Positions 1 to 64,000 of a DNA stretch of 64,000 nt are shown here, in pieces. Every line of letters begins with the position of its first letter. The stretch's first letter is position 1. The notes below the pieces were generated by a model. It did not search any database and had not been told where the DNA came from. It saw only the letters and a program-made list of their open reading frames with translations. Origin of the DNA: Scenedesmus sp. ARA3 (lineage: Eukaryota; Chlorophyta; Chlorophyceae; Sphaeropleales; Scenedesmaceae); NCBI GenBank assembly GCA_004335835.1, contig RWJK01001732.1:62001-126000 (forward strand), in the 5' to 3' direction. The position numbers were made by a program, and so were the translations under genes.

Positions 1-1
1 T

Positions 2-880
2 GCTGACGCCACTGCTACAGATAGCAGCAGCAGCAACAACAACAGCACCTATCAGTTTGTTGCTACGGGGCCGGGTGGTGTTGGATCTGGCCGTGTGTTT
101 CTGGCAGAGCATCTCATCTTTGCATCTGGTCCGCTTGATGTTCGTAAGCTGGGTGGTGACCTAGGCAGGCTGCTAGCAGCAGCACCAGAAACAGCATCTA
201 TTAGGCCGGTAGAAGTTGCTGTATATGATGCATTCTATACCCAGCGGTTTTGGGAGGGTTACATGGTGCATCGCTACTACAACATGCCTGTGCGCACAGA
301 TGCAAGCTGCCTGGTTTTCAGCGAGTTTCCAGGTCATGCGTACTTCCGAGTGGCCAATGCAACACGGCCAGTGTACAGCACAGACTTGCGCTGCATTGAG
401 TTCTGGAGGCAGCTGTACAACACGTCTGGCATGCCTGGGGTTCGAAGCTATATGCATTCCAGTCTGCAGCAGATGTTTCCGATGCAGTAGATCCCTGCCC
501 CATATTTTGATGCATTCATGGTGCATGAGGACGGATGGCATCTTGTGAACTACGGGGCATCGCAGCGCAACGTAACCATCGAGTCGATTTACGCTTGGGC
601 TGCGTCACCGCTAGGAAAGGGGCGTAATCTCTGCTTAGTCGGTGAGGCGTATTACGGCATCAGTCCCGGGTGGACTGCTGGCGCCTGGAGGACAGCAGCA
701 CGATGCGTCAAGCAACAGTTTGCAGGGGTGCTGTCTGGATCTGCGCGTGCTGCGGCTGAGTACATCAGCAGTGGATGCAACGGGCTGCAGGTGTTTTCAA
801 ATGAGGTTGTGCTGCCCAGGAACATGTCCATGCCTGGTTTAAACCCTGCCACTGGCAAGGTTCTGCCAGCAGACGAGTGA
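2..880 (+). CDS. Flavin amine oxidase-like protein, C-terminal part (5' incomplete, in-frame TAG)
   Basis: One frame is open from base 2 to TGA 878-880 except for a TAG at 488-490. After the stop it continues with IPAPYFDAFMVHEDGW, so the same protein resumes. The C-terminal motifs LCLVGEAYYG and, five residues on, GWTAGAW match the GE-x-Y ... GW-x-x-GA signature that closes the FAD site in amine and L-amino-acid oxidases. YSTDLR resembles the conserved S-x-TDLP segment. These enzymes oxidise amines with FAD and release ammonia and peroxide; the substrate here cannot be told. The Rossmann GxGxxG start lies outside the window. The TAG follows a CAG at a probable glutamine codon, so it could be a C-to-T nonsense change, a sequencing error or a decaying gene. 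Family call fairly secure, intactness unsure. Confidence 0.6.
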
Positions 881-2050
881 TGTGGTGATTGTGCTTGTTT
901 CTTTGTTGCATCTGCGCTCTGTTGCCTCTTTGAACATGTTTGCATCCATCTTTGATGCTGATGTTGGAGCGAAGGTGGGTTGCAGCTGCAGTACTCTGAC
1001 GGTTTGGACGATGATGAGTTGTTCTTCGATGTTTCCTCCCCCTATGAGCCTCTCGTTGGCTCCTGACTGGGGTTCCCACTCCTCGTTGAGTGGAGCATGT
1101 AATGTAATGTAATGTAATGTAGTACAACAGCAGCCGCTGGCATGAAGTTGGGTGTGAAGTGATTTGTGTTTTTTCATAGCTGGAGCTTCTGAACTGCGTG
1201 TTGAGGCTGTTGAGCCACGCCCTTGGCAGCATTGAGTTGGCTGCAGTAGAGGTGGCAGTTGGCAGCACTTTGCAGGCGTGCCGTGTGGTGCTGCTGTCGC
1301 TGCAGCTAATACATAGGCAGTGGCTGCAATGCTGATGGTGTTTCTAAATGAGGTGGTGCTGCCCAGGAATGTGTCCATGCCTGGCTTGAACCCTGCCACT
1401 GGCAAGGTACTGCCAGCAGACGAGTGATGTTGGAATTATGCCTCGTTTCCGATGTTGCATGCATTGCTGTTGCATGCAATGTTGTTGCAATGTTGTTAGT
1501 TTTGAGCTCTGTTGTTACTTTCATCATGTTTGCAGCCGTCTTGATGCTGGAGCCAAGATGGGTTGCAGTAGGACAATGACCGCTGGCCCTCATGCAGTTT
1601 TGATCAAGTTGGATGTGGGTTGTTGTTTTGTGTAGATTTGTAGTCGGAGGCTTCTGAACTGCGCTGTGTTGAGGCTTTTAACGCTGCTTGCTGCAGTGCA
1701 ATGCGGCTCATAAACAGTGAGGGAGCGGACGTCACACAGTGTTGCTTGCGGGTCTCATCGCACCTTGATTGTGGCACGAATGTTAGCAGGGGGACACTGA
1801 GCCATGCCATTAGCAGCATTGTGGTGGTTGCAAGTTGAGAGTTACATGTCCTACGCATCAGAATGCCTGGGAATGTCTTCATGCCAGCCTTGAACCCTGC
1901 CACTGGCAAGTGTTGCCGAACTATGAGTGATGGTGACTGCGAACATGCTTCCTTGCACTCTGTTCTCAGCCTATCATGCTCCACAGAACTCCTTGACATC
2001 ATGATAGTTCATAGTACACAAAGCCCACGGCTGCTGGGCGGCTGCACACT
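881..2050 (+). repeat. Two decayed tandem copies of the amine oxidase 3' end and 3' flank
   Basis: The last roughly 85 coding bases of the amine oxidase, ending in the GLNPATGKVLPADE-like tail and stop, recur at about 1295-1428 and 1815-1935. The 3' flank around 'gagctctgttg' and 'cttctgaactgcg' is repeated with them. The repeat unit is about 520-545 bases. The second copy retains the tail and stop; the third has drifted after GLNPATGK. They lie downstream of the gene, as expected for duplications of its 3' edge. No separate gene is seen here. Confidence 0.8.
995..1120 (+). mobile_element. Short dispersed element with TGTAA-repeat tail and AGTAC target duplication
   Basis: This 126-base block is present in copy 1 of the local tandem repeat but absent at the matching place in copy 2. 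It is flanked by AGTAC at 990-994 and 1121-1125. It contains an inverted repeat around CCACTC/GAGTGG and ends in four tandem TGTAA units. A related block lies on the minus strand near 46610-46690. It has no coding capacity. A SINE-like or LINE-3'-end-derived element is the best guess. Confidence 0.55.
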
Positions 2051-2426
2051 CTGAATGCCTGATGCTGCAGTTGTGGTGTGAGGGTTAGTGGTAATCTGTT
2101 GTTGCCCCGTACTGCTTTCAGGTTGATTGACTGTTGTCGCGCTTGTAACTGTTTCCTTCTGGCTGCAGCGGTGTGTGAGGTTGGTGGCAAATTGGGTGGC
2201 AAGTATAATGGAAGGCCACAAACTGGCTCTTCAAGGTGCATCAACCGCCAGACTCAACCTTTGAAATTTGAACTCCGCTGAAGGCGCGGCAGCAGGGCTG
2301 CGGGGCTGCTATCCTCACAGCAGGCTGCTGCTGTCGTTACCGGTATGCTTGCCCAGGAAACAGCCGTACTTAGCAACATCTTATCGAGCGCGCATAAGCT
2401 CCCGGTGCTATCATTGCGCCCAAACG

Positions 2427-2960
2427 TTACAACAGCCACGACCGGCTGACACCCACAACAGCCGGCAGCTGCCTACTAGGTGCCTTGCCAGCTCCTGCCG
2501 CCGCCGCTGCTGCTGCTGCTGCTGCTGTTGTGGCTATGCCTGGCAACTGCATTTGCACCGCCTCAGGCGGCTGAACAGCTTTGCAGCTTATGTCGCAGCT
2601 GCTGGTGTTGCCGGCCAGCGTGCCTGGAGACAGCTTTGCTCTGCCACAACGCTTCACCTGAGGTTCGCTACTCCCAATGCACACCAGGCTACTGCAGCCG
2701 CCAGGAACTGCTGACAGCCACCACAGCCGGCTTTTGCCTGCCAGCAGTTTTGCCTGCTGCTTCTCCTGCTGCTGCTGCTGCTGCTGCTGCTCTGGGTTTG
2801 TCTGGCAGCTGCATCTGCACCACCACAGGCGGCTGAACAGCTTTGTAGTTTATGTCGCAGGTGCTGGTGTTGACTTCCAGAGTGCCTGTGGCGAGCTGTG
2901 CTGTGCCCTAACGCTCCAACCTGGGCTCTGAAGCTCCCCACGCATTATAAATTGTCACAA
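2427..2960 (-). repeat. Two extra copies of the metallophosphoesterase last-exon 3' end
   Basis: Reading the minus strand, the segment encoding NASTCDISYKAVQPP with its Ala-rich tail and stop recurs downstream of the real last exon. Copies centre on about 2830-2930 (NTSTCDINYKAVQPP, stop TAG at 2689-2691) and 2570-2670 (NTSSCDISCKAVQPP). The unit is about 260-300 bases and each copy carries its own CTG-type tract. These copies are not needed for the protein and are drifting. Confidence 0.8.
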
Positions 2961-2982
2961 AAAAATGTCATTTTACAGCACG

Positions 2983-5160
2983 TCATTGCAGCCTCCAACA
3001 CCGGCTGACCCCCACCACAGCCGGCTTCTGCCTGCCAGCTGCCTTGCCAGCTCCTGCTGTTGCTGCTGCTGTTGCTGCTGTGGGTTTGCTTGGCAGCTGC
3101 AGCTGCACCACCACAGGCGGCTGAACAGCTTTGTAGCTTATGTCACAGGTGCTGGCGTTGACTGCCAGAGTGCCAGTGGCAAGCTGTGATGTGCCGTAGC
3201 TTTCATGGATGTGGATCCAAACACATGCAGCGCAGGCTGCACACGCTCCAGTGCCTGGTGCAATGCAATGCAGTGCGGCACAGCAGCCAGGATTAGAATC
3301 TGCATCAGAGAATTTGAGTGAACAGGTCGCCCATCAAGCTTACACTCATGGGCCAAGGAAGCATATGTAGTGTGCTGATGTTCTGCATGGATGTGGATCC
3401 AAAGACGTGCAGCACAGGCTGCACACGCTCCAGTGCCTAGCGCAGAGCACCGCAACAAAAAAACAGCTGCATCTGAGTTTCACATGCGCGCACACTGTCT
3501 TACCGTTACTGTGTAACCGCACAGAACAGGGTTGGCAGCAAACAGCAGCAACAAGACAAGCATGTCTGCCTGCTGGAAGCGAGGGAGCAGCCAAGCTTGT
3601 GTGTCAGCAGCAAGCGATGGTCATGCATGGTCACACACCAAATGCATAGCCGCTGCGTTGGCTTGGCTGCAGTGCTCCGGCACAGCACTATTTAGGTAAG
3701 AACATGCTTGAAGCATAGAAGGTTGTTGCATAAGCGGCGCACGTTTGTCAGCTGTGGGCAGCCGCAGCTACTGCCGCTGCCGTTGGTGTCCAGCACCCCC
3801 GCTGGCGGCCCATGTGTTAGCAGTATGTCTGTGTCTCCAGGGACGCGGGACCACACCTGCACAACAGCAGACCACACAGACAGCACCAACACAACCAGTG
3901 AATGGCCGCCCCTGCATCAGCAGTATTGTAATATGTTGCATTATCTCCTTGCGCAGTTGTGCATTTACCATGCCTAAACCTGTCACACTTCTTCTCACCT
4001 GAGCTGCTGCAGCTGCATCGGCAGTTGCAAATGCCCAACCGCAGAACTCCAGGGTTTGGGGGCTGCCCCAGAACCGCAGCCCACAGCATCCACACAGCTG
4101 ATACCGAGATGCACTGCTGAGCAAGTCGGCTGTGCATCAGCACCACGCAACTGTCTTGCAACAACAATACCACGCAGAATTGCTCTCGCGTGTCTGTTGC
4201 AACCAAACAGCACATGTGCCTAAGAATGGCATGTACGCAACCTCCCCACCTGAGCAGCTGCAGCTGCATCAGCGGTTGCAAATGCCCAGCCGCAGAACTC
4301 CGGGGTGTGGGGGCTGCCCCAAAACCGCAGCCCAGTCACAGCATCCACACAGCTGACTTGAAGATGCAGCAAGATGGCTGTGCACAGCACCCCGCGCTGT
4401 CAAACAGATGCCACGCTGGCAGCAAATCGAATTCCTGTTGTGCCTGCCCTGTAACACAGCAGCACATGCTGGCCTTGTGTTATGTTTGAACCCTGCTCAC
4501 CTGAGCTGCTGCAGCTGCATCAGCAGTTGCGAATGCCCAGCCGCAGAGCTCCGGGGTGTGGGCGCTGCCCCAAAACCGCAGCCCAGTCACAGCATCCATA
4601 CAGCTGATTCCGAGATGCAGCAAGAAAGCTGTGCATTAGCACCACGCACCTGTCTTGCAACAACTATACCACGTTGACAACAAGCAGAACTCGTCTCGCA
4701 CCTCTGTGGCCAACCAAACAGCACATGTGGCTAGGCATGATATGTACGCAACCTTATCAACTGAGCTGCTGCAGCTGCATCAGCGGTTGCGAATGCCCAG
4801 CCGCAGAACTCCGGGGTTTGGGGGCTGCCCCAAAACCGCAGCCCAGTCACAGCATCCACACAGCCGACTTGAACATGCAGCAAACGGGCTGTGCATCAGC
4901 ACCCCGCGGTTGTCTTTCTGAACAGATGCCGCCACACTCGCAACAAACCGAATTCATCTGATGACTGTCCTTGAAACATCGGCACATGCTGGTTATGTAA
5001 TGTGTTACAAAATCATCTTACCTGAGCTGCAGCAGCTGCATCGGCGGTTGCAAATGCCCAGCCGCAGAACTCTGGGGTTTGGGGGCTGCCCCAAAACCGC
5101 AGCCCAGTCACAGTATCCACACAGCCAGAGTTCTCCAGGTACACAATGCCGCTGCTGTAG

Positions 5161-5198
<38 letters not shown>

Positions 5199-5233
5199 AC
5201 TGCTGCTGTTGCTGCTGGTATAGAAGTCAAGGA

Positions 5234-5265
<32 letters not shown>

Positions 5266-5349
5266 GTTGTTGCAAGGGCTGGGTTGGTGAGCAGGGCGCG
5301 AGCTGCTGCTGCGTCCTCTCTGGTGTGGTGGAAGCTGCACACATGACAC

Positions 5350-5381
<32 letters not shown>

Positions 5382-6149
5382 GATGCAGCAGATGCAGGTG
5401 GGCTGCCTTGCACAGGCATGTGGCGATCACTGCGCTGCTGTCATGCGTCCACATTTGCGTTTGTGTGCAGCTCTTGCTTGCCGCCTCCATAGCCTGTCAC
5501 AAAAGGCAGCAACTGTGCATGGCGACCACTGGGCTGCAGTTTGTAACTCTCTGTAAGCCTGACATGCTGGAGTTGTACAGCACAGGCACTCTAAAAACCG
5601 CAATTTTGTCTGGCAAAAACATGATCAAGTGCTGCAGCCATGCAGCTCACCGCCTCCAGTGCCTGTCATAGAAGGCAGCGTCCAAGGTCACGTCATGGTT
5701 GCCAGCAATTACTACCTTCAGCCTGTGCGGCTGCTGCTGCAGCCAGTGCAGGAAGGCTTGCACCTGAATCAGTCAGGAACGAGCTTGGTATCAGTTTTGG
5801 TGCACGATTGTTTGGTGCTGCTTCACAGCAGGCTGGTCCAGAGGCAACCACAGCAAGCTGCGCCATTGACAGATGCAAGCAGATGCAAGTGCATGCGCTT
5901 TGCGCAAAGGATGTTGTTACAGGACGCCTTGAGGAGAGCTGACTGCTGCTCAGCTAGTTTAGGTTCATGAACCAGAAAGCATAAACGCCTGTCTACCAAT
6001 AGTTTGCTTGCAGGAAGGCTTGCCTCTGCCAGTGTGCCTGTGTTGCTGAAGTCCCCAGCATGCAGCAGGATGTCTCCATGCGGCAGCTGGCCCTGCAGCG
6101 GCCTGCAGTGCGTGTCTGAAACGCACACTATGGTTGTGGATACGGTCAT
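2983..6149 (-). CDS. MPPED-type (UPF0046) calcineurin-like metallophosphoesterase
   Basis: Exons read on the minus strand: 6149-6024, 5763-5651, 5334-5022, 3856-3743 and 3254-2983. The first four join in phase. Family motifs appear in order: VCVSDTH (about residues 8-14), GDILLHAGDFSNTG (25-38), VVIAGNHD (59-66), LRFWGSPQTPEFCGWAFA, DILLTHGPP (about 194-202), then LHVFG and, in another frame, IHESYG followed by VNASTCDISYKAVQPP. These build the two-metal site of class III cyclic-nucleotide-type phosphodiesterases related to MPPED1/2. Intron 1 has a GC donor (GAG|GCAAGC). Exon 3 includes a serine run coded by AGC repeats between LLTNPALAT and GIVYLENSG. The last exon needs a one-base frame change after LHVFG to reach the final histidine motif. 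A TGTAA poly(A)-type signal lies just after the TGA. Convergent with the amine oxidase. Confidence 0.82.
3372..3448 (-). repeat. Upstream copy of the last-exon 5' edge (metallophosphoesterase)
   Basis: An acceptor-like CTAG followed by codons for ALERVQPVLHVFG repeats the start of the last exon, whose functional copy begins at 3254. Homology stops soon after GGATCCACATCCATG. It lies upstream of the real exon, as expected for duplication of an acceptor edge. It shows the same apparent frame break as the functional copy. Confidence 0.75.
3999..4865 (-). repeat. Four tandem copies of the exon 3 donor edge (metallophosphoesterase)
   Basis: About 105 bases of exon 3, coding for LRFWGSPQTPEFCGWAFA, plus the start of intron 3 recur at about 3999, 4247, 4499 and 4754. 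The period is about 250 bases. The real exon edge is at 5022. Three copies keep a GT donor after CTCAG; the one at 4754 has TT instead. All lie downstream of the real exon on the minus strand. Confidence 0.88.
5470..5535 (-). repeat. Decayed copy of the exon 2 donor edge (metallophosphoesterase)
   Basis: On the minus strand this stretch reads VAAFCDRLWRR, matching DAAFYDRHWRR at the end of exon 2 (5651). It is followed by GGCAAGC where the real exon has GGTGAGC. It lies downstream of exon 2, inside intron 2. Confidence 0.6.
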
Positions 6150-8019
6150 TGGGGTTTGATCGGTGGTTGCGATGGAATTGCCAGTGTTGGAAGAGCAGCT
6201 GAAGTCAAAGTTGCACGACAGCTGAGAGATACCGGAATCCCAACAGCAAAAGAGCTGAAGAAAGCATGATACTATAAATTTGAAAGTTCAGCTTCTCACA
6301 AGATGCGAACGGGACAGTTCACCTGCCCTTCTTACGCACAACGTTCGTGACACGTCACGACGGTCTGGCTGCCAATCACATTGAGTTTGTTTTGCCGAAT
6401 CCTGCAAGCTCCACAGCGTGGACGGTTGAGTGCTGTTACCATTGTCCAGAACAAAAGGTTGCCAGATCAGAACAACAGCAGGGTGCCCACCACCTCCGCT
6501 GGTGCAACATCCGCAACGCAATCCTTGGACCAAGCACTCTGCAACAACGCGCTCAAGGCAGTTGCAGGTGCAGGTCCATGCATCGCCCAGCACGCATGCT
6601 GTACAGCGATAGAGCGACAACAAACAGCCTATGCGTAAAACTATGCGATCCAGGCAACTTGCAGGTTGCGTGCCAAGCTTCGTATGCAGCCTGCGGCGCA
6701 GCATGCCGCATGCTGCAGCTGCCGCAGCACCCACGCACAGCTGTACTGCTGGGCTGTGCACAAACACAGCCAGTGCTGCTGCCAATCAATGTACTCGCGC
6801 CTCCAGCAGCAACGCCATCCCCATGCAAGCCTGCCCAATGCAATGCGCATTTCATTTCACCCTGATGTCTCAGAAATGCGTGGAATGTGTCACTGTTCTG
6901 ATCGCATGCATCCAAACATGAGCCCATACACGATGTGTCCACCACTTGACAAGCAGCAGTTGCTGCTGCACAGCTCCTTGCAATCAGCAGCAGGCCACAG
7001 ATGAGCCGCTGATGTGCATGCACAGCGATGCATGTGCACGTCTTCAACAAGCGTGCAGGCATCCTCTGTGCCAAGCCACACTCAAGGCGGTGCAGTGCAA
7101 CGCCCATGCTAGGAATGAGCTGCAATGTATGCGCCACAACAAGAAATCACGTGATGCAGATGCTTCACCTGCATCTATGGCGCATCGACGTCACACGCAT
7201 ATGCTGCGCAGAATAAAGCGCACACATATGCTGCGCATCATGGGGTGAGGTGCACGTTGGCTGGGCACGCTGCTGCTGCTGCTGCTGGCTGCGCGATGCT
7301 GTACAGCTCGCCACGAGCCGAAAAGCAGCTACAAGCCAGGAATCAAACAAGCTGCAGCTCAGGCGATTTCCAGAGCAGAAACTGCTGCTCTTGTGCTATC
7401 AGCACTGGAGTTGCCGGCGATGTCGCTGCCGCTGTAGCTGGCAGGACTTGCGGATGCCTGTGCTGCTGCTGCTGCAGCCGTGGCTGCTGGCAGCAGGCCG
7501 TGCAGGAGGCCTGCGTGTGTGATGTGCTTTGAATGCACTAAATGCATGTGTCTTCTTCGGCACGTCACCAGGGTGTGCTGATGCGCGGCCAGTGCAGCGC
7601 GCATCGCTGCGCATTGCATGATCACCTTGAGAAGCTCGATGCCAGTCTGACGGCATAGCACCTTATGGTAAGTTGCTGTCAAGATGCCGCATTCTCTGGA
7701 GCTTGTTCCTGCATCAACTGCTGCTGCTGCTGTTTGGTTTCCATCACAGAGCTGCAAGCATAGTCGGCAGCAGCATCAGAAGGCAGTGAACGTCATAATA
7801 TAACAGCAAGTACTACTCAGTAGGCTGGTGGGTAGCATGAAGAACAAACACAGGTATCACCACTGACACAACAACTTGCAGGCCTGGGGGGCCAAACAAA
7901 CAGCGTGTTAAGGATCCCACACGCTTCATACCTATGCACATAGATGTGTTACTGCCTGGTCCTCTGCAGGTCAGCCAACGGCGGCTTGCCTGCTGCTTAC
8001 CTGTTTCAACCTCGCTGAA

Positions 8020-8058
<39 letters not shown>

Positions 8059-8146
8059 GCTGAGAACCTCAGTGATCATGCTCACGTGTTCACTGCTGGC
8101 CCCTCAGCGAAGGCTGCTGCTGCTGCTAATGCGAGCAACCTATTGC
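6150..8146. other. Intergenic region between metallophosphoesterase and MED10
   Basis: I see no recognisable gene. The open frames here are low-complexity or Cys/His/Ala-rich and match no family I know. The part next to 6150 should hold the 5' leader of the metallophosphoesterase, and the part next to 8146 the 3' end of MED10. Short CTG/CAG tracts occur near 7270, 7465 and 7725, and a run at about 8021-8055. Confidence 0.5.
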
Positions 8147-8278
8147 TCACTTGTACACTGCTGCCGCCTCGGGAAATGCTGCCGTGGCTGAGGCTAAGAG
8201 TTGATCCTTCAGCGCTTGGATGGCAGCTACCCTGCCAGCCGCCAGCTGCAGCAGAAAGCCACGTCAGCAGCAGCAGCG

Positions 8279-8316
<38 letters not shown>

Positions 8317-8409
8317 GTCAGCACACAGCCGCCAGCTTGTCCATGATAACTTGGGTTGCCACCACCCTGCCAGCCGCCAGCTGCAGCACACAGCCACGTC
8401 GGCAGCAGT

Positions 8410-8459
<50 letters not shown>

Positions 8460-8507
8460 TAATGTCAGCACACAGCCAGCCGCCAGCTGCAGTAGCCAGC
8501 CACGTCA

Positions 8508-8559
<52 letters not shown>

Positions 8560-11029
8560 TGTCAGCACACAGCCAGCAGCTGTTCCTTCAGCGGCTGAAC
8601 AGCCACCCTGCCAGCCGCCAGCTGCAGCACACACACCACAGCTGTCAGGCCCAGGTACCAACAGCTGCAACATTGTGCAGCAAGCGCCGTGAGACTGTCC
8701 ACTTCAACAGCGATGCCTCTGTGATATGCATAGCGCAGCACGGCAGCATAGCCGCACAGCAGCACAGCCCCGCTGCCTTGCACCACACCCTGTGCAAACA
8801 CACTATCACCTGGTTGTCAGCCACAGCCCTAGTGAAGGTCTACCGCACAATGTCGTCCGGGTGCCCGCTGCTTTGTACGACCTGTGCAAACACGCTGTCA
8901 CAGCCAAGTGCGGCTGTGATGTTGCAGCGAGTAGTTCTCGCCGCTACTTACATGTGTAAAAGGAAAACTCTCCCTTTACAGCTGTTCGCCCCACCTACCT
9001 GGTTGTCTGCGACAGCCCTCGTGAAGGTCTGCCGCACAAAGTCGTCAGGGTGCCCGCTGCTTTGTACAACCTGTGCAAACACGCGGTCACAGCTTCTCAC
9101 CCCACCTGGTTGTCAGCCACAGCCCTTGTGAAGGTCTGCCGCACAAAGTCGTCTGGGTGCCCGCTGCTTTGTACAACGTGTGCACACACACTGTCACAGC
9201 CAAGTGCGGCTGTGATTTTTCGGCGAGTACTTCTCGCCTCAACTTAAATGTGTAAAAGAAAATTCTCCCTTTACAGCTTTTCGCCCCACCTGGTTGTCAG
9301 CCACAGCCCTTGTGAAGGTCTGCCGCACAAAGCGTTACACAGTAAATGTGACGACAAGAAAGACACCCTGTGACATATGCATGCGCCTGATTTCAGCGCA
9401 AATGTCTGCCACACACTGCTGCATTCACTGCATGTCACAGACAGCTGGAACAAATAACACTGTTTCCGGCCCACCTGGTTGTCAGCCACAGCCCTGGTGA
9501 AGGTCTGCCGCACAAAGTCGTCTGGGTGCCCTCCATCGTCGACGTGCCTGCACAGCGCTGCTGGCACCTGCATGCTCTTGTATGCTGCTGTGCGCTCCTT
9601 GAACTGCTGTAAGCCTCTCAGCAGCTCCTGCCTGCAAATGCATTGTTGACAGGCATTGAAGCAGGCAAGAAGCCTTTCTGTAAGAATACATACATGTGCT
9701 GTCTGCTGCTGTGCGCTCCTGAACTGCTGGAAGCCCTTCAGCAGCTCCTGCCTGCAACAGCATTGTTGACAGGCATTGAAGCAGGCAAGAAGCCATTCAG
9801 TAAGCATGAGTGCATGTGCTCTTGTATGCTGCATGCCCTTTGAACTGCTGGAAGCCCTTCAGCAGCTCCTGCCTGCAAATGCATTGTTGAAAGGAATGAG
9901 GCAGGCAGGCGACAGGCGATGCAGTAAGCATGAAAGCCCATGTTTAAAGACCAGCAGCAGCATGGGCAGCACACAGCACAGTCAATGTATGCACTCTGCT
10001 GGCAGCCTCAGCAGTAGCTGCTGCTGCTGCTGCCAGCAGCGCTGCAGAGCATAATTGACAGCAGGGCCGGTTGAGCCATTCCAATGCGGCTGCAGTGCCG
10101 GTGCAGCTGCTGTTTGCTCGTTTGAAGAGCGCAGGCGCAAACAACACCGTGTTGCTGCACATGCGCAGGCAGCTTGCAACAGTTTGAGTTTCCTTGCTAC
10201 TGGCTGTGCCCCTTGACTAGCACGATGCCGCGCTTTTGGCCGCTCTGCTGTGCTGCCTGCTAATTTTGCGGATGTCTGAGGAAGCATTTGGAGGCTGCAC
10301 CAGTATTTAATGCCTTGGCGTTGAAATGCATGTCAGTTGAGCATGCTAGCACATGCTCTGTGCATGCGGGACAGGGTGCAAGGGTAATTGACTGGTACAA
10401 AATCTGCTGTTGTGCTGCCCCAAACTACACGAGTGCATGTTGCGTGGGCTGCTAGATGGCCGCATGCTGCTGCTGTGCTGCTGTGGCGGCTGATTCCGCA
10501 GGCAGTATGCTGTGCATGCTGTAGTGCTTTGCTGTCAGCTGCACTCTTTCAATGAGCAGTTTTTGAGACCAGAAGGTTCACCATCACTGCCCCTGCATGC
10601 CAACTTGGAAACTCACAGCCTGGTCACAAGCTGATCTCCACAGGATTCAAGCTGTGCATGCTGCATGTGGTGCATTGCTGGCCAGAGCCCACGTCAGCTG
10701 CATCCCTGTCACCAGCAGTCTGTTCGACTCGATAGTGTGCAGTGTGCTGCACGTCAACCCGGTTTTAGGCTAAAACTCACAGCCTTGTCACGAGCAGCTC
10801 CTGCGAGGTAGCCTGGGTGAAGTCTCCGGCTATGGTCTCTATCTCATACAGCTGCAGCGGCCGCAGGAGATAGGGTAAGAGCAGGCAATGCACAGCCGGG
10901 CATTATTGCATGGCAAGTTCAGCAGCACAGATGGGTTCAGCAGGGGCAGTATTGCACCAGGCGCACCTGCCGTAGCAGGTCCTTAAGGGAATTCATCATC
11001 ATCTGCTTTTCACTTTCCTTGGAAGCCAT
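8147..11029 (-). CDS. MED10: Mediator of RNA polymerase II transcription subunit 10
   Basis: Four minus-strand exons join with matching phases into 129 aa: 11029-10967, 10851-10781, 9631-9475 and 8245-8147. The protein starts MASKESEKQMM, then LYEIETIAGDFTQ, GLQQFKERTAAY, VPAALCRHVDDGG, HPDDFVRQTFTRAVADNQ, LAAGRVAAIQALKDQLLA and ends FPEAAAVYK. This follows MED10 along its whole length: the VSDFQPSSQ-like segment, the VPLEVFEYIDQGRNP-like core, the NEQVKGK-like turn and a final FPE. The family is usually about 130-140 aa. MED10 is a middle-module Mediator subunit acting in the nucleus. Exon 2 uses donor GGCT|GTGAGT, the only choice that keeps phase and length. It is divergent from the kinase gene, with about 640 bases between the start codons. 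Confidence 0.92.
8330..8625 (-). repeat. Two upstream copies of the MED10 last-exon acceptor edge, with CTG tracts
   Basis: CTGCAG followed by codons for LAAGRV recurs at about 8382 down to 8330 and 8622 down to 8562, upstream of the real last exon at 8245. Both copies run into early TGA stops (LAVC, LAAVC). Between them, and before the real acceptor, lie long CTG runs in the sense strand, seen on the plus strand as CAG at 8282-8315, 8410-8459 and 8512-8557. Confidence 0.85.
8808..9340 (-). repeat. Four tandem copies of the MED10 exon 3 donor edge
   Basis: The codons for HPDDFVRQTFTRAVADNQ and the following GT donor recur at about 9335-9290, 9175-9105, 9070-9000 and 8880-8809, all downstream of the real exon edge at 9475. 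The copy nearest 8830 has TAG in place of CAG. Most are preceded by AAAGCAG, which looks like an acceptor. An 80-base spacer ending in a CTCCCTTTACAG-type sequence (plus strand) is shared by two units. Confidence 0.85.
9700..9890 (-). repeat. Two upstream copies of the MED10 exon 3 acceptor edge
   Basis: TTGCAG or TTTGCAG followed by codons for QELLKGFQQF recurs at about 9765-9700 and 9885-9840, upstream of the real exon start at 9631. The copies lose homology or reach a stop soon after. The period is about 120 bases. Confidence 0.85.
10610..10640 (-). repeat. Partial copy of the MED10 exon 2 donor edge
   Basis: The sense strand reads codons for QLVTRL followed by GTGAGT, matching the end of exon 2 at 10781. 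It lies downstream in intron 2 and only about 25 bases of exon are retained. Confidence 0.6.
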
Positions 11030-11670
11030 GGCGATTGCTGTGCTGCAGATGATCAGGGTACCCTGTCAGTAGTGAGTGGCCTGGGGGCCCCTTTCAGGCA
11101 GTCGCAACGTCTCCGGAAACACTGCCAGCCACCGTGCATGCCTTGGAGTGATCGGGTATGCTGCGTGAAAGCCGTTGAGCAGCTAATGACAACACAGGCA
11201 CGCCGTGTGACTCACCTTCGGAGTGATAATGACACAAGCACCCCACTCCTTTTGTAGCCGAGCACTTTCCAGAGCTAGGCAACGGCGAATCAGTTCAACG
11301 AAGACAAATTGATTGAAAAAACCATTTTAGTATTGAAGCGACCACGACGACTAGCATTTTGAAGCCTTTGATGTCATCAAGCCCATAGCGACAGACCAGC
11401 TCATCTGATCGTCAAATCATAGTTAAGAAAGTTAGGGTGTCTGATCGTAGGGCATTCATTCACGCGCGACTTGACAGGTAGGCCGCTGGCAGTCCTGGCA
11501 ACTTCACCTCGGCAACTGCTACAGCTGGAGCTCGCAGGTGTTTGATTGCATACTTGCATCAGGGTGGTCGTTTGCTACTGCATTGCACCCTGCTGTGCAA
11601 GCTACCAACTTACTTTTTGGACATCGGCTGGGCTGCACCCGTTGCCTGTTGCTGCAGGACTTTTGCGAAG
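11030..11670. promoter_or_regulatory. Divergent intergenic region between MED10 and the kinase
   Basis: About 640 bases separate the MED10 start codon (minus) from the kinase start codon (plus), so both promoters and 5' leaders should lie here. I see no clear TATA box. The stretch around 11290-11460 is poorer in CAG/CTG repeats and more AT-rich than its surroundings, a plausible promoter core. The assignment rests on gene orientation, not on a motif. Confidence 0.45.
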
Positions 11671-13835
11671 ATGCAGCTCAGCGCGAGGTCTATCAGGGCC
11701 AGTAGAACAGCCCAGCATGCAGCTCACCAAGCGCTGTGTCCTCCGACAGTGGCCAGGTCACGGCCCCATCGCCTGCCTCCTGTTCAGGCCAGCACAGCTG
11801 TGGTTGAAGCACCGGTGCTGCAGCAAGCAGCTGATACTACCCTTCAGCATTTGCCGCTGATACTGGAGCAGCTGCAGCAGGACGAGCAGCAATGCCAGCA
11901 GCTGCTGGGAAAGTTTTTCGACGAGTTTCAGCTAGGCGAGACTCTTGGCCAGGCAAGTACAGTATGACATGCATTATTGCTTGATCAATATGTTTGACTT
12001 GCTGCGGTGTCTGCGAGGGGACCCCTAGCACCCTGCACAGCAGCAGGACATGCTGCAGGGGCGTCTACTGCCTCAACTGCTGTTTCTGTAGGAGACTTGC
12101 CATCACACAGCTGCTAGGCCTTGCATCTGCATGCACTTGGCTGCGGTTGTTGCATTGACGTATCAGAAAAGCAAGCTACAGCTATTGCTAGCGCAGCACT
12201 GGCACAGGTAGCGCTGAACTGTTCCTGCTGCTCACATCATGCCCTGTGCTGCTGCTGGCAACCCCCCTGCAGGGCAGCTATGGTACTGTTCGTGCGTGCA
12301 CACACGTGCCCAGCGGCAAGCAGTATGCAGTCAAGATTCTTTCCAAGCGGAAGGGCAATGAGGAGCGAAGCGAGATCATCATGCGCGAGGTGCGCAGCAG
12401 CTCAAAACGGTCAATGCAGCACTTGGTCAAAGCAGCAGTTGGTCAAAGGGTCAAAGCGCATGCTTACGGCGGATGGGTGGAGCATCGCTTGGGCTTTCGT
12501 CTTTAAATGCAGCACTATCAGCAGCCGTATGTTCGCAGGGGAGGCAGCAACTGGCGGTAGGCTTTGGGCCTGAGCAGATTGAGGTTGCTTGGAGGGGCAG
12601 TAGGGGACGGCGGCTCAGACAATGCTCGTCATTGCATGCATTGCGCGGCAGCTGCTGTCGGCAACCTCTCAGTATCCTGCGCAGTACATAACACCCCGCG
12701 ATCACTGCCATGATCCTGTCATCTCACGGTTTCCTGCAACCTCTTGCTTCCTGCAAACTTTCCTGCAAACTCCTGCAGGTGCGTCTGTGGGCGCAGCTCT
12801 CGCAGCACGCCTCCATCGCACAGCTCTTTGGTGCCTACGAGGACGCCAACAACATCTTCCTGGTGCAGGAGCTGCTAACCGGCGGGGACCTGCAGGGCCT
12901 CCTAGACTCCCAGGGCACCCTTTGCGAGGCAGATGCAGCAGCAGCGCTGCGCGGAGTGCTTTCCGCACTGGCTGCATGCCACGCAGCAGATGTGTGCTAC
13001 GGCGATGTGAAGCCAGCAAACTTCATGCTGGCGAGCATGTGGCCCAGTATTGCGCATGTGCTGGATCCTGCAAAGCCCAAGGGGGATATGCGGCTGCGGG
13101 CGGTGGACTTTGGCTGCGCGCAGTTCTGCCCGGATGGATGCAGCCTGGTGCAGGGTTTGAGCGGCACACCAGGTGAGGCTGGGGGGGTGTGGTGTATGCT
13201 TGCAGGCTGCTTGCAGGTAGTGGGTGCATGCATTGGATGTTTGTTGTTGATGCTAGGAGCGTTGCAGTATAGCTGCAGCTGCAGGAATGCACGCTGCTAC
13301 CTTTCCTGGAGCGTCTGTGCTACACAGCATGCATGCATGCATCAGTCTGGGAGGCGGCGCTTGGTGCTTGCCGCTGCAGCATGCGTGCTTTTGCCTGGTG
13401 CGCTGCTGTTGCTGGGACGACTGCCAGATCCGATTGCAGCATTTTGTGTGTGCAGCAACACTGACATGCTACTGCTTTTGCTGCGCCTGCTGTTTGTTTG
13501 TGTCTGTTTTCGCAGTGTACATGGCTCCTGAGGTCATCACCGACCACTGCCACTCCATCAGCATGGACGTGTGGGCCGCTGGCGTGATGCTGTACCAGAT
13601 GCTGACTGGGCAGTTCCCCTTCTGGGACACAGACATGGCGGGCCTGGGACGCATCCACCCGCGCCAGATCCTGAAGGACGTGCAGAGCGGGACCGTGCTG
13701 CTTGATGTGGCGGCGTGCGCGAATCTGTCCGTAGATGCGAAGGATCTGATCGCGAAGATGCTTGTGAAGGATCCAGAGCAGCGGATCACCGCAGCGCAGG
13801 CGCTGCAGCACCCCTGGCTGCAGCAGCAGCAGTAG
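11671..13835 (+). CDS. Serine/threonine protein kinase, CAMK/CDPK-like
   Basis: Exons 11671-11952, 12273-12389, 12779-13172 and 13516-13835 join in phase to 370 aa. About 90 N-terminal residues (Ala/Arg/Gln-rich, possibly an organelle signal) precede the kinase domain. Visible motifs are GQGSYGTV (glycine loop, about 93-100), AVKIL with Lys115, YGDVKPANF with catalytic Asp209, DFG at 243-245, GTPVYMAPE ending at 270, DVWAAGVMLYQMLTG, and HPWL near the end. The HRD motif is replaced by Y-G-D, losing both His and the regulatory Arg. There are no EF-hands, so it is not a complete calcium-dependent kinase. Intron 1 has a GC donor (CAG|GCAAGT). The frame ends at TAG after a glutamine run, with TGA two codons later. 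Its introns show no clear exon-edge arrays, unlike the neighbouring genes. Confidence 0.88.
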
Positions 13836-15264
13836 CGGTGAGGCGCAGCTTGCAGGAAGCGGCGGCCGCTTGCAGGAAAGCGATTGATTGTGCAGCAGGG
13901 CGTAGCGCCATGCTGATGCATGCTGCTGTGCTTGTACGTGTGTGTGGAAACAGTAGGGAAGAAGAAACCCGCCGCAGTGCAGCACTGGCAGCGCTCAGCA
14001 GCCGAACAGGTTGGTGCTGCTGCCTGCTGTGTAGCAGCTGAGGGTCCGGCGCCTCACTGAATGATTGTGGTTCAGTCAACACGTAGGGCTTAGGGTTTGC
14101 AGCTGTCCTTAAACCCAGGTGCTCTCCTGAGCCGCTTGCGTGTTTGTGCGCACTGTGCTGGTGCTGTGCTTCAGGGTTAGCGTCTCCAGGGTTGTACGTA
14201 TTGCAGCTAGCTCTAGTAGGTGCTGTGCTGGCTTTGCAGGCATGCGTGATGGGCCCCTTGCATTTTGCCTTTTGGCCTTGTGAGCTGAGTTGAGTTGCGC
14301 ATGTTGAGTAGTTGGAGTCGTATTAGGGCGCGGAACTGGGGTGCAAGAGCGTGCGCTCTTGATGCAGTATTAGGCTGAGGGGCAGCGGACATGCGGGGGC
14401 GGTGATTGACTGAGCGATTTTGGGGAGGTGGGGTGAGCTTGCATGCGTGCGTGCATGCATGCATGCGGGGGTTGTGAGTATTGATAGTTTGTGAGGAATG
14501 CAGTGGAATGCAGATGGCAGAGGCGGTTTGTTGCTGTCTGGCAGTCATGGTCTCTGGTGGGTGGACTGAAGTTGAAGTTGAGGCGTCTGATGTCTGATGC
14601 AGTGCTGCCAGGCTAGGCCCTTTGACCCCTGGCGGTCACATGCATTGCATCAGTTCACCAGTGCTTGCAAGCAGTGTGGCGTTGCTGCAGGCGGCAGCGC
14701 ATTCGCACTGCAGTGATCTGCACTCCTGGTTGGCTAGTGGTGGTGCGTCACATTGTGATGACATGACATGGTGTGAGGTGTGTTGGGAGCTGCAGGTCTT
14801 TGTGCTGGCTATGGCTGTCTGGACACGATTGATAGGGTCTATTATGCTGTGCTGCCTTTGTCTGTCTGCGTGTGGGGTGAGTGCCACAACCACACAGCGC
14901 CCTCGGCTGTGCTGTACCATGCCGCGTGCTGACCGACTTGTCAGTTTGCGGCCTCACAAACGGTGGGAAAGAGAGAGCGCGTGTTTGTGTGCGCTGCTGG
15001 CGCCGGCTTGTGCCACTAATTGGTGGCAGCTGATCTGCTGCAGCCTTGTATACTAGTTCCTCTGAAGGGCTTGTGCCTTGCCAGAACCCTAGACTAAACC
15101 CCTCGACGCGGGGTCTTTTTAGGGTTGCTCTGGTGGGGTGTTTTCCCGCCAAATCAATGCCGGGCATGCTCTCTCTTTTTTCCTGATGGTGTTCGCTCAC
15201 ACAATTTTGATGCATTCCTTGTCTTCTTTGCGGTATTCGTCCCTTGCGCCGTTGCGGTGTGTGC

Positions 15265-15430
15265 AGTGCTGCTGGCAGCTTGCAGCTTGTGACTGCTGTC
15301 GCAGTGCTGGTGGCAGCTTGCAGCTTCTGTTGCAGTGCTGGTGGCAGCTTGCAGCTTCTGTTGCAGTGCTGGTGGCAGCTTGTGACTGCTGTCGCAGTGC
15401 TGGTGGCAACTTGCAGCTGCTCTTGCAGCA
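15265..15430. repeat. Minisatellite, GCAGTGCTGGTGGCAGCTTG-type units
   Basis: Roughly five imperfect units of about 30-40 bases carry the core GCAGTGCTGGTGGCA, alternating with GCTTCTGTT or TGTGACTGCTGTC. It is flanked by a short CAG run near 15428. No function is apparent. Confidence 0.75.
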
Positions 15431-15599
15431 GCAGCAGTTGTGCTGCCTGCACGAGCTGCAGCACACAAGGCGAGGGGACTGGCCAGATGGTATGAGCTTG
15501 TGTGCGTACTGCATGCGTGTCTGTGTTTGTGTCCTGTCATGCGCTGCATGGCACTCATAAAGCGCCTGCGTGGCGCTAAATGCGCCGTGCAGTGTGCCC

Positions 15600-15851
15600 G
15601 TTTGCATGTGTGTGTGCGTGCGTGCGTGCGTGCGTGCGTGCGCGCGCGCGCGCGCGTGTTGCGCTGTGTTTGTGTGCTGCGTCGAGCACCGCATTGCCCA
15701 ATTGGTGCGCGCGCGTGCGTGCGTGTGCGTGCGCGTGTTGCGCTGTGTTTGTGTGCTGCGTCGAGCACCGCATTGCCCAATTGGTGCGCGCGCGTGCGCG
15801 TGTTGCGCTGTGTTTGTGTGCTGCGTCGAGCACCGCATTGCCCAATTGGTG
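15600..15851. repeat. Minisatellite with alternating GC/GT stretches
   Basis: A unit of about 65-75 bases, containing GTGTTGCGCTGTGTTTGTGTG and CGAGCACCGCATTGCCCAAT, occurs three times. The units are joined by alternating purine-pyrimidine runs such as GTGCGTGCGTGCGTGCGCGC. Such runs can adopt left-handed DNA. The open frames across it in several phases are by-products of the repeat. Confidence 0.8.
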
Positions 15852-16662
15852 ATGCTGTTGCTGCAGCAGCACAAGCCCAGCGGCGCATCTGGCTGGCTGG
15901 CAGGGTCAAAGCCTGTTCAAGGCGATTTTGTACAGGCGGTTGCGGGCGGCATGGTCCGGAAATGCTGCTGCTGCCTGCCCCCCTGAAGTTTTTTTGTTCT
16001 CGTTTCTCTTCTAGGTCCAGGAGCAGGAGCCTTGTTTGCAGTTGCTGCATGCATGCAGTTGTGCTGTGCGATATGCAAAAAGTTGTGCTCTTGTGTGTTG
16101 CTTGTTTGCATTGCGTTTGACCTTTGCAGGATGCGTGCCTGCCTGCTTGCTGCTGCCTGGCTGGATCGTCAGGCAAAGATGCTTGTGGAGCAGGGCACGA
16201 TATGGGTTGCGATATCTTGCGCGCATGTCAATGCGCCTCTTCTGCCGTGCTCTTTGCTTCTTGGAGGTGTTTGCGCCTCTGAATTGTTTCAGTATTGCAG
16301 CCATGCTTGCTGGTCTGGTGCGTGGCTAGGTAGTACTCTGGACTGTGCGCATTTGAGTGCACCCTGCGTCAGCATGCAGGGTAGCTGCCACAGCTTGCAG
16401 GAAATCTCTCTTCTTTTAGGACAGGACAGCTGGAAGCCAACAACGCAGCAAGCGGCTGCGCAGCAGCAGCAGCAGTGTGTGGCCCCAGCACGTATGTTGG
16501 CTCGCCGCTCGCTGCTCTGCTCTGCTGTTGGGGGTGTAGCACCTTCAGGGTGTGGCACTTTCTAGGGGCGGCGTGCTCAGCAGCACGCCTGCTGCCTTGC
16601 AATTTTGAGATTTGTGGCATACTTGCCTTGCCTGGTGACGGCTGCGCCGCAGCCTGACTTGA

Positions 16663-16690
16663 TATGGATATGGATATGGATATGGATGTA
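16663..16690. repeat. TATGGA hexamer microsatellite
   Basis: Four to five tandem GATATG/TATGGA units. It lies in a gene-free stretch. Confidence 0.85.
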
Positions 16691-19600
16691 TCGCAGCACT
16701 TGCTAGTGTTACTGCGCAGGTCAGGGACTGCTGTGGCTTTATGGCTCTTGCTTTTCAGGCTTGCAGTAGTGCTGTGTGCACCCAGTGTGCTAAATTGAAG
16801 ACTGCAGCAGGTGGCAGCTGCAGCTGACAGCAGTAAGCGAATAAGTTAGTTACTTTTGTTGACAGCTTGTTCCACTTGTTGCTGGCTTGCATGCTTGCTT
16901 GCTTGTGCCCTGCTCAACGCTCCTGCTGCTGCGGCATGGGCGCTTTCATACAGCTTCAGGGCATCACACGCGTTTTGTAGGCGCAGCGTGTGCAGATGGT
17001 CTTTTCTTTAGGTGATTTTGCAGGCGTCAGAAGGCCTGCAGGAAGTTTGGACCACTTGCAGCAGGCTGGTGCCTTCCTAGGCCTAACAGCTTGCAGCTTG
17101 CTGCTTCACCATGTGGTGCAACAGCTCACACAGCAGCAGCAGCAGCAGCAGCAGCAGCTGCAGCAGCTTGAGAGCTAGCAACATTGAAATGCAATGCTAC
17201 ACCATGTGGCGCAGCCCTGAAAGGCAGTCCAGGTACTGCCGGCAGTGGCATGGCTTCAAGGGATTTACTGTGGCGGTTGTGTAGCACAGTGCTACATGGC
17301 TTGTAGGGCGCCTGTGCTGTATGTGCGCTTGCGTTTAACCGCACTGCTGCTTCGGAGTGTGGGCGTGCTCGCGCTCACGTGCTGTTGAAACACACAGCAA
17401 GCTAGAACGGACGCCAGCGATGCTTTAGTGTGTGTCTCTGCCTGTGGGCTGGGCCGTGAGAGTGCTTCATCTTGCTTCTAGCAGCCTGTTCCTTTGCTCC
17501 TTCTGGTGCTGTTTTCTGTGCTATGCACACGCCCTGTCATCTGGACTGTCATCAGAGTCTCAGAGCGATTCAGGGCGCATCTATGCTGCTATGCATCTGT
17601 CTTCGTGCGGCATTTCCACTGTACCACTCGCTTCTCTCATCAACTGAAGCAGCAGCGCCTAACGCAGCACCGCGTTGCTGATGGGCTTGCTGCTTGCACG
17701 CGCAACAGCAAGACTGAGAGAGACATGCTACATGTGTACCACCACAGAGTGTGGCGTGCGGCAGCGAGAGGCATATGAGGCATAAGCGACGGTTGTGTGT
17801 GTCGACTGCTACTGCTGTGTCTGTGCATATCAGCGTCTCTCGTTCGGGGACTTCACCCCACAAGCACCGTCCCACTTTGCATGGTGTAGTGTTGCTGTCG
17901 ACCTGAAAGCATCCTGTGTACCGTATGCAGTATGAGTGTCACGCATTGTCGGGAAGGAGGGGTTGTGTTGGTTTGACAGTCGGAGCGTGACACGATGCAT
18001 ACCACGACGCAACAACAGGGGCTTGGGATGGGCCAAGCCGCATCGTTCCTCTTCACTGCAGCTCACATGTACACAGAGCAGTGCAGTTTGCAGTTGGCGG
18101 TGACAGTGTGGTGGCTGAGGCTCCATTGCAGCTTACGCGTACACAGTGCAGTGCAGTGTACAGTGTGGTGACAGTTTGGTGGCAGGCAGGAAAGCTTACA
18201 GAGCATAGGTGATGATGAGGGCAAAGGAAGCTAGAGCATCGGCTGGTGGTGTCGGCATAGTGATTGCGGTGTGTTTGTGTGCTGTGTTGACTGGCCTATT
18301 GCACTCATGTATGGCTTTGCGAGAGGCACAGGTTAGATGTCAACAGCAGGCACAAACTCAGATCTCAACAGGATAATATATGGGTGGATGGGGGTATGGG
18401 CTTGCAATGCTTGCTTGTGCGTACATGCTGGAATGTGGTAGGTGTGACGCAAGCAGCGCTGCTGCTTTCACAGATTGTGTCGGTAAGTTCCGCCAGGGGC
18501 GGACAGGCGGCTGTTGATATCAGGAGGACACTGGAGGTGGCAACGTGCAGCAGCACGTGCTGCTGCTGCAGTGCTTGTGTGGCATACAGCAGTGTGTATG
18601 CTGCAGCCATGACAGACTCACTTTGGTGCGTTGCTTACCAGAGTGCACTTGTTATGGCTTCACCAGTATATTAAAGAGACAGCTTGAACATTTTCTGCTG
18701 CTAAACAGCGAGCACACGGCTGCTCCGGCTGTGGTGACGCATGGGTGTCTGCTTCAGAGGTTTTTGTTCGAGGAAGGCCGGCAAAGGGTGGGGCTGCTTT
18801 GGCTTATGGACTTGCTGGTCTTCATCATGCCTGTTTACAGTGCTGGCAGGATTTGACTTCAACATGTGACGCTGCAAGAGGTTTCCTCTTGCACCTCATA
18901 CGGCTTCCAAGTGTATTTGTCCATGCATTTGTGTGTACATGACGTCAGGGAAGTGATGGTGGATTTGTACAGGGCACATGGCAGGAGCAATGGTGGTGCT
19001 TTTGGTTTGAAATGCTTTGCTTGTGCTACAGGGATTGCGACATGGGCACTGCGGCAGGTTTGCCCATGGCTGTGATGTAACAAATAGCTTTACATCCTCC
19101 CTCATACTCTGTAAGTGGTTGTAACGTATCAGCAGCTGCATCAAGAGAAAGCAGCAGGCACACGGCGCCCGGCTGTAGCTGCTGCAGTGGGTTTTGAATC
19201 TGCCACTGCTGTTGACAAACCGCAGCCAGACAGCAGCCAGACTGTTTAGTGCTCTGCCGATTATATTGATCATGCCGTGTGAAGCAATTGACGACTCAAG
19301 AACCTGCCTGACGCTTGTTCAAGCTGCAGTCTGGTGTGCCAAACGGCAGGGGAGAGACGTCTGCCGATGGCGTGCAATTGCTGACTCCCATTTAGACTGC
19401 AGTAGGCCCTTTGAAACTTCAAGTGTGACAGGGGCAGAAAAAATGACCACCCGCAGCAGCAAGGAGCAACCCTGCCTTCGCTAGGGCTTCCTGTTGACAA
19501 ATGTGTCACGTGATGCCTTGTGCATTCCGACAGCTGGGCACATGAATGCAATGTCTTGAACTCGAGTGTTCGTCAGAAAGCAAGTCGCCGGTGCTTTTCA

Positions 19601-19693
19601 CGAGTTGGCAGGCTGTCGGAGTTTGCTTGTCCACATCATCCTGCCACATCATCGACTCGCCTCGTTCAGCTTGCAAGCCGAATCACTTCCATC

Positions 19694-20495
19694 ATGGGAT
19701 TTGCAACAGACGTATTTGGCTTCCCGAGCGGGGGTGCCTACGTGAAGCAGCTCAAGCGGGCTCCACTGACATGGGTGGAGCGAGTCTTCAAGGTCCGCAC
19801 GTTTCAGGAGCAGGAAGACGATCGAAATGAGGTCGGAGAGATGAAGCGCTGCCTGGTGAGTGCGGCAGGGGCCCGCATGCTTAGTGTCAGGCTGCTGCTA
19901 CAGCAGTAGCAGTGTGGCACAGCTGCATGCAATGGCTGCTGTTTAGAGGGCCTGTTTGCATTCTTGCATGGTTGCAGAATTTCAGACATAGATTTACTGT
20001 GCCTTCCTTTGGTACTCAGCTGTACACAAGCATCAGGGAACCAAACACACACCATTGCTGCTGCTGCCAGGCTGGCAGCACCCGCAGCTACAGCCCTTGC
20101 AGGAATATCTTGAGATACGTCAGTCCAGTCATTGCTTGCGCCAGCACAGTATGTAAGAGAATTGTTATGCACTTGCAGCTTTCAAAACCCCTTCAACACA
20201 AAACAATGCTTGGAATGCTCAGCACTGAAGATCCTTGCACGCAGCTGGCTGCAAGTGTGGTGTAACAGCAGCAGGGGCCCCTGCCACCTGTGCAGCATCC
20301 AGTGCTGTGTATTGGGTTATACTGGCACGTTTGGAATGTGTTACTTCATGTCTTTTTCCTGCTATACTTGTGTTTCTGCCGCTGTGCAGGGCGCCTTTGA
20401 CCTGATCTGCATCGGCGTGGGCCTGATGCTGGGTGCCGGCGTGTTTGTAACAACGGGCGCAGTGGCGGCAAACGATGCCGGGTGAGCCAGGCTGG

Positions 20496-20566
<71 letters not shown>

Positions 20567-22387
20567 TGCTGTGCTGATGCGCATGTTGGTTCTGCAGCGG
20601 CTGTGGGCATGTGCTGCGAGCAGCACTGCATTACCGCTTCCCTGCTATGTTGTCAAAGGCGTTGCGCAAAGTGTCCTGCAAGCATGCCTGACATTGGCAT
20701 GTTGCGGCCAAGCCAAAGGAAATGGAAGCACCATGCTCTTCTGGATGTGTGCTGTGTTTGCTGCTCCACAGGCCTACCTCTCACCTTTCCTTTGCGTGCC
20801 GTTTTTCACCCGGGCTGTGCTCGGCCGCTGCCTTATCTCCGCAGCCCTTCTGCGATCGTCTCCTACCTGGCAGCAGGCTTCTCAGCATGCCTCTCCTCCC
20901 TCTACTGCGGCGAGTTCTCCGCCAACATGCTATGTTACCTGTACCATCGCCAACATCCGACCCGCTGCCTACCCCAACCCTGTTACTCCTTGTCCCGCAG
21001 GCCTGCTGTGATCATCTCCTAACTCGTGGCAGGCTTTTCTGCCTGCCTGCCCTCCCTGTGTTTTATGCCAAATTCTCCGCCAACATGCCGCCCACAAAAC
21101 AGCCATGCACTGCCACACATCGCCTTTCCTATTTGCGGATTGTCTTACTTTTTCTCCACTCAGGCTTTTCCACCTTCTCTGTTGCTTGCTGCAGCCCTGC
21201 TGTTATCATCTCCTACCTGGTGGCTGGCTTTTCCGCATGCCTGCCCTCCCTGTGCTACGCCGAGATCTCCGCCAGCATGCTATGATACCTGCACCATCGT
21301 CAACATGCCTTGCGAGGACTGTGCTGACCCGCCGCCTGCCCTGACATTTTACTCCTTGTCCCGCAGGCATGCCGTCATCATCTCCAATCTGGTGGCGGGC
21401 TTTTCTGCCTGCCTCTCCAGCCTCTGTTACGCCGAGTTCTGCGCCAACATGCCGCACACAAAACAGCCATCTACTGCCACAAAATGCCGCTCCTATCCGC
21501 GGCTTGCCTTTCTGTTTCCACTCAGGCTTGTGCCACCCGGGCCCCTCTCTTCATGCAGGCCTGCCGTGATCGTCTCCTACCTGGTTGCGGGCTTCTCCGC
21601 CTGCCTCTCCTCCCTGTGCTACGCCGAGTTCTCCGCCAACATGCCGCTCTCTGGTGGAGCCTACAGCTACATCTCTGCCGTGTTCGGTGAATTTCTGGCA
21701 TGGATCACAGTGGCCAATTTGATCCTGGAGTACATCCTCGCCAATGCAGCCGTCATACGCGGCTTCTCACCGTGAGTTTGCCATCATACTGTTACTTTTT
21801 GGCCTTAGTCTGCAATGGTTTGTTTGTTAAGTGGGAGGAGCCTACTCCTACATTCCTGCCGTCTTGTGTGAATTCCTGGCGTGGATCACAGTGGCGAATC
21901 TGATCCTCGAATACATCCTGGCCAATGCAGCCGTCATACGAGGCTTTTCACCGTGAATTTTTTCCATCATACTGTTACTCTTTGATTTTAGTTTGCACAG
22001 GTTTATTCACTGTTTAGTGGGCGGCGCATACTCCTACATCTCTGCCATGTTTGGCGAGTTCCTGCCCTTGATCACCGTGGCCAACCTGATCCTCAAAATA
22101 AATCCTGGCCAATGGGTGGTTGGGAAAGAGCATACTCCTGCATTTCTGCCATGTTTGGCATATTCCTTGCGTGGACAACAGTGGCCAACCTGACCCTGGA
22201 GTACAACTTCAGGCTGGCCAATGCGGCGGTCATATGAGGCTTCTCACCGTGCATCAGGGTGTGTTAGCAGAACACAGCCGTCCATTGTGCATGTGGCTGA
22301 TTTTTGTGTGTGTGCCGCGTTCAGCGAGTGGTGGTTTTGGAACATCTGCTGTCACCACCGCCTACAGCTACACGCCTATTGAAGTCA

Positions 22388-22423
<36 letters not shown>

Positions 22424-25400
22424 AAGTCAACGTTGCTGCTGACGTCAATGCTGCTGCTGCTTTTGCTGCTGCCCTTACTGCCGCTGCTGCTGCAGCTACT
22501 TTGCCATGCTGATCAACAAGGCGCCGGAGTCGCTGGTCACGGCAACAGCCAACTATACACTCGACTGGTGAGCAGCACACGCAGCCGCTATTACTGGCTT
22601 GAGGGGCTGTAGATGGTGTTGCAGATGTGTGTCTTTCGGACAGCAGTGGCAGGGGCCCAGGAGGAAACTGCAGGTGTTTTTTTGTGGGCAAGCAGCCGCA
22701 GCAGCACCGCAGCCACAGCAGTTTCAGATGTTCAAATGCGTTGTGCCGCACGTCAGTGTTTGGCTGGTGCCTGCTGCTGACGGCGATGCTGCTGCTTGGC
22801 ACAATAGAGTGGGTGATGCTCACGCACTACTGCTGGTGCTGCTGGTGCTGCTGCTGCCGCCGCAGGATTGCATTTGGCTGGCACCTGCTGCTGACAGTGT
22901 TGATGCTGATGCTGATGCTGATATCATTGCTGCCGCTGCTGCTGCCGCCGCAGGTTTGTGTTTGGCTGGTGCCTGCTGCTGACGGCGATGCTGCTGCTGC
23001 CCCTGCTGCTGCTGCTGCTGCCGCTGCTGCTGCTGCTGCTGCTGCTGCTGCCGCGGGTTTGCGTTTGGCTGGTGCCTGCTGCTGACGGTGATGCTGGTGC
23101 TGCTGCTGCTGCTGCTGCTGCTGCGTCTGCTGCTGCTGCTGCTGCCACTGCTGCTGCTGCTGCCGCTGCTGCTGCTGCTGCTGCTGCCGCTGCTGCCGCC
23201 GCCGCTGCTGCTGCCACAGGTTTGTGTTTGGCTGGTGCCTGCTGCTGACGGCGATGCTGCTGCTGCCGCTGCTGCTGCTGCTGCTGCTGCCGCAGGTTTG
23301 CGTTTGGCTGGTGCCTGCTGCTGACGGTGATGCTTGTGCTGGGCACAAAGGAGTCTGCCATGTTCAACCTAGTGGTGACCATCGTGCACATCATCCTCGT
23401 CGTGTTCATCATCATCGTGAGTGTTATGCAACATGTTACATTGTCATTTTGGGTTTGTTTCATGTTGATGTGTGTTGAATGTTGGTGCTGGGCACAAAGG
23501 AGTCTGCCATGTTCAACCTGGTCGTCACCATCGTGCACATCATCCTCGTCGTGTTCATCATCATCGTGAGTGTTATGTAACATGTCTCATTGTCATTTTG
23601 GGTTTGTTACATGTTGATGTGTGTTGATTGTTGGTGCTTTGCACAAAGGAGTCTGCCACGTTCAACCTAGTGGTGACCATTGTGCACATCATTTTGGTGG
23701 TCCTCATCATCATCGTGAGTGTTTTGTGACATGTTACATTGTCACTTTTTGTGTGTTACATCTGTTACACGCCTTTCATGCTGGTGCTGGGCACAAAGGA
23801 GTCTGTCATGTTCAACCTGGTGGTCACCATCGTGCACATCGTGCTGGTGGTCTTCATCATCATCGTGAGTGTTATGCAACATGCTACATTGTCACTTTCT
23901 TGTGTGTTACATCTGTTACATGCCTTTCATGCTGGTGCTGGGAACAGAAGTATCTGCCATGTTCAACCTGTTGATCACTATTGTGCACATCGTGGTGGTG
24001 GTCTTCATCATCGTGAGTGTTAAATAACATGTCACAATGTTACTTTGTGGCATGTATGTATGTGCTGCATGCTTTGCATGCTGGTGCTGGGAAGAATCTG
24101 CCATATCAACCTGGTGGTCACTATTGCGCACATTGTGGTGGTGGTGTTCATCATCATTGTGAGTGTTAATGTCATGTCACATTCTTGTTTTGTGGCATGT
24201 GTTTATGTGTTGCATGCGTTGCATGCTGGTGCTGGGAACAAAAGTGTCTGCCATGTTCAACCTGGTGGTTACTATTGTGCACGTCGTGGTGGTGGTGTTC
24301 ATAATCATCTTGAGTGTCATATGTTTGTCACATTGTTATCTTGTAGCGTGTGTTTATGTAACCATGTTACTAGACATGGCGTAACGGCCCTTGCTGCCTG
24401 CAGGCTGGCCTGGTCAAGTCAAAGCCCGCAGTCAACCTGCAGCCCTTCACTCTCCTCCCAGACACATACAAGCTCATCACAACTGCCATCAGCTGGTTTG
24501 TAACAGTATAACAACTTGTGCTGCCTGCAGGCCGGCCTGGTCAAGTCGAAGCCCGCTGACAACCTGCAGCCCTTCACTCTCCTGACAAAAACATCACAAC
24601 TGCTCATCACAACTGCCACCAGCTGGTTTGTAACGGTATAACAACTTGTGCTGCCTGCAGGCCGGCCTGGTCAAGTCGAAGCCCCTGGCGGCCGCCTAGA
24701 CACATACAAGCACTAGACAGCTGCCATCAGCTAATGTCAGGACATAACAACCAAGTAAAACCTAATGAACACAACTTGTGCTGCCTGCAGGCCGGCCTGA
24801 TCAAGTCAAAGCCCGCAGTCAACCTGCAGCCCTTCACCCCGCTCCTACATACAAGCACTAGACGACTGCCATCACATAATTCTGATACATTATAACAACC
24901 TAACAACAACCCTTGCTGCCTGCAGGCTGGTCTGGTCAAGTCAAAGCCCGCAGTCAACCTGCAGCCCTTCACTCCTTTCGGCGTGCGTGGCATCTTCAAC
25001 GGCGCCGCTATCGTGTTCTTTTCCTACATCGGTGAGCGCAGGCGTGTGCCTGTTGTTGTTTATGAGCTTGATTTTGATGGTGAGTGTGTCATCTAGACAT
25101 AACACGCGACAGCTATGAATACAATGCATCTTCAATGGCGCCGCCATCGTGTTCTTCTCTTACATCGGTGAGTGTGCACTTGGCTCAGTCTGCTGTTTTG
25201 CATGTTACTGTGTTGGTTTGTGCTGTCCTATTACATGGTGCGCGGCATCTTCAACGGCGCCGCCATCGTGTTCTTTTCCTACATCCGTGAGGCTGCACTT
25301 GGCTCAGTCTGTTGCTTTTCACGTTGCTGTTTTGGTTTGTTCTGTGCTCTGCGTGTGAGACATGGTGTGGGGCATCTTCTAAATGGTGTGGGGCATCTTC

Positions 25401-25794
25401 TAACGGCGCCGTCATCGCGTTCTTTTCCTACATCGGTGAGAGGGGTTGGAGCAACCTACGCCACCTGTTACATGTATGCTACTTTCACTTCAAATTGTGA
25501 GGTTTGCTTTGGAGCGCATATGTTGAGCGTCGTGTTCTTTTCCTACATCCGTGAGGCTGCACTTGGCTCAGTCACGTGTTTTTCATGTCACGGTGTTGGT
25601 TTGTTCTGTGCTCATAAATGGTGTGCGGCATCTTCAACGGCGCCGCCATCGTGTTCATTTCCTACATCGGTGAGCTGTTTGTGTGCAGCTCTTGGAGGTG
25701 TGCCACACTTGGTCTTGACTTTGATGGTCTGATCACGGAATTGAGCAAGACTGGCGGCCTGTGTGGCCTCCCGCACCACTCCACACCCTGCTTC

Positions 25795-25832
<38 letters not shown>

Positions 25833-25994
25833 ACCCCTTCAGGTTTCGACGCCGTGGCCACCTCTGCCGAAGAAGTGAAGAACCCCAAGCGTGACCTGCC
25901 CCTGGGCATTCTGGGCGCGCTGTGTGTGGTCACAATTTGCTACATCCTCATGTTCCTGGCCCTGGCCAGCATGAGCTCATCCATGGACCTAAAC

Positions 25995-26051
<57 letters not shown>

Positions 26052-26101
26052 NNNNNNNNNNNNNNNNNNNNNNNNNNNNNNNNNNNNNNNNNNNNNNNNN
26101 N

Positions 26102-26154
<53 letters not shown>

Positions 26155-27180
26155 AACCTGCAGGCTTTGACGCGGTGGCCACCTCTGCCGAAAAAGTGAA
26201 CAACCCTAAGCGCGACCTCCCCTTGAGCATCCTGGGCGCATATATGAATATAACCCCTGCTGCTGCTGCTGCCGCTGCTGCTGCTGCTGATCCTTGCAGG
26301 TTTCGACGCCGTGGCAACTTCAGCAGAGGAAGTGAAGAACCCCAAGCGCGACCTGCCTCTTGGAATTCTCGGCGCGCTGTGTGTTGTCACAATCTGCTAC
26401 ATCCTGATGTCCCTGGCCCTGGTCAGCATGGTGCCGATTTCAGCCCTGCAAGAGGCCGGTTCCTTTGCTGCTGCCTTCCAGTATGTGGGCATGGACTGGG
26501 CTCGATACATCGTGGCACTGGGTGCAGTGCTGGGCATCATCACAGGTAAAGAAGACGGTGCTGCAACTGATGGTGTACATGTTGATAGTGACGACTGCAT
26601 TCATGCAGTTGGTCATCCGATGAGAGACCCTTTGGCTGCACGTTTCGTCTGTCGTGGTCTGACAGGCGTACTTGTCGCACTTCGCTGCTGCTGCTGCTGC
26701 TTCGTCGCTGCACAGGCACCCTCGTTGGCATGTTTGCTGTCAGCCGCATCATCGCTGCTGTTGCGAGGCAGCACCTGCTGCCGCCGTTCCTGGCAAAAGT
26801 GCACAAGCGCTTCGGCACGCCTTACATCTCCACTGCACTGTCTGGAGTGGCGACTGCCGTGATTGCGCTGTTCACTTCGTTTGATGAGCTGCTCAACATG
26901 GTGAGTGGTCGACTGAAAGCGCAACTGCTGTTGCTGTTGCTGGAGCTTCTTGAGTTTCCTTTTGTGCTTGATTGTGTTTGATTTGTGGGTCCTGGTGTTG
27001 GGGATTTGCTGTTGCGAGGCAGCACCTGCTGCCGCCTTTCCTGGCAAAAGTGCACAAGCGCTTGGGCACCCCTTACATCTCAACAGCGCTGTCTGGAGTG
27101 GCGACTGCCGTGATTGCGCTGTTCACTTCGTTTGATGAACTGCTCAACATGGTGAGAGGCCAGCAGGGGTAGACTGTTGA

Positions 27181-27212
<32 letters not shown>

Positions 27213-27368
27213 AGCTGCTGCTGCTGCTGCCGCTTGACCGCTTTCAGGTGTCCAACTCAACGTTGTTTGCGTTCTGGATCGTGGCCTTGGCCCTCATGTG
27301 GAAGCGCTACTACACCCCTGGCTCTAACTCCATCTAAATCACATACATGCTGCTTCTGCTTCTGCTGC

Positions 27369-27462
<94 letters not shown>

Positions 27463-30260
27463 ATTTGGCCCAGGTGTCCATCTCCACACTTTTTGCGTTC
27501 TGGATTGTGGCCCTTGCCCTCATGTGGAAGCGCTACTATACTCCTGGCAACAAAGGAAAGAATGCGCTCATGGCAGGGCAGCTGCTGCTGCTGGTGGGCG
27601 CGGCACTGAGTGAGTGACGGCAGCACTGCTGCTGCTGCTGCTGCTGCTGTTGTTGTTGTTGGGGGGTGATGCCAGTGCAATGCATGGGAAGAATGCGCTG
27701 ATGGCCGGGCAGCTGCTGCTGCTGGTGGGCGCGGCACTGAGTGAGTGATGTGGGCCCTGCTGCTGCTGCTGCTGCTACTGATGCTGCAGTTGAAAGATGC
27801 AAAATTTGCTGCTGCATGTATTCCAATAGCAATGTATGCACCATGTGCCCTTACTCACGTTGGTCGGCTCACTGCTGTTGCGATGTACTAATTTACTGCT
27901 GAGCTGCTGCCCTATACTGCAGCCTTCACCATTGTGTACTGGGTGATGCCAGACAGCTACAACGGGATGACTGTTGCTGTGCTAATGTACACCTGTACTG
28001 CTTTGTTCTGCTGCTGTACTGCTGCTGTACTTCTTTCCTGTGCTGCAGCCTTCACCATTGTGTACTGGGTGATGCCAGACAGCTGCATCGAGATCATTGC
28101 TGCTGTTATAATGTACTGCCCTTGCTGTGTACTGCTGTGTACTGCTGCTGTACTGCTGTTGGGCTGCAGCCTTCACCATTGTGTACTGGGTGATGCCAGA
28201 CAGCTACATCGGGATGATTGTCGCTGCTGCCGTCTTTGTGCTGATGGCCTTCTCCCTCTTCTTCACCGGCCGCCAGGGACACAGGTGGGCAATGCCATGA
28301 TCATGTGATTTTGTAGTGGTGCATTTGCCGTAATATGATCACTTTCAAATGAAATGAAAGTAATCTAGACGTTTCTCTGAAAGCTCTGTTGCACGTATCC
28401 TGGTCTCAAGCTGTAGTTGAAAATTGTCAGGACTGCCCATGTTGCTGCTCGTATGGGTGCTGCACCATAACCTAACGATAACCAAACGTTAGGATAACGG
28501 GGTTATGCTAACGTTAGCACGAACGTGTGTTTCAGGTCCTCTAACGTTAGAGAAACATGTTACTTTCTCTCTAAAAATCAAACGCTAAGCGGCGCCTGGC
28601 CTGCCCCAAGCACATACAAATGCTTTACCTGTATTTATATCAGCATATAAGGCTCTTTGGCAGGGCAGCTAACCACCACACACCTCAGCATGACCGTGCT
28701 AATATGCCACTTCAGCACTGGATCAACGCTGGCAGCTGCAGTGAGTGATCACTGATGTGACCTTGTATTATCAATTCCTGTGCACATGAGCAGACAAGTG
28801 CACTAAACATGTTTGCAATTGTTGTAAGGGTGACTCAAAACTATTTCGTGGTACAAAAGTGGCCCTTGCAGGTCTTATGCTGGGAGCATCAATGCCAGCT
28901 AACGTCTAACTAACGAACGATAAGTAATTTCGTTAGAAATAACGTTAGAATAACGTTATCTGCAGGCTGGCCTCAGGTTAGAGGCACCCCTAGCTGCTCG
29001 CAAAAGACATGCCTGCAAGTTGCAACCCTGCTGCTGCTGCCGCAGGCCGTCCTCCTACAGTGTGCCTCTGTTTCCCTTCGTGCCAGCACTCGGTGTAACA
29101 CAAACAACTCAACTGTAACGAACGCCCCGTTGCTGCTGCTTCTGCTGCTGCTGCCACAGGCCCTCCTCCTACAGCGTGCCTCTCTTCCCCTTCGTGTTAA
29201 CACTCAGTGTGATACAAACAACTCAACTGTAACCAACGCCCTGTTGCTGCTGCTGCTGTCGCTGCTGCTGCTGCTGCTGCAGGCCATCTTCCTACAGCGT
29301 GCCTCTCTTCCCCTTTGTGCCAGCGCTCAGCGTGACACAAACAACTCAATTGTAACAGTTGCCCCGTTGCTGCTGCTGCTGCTGCTGCCACAGGCCTTCC
29401 TCCTACAGCGTCCCTCTGTTCCCCTTTGTGCCAGCACTCAGTGTGGGGCTCAACACCTTCCTGCTTGGGCAGCTGGACAGAGATGCATACATCCGCTTTG
29501 GCATATGGACAGTGGCTGTTACAGGTGTGTTTTTATGGTTTAGGCCATTGCATGGGGTTCAGTGTGTTTGCACATACTTGAGGGCAGGGTTTTTAGTGTT
29601 TGGGTGTCAACACGTTCCTGCTGGGCCAGCTAGACAGAGATGCATACATCCGCTTTGGCATTTGGACAGTGGCCGTCACAGGTGGGGTTTGTGGGAGAGG
29701 AGGGTTTTAGGGTTGGCTGGTACGTGGGGTTTAGGGTTTCAAGGCAAGTGGGGCTCAACATGTTCCTGCTTGGGCAGCTGGACAGAGATGCATACATCCG
29801 CTTTGGCATATGGACGGTGGCCGTCACAGGTGCGGTTTAGTCCGCTGGAGGGTTTGGGGGTTTGGCTGGCGAGGTATATGTAGGTCTAGGGTTGTGGGGC
29901 GTGTGGGGCTCAACACCCTTCTGCTAGGCCAGCTGGACAGAGATGCATACATCCGCTTTGGCATCTGGACAGTGGCCGTCACAGGTGCGGTTTAGTGTGG
30001 GCAGCAATGTACTGACTGCACAGTGCACATGCAGCTGCTGCCTTGCAAATGCTGCTGTTTTTATAAAAGCTATTGTCTCTGATGTGTGATGCGCTTGCCC
30101 CGCAGGCGTGTACATGGTATATGGCTCTCTGGCGGCACAGCAGAACCTGCAGCAGCACCGGCTGTTGCCAGCCAAGCAGGCGGTGGCAGCAGCACAGCAT
30201 GCAGCAGCAGCACTGGGGCCAGGTGCTCCATCACCTGCAGGCGACGTGCTGCGCAGCTGA
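19694..30260 (+). CDS. Cationic amino-acid transporter (CAT/SLC7-like, APC superfamily)
   Basis: Twelve exons keep one frame to TGA 30258-30260 (577 aa): 19694-19855, 20390-20481, 21559-21771, 22496-22567, 23296-23416, 24926-25031, 26300-26545, 26716-26900, 27474-27609, 28170-28284, 29394-29524 and 30106-30260. The soluble N-terminus is followed by GVGLMLGAGVFVTTGAVA (TM1), then SYLVAGFSACLSSLCYAEF, SGGAYSYISAVFGEFLAW, IFNGAAIVFFSYIGFDAVAT, SAEEVKNPKRDLP, ALGAVLGIITGTLVGM, SRIIAAVARQHLLPP and about 14 hydrophobic spans in all. These are CAT-subfamily hallmarks; CAT proteins are about 550-650 aa and move Arg, Lys or related amino acids across the plasma or vacuolar membrane. The 10.6-kb span for 1.7 kb of coding comes from arrays of exon-edge copies in its introns. 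The substrate cannot be told. Confidence 0.92.
20499..20565 (+). repeat. CAG tract just after the exon 2 donor (transporter)
   Basis: A (CAG/CAA)n run begins about 17 bases after the GTGAGC donor of exon 2. This is the CAG orientation within a sense intron, unlike the CTG tracts that precede acceptors in this gene. Confidence 0.85.
20838..21475 (+). repeat. Four upstream copies of the transporter exon 3 acceptor edge
   Basis: CAG followed by codons for (P)AVIISYLVAGFSACL...CYAEFSANM recurs at about 20842, 21001, 21196 and 21368. The real exon starts at 21559. The 21001 copy has TAA after IIS and a later frameshift. The others end where the real exon continues into PLSGGAYS. Confidence 0.88.
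21825..22255 (+). repeat. Three downstream copies of the transporter exon 3 donor edge
   Basis: Segments encoding GGAYSYI...FLAWITVANLILEYILANAAVIRGFSP recur at about 21834-21953, 22019-22112 and 22113-22248. The first keeps a GTGAAT donor and the last GTGCAT; the middle one is truncated at the join. All lie after the real exon end at 21771. Confidence 0.85.
22750..23290 (+). repeat. Five upstream copies of the transporter exon 5 acceptor edge with CTG tracts
   Basis: The segment TTTGGCTGGTGCCTGCTGCT, coding for FGWCLLLT, recurs at about 22758, 22870, 22958, 23063 and 23224 before the functional acceptor at 23296. Most are preceded by CCGCAG-type acceptors and followed by long CTG/CCG runs instead of the real exon's LVLGTKESA codons. 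Confidence 0.88.
23480..24335 (+). repeat. Six downstream copies of the transporter exon 5 donor edge
   Basis: Units of about 150 bases encoding LGTKESAMFNLVVTIVHI.. and ending at a donor start at about 23487, 23637, 23783, 23935, 24087 and 24236. The real edge is at 23416. The first five keep ATC|GTGAGTGTT-type donors; the last has TTGAGTGTC. Coding drift rises with distance from the exon (TKES to TEVS to TKVS). Confidence 0.92.
24400..24835 (+). repeat. Four upstream copies of the transporter exon 6 acceptor edge
   Basis: CTGCAG followed by codons for AGLVKSKPAVNLQPFT recurs at about 24405, 24531, 24662 and 24791, before the real exon at 24926. All are in the same orientation with a period of about 130 bases. 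The 24662 copy loses homology after VKSKP. Confidence 0.9.
25120..25675 (+). repeat. Downstream copies of the transporter exon 6 donor edge
   Basis: Segments encoding GIFNGAAIVFFSYIG or part of it, followed by GTGAG, recur at about 25124, 25243, 25390, 25530 and 25626. The real edge is at 25031. Several copies read ATCCGTGAG, where the real exon has ATCGGTGAG. Confidence 0.88.
25842..26260 (+). repeat. Two upstream copies of the transporter exon 7, around an assembly gap
   Basis: CAG plus codons for GFDAVATSAEEVKNPKRDLP recurs at 25842 and 26164; the functional copy starts at 26300. The first copy stays coding through CYILMFLALASM and then enters a CTG tract holding the gap. The second ends after SILGAY. 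Confidence 0.88.
26052..26101. other. Assembly gap (50 N) inside a CTG tract
   Basis: Fifty N bases interrupt a (CTG)n run at 25999-26152. The true tract length is unknown and may be much longer than shown. Confidence 0.99.
27005..27745 (+). repeat. Exon 8 and exon 9 edge copies (transporter)
   Basis: 27013-27151 repeats the last two thirds of exon 8 (VARQHLLPPFLAKVHKR to ELLNM) with a GTGAGA donor. 27248-27338 repeats the start of exon 9 (VSNSTLFAFWIVALALMWKR) and ends in TAA. 27687-27730 repeats the end of exon 9 with its GTGAGT donor. CTG runs at 27183-27230 and 27346-27462 precede the two exon 9 acceptors. Confidence 0.88.
27920..28090 (+). repeat. Two upstream copies of the transporter exon 10 acceptor edge
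   Basis: CTGCAG plus codons for FTIVYWVMPDSY or a close variant recurs at about 27921 and 28047 before the real exon at 28170. The period is about 123 bases. Confidence 0.9.
28470..28970. mobile_element. MITE-like insert bounded by TAACGTTA-rich ends, in transporter intron 10
   Basis: The left end (about 28468-28555) and right end (about 28903-28968) are dense in ATAACG/CTAACGTTAG palindromes in opposite arrangements. The roughly 350 bases between are AT-richer than the host DNA and non-coding. This resembles a non-autonomous DNA element with terminal inverted repeats. Exact ends and target-site duplication are not certain. Confidence 0.5.
29040..29345 (+). repeat. Three upstream copies of the transporter exon 11 acceptor edge
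   Basis: CAGGCC followed by codons for SSYSVPLFPFVPALS-like sequence recurs at about 29045, 29160 and 29283, before the real exon at 29394. Each is preceded by a short CTG run and followed by a shared spacer containing ACACAAACAACTCAA. Confidence 0.88.
29600..29995 (+). repeat. Three downstream copies of the transporter exon 11 donor edge
   Basis: Segments encoding NTFLLGQLDRDAYIRFGIWT and VAVTG with a GT donor recur at about 29607-29682, 29755-29831 and 29910-29985. The real edge is at 29524. The intervening spacers are G-rich and include TTTTAGGG and TTTAGGG words. Confidence 0.9.
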
Positions 30261-31965
30261 TGGGAAGCAGCAGATGAAGCCTGCAGCAGCGGCTTGGGGG
30301 CTGCTACAGTATCGCCTGCTGGAGTTGCACTATGCAGTTGATGGGTGCTGCGAGGTGGAAGCAGCAGCAGCAGCAGCGAAGACATTTTTCTCTGCAGAGA
30401 GGCCAGGCTGGGACGAGCCGAGGGATGTGTTTGGGTGCTGCTGGGGCAGCTACTGGCACTGCTGATGAGTACTTGAACAAAGTTTCTTGTTTCCCCTTGT
30501 TTTGTCAAATGCACTTGGATGAAGGGCTGCTCAAGGATGGGAGCACAGGGTGTGGAGATGTATTGCACGTGCAGTTGCCTGGTGTTGAGCTGCATATGAC
30601 TCATATCTCTCTTGAGGCTGTGGCATTTGGGCTGGGGCATTGGGGCTTCTTGGGGCTGCTTGTGGCTTTTTGGTGCATTGTGGCTTCTCTGGGAGTCTCT
30701 GGCCTTCCAGGGGCTGCTTGGGGCTGGTTGGGGCTGCTTGTGGCTTCTTGGTGCATTGTGGCTTCTCTGGGAGTCTCTGGGTGTCTCTGGCCCTCTAGGG
30801 GCTGCTTGGGGCTGGTTGGGGCGTCTCTGGGCTGGGGCATTGTAGTGCCGAGGGGGCTGTCTCCCTTGAAGCTGGGGCGTTGTGGCTTCTTGGGGCTTCT
30901 TGGGGCATTGGGGCTTCTTGTGGCTTCTTGTGGCTGCTTGGGACTTCTACTGTGCTTCTCTGGGCTTCTTGGGGCTTCTTGGGGCTGGTGCATTTTGCAG
31001 CAGAGGCTGCTGTCTCTCTTGGTGTTCATTGGCTTTCAGCAATGGGGGCACAGGGGACACAGCTGGCATGATAGCATTGCAGCTGGAGTTGCGATGTTAG
31101 CAGCGTTGCTGCTGGATGACTTTGCGATGCACAGGCGGCAGTGGGCGTGAGAGCAGCTTGCTGATGGATGACTCTGTGGTGCAGCAATGCAGGCGTCACT
31201 GCACTTGGGCCCATATGACACTGCACAGCTGACTGTTTTCAATTGCTTGGGGGTAATAGGTGTTTTGTGTCTGGTGTTTGTTAAGTGTGACGATGTAATG
31301 ACGGCGTGTTGTGCTGCAGCTGACCGCGTGTTGTGCTGCAGCTGACCGCGTGTTGTGCTGCAGCTGACCGCGTGTTGTGCTGCAGCCAAGGCCCATGGCT
31401 GCTGTCTCTCTTGGGGCTGCTGTTTTTCCGCCACCTGGGCACATGGGGCCGGTTGGCATGATGATAGCAGCTTTGCTGCTGGATGGCTGAGCACGATAGC
31501 AGCGTTGCTGCTGGATGACTTTGGGGCTCTCTTGGTGCCCATGTTATTCAGGTTTTTCAGTTATCGGGGCACCAGAAGGGAGTTGGCATGATGATAGCAG
31601 CTTTGCTGCTGGATGACAGAGCATGACAGCAGCGTTGCTGCTGGATGACTTTGGGGCTCTCTTGGTGTTACATGGTTTTCAGGTTTTCCAGCTATCGGGG
31701 CACATGGGGTGGTTAGCATGATAGCAGCATTGCTGCTGGGTGACTTGGCACGATGAAAGCAGCGTTGCTGCTGGATGGCTGCACGGTGCGGTGGTGATGC
31801 TCCTACCACTTTGGGGCTCGTGTGATAGTGCACAACTGCCGTTATCTTGGTTACGTGGGGCAAATGCGGGCTTGGTGTGTTGCGTTTGTTGCTTGTGACG
31901 ATGTTAGGACGGCGTGTGGCGCTGCTGCTATGACAGCTGGCCAACTTGCTTCGTGCAGTCGATGT

Positions 31966-31996
<31 letters not shown>

Positions 31997-33494
31997 TGCA
32001 GGAGCAGCAGCAGCAAGTTGCGCCCGAGTATTGAACTTGCAGTACCGCTGAGGTGTGCTGCCGGCATGTATGATTGCCGTGATGCCAGTCGCCTTCGCGT
32101 ATTTGAATATATTATGATGGTGGTCTTGCCTTCCCATGTTACTAACAGTTCAGTAACAATGTTATGATGGTGGGCATTTGGTCTGCTGACCATGTTTACT
32201 TGAAGTGAACAACTCTGCGTGCAAAACGTGTTGTTTACGGTGTTCATGCATGCCTGGGGTTCCTTGTTGAAGTACGTTCAGGGTTCAAGGGTTTTCAAAC
32301 CTTTTCAAACCATGAACCCTGATATGCCTTGAGCCCTCGTGGGCTTGCAACGCCCTTCCTGCTTGTGGGCTCTACATTGCACGTTGGTGGGTTGTCACAT
32401 GTTGTGCGGCTACTCAGCTTGGCTGCTGCTTGCATCCGACATGTCAGATGCAACTGGCGTTGCTTTTTGGAGGAATGGTATCATGTCTTTGACTTACTAT
32501 GGCGGCATGCTGCTGGCACCGCTGCCGTTGCTCTGGGGTGCTGGGGTTGCTGGGGTTGCTGTGTTTGATTTGTAGGGCTTGGTTGCTGCACTCATGCGCA
32601 TGAATCCATCTGCTGTGTTGCGCGCCAGCCAAAGTTGTACTGCTACTTTGCCTGCGGATGCTGTCATGTCTTGGAGTTTTGCGGCGACGTGCTGCTGGCA
32701 CGGGGGCTGATTGGGACGGCGCGAGTGTTTGTTTCACACACACGGATCATATTGTGTATCGTGCCTCGCGCCAGGCAAAGTTGTACTGCTACTTCTGCTG
32801 TGTTTCTTCCGAGTACTTTACTTCGACGTGCAGCAGCCGGCTTGCTTGGGTGCTGCACCACGACTAATACACATATGTATCTTTGTGTTTGTATATCCTT
32901 CCTGGTGTTGAGGGGTTTGGTGCCAGGGATGGGGCGCCTGGGGTGTGCAGGGCTGCCAGCAGTGCTGGGGTTGGCATTGCAACCGTTGCTGTGACAGCAC
33001 GGGGTGTTCAGCGGCACAGCTAGTCCTGGCCAGCTGCGAGGCACTGCCCATTCCCATGCACAGCTTGCTGTCGCTTCGTGGGCAGGATTCATGTCACATC
33101 TCAGTCTGGGATTGGCGCAGACATGGCATTGCTGCTCGGCGGTACAGCTACCTGGTCAGCTGCGAGGCTCGCTTCTTTGCTTTCAAAGCATCGGATGTGG
33201 TGGACCTGGCAATCCACGTGACTTGCTGCATGCTGCAGCATTGCTTTGTTGGCGATTCCCCATTTATTCATAAAATGATGTTGCCTGGTCTCCTTCCAAC
33301 CGCAGAATGGCAGCTGCCTGGGCCAGCGCCTGAAGCAGATGCTGGTCTTGTTGTAATGTTACATTATAATGTACTGTTGACAGAGAGTTTCATCGTACAT
33401 ATACTGTATTGCATTGGTGTGAACCGTCGGCTGCTTGACTAACTGCTGTTGTGCATAATGCGCATCTGAACAGATGCCTGCAGCACGTCATGGT

Positions 33495-33525
<31 letters not shown>

Positions 33526-34428
33526 CCGAGCCGCCGCCACACCAGAAGCACTGCTGAGCCGCTGCTGAGCACAACATGTTCGCTGTGTGTACGCATGTGG
33601 AAACGTCTACATGTACCATTGCTTGCGAAATCCTTGTTGTACATTGGTTCTCGTTAATGGCTAGGGTCAGGCAGGCTCAGCCCGGCCTTGAGTCAGTGCT
33701 CCAAATGCTGTCTCACCCACCCAACAGCAACGCCGCAGTGCGGCACATGTCAATGCATTTACCAGGGTCCTAAGGGGTCCTGTATCCGTATAAACTCGCC
33801 CTTTTACATGTCTAAATTGCGAGATGGTCTGCCATCATTGCAGCAGTACCTGTCACCGCACGGTGTGGGCCCATGCAGGGGTGCTGCGGGAGTTTTGATC
33901 ACAAATGTGCGTTTTGATGTTATTTGCTCGATGAATTGAATGCGGTTGTATGGTAGCGGCGAGAGATTCAATCGAATGTCCGACCAGGCAGATCTTCGTA
34001 CGAGCTGGAGCACAGACCGCCCTTCACGAGCGCGAAACTCCTTACAAGATATATATGACGCTTAATTGGCATTTAAAATTGACTGATGTGGCAGCAGCCG
34101 TCCTGAAGTACAGCAGAGGTGAGTGAAATCCCGGCGAATATATCACCCAATCTGGATTTGAGATGCGGGTCGCTTCACTACCAGGGCACCACCCGATATG
34201 CGTTGTAGAATCACGTGCAATGTATCTCATGGTATTGTTGTAGCATGTCAATGTTAGCCCAGCACGTCTATTTGCACACTTGGGTAGCATTATCTTCTTC
34301 TGGCGCACCACCAGCATTGCAGCTCTCTCGTACACACATAGCCCTCAAGTTATCCGTCAATTTAGTAAAATCATAATCCTCCGTAGTGCGCAGCAGCGTC
34401 TCGAAAGCGCCTCGGGCATCTTGTGGCC
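30261..34428. other. Region without a recognisable gene; minisatellites
   Basis: Contains a G-rich minisatellite at about 30610-31010 (GGGGCTTCTTGGGGCTGCTT-like), a 22-base unit GTGTTGTGCTGCAGCTGACC.. repeated four times at about 31298-31387, units with GCAGCGTTGCTGCTGGATGA at 31085-31780, and CAG tracts at 31968-32000 and 33497-33524. Open frames such as 32945-33442 match no family I know. The part near 33950-34428 has a counterpart upstream of the second Q-rich gene. Confidence 0.5.
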
Positions 34429-35132
34429 ATGCCTGTTGCTCCGACAATCCTGCCCGTCCTGACGCCAGTGTCCTCCTTCACTGACCTCAGCACCCGCTAT
34501 GCTACGCAAAAAGTCACAGCAGCAGACCTGGCCGCCTGCACAGCCCTCAACAGCAGCAGCAAGAGCAGCACTGCTGCTGTCAACGACAGCAGCAGCAGCA
34601 GTGAGGCCACAGCGTCCTGGATGTTTTCAGCGCTTCCCGCAGCTGATATGGCCCCAAAGACGCCTTCATTACCCTTTTGTGGCAGCAGCGACATGCACAA
34701 CCAGCTCCAATCGCAGCAAGTGCAGCTGCCAAGCAACGGAGATCCCAGCCTAACTGTATCATCAGCTGTATCTGTCACTGCACACATCAGCATGCCACTT
34801 GCTGCCAAGCACCCTGGCAGCAGGCGCCGAAGCAGTGCGGACAGCTTGAGCAGCACCAGCAGCAGCGGCAGTGGCAGCAGCAGCGGCAGCAGCAGCAATG
34901 GGGCAACGCAAAGCATCACTCCAGGGCTGCTTGCCACAAGGGCCGTCAGTGCCAGCATGACCACCAGCTGCATGAAGACCAGCAGCAGCAGCAGCAGCAG
35001 CAGCAAGAGGCTGCAGCACCTGTCAAGCCCCCAGCAGCAGCAGCAGCAGCAGCAGCTGAGCAGGGCTGACGCCTGCAGTGCGCTCTACATGCATCCTGCA
35101 ACGTCTGCTGGGCCCCACACAGCACCACACCT

Positions 35133-35167
<35 letters not shown>

Positions 35168-36564
35168 GCCGCTTCCAGCAGCCTGACAAGCTGCAAGCAT
35201 CTGACGCAGCAACAATGACAGCACTCGATGAGCGCCTGGCACAGCTGCTCAGTTTGAGGCAGGCCTTGACAGCCAACACTGTAACAGTAGCAGCAGCGCT
35301 GCATGCCGTGGCAGCAGCAGCGCCGCTGCGCGAGAGGCGCTACAGCCACCTGGCTCCACATGGCAGTAGCAGCTATGCGCCAGTGCAGTGCAGCAGCAGC
35401 AGCAGCAGGAGGAGGGGCAGCACCGGTGGCATGTTCAGTCACCAGGTGCCGGTAGGAGCCAGAAGTGACAGTCACTGCCCGACTGGCATTGCCTGCAATG
35501 GGCTTGCGTCTGCACCGCCTGTTGCCTTCAAGATGCAGCAGCAGCAGCAGCAGTACCGGCAGGGGCCCAACATGCCAGCAGCAGCAGCAGCAGCGAGGCC
35601 TGCTGCTGCACAGTTTGGTGCTGACTATGGCGCCTACAGCAGCGGTGGCATGAGCTGGGGTGCTGACACCGGCAGTGTTGGGCCATTGGTGCTGGAGGAG
35701 CTCTGCTACCAGCAGCAGCAACAGCAGCAGCAGTGGGCTGCAGGAAGTGACAGCTGGGCTGCTGACTCAGGCAGTGCTGGGCCGTTGGTGCTGGAGGAGC
35801 TCTGCTACCTGCAGCAGCAGCAGCAGCAGCAGTGGGCGGCAGGAAGTGACAGCTGGGCAGCAGCAGCAAGCGGCAAGGGTGATGTTATGGCAGCAGCACA
35901 GGAGCGGCTGTGGCAACTGGAGAGGCTGCAGCAGGTGAGGCCTGAGGGAGGACAGAGCAGTAGGTGTCTGCGTATAGCAGTAGGTATCTGCGTTTGCTGG
36001 TGGTTGCAGTATGGCTCTGGTTTTGCCGACACATACAGCTGGTGAGACTGCAGCAGGTGAGGCCTTATGTGAGAGGGGACAGTTACGTCTGGGTCCTGGC
36101 ACCTTCTAAGAAGGTAGAATAGGCGTGTCAAGTGGGCGTGTGGTGGTTTTCATGCCGTCAGTGTTGCAACAAGTAGCAGCAGGTGAGACCTGAGTGAGGA
36201 CGCAGCAGCTGTTACAGAGAGGATATTACATGTGGGGCCTGGCACCAGCTGTGATGGTATGAGCCACAGCAGGGTGGATGCAAATAAGGTAACCTGTAGT
36301 GTTGCTGCATGCCGCAGCACTACATGCTGGTACCAGTTGTGCTTTGGCATACGCAGGCAGCACAACTGCTAGACGTTTGCAGGAGAGCACACTGGGCAGC
36401 AATGCTTCCGCTTACCCACATCTGCAAGCCTGTTGTCCATTTTCTCAGCCGCTGTTGTCCTGCAACACACTCTGAGCGCTGTGCTGTACTGCTGCTATGC
36501 TGCTGTTTTCTTTCAACAGCTGCAGCAGCGGCTGAGCGAGGAGCTGCTGCTGCTGCTGCACTGA
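34429..36564 (+). CDS. Gln/Ser/Ala-rich protein, copy 1 (unknown function)
   Basis: Exon 1 is 34429-35934 (502 codons from ATG) and exon 2 is 36520-36564. They join in phase to 516 aa ending LQQRLSEELLLLLH. I do not recognise a domain. It has runs of Ser, Gln and Ala coded by CAG/AGC repeats, an RRRSS patch, a conserved block LDERLAQLLSLRQAL that may be helical, and a duplicated block of about 36 residues containing GPLVLEELCY and WAAGSDSWAA. The paralogue at 42619 preserves these blocks while the repeats differ in length, so selection on the blocks is plausible. GTGAG donor-edge copies occur at about 36050-36070 and 36170-36195. The low complexity suggests a disordered regulatory or RNA-associated protein, but that is a guess. 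Confidence 0.65.
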
Positions 36565-36866
36565 CCTGCGTTGACCAACGTTGACCGGTAGCGTTGACCG
36601 GCACGATCAGCAGTGTCGAACGATGGATGGAGCTGCGACGGATGCAGCATCTGCGGGTCTTCACAACGTCTACTGTGGCATCCACAAGCAAATACAGTGG
36701 AGACGCAGCCTCTTGCTTTTGCAGCCTGTCTAGGTGCCGGGGTGGCTTTGCGCAAGGTGTTGCTTCCGTTGCTGCTGCTGCTTATTTGGGCCTGTGCGTC
36801 GGCAGCTGCAGCATCTTTGTGGGGTGCTGATTGATCTGATGATGAGCGCAGATGTTTGTGTAAGCA

Positions 36867-36899
<33 letters not shown>

Positions 36900-37639
36900 C
36901 AGCTGCCACACACGGAAGCGTTCCATATGGGAACCATGTGAAGTGACCATTCTATCATGAGTACTGCTGGTTCTGCTGCAGTTGCTGCTGCTTGGGAAAG
37001 GGACAATAAGGGCCGAGTCGTCGGCCCCTGGCTGATGTTGCTGGGCGACAGACACCCAGGCAGGCAGGGAGGTCAGTCGCGTGTACTGCTGCAGGCGTTG
37101 CTCACACGACAGCTGCGTCACCCTGTATGCATGGGGTGTGGGGTGCACGTGGTAGGACTATGGGCAACGTAGTTGGCTGGCAGTGTGTACGATAGGCGTG
37201 TTACATTGTTCAATCTAGATCAACCTAGATGTAGATCTACAATCTAGATCTGCAATCTAGATCTACAACATGCAAGTCAGTCAGGTGTGGAGGCTTTTCT
37301 GGCTAAAAAGGGTTTATCTGGTCGCTGCTGTGGTCTCACTCAAAGTGTTGTTGCCTATCTTTGAACGACATACATCATGCTGCACACTCGTCAGTTTGAA
37401 GGTGGCTTCTGCTGTCCGGTCTGTTATGTGACGCTTGCATCATGTTGGCTTGGTGTTAAGTGCGCGAGTGTGTATGCGAGGCACACCATGCTGCAGTGGT
37501 GTCTGCCTGAGTATGTCTATGTATCAGTTTTCCATCAGATGCTGGATGCCTTGGTGCTCCTTAGTGTTGTTGAGTCCAGCACTGCGCTGCTATGTTCATC
37601 ACTGCTTGTTTTGCTTTAGGAGTGTGTGCGAGTCCCTGG

Positions 37640-37870
37640 AGGGGCGCTCTTGCAGGGTCGTTCCTGCAGGGGCATTGTTGGGATGTTCCTGCAGGGGCGT
37701 TCCTACAGGAGCAATTTTAAGATGTTCCTGCAGGGGCGTTCCTGCAGGGGCATTCTTGGGATGTCCTGCGGCGGCGTTCCTGCAGAGCACTTCTGTGGCA
37801 TTCCTTCCGGAATGTTCCTGTTGCGTTTCAGCAGGGCGTTCCTGCAGGGGCGTTCCTGCAGGGTGTCCTG
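37640..37870. repeat. Minisatellite GCAGGGGCGTTCCT
   Basis: About ten or more imperfect units of GCAGGGGCGTTCCT or GCAGGGGCATT... recur in head-to-tail order. Each junction forms a CCTGCAGG palindrome. Reading frames across it are repeat artefacts. Confidence 0.85.
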
Positions 37871-39839
37871 AGGAGTGTGTGTGAGTTCCTGCAGGGCAGC
37901 TGCACATTTTGGCAGCAGCCTCTGCGTCAGTACTTGTGTGTGTTGTGAGATAATCGACTCTCGTGAAAAGAGGACCACCGTATCATACCTCACATGTTGC
38001 AGTGCTGCCTGTTTATACCCGTTAGCTTCAGTTCGTGTGCGTGTCTGTCAGGAGCATTTCCTCGCTCCCTGCGAGATTTTGGTGTGAGTGCCTTGTGCGA
38101 GATTTTGGTGTGCTCCTTGTGTGGCCTGGTGCTTAGCCAGAGCAAAGTGTTGTGTACAACAGCATTGTTGGAAGTGCAGCGGTGAGTTGCTGCATGGTGT
38201 AGTGTGATGTACCGTTGGTGTGAGATGCGGTTGGTGTGACAGCAGCATGTCAGAAGTGAGACGTTGTGATGTTGCATGGTGTAGTGTAATGTACTGCATG
38301 GAGTAGTGTGATGTGCCGCTAGTGTGAGATGCTGTTAGTGTGATAACAGCATCACAAATGTGTGGAAGGGCAATGCTGCACCTCACTGTTGACTGGTTGT
38401 GCCACAGCGGGAGTGCCGTGGTGTTAACAGCAGTGCTGCGCCATAGCGCTGAATGATTTTGGGTCGTGCCACAGCGCTGAGTGGTTGCAGATTGAGCCAA
38501 TGGCTGAGTGATTGCGGAATGTGCCACAGCGCCGAGTGCTGTGATCATTAAAGCAGTGCTGCACAGCAACAGTGAGTGCTGTGATGCTGCGCCACAGCGC
38601 TGAGCAGTTGCGGGTGGTGCCGCAGCGCTGAGTGCTGCGATGTTGCTCAACAGCGCTGGCTAGGTGCTGTTTGGTGCCGCATCAGTGAGCGCTGTGTGGT
38701 GCTTTGCCACAGCGCTGAGCGGTTGCGAGTTGTGCATCCGACCACATTTTGGGGTGCCGGGATGGTATTGCTGCTGCAGGAAGCTGCTGTCTCCTGCACA
38801 GCTTGATAGTGTGAAGTGCTGCTGTTGTGAAGTACTGCTAGTATGGTGAGCTGTTATCGTGATGTGCCAGCATTACTGCAGTGCCCGGGTTTCTAGTGCT
38901 GTACTCAATATCATCTCCTTTCCAGCCCAGATATCAGCACAGTCTGAGCCTTGCATGATGCTGCTGACACACATGTTCCATCTTGTGTTGTGATGGAGCA
39001 GCTTGTATCAATGATGATGCAGATCTCATAATTGTAATGCTGCCTTATGGGGCTGTGTGTGCTTGGGTCCATGCTGCAAGGCAGTGCAAAATGTACTGCT
39101 TCTGTTTGCTAGTGATACGTTGTCCTTTCTGTGTGCTGCACCTTGAAGTACTGTGTTTGCTGCCTAGAGCACGAAGTGCGCGTTGCTGCACCTCTGTTCA
39201 TAAGCAGCACGAGGTCGCCTCTTGCTGCCGGCTGTCTCAAGGCAGTTATTTCGGCCCCCTTTTTGAGTCTGTTATATTGCGTTTCCTCTGATGTATGCTG
39301 TGCTGCTGAGTGGCTCCAGTCCAGCAGCACTGAGCAGGCAGCTGCATTTCAGTGTGCCGAGTGCCACGGCCCGTCCACTGTGGCGCCCCGATTGGCGCCT
39401 TTCGTGCTTGGGTTCAAGACTGCAGCCTCTTGCTTTAGCTTCATGGCCCGTGGCTGTCTTGTGGCGCCCTGATTGGTGCCTTTTTGCTTGCGCAACAGGC
39501 AGCCGCAGGGCTGTAGCTGCTGGCAGGTCTGCAGCCTCTTGCTTCAGCTCGGTCGCTTGCTCTAGCTTTAGTTGCTTGCTCTTGCTGCAGTCTCTTTATT
39601 TAGCGGCAGTCTCTTGCTTAGGCTGCAGGGCTGCAGCCTCTTGCTCTGTCTCTGCTGTCGATTCAGGGGTGCCTTGATGGGCGCCTCTTGCCTGCAAGGG
39701 ATGGCGTTCTGCACAGCTTTGCAAAGTTTGAAGCATTGATAACACCAGCTTATCATTGTGCGGTGGCCTGAATTACGGGCCGTCTGCGCGTCAGGGCAGT
39801 GGAAATTTGCGCGTCAGGGCAGCAACTGCGCCTGAATGC

Positions 39840-40060
39840 GGGGTGCCTGATTGCTCAGGGCGACAGCTGTGCCTGATTGCTCTGGGCACAACCTGCGCCT
39901 GATTGATTCTGGTGCCAGCTGTGCCTGATTGATTGGGGTGACAGCTGTGCCTGGTTGCTCGAGGCGACAGCTGTGCCTGATTGCTTGGGGCAAGAGCTGT
40001 GCCTGATTGCGGGGTGCCTGATTGCGGGCTGACAGCTGTGCCTGATGATGGGCGACACCT
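39840..40060. repeat. Minisatellite with GCCTGATTGC and GACAGCTGT
   Basis: Seven or so units of about 30 bases with the core GTGCCTGATTGC, joined by variable GGGGCGACAGCT-like spacers containing the CAGCTG palindrome. Non-coding by appearance. Confidence 0.8.
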
Positions 40061-40477
40061 GTGCGTGAGTGCTGGGTGATGCACAGAGGTGCATGCCATG
40101 TGTGTTTTGATGAGTGGCTGGTGTGTGCTGACTGCTGGCAACACCGCCAGGATACATGCATCCCGGAGGGATGGGTTGTTCTTAGGAACTTACGATTTTA
40201 CGATTTTACGATTTAGATGATTTTACATTTTAGAGGATTGCAGATGCCTTGTGTGCGTGTATGTGTGACATGTGAGTGGGGGCTGTGTTGCTGCTGGTGG
40301 CAGTGTTGCTGCTGGGAGCTTTGCTGGCTTTCCCAGTCTGGTGGCTGTGTTCAGCTTGCGGAGAGGCAGTGGCGCGGTTGCGGGTTGACAGTTGCGTCGT
40401 GACTGAGGGGTCAGAGTATGACGCCGAGCCACACTAGGCGAGACTTGTATGCATCTTGTAACAACGTGCAGCGCTCA

Positions 40478-40550
40478 GTGCATGATGCACTGTGTGCATG
40501 ATGCACTGTGTGCATGATGCACTGTGTTTATGATGCACTGTGTGCAATGG
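40478..40550. repeat. Palindromic 17-base tandem repeat
   Basis: Four to five units of GTGCATGATGCACTGT. Each unit is nearly self-complementary (GTGCATnATGCAC), so the array could form a series of hairpins. Confidence 0.85.
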
Positions 40551-42618
40551 CCATACGACAGCAAGAACGAGTAGTGTACTGAGGTGTGGCGGTGTGCTTT
40601 GCTGTTTGGTGCATATGAGACAAGAAGGAAAGTATGCTTCCTCGTGCTTTGCTTGCATGACAACGTGTTTGTTGTGTCTGCTGTTGTGCATGCATGTGTT
40701 GCGTGTCGCGCACTTGTTGGTCCCATTGCCCTGATTCATCATTGTGTTGCAGAGTGCTGAATTTCCAGCATCGATGCTTTGATTGTACTGCTGGTGTGCA
40801 GTTTGTTGGCATAGTAATTGACAGTTGCTGCTGTTACCTGCCAGAGGTCCATGGATGGCCATCCACAGTCCCCGAGGGTGCGCTCAACAGCACATGCTGC
40901 TTCTGATTTGAGCTGCTTGCTCACCTGTCGCGAGCATACTTGGCATCACACCCACACATATGCATTCTACAGATACTGCGTGTTGCGCTGTGTACAGTGT
41001 GTTTGTCGTGGTCTGTGCATGCATGCAGCACGCGTGTGATTGCAGTTTGGAGGCGTGTAGGCTGCGGCAAACATGTGTATAATCCCAGAGTCTTGGTATG
41101 GTTCCGCGGGTGGAGTGCGCATGGTGTTCAGGTTTTCTCTTCAGTTGCGCACAGAATGCAACATGTCGTACAGCTGATGGTGGCAACACCAGTATGTGTC
41201 CCATCATCATCATATGCATGTTAACCCATTACACCCATTGGAGCCATAATATGTGTCTCACGTTGTTAGAGGCATTCCTTGTGTTGCTGTGCACTTGTCG
41301 CATGTACTCGGCATATGCTACACATGCCCTGCTGTTTTCTACCCCCTGAATGCATCGTGCCGTACAATTGCAAGCCACTTGCACACATGTGGCACACATG
41401 TGGGGTTGCATTGGCCTCTTGCGCCTGATCAACATGTACATGTGTGCTGCATTTTGAGTAGTTGTTGTGTTTGGTGTCGTTGTTGCACAACTGTGTGCTG
41501 TGTACCTATGTGGTGGCTGCAGGTGACGGGTGCGCTAGAGTCGCTGGCCAAATCCAGTTGCATCAACCATATGGCTGATGGTTTAGGTGGTTGCCCGATG
41601 AGCCTGTCATTGGCTCAAAAACAGGCTGTGTTTTCGTCGTGTAACACACAAATATTGACTCATGGGCGGGGCATGTTGCAGGACGACCTCAGCACCCTTC
41701 TCGCTATGTGAGTACGCATTATGTTGCATGATATGATTGACCTGAAATGATTGACCTGCTTGCACGTTATAACCCTTGAATATACCCGCCGATGGTGCCA
41801 TGCATGCTGACAGCAGTGCTGCTGCCCGTCGGCTTTCAAAGATGGTGCGCAATTGGATGGTTGCAAGCAGCCAGGTGATGGTTGAATAAGTCTGGTTCTA
41901 TTTCCTATTGATACACAACAAAAAAACATTTCGCATGACGCCCAGCGGTGAAGCAATGAAGCGTTCGGCTTGGCAATCCTTCAAGATGTCATGACGAAGT
42001 TCGTGCAAGCTGACTTGGGAGCAAGGGCCGCTTTGCAACACAGCACCGCACAACAAACTTGTTACATCGTCAAATAAAAGTCTTAATGTCTGGTGTGGGT
42101 GTTGAGTGCCCACAGGTGCAGCCTTTGGCTGTGAAATCCTGTGCCTTCTTGCCCGTCACATGTGTGACATCTTGATTCAGCAGTGCTATCACATCAAAGC
42201 TTCATGTTCTAAATTACAGATGCTAAACTGTATTTCAAGCGATTTTAGTCCGCATGGTGATAGTTGCCCACGACGTCCATCTGCACAGCAAGGATTACTG
42301 GCGCACCATTAGCACTGCAGCGATCTCGTACGCAAACAAACCATCGCATGAAATATATATACTCAAGATAAACATATTGGTTCATATAAATGGCAGTCAG
42401 CTGCGTCTTGTAGCGCCACGTGCCCCTCGTGGGCAATTTTGTCGCTCCCTCAATCCTGCCCACCCTGACGCCAATCCCCTTGTATACCACTGAGATCAGT
42501 ATTCCAAATCAAAACATCTACATCATTAAACAAGTAGCGCAGCTGCGCTGGCCGCAGATGTGCCAGTGTTGTAATCGTTGACAGTAGCAGCAGCAGTAGT
42601 GAGGCCACGGGGTCTTCG

Positions 42619-43864
42619 ATGTTGCCAGCGCCAACTGCAGCAAACGTGCTCCCAGGTTTTCTTGCGACCATAGCCAACGGAAGTAACAGCAGTGCCTGGC
42701 AGAATAGGCAGCAACAGCAGCTGCCAAGCAGCAGAGATCCCGCCCTGGCATGGTCACCAGCTGATGCTGTCACTGCCAACATTGGCCTGTCAGCGAGTGG
42801 CACACTGCAGTTGCCTGGCAGCAGGCGCCGCAGCAGTACTAGCAGCACAATCAACAGCAGCAGCAGCAGCCGGCCAGGGCCTGCGTCACCTTATCACAGC
42901 AGTGATCTCCTGCAAGGCCTGGGGCCAGAGCTGCTTGTCACAAGGACTGTCAGTGCCAGCATGGCCACTGGCCGCATAGGCAGCAGCTGCATCAGCAGCA
43001 GAAGCAAGAGCAGCAAAGCTTTGCAGCACCTCCTGAACTGCCAGCAGCGGCAGCAGCAGCTGACCAGAGCTGCCGCATGCACTGAAATTTGCTTGTGCCC
43101 TGCAACGTCTGCTGGGATGCCAGCAGCACTGCACCTGCAGCAGCGGCAGCAGCAGCAGCAGTGGCAGCAGCAGCACCAGCACCAGCAGCCGCACCTGCAG
43201 CAGCAGCAGCTCTACTGCCAGCGGCGTAATGCGCCATCAGCTCAGGTCTCGTCATCGGTGGCTTTGGATGAGCAGCTTGCAAAGCTGCTTACTTTGCGGC
43301 AGGCGTTGGCAGCAGCTGGTAACATATCAGCAGCAGAAGTAGAAGCAGCGCTACATGCCGCGGCAGCAGCACCAGTGAGCTGCAGCAGCCATGCTTCCCA
43401 AGCAAGCAGATCATATGCTGCAAAGCAGCACAGCAGCAACAGTAGCAGCAGCAATGGCAGCATCCATGTTCAGCAGGTGCTGGCAGCAGATGCAATTGGC
43501 AACCACTCCCTGGCCATTGCCTGCATGGCGCGAGATTCTGCATGGCCTGCTGCCCTGCACATGCAGCAGCAGCAGCAGCAGCAGCAGCAGCTGCACTGGC
43601 ACGAGCCTGATGTGCCAGCAGCAGCAGCAGTAGCAGAGTTGCAGCCTTCTACTGCCCACTTTTCTGCAAGTTATGGTGCCTACAGCAGCAGTGGCATGAG
43701 CTGGGGTGCTGTCTCAGGCAGTGCTGGGCCGTTGGTGCTGGAGGAGCTCTGCTATCAGCAGCAGCAGCAGCAGCAGCAGCAGTGGGCGGCAGGATGCGAC
43801 AGCTGGGGTGCTGACTCAGGCAGTGCTGGCTCAGCCGTGCTGGAAGAACTCTGTCACCAGCAGC

Positions 43865-43913
<49 letters not shown>

Positions 43914-44547
43914 CAAAGTGGCGGCAAGGGGCAGCAGCGGGGCTGCTGCAGCAGGGGCCAGGGGTCAGCGGGTGGCAGCAGCAGAGCAAGTGCTCTGGCA
44001 GTTGAAGAGAGTGCAGAAGGTGAGGCCGGCTGTGTGAGGGCTAAGCCGCCCCTCTTGCTACAAGTTATAACATAATTCAACTCCGTAATCAGCAGAAGGT
44101 GATTGCATTGGTCAGTTGAAGCGGCTTTGCTGCAGCGAACACCTGCAGGGGCCAGAAACTGCACACTGTCCTCCTGCATGGCAGAATGTACTGCCGGCAG
44201 AGCTGCTAGAAGTCAACAGGATCGCGTATTGAGCAGGCGGCACAGCTGCTAGGATCTGACAGCAATAGGACAACAACAGGGTTCCAAGGTCGCATTGCAC
44301 AATGTGCACGCAGGTCAACTGCCGCGAGTTATATAGAATATGCAACGCAGTGTAAACGTAAACAGCAGTGCACACGTGGCAGCAGTGCTTTGTTCCACCA
44401 CATCGGTAATGATGCTGCCTGACTTGTTTGGTGTTCACCAAAGTCTCTCACCTGCATCTTGTTCGTCTGCCGTGCTGTGCTGCCGCGCACAACTGCCAAC
44501 AGCTGCAGCAGCAGATGATGGAGGAGCTGATGGTGCTGCTGCAGTGA
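42619..44547 (+). CDS. Gln/Ser/Ala-rich protein, copy 2 (paralogue of 34429-36564)
   Basis: Exon 1 is 42619-44019 (467 codons) and exon 2 is 44503-44547, in phase, 481 aa ending LQQQMMEELMVLLQ. It aligns with copy 1 from that copy's WMFSALPAA onward: RRRSS, LLVTRTVSASM, LDEQLAKLLTLRQAL, YGAYSSSGMSWGA, GPLVLEELCY and the final two-exon junction. The first 63 residues of copy 1 have no intact counterpart. The homologous DNA upstream has ACG where copy 1 has its ATG, and has several stops, so I start at the ATG at 42619. A third-exon-like copy of exon 2 follows at about 44608-44660. Function unknown; a shorter, possibly diverged or decaying copy. Confidence 0.6.
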
Positions 44548-45689
44548 CCAGCGTTGACCAGCCTTGACCAGCCTTGACCGTCAAACCTGGCAGCGTTGAC
44601 CAGCGTTGACCAACGCGCCCAGCAGCGGCTGAGGGAGGAGCTGATGGTGCTGCTGCAGTGACCAGCATTGGTCAGCATTTCAGTGTTAAGCATTGACCAG
44701 TGTTGACCAGCGTTGATCAGCATGTCAACCGGCATGTGAGCAGCAGCAGCGCAGCTGGCACCTAAGGTGGTAATTCAGATGAAGGGTGCGCTGGTCATGT
44801 GTTTGACTGCTGCTGCTGCACTCTGCAGCGTGAGCCTTTTGGAAAGTAATGCTTACTGAGCCTTGTGAAGTGTGCACTGCCGCTACCCAATGATTTGCAG
44901 TGATGTTTTGACAACAACGGGGTGGGCTGCGGCCGTTGATTGCTGCCTCCCGCGACTCCAAAGTGCTGCATATACTGCATGAACCGCATGTGCACACTCC
45001 TGTCGATGTGCTCAAAGGCAATGCTGTGTTATGCTTGTTGTTGGCGTTTCTGTCTCGCCCTGCTTTTGCTCCTGCAGCAGATGGCGTATCTTGCCACAAG
45101 CCGCTTGTACCGGCAGCAGCAGCTTCAAGAGCTGGAAGCAGCAGGTGCATGCATGCTGAGCCTTTCCCTGCATGGGATGGCTTGACCAGTGACACCTTCA
45201 AGAATCGGAAACAGCTGCTGGCAGGTGCATGCATGTCAACAGCCAGATGCAGCGGCTGTCTCAGTGATTGCGCCTGCTCACTGGCGATATCAAACTCACA
45301 TGAAGAGTTTGGCTTATCACAGGAGTCTGATTCATAACTGTTTGGTCGTTCATCACAGTTTGGTCGTTCATCACAGTTTGGTGTTTGGATCATGATGATC
45401 ATCAAAGTCTGGTTCATCACGTCACAATGCCTGTGATGCTGCCGACCAGCTTTGCTTTTATGTAGCTGTAGCTGTGATGCACTCAGTGAGCACCAGCGGC
45501 AGCTAGCTGATATAGTTTTGAGCTGGGGTTGTCTGGAAGGGCTTATTTGTTAAAGCTTAGCAATGCTTGAAGCGGTGGCAGCAGCGGCAGCAGCCACGAG
45601 CTGTTCTGTGGAGGGTATGCGGTCGGCTCCGTGATCTTTGTTACATCCTTGTTACATATCTGGTACACCCATTGAAGCTGTGGCAGGCA

Positions 45690-46510
45690 ACCACAGCAGG
45701 CACGAGCTATTCTGTGGAGGGTTTGCGCTTGAAGAAATGTTTATGCCGCTCTGGCCGCCAGAGGAATGTGACGTTCCGCCATGGGTTTCTGTTGTCGGCA
45801 TCCCTGTATGCCGCCCCGGCCGCCAGAGGAACACAGTGTTCCGTCATGCCGCGCTGGCCGCCAGCGGAACGCGGCGTTCTGTCATGGGTTTCTATTGTGA
45901 TCTTTGCTGCAAACAGCGGTGGCATCGCTCGCACCATTGCTGTTGGCCGGGTTGCCATGCGCTGTTTTGTAGAGGGTGTGCAATCGGATATGCCCCTATG
46001 CTGCTTTGGCCGCTACAGGAATGTGGTGTTCCGTCACACTGCTCTGGCCGCCAGAGGAACGCAGCGTTTTGTCATGGGTTTCTGTCGTGTTTTTTTGCTC
46101 TGAACAGCGATGGCATCGCTCACACCATTGCTGTTGGCAGGGTTGCCATGAGCTGTTCGGTGGAGGGATTGCGGTCGAGGGGTACCCTTCCGGACCCTCG
46201 GGTACGGTAGGAGGCGTGGAGGCGCATGAGGTATTTGCATCGCCACACATCCCCTTCAGCAATCTACGCGGGTGTTGTGAACACACCACGCGTAGCTCAC
46301 TCGCTCACTCTGCAGTTGAGGACCCTTTCATGCCGCTCGGGCCGCCAGAGGAACGCGGCGTTCCGTCATGGGCTCTGTTGTTGTGGATTGCTGTATGCCG
46401 CCCTGGCCGCCACAGGAACGTGGCGTTCCGTCACGCCCATCTGGCCGCCAGAGGAACGCGGCGTTCTGTCATTGGTTTCTGTTGCGATCTTTGCTCTGAA
46501 CAGCGATGAC
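45690..46510. repeat. Array of units carrying a GGAACGCGGCGTTCC palindrome
   Basis: About nine copies of CCGCCAGAGGAACGCGGCGT-like sequence, each with an inverted repeat GGAACGC/GCGTTCC, occur near 45762, 45817, 45860, 46016, 46053, 46350, 46412 and 46452. Longer blocks (CATCGCTCGCACCATTGCTG) repeat around 45915, 46110 and 46510. Substitutions within the arms are partly paired (for example AATGT with ACGTT). Confidence 0.8.
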
Positions 46511-46604
46511 ATCGCTCACACCATTGCAATTGGGGTTTTATCGCTGCCAGCCAGCCAGCCTATCTCAGATATTTGTTACAGTATGTTGCGCTCGTGTTAC
46601 AACG

Positions 46605-46690
46605 TTGTGTGTGTCAGATTACACATTACATGCTCCACTCCAAGAAGGAGTGGGAGCGCCGATCAGGCACCAACGACTGGCTCCTTTGTT
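46605..46690 (-). mobile_element. Second copy of the short TGTAA-tailed dispersed element
   Basis: The minus strand reads TCGTTGGTGCCTGATCGG, CTCCCACTCC, then GAGTGGAGCATGTAATG. This matches the element at 995-1120 in the same order, including the inverted repeat and TGTAA tail (here two units). The ends away from the tail are not resolved. Confidence 0.55.
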
Positions 46691-48560
46691 TGTTTGCTGC
46701 CTACACGCTGTGCCCACCTCATTGCAGCGGCGAATGCCTGGTGCCCACCTCACTGCAGCGGCAAATGCCTGGTGGCTGTGCAACTCATTTGTTGTTGATT
46801 ATGGGGGGTTGTTCATGATTGCAGCGGGATCAACAATTGTGCTTATTAGCACGTCTTTGGGGAAATGAGCCGCCCGCATGGCATGTGTGTGTTTGATGAT
46901 TGATTGGAGAGTGTTTTGTGGAGGGTTTTTGACGAGTGATTGGCAGGTGTGGGAGGCTAGCAATGGGGTTGATGGGTTTGCAGATATACACATGTATATG
47001 CATTGCAATGCTTTTCGAAGCAGGGCTGGAGATATGATGCTGGTGTGCTGGGATCATAGATGGTGGGGTTCGGCAATTGAGGTGCGTCATGCATCTGTGT
47101 GTCAAATGACCGTCAACGGGTGCATGCCGCATGCTGAAGCGTTTCGTCACGTTTGGCAACTTTGCTCACGTTTGGCAACTTTGCTCAGATCATGTGAGAT
47201 GATGTGATGCCAGGGAGCGGCATGTCGTGTGACAACATATTTGACTCAATGCTGTGTTCTTCTGTGTTCTGATGGGGTGTGCATTGCTCTCCCATCAGCA
47301 ATGAATTGTCCAATATTATGTCCTTGATATCTGCACTTGCTGCCTGCTAACACATGTTGGTGCCACCATCCTAATTAAGTTTGTTTCTGTGACAGGGCTG
47401 GAACTCTTGGCACATCGGTTGGCAGGTGTTTCCAGCACCTGCATGGAGGCCACATGCCTCCACTGGCAGCCGCGCTGCTGCTTGATAATGGTTGATAATG
47501 TGTGGTAATGTGTGATAATGTGCACGTGTGACAACATGGGGTGTGTGGGATAGGTCGCAGTTGGCGATCAAGTGTGTTCGTATTGGCTGAAAATCAGCGC
47601 AGCATACGTTGGCGAGGTTACGCTTGTGGATGCTGCCATGCAGCTGTTCCGCAGCTGTACAGCTGCACATGTCAGCATTGCTTGAAGGTGCGCAGCTGTG
47701 CATGACCAGCGTACTTCGGTATCCTGGCTTTGTATAGAATTCGTCATTTTACATGTGCTCTTGTAACTTCCAAAATGTGGAAAAATGTGAAAATGTGCAA
47801 TGGCAGTAAGGCAGTACGGAGTTCTTGAGTTGGACAGCCGTAGTATGCATATGCAGTGGTGATGAAGCAGTTTGGCAGTACTGCTGGAAGGACAGGTACA
47901 GTGTGCAGCTTGTGCAGTGGTGGGAGCTGTCAGGTTTGGTTGAGGCAGTGGCACGGCGTGGCACTGCTAGTCACTAGCTCCTACGGCAGGAGACATATCC
48001 AGCTGGATGATGAAGGAAGAAGTGACAGCAGGTTGTTACGCACAGTCCAACAATGTAACATACGTTTCCGCTACAACATGACAGTGCCCAGCTGAACTGT
48101 CATGTTTGTGATACTTTGGCCCGTCAACGTGTGAGTTGCGGCAGTTGCGCTGCTGATTGAAGTTGCCAGTGGTGGACTTGTAACAACAGTCACAATCTGT
48201 GTGTGTTGGTAATCGTTTGTTCTGCGTTCACCAAGCTGGAGATGTGCTCAGTGACCTGGCAGGCTAGGCTCAGGCTGGCGGTGCAGTAACCCCTGCCAGT
48301 AACATGCGGTTGACCTTACATGACCTGACAGGATCGTGTAGAACGGCAGCCTACACAAACAGGCAGTTCAATTGCATTTTGATGTTGTTTGGGTAATGTG
48401 TGGCGGTATGTTGCCTGCAAGCAGTGCTCCACGGACCTGAAAGCACTCCCCACTACACACTGCTGCCTTTCCCGTTGAGCATAATCCCCCTAGGCGCGCA
48501 GTGTCATTGATCGAACATTGAATTTAGATGCTAGTTTAATGTTCGTATGCTGAATACATC

Positions 48561-49864
48561 ATGCCGCTTGTACTACCCAGGACGTGTGGGCCACATGCCA
48601 ACACTCGGTCACTGGCACCTGTCACTGCTCACGCCGCATCCAGCAACCGCAAAAAGCTGTTATCCAACAATCACGTAACGCTACCAGCTCGATGCCAGCT
48701 GCAGAGCTCGTCATGGGGCAACCTCAGCAGGAGCAGCAGCTGCAGCAGGACTCGTCCTGCAGCAGTAGCCACAAGCGAGCAGCAAGAGCTCGAGGACACT
48801 CCATGGAGCGAAGAGGATGAAGAAGCGGGTCCTGCGTTTAGGGACACGCTGCAGATGCTGGAGTGGCGCAGGCTGTGTGAACATCTGTCAAAGCATGCCA
48901 GCACAGCGCTGGGCAAGCGGATGTGCCAGCAGCTGGCAGTGCCTGTGGCGATGCAGACCAGTGTGAGGCTCCTGCAAGAGACGAGGTGGGTCTTTTGGAA
49001 TATCTGGAAATCCTGCAAGCAGGTTGATTGCTTGCTTGCAGGATACACCACAGTGTTTAGCTGGGTGGTGGTAGCAGCTGGTAGTGCCTGTGACAATGCA
49101 GACCAGTGTGCGGCTCCTGCAGGAGACCACGTGGGTCTTGTGGACATTCCTGCTTGCCGTGCCTGTGGCAGCGCAGATCATTACTGTGCTTGCAGGATGT
49201 TTGTTTGCTTGCCGGATGCAACGCAGTTTGTACCTGGGTGGTTGTAGCAGCTGGCAGTGCCTATGGCAGCGTAGATCAGTATGTGCGTCAGTATGTGCAC
49301 CCGTTTGTGGGCCAGGGTGTCACAGCACGAGGAGCCGTTGTCAGAAGCTGCAGCCACGTAGTGTAGGAATACTTGTGAACATTAGCATTGCACCAATGTT
49401 GCTGCGCGAGTAAGTGAAACGTGAAGGGTGGGCAGGCAGCAGGTGTTGGGCAGAGTACCAGCCTGGCAGTGGCTACCTGCAAGGAGCAGGAACAGCAGCA
49501 GCCACTTCTTGCAGGAGCAGCAGCCAGCAGCAGCTAGCTGCTGCGCTTGGTCCAAAGCAAGCCAGCCAGGACCCACTTGTGACATAAAATGGTGCAGGAC
49601 CCACACATAACGGTTTCCTTATCAAGAGAAAGTGAGCCAGCCAGCAGTGGGCAGGCAGGCGGCTCTGCTGCAAGCACAGCAATGCAGCCTGCTTCACAGC
49701 CGTCTCGTGGCCGCCACTTAAGCACACAGCAGACCTTAGATTGCTGTCTCTTCATCCGCGTCTGCTGCTGCTGCTGCTGCTGCTGCTGCAGGGCCATGCT
49801 TGCCCTGGAAGACGAGATGATGGCGCTGCTCGATTACGGAGGCATCTCCACAAATGACGCAGAA

Positions 49865-49898
<34 letters not shown>

Positions 49899-49987
49899 GT
49901 GCTGCTGCTGTAGGGCCATGCTTGCCCTGGAGAATGAGATGCTGGCACTGCTGGATACGGAGGCATCGCAACAATTGACGCCGAATG

Positions 49988-50029
<42 letters not shown>

Positions 50030-50435
50030 AGGGCCATGCTTGCGCTTGAAAATGAGATGATGGCACTGCTTGATTACGGAGGCATCTCAACAAATGATGC
50101 CGAGTCAGCCATCAAGCGCGCCTCCAAGGGCGGCATGGTTGGAGCAAAGCAGCTGCGCGGCCTGGTGGCCACACTGGCAGGTCAGTGTTTGAAATATCGA
50201 AAGCACAAGGTTGAGAAATCTGGGCAACCAACACCACCCACAACTCCACAAGTTATGCGGCAGCAATTCAGGGTGGTGCACACTCATGTCAAGAGAGCAG
50301 GTGCTGTGATCCCAGGAGTGTGGCAGGTTAGAAACTGACCACAATGCTGCTGCTGCCGCCGGTGCTGCCATTGCTGCTGCAGGTGCGGACCGCTTGAAGC
50401 GCTGGGTCAACCTCATAGCTTGTCACCCCCACAGC

Positions 50436-50472
<37 letters not shown>

Positions 50473-52258
50473 CTGTCAAGCTTCTCTGTGCATGCTGGCG
50501 CTCACCACCTCGAGCGCTAGGTCAATGTGGTTGCCCGCCAGAACAATGCCACGCAGCGCAATTGACCCCTGAGCTTTTCATTTGCATACCATCTCAACAA
50601 CGCTGCTGCTGCTGCTTCTGCTGCTGCTGCTTTCGCAGGCGCGGACCGCCTCAAGCGCCAGGTCGGCCTGGTGGCCCGCCAGAACAACGCCACGCAGCGC
50701 AACGAGCCCTTGAAGCTGTCTTATAGCACTGCTGCACCTACTGCTGCTGCTGCTGCTGCTGCAGGTGCGGACCGGCTCAAGCGCCAGGTGGGCCTGGTGG
50801 CTCGCCAGAACAACGCCACGCAGCGCAACGGGCCCCTGGGCCCTCTGCTGGATGCTGTTGCTGCTGTGCGGGTGCCTGCGGCGCTGATGCGTGACATCAA
50901 TGCAGCCATCAACGAGGATGGGGAGCTGGCTGACAGCAGCAGCGAGCAGGTGAGGTGTTGTTCTGAATTTAGGTGCCTGAATGACAACTGAATCAGCAAC
51001 ACGTTTGGTGGGACATCAATGCAGCCATCAATGAGGATGACTAGCTGGCAGACAGCAGCAGTGAACAGGTGGGGACATTAACTGAATGTGGCACTGGTAC
51101 ATGGCAGCAAAGGCTTCAGCAGCTGCAGCGGCGGCAGCAGCAGCGGCAGCAGCAGCAGCAGCGGCATCAGCAGCAGCAGCAGTGGGTGCAGCAGCAGTTG
51201 TAGTGGATTCTGCAGCAGTGGTTGGCATTGGACATCAACGCAGCCGATGAAGATGGAGAGCTGTCTGACAGCAGCAGCGAACAGGTGGGACTTGGATTCT
51301 GCTGATAACACGGCAGGCAAGATCTCTGCAGTAACAGCTGGAAGCAGTGAATTTTGTTGCAGCCAGTGCTGATGGCGACATGGCATATTTCAGCCAGTTG
51401 CTGATGCAGTGTCTTGTCCTGAGCTATGGTCACCCTCCCTGCAGCGCATGCGGCAAACTCGTTTTTAAATTGTTTAAACATGCAAATGCTTACGTCACAA
51501 CAACTGTTATTTGCATCAGGTGCGCACAACGCGTGGCAGGGTGCGCGCCATCACCTCCCGCATCAACAACGTCCTAGCGAGGCCGCTTTCAAATGTAACG
51601 GCTGCTTGTAACACTAGTTAGTCCACTGTCCATGGTTTTGCCGCTGCAGGTGCGCACAACACGTGGCAGGGTGCGCGCCATCACCTCCCGCATCAACAAC
51701 ATCCTGAAAGGATACCCAGGGGAGGCTTCAGAGAAGAGCGGGCGGCTGTGCATTGCAGTGCCTGCAGGTGAGGACTCGGGCATTTCATTTTCCCCCGAAA
51801 GGGGCGGTTGCTCGTGAGTAATCTTTAGAGTATGGGCATCTTGAAAAGGGCGGGTATGTGCATATGAGGATTATGGCGAGGTTTCTGGACAGCAAAGGTG
51901 GGCTACCCAGGGAAAGATTCAGAGGAGAGTGGGCGGCTGTGCATTGCAGTGCCGGGAGGTAACAGTGTGGCCATAGGCAGGATTTACAGCGGAGGTTTTG
52001 AGTGTGGTTCAGATTTGAGAGCCGGGATAGCAGGCATGGGCTACCCTGGGGAAGCTTGAGACAAGAGCGGGCGGCTGCGCATCGCAGTGCCGGCAGGTGA
52101 GAGTGTGGGCATAGGCAGGATTTGCAGCGGAGGTTTTGAGTGTGGTTCAGATTTGAGAACCTGGACAGCAGGTATGGGATACCCTGGGGAGGCCTCGGAG
52201 GAGAGCGGGCGGCTGCGCATTGCACGGGCGGCTGCACATTGCAGTGCCGGCAGGTGAG

Positions 52259-52296
<38 letters not shown>

Positions 52297-52441
52297 AGGC
52301 AGCGCAGGCTGCTGACCCCATGTCTTCATCATCGTTATTACTGTGCCATGCGGCTGTGAGCGGCAGTTCAGAACGCGTTGCTGAAGGGCTGGCACTACAG
52401 GACCATATCAACTCTCTTTATGTCTGTATAATCGCCTTGCA

Positions 52442-52495
<54 letters not shown>

Positions 52496-53741
52496 GCTGC
52501 TGCCGCAGGCACGCGCATAAACAACGGCGTTATGCTGGGCAGCAGTGTGGGTGGCGGACTGACCTACATAGAGCCGGCGCAGGTGAGGCAAATGTTTGTT
52601 GCTGCTGCTGTTGCTGTTGCAGTTGTGGTCGCTGCTGCTGCTGCTACTGGCTGCGTAGCAGTTTGGGCGTGGTTTGGGCAGCAGCGTTGGGGGCGGGCTG
52701 ACCTTCATATGGCTGGCACAGGTGAGGCAGCCTGCTGCAACTGCTGCTGCTGCTGCTGCCGCTGCTGGCTGTGTAACGGTTTGAGCATGGTTTTGGGCAG
52801 CAGCGTTGGGTGCGGGCTGACCTTCATATGGCTGGAACAGGTGAGGCAGCCTGCTGCTATCGCAATAGCTGCTGCTGCTGCCGCTGCTGCTGCTGGATGC
52901 TTAGCTTCGGGGAACGGGCTGGGAAATCCGCTATTTGCTTCGCAAGGAAATCACTGCATTGCAGGCGGTGCTGCTGCTACCACTGGAGACGATGAAAAGA
53001 GTCGTGTTAATGCTGTGCACCGCCTGCACCGGGGCTGGTGCAGGTGGTGTCGCTGAACAGCGAGCTGATGGCGGCGATTGCTGAAGCAATGGCAGCAGAG
53101 GAGGCGGTGCTATGGGAGCTGCCGGGCAGCTGGTGTGATGTTGTTTAAGGCATTGCTCTGCTTTTGCTGCTGCTGCCGCAGATGGTGCTGCTCAACAAGA
53201 ACATGCTGCCTGTAACACAGGCAGAACAGTATGGTGTAGAAAGCCTTTAGTCACCTTAACATCACACATGCTTACTTACTTACAAGCACTGTGTACTTTG
53301 CTGCTGCAGGTGGTGTCCCTGAACAACGAGCTGATGGCTGCTCGTGCCGAGGCCATGGCTGCAGAGGAGGCGGTGCTATGGGAGCTGAGTGGCAGGCTGA
53401 TGGGCTGCTTGGAAGACGTGGAGACAGTGAGGCGTTTTTCTTGTCAAAATTGTTAGATTGTTAATGTGATAGTGTTACATTTGTGTCACATTGTGGTTAG
53501 GTGGCAGCAGAGGAGGCGGTGCTGTGGGAGCTCAGCGGTCCGCTCATAGGCTGCCTGGAAGATGTGGAGACGGTGAGGACGTGTTACAGCGCCACATTGT
53601 TATTGAGGCACAGGCACAGTTATAACATGGTGTCTGCTGGCCTCTATTTGGCACTGATATTGCTATGCAGCTGCCAGCTGCTAGCCACGCATGGTTCAGT
53701 GTTTGCTAGCAGGCTGTTTACGCCCATATACTCTGTTAAAA

Positions 53742-53786
<45 letters not shown>

Positions 53787-53787
53787 A

Positions 53788-53821
<34 letters not shown>

Positions 53822-56800
53822 CTGCAGGCGTTCAGCATTGTGGGCTGGCTGGATGTGCTGTCAGCAAAGGTGGGGAAGCTACAACAACAGCATTATGTGG
53901 CTCGTCCCATTCCACTCCAGTTACAGATATTTTGAGTGCAGTATGGTGCTTGTTTTTGTTTTTTCTTGGGCCGTGCATGTACGTGGTTGTCAGCGACTTG
54001 GTTGTGTAGTTGCACAGCAGCGGCCATCTCTAGCAGCAACAAGCACTGATGTTAGTGATTGCGACAGCTGCAGATGAGCCCGCACTTGTGTTGTGTGTAG
54101 GATATGCATAACACTGTGTTGCTGATCGCTGTGCAGGTGCGCTTTGGCATGTGGATGGGTTCTGTCATGCCTCAGTTCACGCCTTGGGACGAAGTTTCGC
54201 ACACACATCTTTGCCTTCATTGTGGGTTGCAGTGGCTGTCCCAGAACCTGCTGTAAACACCTGCGTTGAATGGTATATCGCAGGTGCGCTTCGGCATGTG
54301 GATGGGTGCTGTCATGCCCCAGTTCACTCCCTGGGACGAAGTCTTCCACACACATCTGATACTGCTTTAGACGTCCACTGACTGTCTCAAAACCTTCATT
54401 TACATCATATACATTGCAAATACATTGCAGGTCCGCTTGGCCTTGTGGATGGGCGCTGTCATGCCCCAGTTCACGCCCTGGGACGAAGTCTTCCACACCC
54501 GCAGCGGCGCAGCACTCCGCAAACAGCAGCAGCAGCAGCAGCAAGGCAGCAATGCGGTGGACTGGGATGCCTTTGCATCTGCTGGTGCTGCTGCTGGCGC
54601 TGCGGTGCACCTGCGGCGGCTGAGTCATCCGCTGCTGCTGGCTGACTACTTGGAGGAGCGGCAGCAGCTGGAGCGGCAGGCACGGATGGCTGGCTATGCG
54701 GCTGTCGGCAGCAGCAGCAGTGAGGGCGGCGGCAGCAGCAGCAGTGGCAAGAAGATCAGCAGCAGGATGCTGGGCACTCGCAAGGAGGTGCTGTACAAGT
54801 GAGTGAATCTGATGGCAGCTATTGTGTGCACCGTGCACTGTGGGGGTTGCATCAGGTTTCATGTATGGGCAGTTTGGCTGCAAGCATGTGCTGGCGGATT
54901 AGGAGCGGCAGGCGAGGATGGATGGCTATGCGGCTGCCAGCAGCAGCAGCAGCAGCAGCAGTGAGGGTGGCAGCAGCAGCAGCAGCAGTGGCATGAAGAT
55001 CAGCAGCAGCATGCTGGGCACTCGCAAGGAGGTGCTGTACAAGTAGGTGATGTTGTTGCTGTTCATATTGCTCACCCTGCAGTATTGAGCTGGTCAAGCC
55101 TGCTTGCTTATCTTGCTGCTGATGCAGGCGCTGGCTGGTACAATGCATGCGTGATACATCAGCATAGTGAGCAATCAGTAGCAGCATCTACCGCAATCTG
55201 GGCTCGCTGTAGCGGTGAATTTCCGCAACCCTCTGTGACCGATCACCTGCAACTCCTGTTTGTCCCTCACTGCTGCAGGCAGATGGGCCTCGACTTTGAC
55301 AGCAGCAGCAGCAGCGGCAAGCAGCAGGCAGCCAACCCGCAGGAGGCCCTGGCAGCGCTGAAGCCCCCGCGGCCGATTGAGCTCGTGGCACAGCCTGAGA
55401 CAAGCGTTGTCGTCATCACAGGTGCGTGCGTCATGTGCCCTGCCTCACTGTTCAGCCCACAGCATGTTTGTTTGAGGCATAGCCGATAGCGCTGAAACTG
55501 CCGCGGCCTATTGAGCTCGTGGCGAAGCCTGAGACAAGCGTCGTTGTCATCACAGGTGTGTTACAGATCCGCTTCTTTGACATGCATAGGTGTAGCAGTT
55601 GTTTGTGTATGTGGGCCGCCGTATGTACCTGTGGAGGCGCTGGCAGCGCTGAAGCGTCCGAGGCCTATTGAGAACGTTGCGCAGCCCAAAATAAGCGTGG
55701 TGGTCATCACAGGTGTGAGCAGCAGTAGTGCGTAGTAAATGAGCCTGTGGTGTGAGAAGGTGTCACATGCCATCAGGCATGAAAGCGTCACATGAAGGTG
55801 TCACATGCCATCAGGCATGAAAGCGTCACATGAAGGTGTCACATGTCATCAGGCATGAAAGCGTTGGGCCTTGCGGCCTGCATGGCCAGCGCCGTGCTGC
55901 TGCTGTCCGCACAGGCCCCTGCAGTTGCATGTGCCTCGGTTTCCCCTTCCAACTACTGGCATCAAAAGCCTGTCTGACGCACAAAACCAAAGCATTCAAA
56001 CTGCATGTATCACGTAATCATACCTTGCAGGTCCCAACATCAGCGGCAAAACCGCAGCCATGAAAGCCTTCGCCTGGCGGCATGCATGGCCAAGGCCAGC
56101 CTGCTGCTGCCTGCACAGGCCCTCTGTGTGCTTCATTGCACTCACGCACACAAACCTCACCTCTCAAACGCTTTTACTATGCATGCAGGCCCTAACACGG
56201 GTGGCAAGACAGCAGCCATGAAAGCGTTTGGCCTGGCTGCCTGCATGGCCAAGGCCGGCCTGCTGCTGCCTGCACAGGCCCCTGCGCGCCTGCCCTGTTT
56301 CAGCTGCGTGCTTGCTGACATTGGCGACGAGCAGAGCCTGACGGCCAATTTATCTACTTTCAGCGGGCACATCAAGAGGTGAGGCGCAAGCATTGAGGTT
56401 TTGCAGTGCGCAGGTTGTTGCATTGCGCAGGGGCAGGCCCCTGCGCGCCTGCCGAGCTTCAGCTGCGTGCTGGCTGACATTGGCGATGAACAGAGCCTCA
56501 CCGCAAACTTGTCGACATTCAGCGGGCACATCAAGAGGTGAGGCGCAAGCATTGAGGTTTTGCAGTGCGCAGGTTGTTGCATTGCGCAGGGGCAGGCCCC
56601 TGCGCGCCTGCCGAGCTTCAGCTGCGTGCTGGCTGACATTGGCGATGAGCAGAGCCTCACCGCAAACTTGTCGACATTCAGCGGGCACATCAAGAGGTGA
56701 GCCGGCAGCTGGGTCTCCACTAGGGTTTTGTGGTCTCCGAGTAGTCAGGGATGTGACGAGGAGGGCTGTTTTGGGCTGGCTGACATTGGCTTCAGCGTGA

Positions 56801-56932
56801 TTGCCAAGCTGTCAATGTTCAGCGGCCACGTCAAGCAATGAGGCTGTAGGTATCACCTTCACCTGCTGTGGGAGTACACGCTGCCCGCTTTCTTGCTGCT
56901 TTTAACGGGCCTGCAACTCAATGGTCGCCAAC

Positions 56933-56973
<41 letters not shown>

Positions 56974-59900
56974 AGAATCTCCGCGCTGCGTGCTGAGGCT
57001 GACGGCCGCTCGCTGCTGCTGCTTGATGAGCTGGGCACAGGCACCGACCCTGTGGAGGGTGCTGCACTGGGACAGGCGCTGCTGCAGCAGCTGATCAAAG
57101 GTGAGCAGGCAGTTTCTGTGATGTTCTCGTTCATTGGATGTGTCATTGCTTGCTGCTGCTGGATGAGTTGAGCTACAGGCACTGAGCCTGTGGAGGGCGC
57201 TGCACTGGGTCAGGCACTGCTGCAGCAGCTGATCAAGGGTGAGGCTTTGTTGAATTGTTCAAATTGAAATTGTCAGCATCATGCTATGCTTTATTTTTGT
57301 TGACCCACTCCCGTCCGCGCTTTGACCTGGCCCTTCATGTGTGCAGGCGGCATCGGCAACGGCGCACGCACCATTGCCACCACGCACCGCAGCACCATAT
57401 GCGGGCCTAACTCGCATATCTGTTTTGGCTTATCATTGTCTTCGCTTGCCTCTTTGCTGTGTGATTGCAGGCGGCATCGGCAATGGCGCGCTCACCATTG
57501 CCACCACACACCACAGCATCATGACGCAGCTCAAGTTTGAAGATCCGCGAGCTGAGAACGCCAGCGTGGAGTTTGACGAGGAGGCACTGGCACCAACATA
57601 CAAGCTGCTCTGGGGCGTGCCAGGTGCGGCAATGGTTTAGTAAGTCTGGTGCTGGGTTAAGATTCAGCACGTCCTGAGTCTGCCAGCGTTGTAGTTTGAT
57701 GAAGAAGCGCTGGCGCCAACCTACAAGCTGCTTTGGGGTGTGCCAGGTGCGTTAAGAACAACGCAAGCATGAGAGTGGTTGAGCGTTTAGCATGGCACTG
57801 CACACGCAAGCGTGCAGTTTGGTAAGGACGCGCTGGCGAGAACCTACAAGCTGCTTTGGGCATGCCAGGTGGGTGGACGGTTCAGCTGGTATGGCGTTTT
57901 GTCTGGTTTTAGCCTGGCCTGGAATATCAGTGTGGAATTCGATGAGGAAGCGCTGGCACCAACCTACAAGCTGCTCTGGGGAGTACCGGGTGGGTGAAGG
58001 GTTAAGCAGGTCTGGTGCTAGCCATGGGTGGATGTTCAGCCGGTCTCGCGCTGTGTGTGGTTTCAGCCTGGCCTTCGAACGCCAGCATGGAGTGTGACGT
58101 CTGTCGCTAGGTTGGCGTTGACCATAGTCCTGAGAATGCCATCTTGGAGTCTAACAAGGAGGCACCGGCTGGCTTATATATGTACAAGCTGCTCCAAGTC
58201 ATGCCAAGTACGTGAGTATGGGCGTGCGCTCTAACACCAAAGCCTGTACATAAGTTGCATGTTCCCATCGTTTGCCTACTTGCAGGCCGCAGCAATGCAC
58301 TCAGCATCACAATTAATATGTCGCTATTGGAGCTAATGGCAAAGGTTTGAGCGCTGACACCGCCCTGCTGCGCTGCCCTCGCCATTGCCAATTTGAATTT
58401 CCTCAGGTCGCAGCAATGCCCTCAACATCGCTTCACGCCTGGGCCTGGACCCCACTATCGTGGCGGCTGCGCGGCAGCGGCTAGCTGCTGTGCAGCGAAT
58501 GTGCTGCTGCCTAAAATCATTACTGCCTGTTTCACAGGTCACGAAGTACAAACCTCCAATGTTACCCATGCCGTCATGACGCGATTCTGAATCGAAATGT
58601 CAAGGGCTGAGCAATCACCCGCCCCTCCTGCTGTGCTTCTCTTGCCGGTGCCGATTTGACTCGCCGCAGGCCGCAGCAATGCGCTCAACATCGCGTCACG
58701 CCTGGGGCTGGATCCCACCATCGTGGCGGCTGCAAGGCAGCGGCTGGCTGCTGGTGTTGCTGCTGCCAACAGCGCGATTGAAAAATTGGAAGGCGTGCAG
58801 GAGACGCTGCGGCAGGCAGATGCGGCTGCATTCGCTGTAGAGGCAGACCTGCAGCAGACAAAGGTGTGCTGAGGTGTCTGGGATGCCGTTTTTTTTTTGC
58901 ATGACCCAGCTCTCAGCGCTCTGACATCAACCTGCATTACTGCTCTGCACTGCTTCATTGCTGGGCTTCTGCATTGCTGCAGCTTCACTGCTGCATCGCT
59001 GCCCTCACTAAGTCGGCTGCAAGGTTTGCAGCAGTATGTTTGTCACATTGTAGCAGGAGGATTGTCATCAAAGAATGATAATCACCTTTTTCCTGCTGGC
59101 TGCTAGTGATGCCGTCAAAGTCATCTTCATGTACCCAAACTCCTCTGCTATGCTGCTGCTCTATGCTGCTGCTCTGCTATGCTGCGCTATGCTGCTGCTC
59201 TTGCAGACGCGCCTTGAAGGAGTGAAGCAGCTAGTAATCTCCACGCAGCAAGGAGTAGCCATGAAGCGAGCAGCAGCAATCCGCGAGGTCCAGTCAGCTG
59301 CCAGAGCCCTGCTGAAAGCCCTAAAGCTCGAACGCAAGGCACGCTTTAAAGGCAACACCAGCAGCAAGATCGGACGCCAGCTGGACCTCGCCATGGGCGA
59401 CGACATGTTACAAACCGGTCAAAGTAACAGTCAAAGTAACACATCAGTGACAAGTGCGGCGATCAGCCTGGATGCGGCGATGGAGTCGTTCAGGGCTTTG
59501 GAAGCCAGCAGTGCGGGCGGCAGCAGTGCATTTGCATATGATGCGTTGCTGCAGCAGCGGCGGCAGCAGCAGCAGCAGCAGTGGCAGCAGCAGGAGGAGT
59601 GGGTGCAGGACTGGGCCCGGCTGCTGGAGAAGGCTCGCAGCACACTACGGGAGAGCCTGGCAAGCAGCAGCAGCAGCAGTGTTGGTGTTGCTGGCGGAAG
59701 TTTGGAGGAGGATTATGAGGCGGACGTGGAAGCTGAGCTGCAGGTAAGCCTGTTTGAGTGTTTTTCACCTATGTTCAGCATTTACTGTTCCATTCTGACC
59801 TGCTTATTTGGAAGCGCCAGCAGCATTCGCAGGCCAGTGATTGTTGATGGCCCGGTTGCTTGCTTGAGAAGGCTCGCGGCACGCTGCGGGAGAGCCTGGC

Positions 59901-62900
59901 AAGCAGCAGCAGCAGCAGTGTTGGTGTTGTTGGCAGCAGTGTGGAAGAGGGTTATGAGGCGGAGGTGGAAGCTGAGCTGCAGGTGAGCATGCTTTGTATA
60001 TGTTACTATACTTCACTTTACTCTACTTCACAAATTTGGGATGTCATGTAACATCTTTATGGCATGTTGCTGGTTAGAGCCTTAGCTATGGCACGCCTGC
60101 GACTGGCGAGAAGTGCACAGCTGCTGACATCATGTGAACCCGCCCTTGATGGAGCCGCCATTGTCCATTTGTCCACAGTGCGCCTGGATCGAACGGCGCA
60201 GAGGCATGCCGCGCAGCAGGCGCTTGTGCTATCATTGTTGTCGCCCATTGCTGCCAGTCTTGTCACCCGTCGCCGTATTGCTACCAGTGTTGTCACCCGC
60301 CGCGCTTTTCTGCCTTGCAGGCGCTGGCAGCCAAGGCGGCACAGAGGGACGCTGCACAGCAGGCAGAAATCGCCGCAGCGCAGCAGCTGATTGAGTCTCA
60401 GTTCAAGGCCATCACAGCAGCAGCAGCAGCGACGGATGCAACAAGCCAGGATGCTCTTGATGCTGCGATGGACGCTGTACAGAAGCGCAAGCTGTCAACA
60501 GATGAGGCGGTGGGTGGCGTGGCTTTGGAGTTGTCGCATGCAGCAGCTGGTGTCTCGGGAACTGTTTGATGCTGGCGTGTCTCTGGTAGAAGAAGCACTG
60601 GAGCCATCGTCAACACGCATTTGACACTTTATTCCATCTGCATTGTATGCCACAGGTGTACCAGCAGCTGATTGCTGCTGGCGCGTGCCTGGTCGGTGCC
60701 GGTTATCGTAAACGCTCATTTGTGACTGTTATGTTTTATCCGTATTGTGTGCTGCAGGTGTCTCATGATGGGTCTGCTGATGGCGTGTCTCTGTAGAAGA
60801 GGCGCTGGATCCATTCACACCCCCCAATGCAGGCCCTTGGTCTTCTGTCTGCTTGGCGTGCTGCAGGTGCCGCAGAGCTGTGCTGCTGGCGTGTCTCTTG
60901 TAGGACCACCCTGTCGTTGTTGCTTTCTCAAAGCCGTTGTGCTGCACCCGCATTGCGTGTCCCAGGAGCTGTCTGCTGCTGGCGTGGCTCTTGGTGGTGC
61001 CCACTATGGCAAACTACTACTTACGGCTGTTATGCTGCACCCGCATTGTGTGCCGCAGGTGTCCCAGGAGCTGTTTGCTGCTGGCGTGTCGCTGGTAGAA
61101 GCGGCACATATCACATTGGCATATACCAACTATATACCAAGCCCCTAATATCATACTCGCTTTGTGGCTGCAGGTGTCTCAGGAGCTGTTTGCTGCCGGC
61201 GTGTCGCTGGTAGAAGAGGCGCTGGAGGCAGACCAGCAGCTGGCAGCGCTGATGGCGGCCAACGGCGCTGCACAGCAGGCGCAGGCAGCAGCACAGGCAC
61301 AGGAGGCAGCCAGGTGAGTGGACAATACTTCGCTTCAAAACTGCTGCGTTTGAAAGAGCGGCCAGCGCGCTGGGCACAATCCGCTTCTCGAGCACAGGAT
61401 TCAGCTAGTGCACGCAGCATTTTTTCGTTACTTTGAGCCGTGAATGTGACAGTGTGAGGCGGCAGTGGAAGAGGCACTGGAGGCAGACCAGCAGCTGGCA
61501 GCGCTGATGGCGGCCAACGGCGCTGCACAGCAGGCACACGCTGCTGCACAGGCAGAGGCGGCAGCGAGGTGTGTTTTGATTATTTTATGTATGCGATCTT
61601 TGATATTGCATAGCTGGCAGCGCTGATGGCGGCTGGTGGCGTGGCGCAGCAGGCACATGCAGCAGCACAGGCAGAGGAGGCAGCAGGTGAGTGGACCATA
61701 CTCCGCTTCAAACCTGCTGCGGCCGCGCGGAGCACACAACGCTTGTCGGGCAGAGGAGCCAGCTAGTGCACGAAGCTAACGTTTTCCAACATGACGTTCC
61801 ATTTGTGTTTTTTCGTTACTTTGAGCCGTAAACCTGACAGTTTGAGGGGGCAGTGGAAGAGGCACTGGAGGCAGACCAATTTGTGAGTCAATAGCGATAG
61901 GCAGACCAGCAGCTGGCAGCGCTCATGGCTGCTGGCGGTGCTGCACAGCAGTCACAGGCAGCTGCACAGGCAGAGGAGGCAGCTAGGTGAGTTTTTGTTG
62001 ATTTTTTTGTAGATGTGAATTTTTGAATTCTTTATAAAGATGTGAAGTTTGTGAGTCAATAGCAATAGGCAGACCAGCAGCTGGCAGCGCTGATGGCGGC
62101 TGGTGGCGCGGCAGCACACGCAGAGGAGGCGCATGTGGCAGCACACGCACAGGAGGCGGCTAGGTGAGGTTCATTAAGGTATTACGAGTGTGATCTTTGT
62201 GTTTTCATAGCAATAGGCCGATCATCAGCTAGCTGCAGTGATGGCAGTAGGAGACGCGGCACAGCAGGCACACGCGGCAGCACAAGCAGAGGCGGCAGCC
62301 ATGTGAGTTCATCGCTTCGAAGCACTGTGGGAGCGCATAGCAGAAAGCCCCGGTCCAGCAGGGCACCTGGTGCAGCTAGCAGCACTGTTTGCGGCTGGCG
62401 GTGCTGCACAACAGGCGCCGGCTGCTGCCTCAGGCAAAGGAGGTGAGTACAGTGAGTACCTTTGTCAGGTGGCATCACCACACACGTCTTACCCTGAGCC
62501 AGCAAACTTTTCGTTGTCGTTACTTTGTATGTTGCGGCCTAGGGTAACAGCCGGTTCGAGCTGCTGCATGGACCGGAGCCTGCGGCTGTGCTTCTGATGC
62601 ATGCTGACTTAGTACTGCTGCTGCTGTTGTTCTTGCTGTCGTGTTTTATGTGTACATGCAGGCAGCAAGCTGAGCAGGCAATGCTAATGGCAGCAATGGA
62701 GTCAGAGCTAGAGCAATGGGACATAGACGCATTGCTGCAGCCAACACAGCAGCAGCAACAGGAAGAGGAGGCAGCTGCTGCTGCAGCAGCGGCAGCTGCA
62801 AAGGCAGATGCGGAAGCAGCAGCGACAGCAGCGGCAGCAGAAGCTGTGCAACAGCAGCAGCAGCAGTTGGAGATGGTGCGTGCATTTGAGGATCTCATGC

Positions 62901-63270
62901 TAGGCTTGGATGATGAATGGGGCTCATCAGTAGCAGGCAGCAACAGCAGCAGCAGCAGCAGCAGTAGCAGTAGCAGTTCAAGTAGTAACAGCAATAGCAG
63001 CAGCAGCAGCAGCAGTAGCAGCAGCAGCAGCAAGAGCAGCAGTCAGACGACACCACAGCTCAGTCAATTACACAAGCCAGCAGTCAAACAGCAGCCGCAG
63101 CAGCAGCAGCAACACCAGCAACAACAGCAGGCATACGATTCAGCCAGTGTGCCTGTGGCAGCTGCAAACACGCCTGCTTCTGGCCTGCTAGATGATTTGA
63201 TGGGCGATGTAGCAGCCTTTGAGGCAGGTCTAAGCCTGAAGAAGCAACCAAAGCAGCAAAAACAGCAGAC

Positions 63271-63310
<40 letters not shown>

Positions 63311-63356
63311 CGCACGACGCCAGGCTCAACCGCTGCAGCACCTCCAGCAGCAACAA

Positions 63357-63390
<34 letters not shown>

Positions 63391-63458
63391 CCCATCTAGT
63401 GACCTGCTGGATGAACTGATGGACGGCATTGCAGCCTTGGAAGGTGACGCACAGCAGA

Positions 63459-63497
<39 letters not shown>

Positions 63498-63526
63498 CAA
63501 AGACAAGCCAGGCTTCAGGCAAGAAG
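48561..63526 (+). CDS. MUTS2: MutS2 family ATPase, probably plastid-targeted (3' end not reached)
   Basis: Seventeen exons join in phase to 1338 codons: 48561-48985, 50032-50180, 50765-50949, 51650-51767, 52509-52582, 53310-53426, 53828-53869, 54431-54798, 55279-55421, 56189-56378, 56976-57100, 57471-57623, 58670-58863, 59207-59743, 60321-60509, 61174-61313 and 62662-63526. A Ser/Arg-rich N-terminus of about 70 residues looks like a plastid transit peptide. Then come [14 protein letters not shown] (MutS2 start), GWLDVLSAK and MPQF (core/lever), Walker A GPNTGGKT (about 541-548), [18 protein letters not shown], Walker [14 protein letters not shown] and TIATTHH. Bacterial MutS2 acts on recombination intermediates and stalled ribosomes; plant forms are organellar. 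Already far longer than the usual 780-900 aa because of Gln/Ala/Ser tracts in exons 8, 14 and 17. No Smr domain is visible yet; exon 17 ends AAG|GTGAGC, so more exons should follow. Confidence 0.92.
49075..49200 (+). repeat. Downstream copies of the MutS2 exon 1 donor edge
   Basis: 49085-49132 repeats codons for [15 protein letters not shown] followed by GTGGGTCTTGTGG, matching the exon 1 end at 48985 and its intron start. A shorter piece (GCCGTGCCTGTGGCAGCGCA) follows at about 49157. Confidence 0.8.
49791..49985 (+). repeat. Two upstream copies of the MutS2 exon 2 acceptor edge
   Basis: GGCCATGCTTGCCCTGGA plus codons for a [23 protein letters not shown] segment recurs at 49792 and 49913; the functional exon starts at 50032. 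CTG runs precede each acceptor. Confidence 0.9.
50380..50735 (+). repeat. Upstream copies of the MutS2 exon 3 acceptor edge
   Basis: Acceptor plus codons for [21 protein letters not shown], whole or partial, recurs at about 50385, 50500 and 50640 before the real exon at 50765. The copy at 50640 is nearly identical to the functional one for about 65 bases. Confidence 0.88.
51010..51290 (+). repeat. Downstream copies of the MutS2 exon 3 donor edge
   Basis: Segments for [19 protein letters not shown] and a GTGGG donor recur at about 51013-51068 (with a TAG) and 51230-51284. The real edge is at 50949. Confidence 0.85.
51518..52256 (+). repeat. Exon 4 edge copies of MutS2 on both sides
   Basis: One acceptor-edge copy ([17 protein letters not shown]) lies at 51520-51575, before the real exon 51650-51767. 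Three donor-edge copies (YPGE...[11 protein letters not shown] then GT) lie after it at about 51903-51960, 52038-52096 and 52168-52254. The flanking spacers are also repeated with a period of about 130 bases. Confidence 0.88.
52655..53580 (+). repeat. Exon 5 donor-edge and exon 6 edge copies of MutS2
   Basis: 52672-52720 and 52795-52840 repeat the exon 5 end (GSSVG-GLTFIW.. AQ then GTGAGG). 53038-53125 repeats the exon 6 start ([12 protein letters not shown]), and 53181-53210 is a fragment of it. 53503-53573 repeats the exon 6 end ([20 protein letters not shown]) with a GTGAGG donor. Confidence 0.85.
54137..55050 (+). repeat. Exon 8 edge copies of MutS2
   Basis: Two acceptor-edge copies ([20 protein letters not shown]) lie at about 54137 and 54284, before the real exon at 54431. 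One donor-edge copy ([11 protein letters not shown] to [10 protein letters not shown] then GTAGGT) lies at about 54902-55043, after the real edge at 54798. The upstream copies read RFG where the functional exon has RLA. Confidence 0.88.
55485..56130 (+). repeat. Exon 9 donor-edge and exon 10 acceptor-edge copies of MutS2, plus a 40-base repeat
   Basis: 55488-55555 and 55636-55711 repeat the exon 9 end ([23 protein letters not shown]). A 40-base unit with GTCACATGCCATCAGGCATG occurs about three times at 55765-55862. Degraded Walker A-edge copies follow at about 55850-55920 and 56032-56120 ([13 protein letters not shown] in place of [13 protein letters not shown]). Confidence 0.85.
56400..56840 (+). 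repeat. Near-identical donor-edge copies of MutS2 exon 10
   Basis: 56379-56538 and 56539-56698 are tandem units of about 160 bases that differ at almost no positions. Each repeats [19 protein letters not shown] to TFSGHIKR plus a GTGAG donor. A third, decayed unit ([17 protein letters not shown]) ends near 56840. The real edge is at 56378. Confidence 0.92.
57170..58510 (+). repeat. Edge copies around MutS2 exons 11, 12 and 13
   Basis: 57175-57240 repeats the exon 11 end ([19 protein letters not shown]). 57348-57400 repeats the exon 12 start ([16 protein letters not shown]). 57690-57747, 57815-57870 and 57930-57992 repeat the exon 12 end ([18 protein letters not shown]), with a weaker piece near 58140-58205. 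58286-58345 and 58407-58495 repeat the exon 13 start ([22 protein letters not shown]). In every case only the innermost copy fits the frame. Confidence 0.88.
59860..59985 (+). repeat. Downstream copy of the MutS2 exon 14 donor edge
   Basis: 59862-59982 repeats codons for [20 protein letters not shown] to EAELQ with a GTGAGC donor. The real edge is at 59743, with GTAAGC. Confidence 0.9.
60540..61105 (+). repeat. Six upstream copies of the MutS2 exon 16 acceptor edge
   Basis: GCAGGTGTC-type acceptors with codons for [15 protein letters not shown] recur at about 60547, 60656, 60758, 60866, 60959 and 61058 before the real exon at 61174. The period is about 100-110 bases. Copies decay with distance; the closest is almost perfect. 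Confidence 0.9.
61455..62440 (+). repeat. Six downstream copies of the MutS2 exon 16 donor edge
   Basis: Segments for [20 protein letters not shown] and AAQAEEAAR followed by GTGAG-type donors recur at about 61486-61570, 61612-61688, 61875-61988, 62071-62165, 62216-62304 and 62370-62442. The real edge is at 61313. Unit lengths vary from about 75 to 200 bases. Confidence 0.88.
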
Positions 63527-64000
63527 GTGAGCCTTCTTGGATTAGTTGCAACACTGTAGGGCGGTTATACGAAGAATGTGAGGTGCGCCCTCGAGACATA
63601 AGCACTACACGTGACAAACACAGTATGGCAGCTGTACCCTGGTCCTTTGTGCACCAGCCTCATGACAATGGCCGCAGATCATCACATAGTGTGGGCAATG
63701 GGTATGATGATGATTATGATGCCGGTACAGTGTTGTACAACGTGAAGCTGCTGACATTGCAGTGCGCCTCACCTGCGCTGGCGCACGCACTGCCTGACTT
63801 TGATGCAGGGCAAGCGAGGCATCAGCTTCAAATTCTTCTGATGAGGCCAGGCATGAGCAAAGGCCCAAAAACCTGCAGCTGATGAGGCTAGCCATGAGCA
63901 AAGGACCTGCAGTTGCTGTCTTAGCCTGCAGTGCATATCCTTCCCAGTGTATAGGATGCTGAGGTGCACTGCGTGTCGCTGAAACAACAGCTGCTGTAGC
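63527..64000. other. Start of MutS2 intron 17 or further exons
   Basis: Begins with GTGAGC after exon 17. Continuing the frame without splicing would end at a TAG after LGLVATL (63557-63559), giving a possible alternative C-terminus of 1348 aa. Later open frames (63583-63882) have no recognisable domain. AGGCCAGGCATGAGCAAAGG and AGGCTAGCCATGAGCAAAGG near 63844 and 63886 are short tandem copies. Confidence 0.45.

Follow-up and report, generated by a model that had tools for sequence, protein, structure and literature searches.

Stacked copies of exon edges in the long introns of a green alga

Intron growth is usually ascribed to transposons or to unknown sequence. The window analysed here, the whole stretch of 64,000 nt from Scenedesmus sp. 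ARA3, raises the question of whether introns may instead have lengthened by piling up copies of the edges of their own exons. The source alga is Tetradesmus obliquus or very close kin. The original prediction counted more than 70 such copies in the window, placed those of 5' edges upstream and those of 3' edges downstream of the real exon, and supposed that introns grow by tandem duplication across splice junctions, the copies decaying and selection sparing only the innermost one. The transporter and MutS2 genes were fully modelled, and MED10 was checked without modelled exon ends (Table 1). The transporter model has GT-AG in 11 of 11 introns and a single continuous frame, and its protein is 95.4% identical to T. 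obliquus OEZ85_000131 over 562 residues. The MutS2 model combines a spliced alignment to T. obliquus OEZ86_010265, to which the protein is 99.1% identical over 1033 residues, with an N-terminus from a Scenedesmus sp. NREL 46B-D3 protein. In both genes, choosing the innermost edges restores the frame, as predicted, but for MutS2 the T. obliquus orthologue supports a model of about 1154 codons and not the proposed 1338. A gene at window positions 1-911 has a local repeat of the same sense as the edge copies elsewhere in the window.

At E<=1e-3, the transporter and MutS2 genes contain 78 edge copies, 36 upstream (5' edge) and 42 downstream (3' edge), with no wrong-sided copy in their introns. These two genes alone bear out the predicted number, and MED10 adds six. 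Another 22 copies in the two genes touch neither edge, several of them resembling CTG-tract matches or truncated copies. The sample from outside the window comprised 56 introns of 14 CCT and tRNA-synthetase genes. Seventeen genes were entered, 14 of which gave at least one testable intron (C1184, C732 and C1176 gave none); one CCT row (C85, on another contig) was left out, and 40 of 46 synthetase rows were used, three that span several stops, two on other contigs and one at E 5.4 being dropped. Here 70 edge copies were found in 26 of the 56 introns, again with none wrong-sided. Altogether, 85 introns (29 of the window and 56 elsewhere) hold 147 edge copies, every one on the predicted side; no wrong-sided copy occurs in the introns of 15 other genes. 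An HSP70 gene, added afterwards, contributed nine more, all correctly placed. We thus confirm that copies across splice junctions extend beyond the window to other genes. They are present in 12 of 17 genes with testable introns, while 5 of 16 genes have none in theirs. The matches to aldehyde dehydrogenase (13 among those listed) were kept out of the counts, and kinesin matches, judged by eye among those listed of 163, are mostly compactly spaced, with no clear stacks. As a chance control at E<=1e-4, the same exons gave one match against reverse-complemented introns and none against reversed introns.

Table 1. Gene models and exon-edge copies in the window
Gene	Feature	Positions	Strand	Remarks
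Cationic amino-acid transporter	gene	19694-30212	+	12 exons; spliced alignment with T. obliquus OEZ85_000131
Transporter	exons 1-6	19694-19855, 20390-20481, 21559-21771, 22496-22567, 23296-23416, 24926-25031	+	
Transporter	exons 7-12	26300-26545, 26716-26900, 27474-27609, 28170-28284, 29394-29524, 30106-30212	+	
Transporter	exon 3 5' edge	20846-21455	+	4 copies
Transporter	exon 3 3' part	21834-22248	+	3 copies (2 reaching edge)
Transporter	exon 5 5' edge	22758-23265	+	5 copies + 2 truncated
Transporter	exon 5 3' edge	23479-24309	+	6 copies, period ~149
Transporter	exon 6 5' edge	24404-24840	+	4 copies
Transporter	exon 6 3' edge	25126-25669	+	5 copies
Transporter	exon 7 5' edge	25843-26239	+	2 copies
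Transporter	exon 8 3' edge	27007-27151	+	1 copy
Transporter	exon 9 5' edge	27248-27322	+	1 copy
Transporter	exon 9 3' edge	27686-27740	+	1 copy
Transporter	exon 10 5' edge	27923-28105	+	2 copies
Transporter	exon 11 5' edge	29046-29334	+	3 copies
Transporter	exon 11 3' edge	29598-29984	+	3 copies
MutS2	gene	48561-63838	+	19 exons; 3462 coding nt
MutS2	exon 1 3' edge	49073-49127	+	copy
MutS2	exon 2 5' edge	49792-49984	+	2 copies
MutS2	exon 3 5' edge	50641-50712	+	copy
MutS2	exon 3 3' edge	51012-51068, 51231-51284	+	copies
MutS2	exon 4 5' edge	51520-51575	+	copy
MutS2	exon 4 3' part	51901-52253	+	4 copies (3 reaching edge)
MutS2	exon 6 (53310-53426)	53044-53571	+	one 5'-edge copy before, one 3'-edge copy after
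MutS2	exon 8 5' edge	54137-54351	+	2 copies
MutS2	exon 8 3' edge	54902-55042	+	copy
MutS2	exon 9 3' edge	55488-55712	+	2 copies
MutS2	exon 10 3' edge	56434-56835	+	3 copies
MutS2	exon 12 3' part	57674-58169	+	5 copies (3 reaching edge)
MutS2	exon 16 5' edge	60550-61105	+	5 copies + 1 truncated
MutS2	exon 16 3' edge	61465-62301	+	5 copies + 1 short internal piece
MED10	exon core	9463-9630	-	Pfam PF09748 match
MED10	exon 5' part	9700-9897	-	2 copies, upstream on its strand
MED10	exon 3' part	8807-9332	-	4 copies, downstream on its strand

The arrangement of the copies supports growth by tandem duplication across junctions. In all 20 two-sided introns the block of 3'-edge copies precedes the block of 5'-edge copies. 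The unit spacing has a median of 135 nt (quartiles 119-159; 5th-95th percentiles 101-260; n=147). Most duplicated segments measure 100-160 nt (median exon part 57 nt, median intron part 75 nt), and the innermost units contain both (5th percentile at least 50 nt of intron on either side). Up to seven similar decoy edges stand next to one exon. MutS2 exon 10, the one exon searched genome-wide, gave five matches, none of them away from its own locus, and for this exon an origin from dispersed or homeologous sequence was rejected, one candidate region having been scored. Copies occur in 18 of 18 introns of at least 800 nt and in 2 of 26 introns below 350 nt, and intron length fits 355 nt plus 130 nt per copy (r2 0.61). 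Thus, the copies go far to explain the length of the long introns. The mean intron of T. obliquus UTEX393 is 462 bp, versus 230-302 bp in four other green algae (PMC5966456, Table 1), and the passages of that paper on intron length give no cause for the long T. obliquus introns. Copy-free introns in our sample have a median of 300 nt (shortest 132 nt), close to the mean lengths published for related algae in the same table.

The assembly itself could in principle have produced such arrays, by stutter or by mis-joined haplotypes, and a 50-N gap (26052-26101) does separate the two 5'-edge copies of transporter exon 7. This origin is very hard to credit, since the copies are diverged (median identity 89.7%; at least 97% in 10 of 147), have differing flanks and recur across genes, and a copy of this kind appears in a T. 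obliquus protein model derived from a different assembly.

Several known systems resemble the arrays in part. In the system described in the relevant part of PMC3443670, a local tandem duplication within a gene likewise creates spare splice sites and the protein is kept, but the duplicated piece is exonic and yields a new intron, whereas here the piece straddles a junction and an existing intron is lengthened many times. The AGGT tandem genomic duplication of the Rogers model also involves an exonic segment, unlike our units of intron plus exon. In the potato RdRp gene, the duplicate, as PMC4974935 presents it, holds the end of an intron, the 3' splice site and the start of an exon. Our copies are of this type, having an exon part, intron and splice site (intron flank homology being demonstrable in 62 of 138) and lying head to tail beside their source; the potato case, however, is an event by which an intron was gained and exon sequence inserted, with no stacks that remain intronic. 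Among the 24-bp AGGT tandem copies of fission yeast (cited in PMC4974935), one intron crosses several duplicates, as here, but the unit is short and exonic and the account concerns two genes. We found no description of stacked exon-edge copies in introns among the listed titles and abstract openings of open-licence PMC papers, although one may have been published; the words 'intron' and 'tandem' are absent from the main text of the paper on S. obliquus AS-6-11 (PMC7590803). Intronic minisatellites are arrays of similar units in variable number. Unlike them, the units described here consist of coding sequence and a splice site, are ordered on both sides of exons and occur in many genes.

Introners, that is, introns that are mobile elements whose insertion duplicates part of an exon, would be expected to give the same side rule if the target-site duplication were long, and would explain unrelated flanks. 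We regard them as a most improbable source. No family of related introns at unrelated loci is evident among the 85 introns compared: 87 of 134 cross-intron matches are at least half CTG/CAG triplets, and the other 47 are, by eye, mostly CAG/CTG-like, with exceptions that include exon edges common to related CCT genes. Moreover, the copies begin at the junction and bring an AG or GT of their own, unlike the product of a target-site duplication, and the target-site duplications described in the relevant passages of PMC9860276 are 3-9 bp long.

We consider it probable that the introns lengthened by repeated tandem duplication across splice junctions, with splicing of the innermost edge and later sequence exchange between exon and copies. 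Repeated local duplication of a segment straddling a junction would account in large part for intron lengthening. Acceptor-spanning duplications would leave 5'-edge copies upstream and donor-spanning ones 3'-edge copies downstream, the two acting independently within one intron. The spliceosome would join the innermost acceptor and donor, the sole ones attached to the whole exon, and the protein would therefore be unchanged; such a choice would require recognition across the exon. Copies and true edge would go on exchanging sequence through gene conversion or unequal recombination, exchange into the exon being tolerated solely where it leaves the protein intact. In this way the copies would stay alike in exon part and splice site while the adjoining intron drifts or differs. 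Geometry, unit size and occurrence in many genes are direct observations, as is the orthologous protein obtained by choosing the innermost edges. No insertions lie near covered junctions (11 in the transporter model) in comparison with the T. obliquus protein, or with three EukProt proteins bearing transcript-style names, some of them partial. It is from this continuity of the protein that the innermost sites are predicted to be the ones used.

The simplest competing account is a neutral one: tandem duplications of about 130 nt occur everywhere, those that spare the protein survive, and their copies decay, so that geometry and selection yield the side rule and the junction excess as side effects. 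Nothing further is needed to obtain the side rule, which follows from any tandem duplication that spans a single junction and leaves the exon complete once; the rule alone is no proof of selection. Geometry does not force the linkage to junctions, the kept splice sites, the third-position bias or the weakness of ordered decay. Among repeat pairs within introns (self-compared on one strand), 85 of 89 are junction-linked and 4 are intron-only. Founding introns of 132 nt would make 5-10% of tolerated duplications intron-only, near the observed value, but with founding introns of 300 nt, the copy-free median, 44-55% would be expected.

The state of the copies bears on this account, and on the predicted decay around a spared innermost copy, which is not supported. 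Among the 119 of 147 copies that reach the junction exactly, the splice dinucleotide is kept in 110 (GT 62/64, AG 48/55); preferential loss of decoy splice sites was rejected, the reverse being found. Mean divergence rises mildly from 0.100 in the nearest copy (n=70) to 0.131 in the sixth (n=3), with 0.091 in the seventh (n=1), and when the two ends of an array are compared, the outermost copy is the more diverged in 17 arrays and the innermost in 18, with one tie; the word 'decaying' is thus only weakly borne out, and strong ordered decay with distance was rejected. Exons and copies differ at 129/2484, 109/2474 and 483/2464 sites of codon positions 1, 2 and 3, respectively. The resulting third-position bias ratio of 4.08 (bootstrap 3.46-4.84), from BLAST-bounded alignments, far exceeds the 1.64-1.68 that simulations give for dead copies next to an exon under constraint. 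These counts supersede a unit-wide alignment that included unaligned exon sequence (exon-copy ratio 2.47, 2.04-3.04; copy-copy 1.72). Thus, the copies seem to be in a better state than would be expected of functionless remnants.

The intron flanks tell a mixed story. In gapped comparisons of 138 copies, 62 have homology to the true flank and 88 to some unit of the array, as duplication spanning a junction predicts. For the other 76, no significant homology to the true flank was found, a result unexpected under plain duplication if flanks have been neither lost nor replaced; the 5'-edge copy of MutS2 exon 4, for instance, has an exon part 96% identical and no detectable homology upstream of its AG. 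Across 118 exon-copy pairs, third-position divergence is 0.167, 0.203 and 0.204 where the flank is homologous, partly homologous and not homologous at all. Against the neutral account, flank and third-position divergence are uncorrelated (rho 0.20, n=34; rho 0.06, n=25), and indels number 0.31 per 100 nt in exon parts versus 1.9 in introns. In four exon-copy pairs the flanks are nearly identical. Only one, that of MutS2 exon 10 with the first of its copies, is a clean mosaic, with 55 nt of identical flank and 13 exon differences, 12 at third positions; another has four exon differences, one at a third position; the remaining two have none, as plain recent duplication predicts, and speak for the neutral account. 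So do stops and frameshifts in the copies: 159 of 280 changes private to single copies are non-synonymous, and in-frame stops (8/2931) are near the neutral expectation of 0.33%, hence the copies do drift. Weighing these points, we find the neutral account unlikely. We infer the exchange events of the preferred reading from the third-position pattern, an excess that could also stem from recombination with other alleles.

Alternatively, selection might keep the copies directly because they act in RNA, for instance as reserve or competing splice sites by which splicing is regulated or stabilised. The intact dinucleotides fit this idea, as do the copy donors, whose first bases are largely preserved while about half are mismatched from +6 on. 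Two database products of T. obliquus OEZ85_011287 differ by 35 residues that correspond to an exon-edge copy; an outer acceptor may thus be in use. However, genes with similar jobs can lack copies (a CCT gene on C837 has them in 0 of 8 introns), and stops and non-synonymous changes build up in the copies. Furthermore, just one of 83 3'-edge copies has an AG immediately before it, and just one of 64 5'-edge copies a GT immediately after it. The copies are therefore not complete exons, and complete alternative exons were rejected; nor do the copies resemble duplicated or mutually exclusive exons, in which every copy is entire, with an AG before it and a GT after it. Direct selection for such a function seems a poor prospect.

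The interpretation that opened this study is therefore partly supported. A single countable unit accompanies some 61% of intron-length variance, so that the growth of introns can be counted in copies, dated by the divergence of flanks and exons, and tested by comparing strains. In genomes of this kind, gene models may absorb copies as false exon extensions, and one T. obliquus protein model may already contain one. Beyond the duplication and exchange proposed above, we tentatively entertain the idea that duplication is aimed at splice junctions, that the copies in the introns form, together with the true edge, a sequence-trading pool of spare, still spliceable, protein-compatible edges, and that the size of this pool sets the intron length of the lineage. 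The arrays also raise the question of how the spliceosome picks the innermost among so many decoy edges, a choice that suggests recognition of the exon as a whole in this single-celled alga.

Edge copies, intronic duplicates of the 5' or 3' edge of a neighbouring exon that typically include its splice site, are present, often in stacks, in most introns of the two fully modelled genes of the window, those for a cationic amino-acid transporter and MutS2. Both models, made with a purpose-written protein-to-genome spliced aligner (12 and 19 exons, respectively), have GT-AG introns and unbroken frames. Self-comparison of the window yields 167 pairs of forward repeats separated by less than 5 kb. 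When each exon was searched against its adjoining introns, or against flanks at gene ends, the two genes gave 36 upstream matches touching the 5' edge, 42 downstream matches touching the 3' edge and 22 matches touching neither. None of the copies found in this search of every transporter and MutS2 exon lies on the wrong side. Thus, the original prediction of more than 70 edge copies with a consistent side is borne out by these two genes alone. At least one copy is present in 9 of the 11 transporter introns and 15 of the 18 MutS2 introns.

Judging from sequence, the window is nuclear DNA from a green alga very close to Tetradesmus obliquus. Over 1033 aligned residues, the MutS2 protein matches T. 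obliquus OEZ86_010265 at 99.1% identity, compared with 97.5% over 1030 residues between the two T. obliquus MutS2 proteins found, which carry OEZ85 and OEZ86 locus tags; for the transporter, identity to OEZ85_000131 is 95.4% (562 residues). The MutS2 model removes as an intron an open, coding-like frame, which may be a genuine additional coding part of the gene and may account for the larger codon count originally given for MutS2. Two long open frames with a high Gln and Ser content are related to each other: both contain the motif SWGA(D/V)(T/S)GS(A/V)GPLVLEELCYQQQ and an internal repeat of ~100 nt, and they are probably tandem paralogues. The local repeat of the first gene, which lies partly inside the window, agrees with the edge-copy finding.

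Features of the window
Feature	Position	Strand	Remark
First gene	1-911		relative at contig C194, 77% DNA identity
Repeat of its 3' part	1262-1460		local, downstream
MED10	9463-9630	minus	two 5'-part copies upstream, four 3'-part copies downstream
Transporter	19694-30212	+	
Gap	26052-26101		50 N, in CTG tract within transporter exon 7 array
Open frame	34423-36045	+	
Open frame	42619-44037	+	
MutS2	48561-63838	+	
Coding-like frame	62876-63457		within MutS2; diverged internal repeat

A tandem duplication across an acceptor would double the intron end and the exon start ahead of the rest of the exon, and one across a donor would double the exon end and the intron start after the exon. If one full exon is left, copies of 5' edges necessarily lie upstream and copies of 3' edges downstream. 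The side rule, from which purifying selection had also been read, is therefore a signature of local tandem duplication across single junctions, but by itself it is no evidence of selection, because geometry forces it.

The same signature appears at the profile level in Pfam searches of the whole assembly (87.3 Mb, 1567 contigs), for example in CCT genes, where partial repeats of an exon start precede the exon and those of an exon end follow it. Crude nearest-end sorting of matches off the exon chain gave 15 downstream/3', eight upstream/5' and two upstream/3', a count that carries no weight because matches are misassigned: one upstream/3' match is nearly a whole exon and the other a neighbouring exon, one of the eight upstream/5' matches overlaps no chain exon, and some other off-chain matches are neighbouring exons. 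We sampled 20 stretches with 17 CCT and class-I tRNA-synthetase genes, placing splice sites by a position matrix trained on the window; 56 introns from 14 of the 17 genes were bounded on both sides and, together with 29 window introns, made a set of 85. These contain 83 copies of 3' edges and 64 of 5' edges, 147 in total and none wrong-sided, as well as 20 interior matches; chance controls gave one match for reverse-complemented and none for reversed sequence. An HSP70 gene later treated in the same way has nine copies in six of seven introns, again none wrong-sided, with the splice dinucleotide intact in seven of the eight that reach the junction. Hence, the wrong-sided copies that the original prediction named as contrary evidence are absent from the sampled CCT, tRNA-synthetase and HSP70 introns outside the window. 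The sampled genes are non-random members of conserved families, and HSP70 was picked since profile matches already hinted at copies. Genes differ strongly: the CCT gene on contig C837 has copies in none of eight introns, whereas others have them in 4/4 or 5/5. Five of 16 genes lack any copy-bearing intron, and the spread over these genes was matched in none of 5000 shuffles. Kinesin motor genes, unlike CCT and HSP70, have compactly spaced exon matches, with no clear stacks by eye among the matches listed.

All 20 two-sided introns have the 3'-edge block followed by the 5'-edge block, so both junctions act independently. Of 89 non-overlapping forward repeat pairs within the 85 introns, 85 touch an edge copy or a junction and four touch neither, one of the latter being in the MutS2 intron with the open coding-like frame, possibly an unrecognised exon. 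Under uniform placement of the observed unit lengths (a unit being the exon and intron parts duplicated together), 44–55% intron-only events are expected for 300-nt introns. Duplication thus likely prefers junctions. This falls short of proof because founding introns as short as 132 nt would give just 5–10%; old exon-bearing copies are also easier to detect, a bias in the same direction. The intron part of innermost units, those attached to the whole exon, is rarely below 50 nt, with 5th percentiles of 53 (donor side) and 50 (acceptor side) and a minimum of 30. For acceptors, such a length would be expected if the inner one requires a branch point and a pyrimidine tract of its own.

Splice sites are well kept. 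Among the 119 copies with a match extending to the junction, 62 of 64 retain GT and 48 of 55 retain AG, although on the donor side about half of the comparisons at intron bases six to twelve are mismatches. Exon and copy mismatch at 5.2%, 4.4% and 19.6% of codon positions 1, 2 and 3, a third-position ratio of 4.08 (bootstrap interval 3.46–4.84, 62 arrays); simulation with a free copy and an exon accepting synonymous changes only gives 1.64–1.68. The corresponding HSP70 differences are 6/117, 4/116 and 19/115. Between copies the ratio is 2.56 (1.99–3.39). When whole units were aligned more loosely, the ratios fell to 2.47 (exon-copy) and 1.72 (copy-copy); this alignment was set aside because exon sequence past the copy limits became aligned. 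Changes confined to single copies number 78, 71 and 131 at the three positions, 159 of 280 being non-synonymous, and 8 of 2931 codons are in-frame stops, versus 0.33% expected at 5% divergence. We read this as copies that drift freely now and whose older ancestry is coding sequence.

Simple ageing of the whole unit implies that exon part and flank (the adjoining intron sequence) age together. They do not visibly do so: the rank correlation of flank with third-position divergence is 0.20 for exon-copy pairs (n=34, p=0.25) and 0.06 for copy-copy pairs (n=25, p=0.78), and third-position divergence is ~0.2 with or without a homologous flank. The 55-nt flank of MutS2 exon 10 recurs unchanged at its first copy, yet 13 of the 104 exon sites differ between the two, 12 of these being third codon positions. 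The three remaining exon-copy pairs with near-identical flanks say less: two show no exon differences, and the third shows four (1, 2 and 1 at codon positions 1, 2 and 3). Conversely, among 67 exon-copy pairs lacking flank homology, seven have exon parts of 45 nt or more that diverge by no more than 5%. If exon blocks were exchanged between copy and exon, with only protein-preserving versions entering the exon, both the identical flank beside a diverged exon and the unrelated flank beside a similar one would be accounted for. In a single genome, recombination with other alleles would leave the same picture. Among 138 copies, 76 have a flank with no significant homology to the true one.

Protein continuity suggests that the innermost edges are those spliced. 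The transporter junctions that they cover show no insertion in T. obliquus OEZ85_000131 or in three EukProt proteins, which are named in transcript style and of which some are partial. At T. obliquus locus OEZ85_011287, two database products (P0005, P0009) differ by 35 residues of repeated exon-start sequence, suggesting that T. obliquus itself carries such copies; an outer acceptor, further into the intron, may sometimes be used or annotated there. Acceptors of the window genes and sampled introns often end in CTG repeats; 34 of the 85 introns have CTGCTG within their final 20 nt, and such triplets may act as the pyrimidine tract.

Tandem duplication is an established source of introns, in one case with duplicated intron-exon structure (PMC3443670, PMC4974935). 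The edge-copy stacks are a variant of this process; multi-copy, two-sided lengthening as a main route of intron growth is not described in the titles and abstract openings listed from open-licence papers. Copies occur in 2 of 26 introns shorter than 350 nt, 9 of 16 of 350–500 nt, 21 of 25 of 500–800 nt and all 18 of at least 800 nt, and mean length is 756 nt with copies versus 327 nt without. Intron length fits 355 + 130 × copies (r2 0.61), and at 130 nt per copy units would account for roughly half (0.51) of the sequence in copy-bearing introns. The unit spacing (median 135, quartiles 119 and 159) agrees with this step, and unit length clusters near 135 nt. Mean intron length is 462 bp in T. 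obliquus UTEX393 versus 230–302 bp in four other green algae, as tabulated in PMC5966456 (Table 1). Edge-copy stacks would be a main reason for the long introns of T. obliquus.
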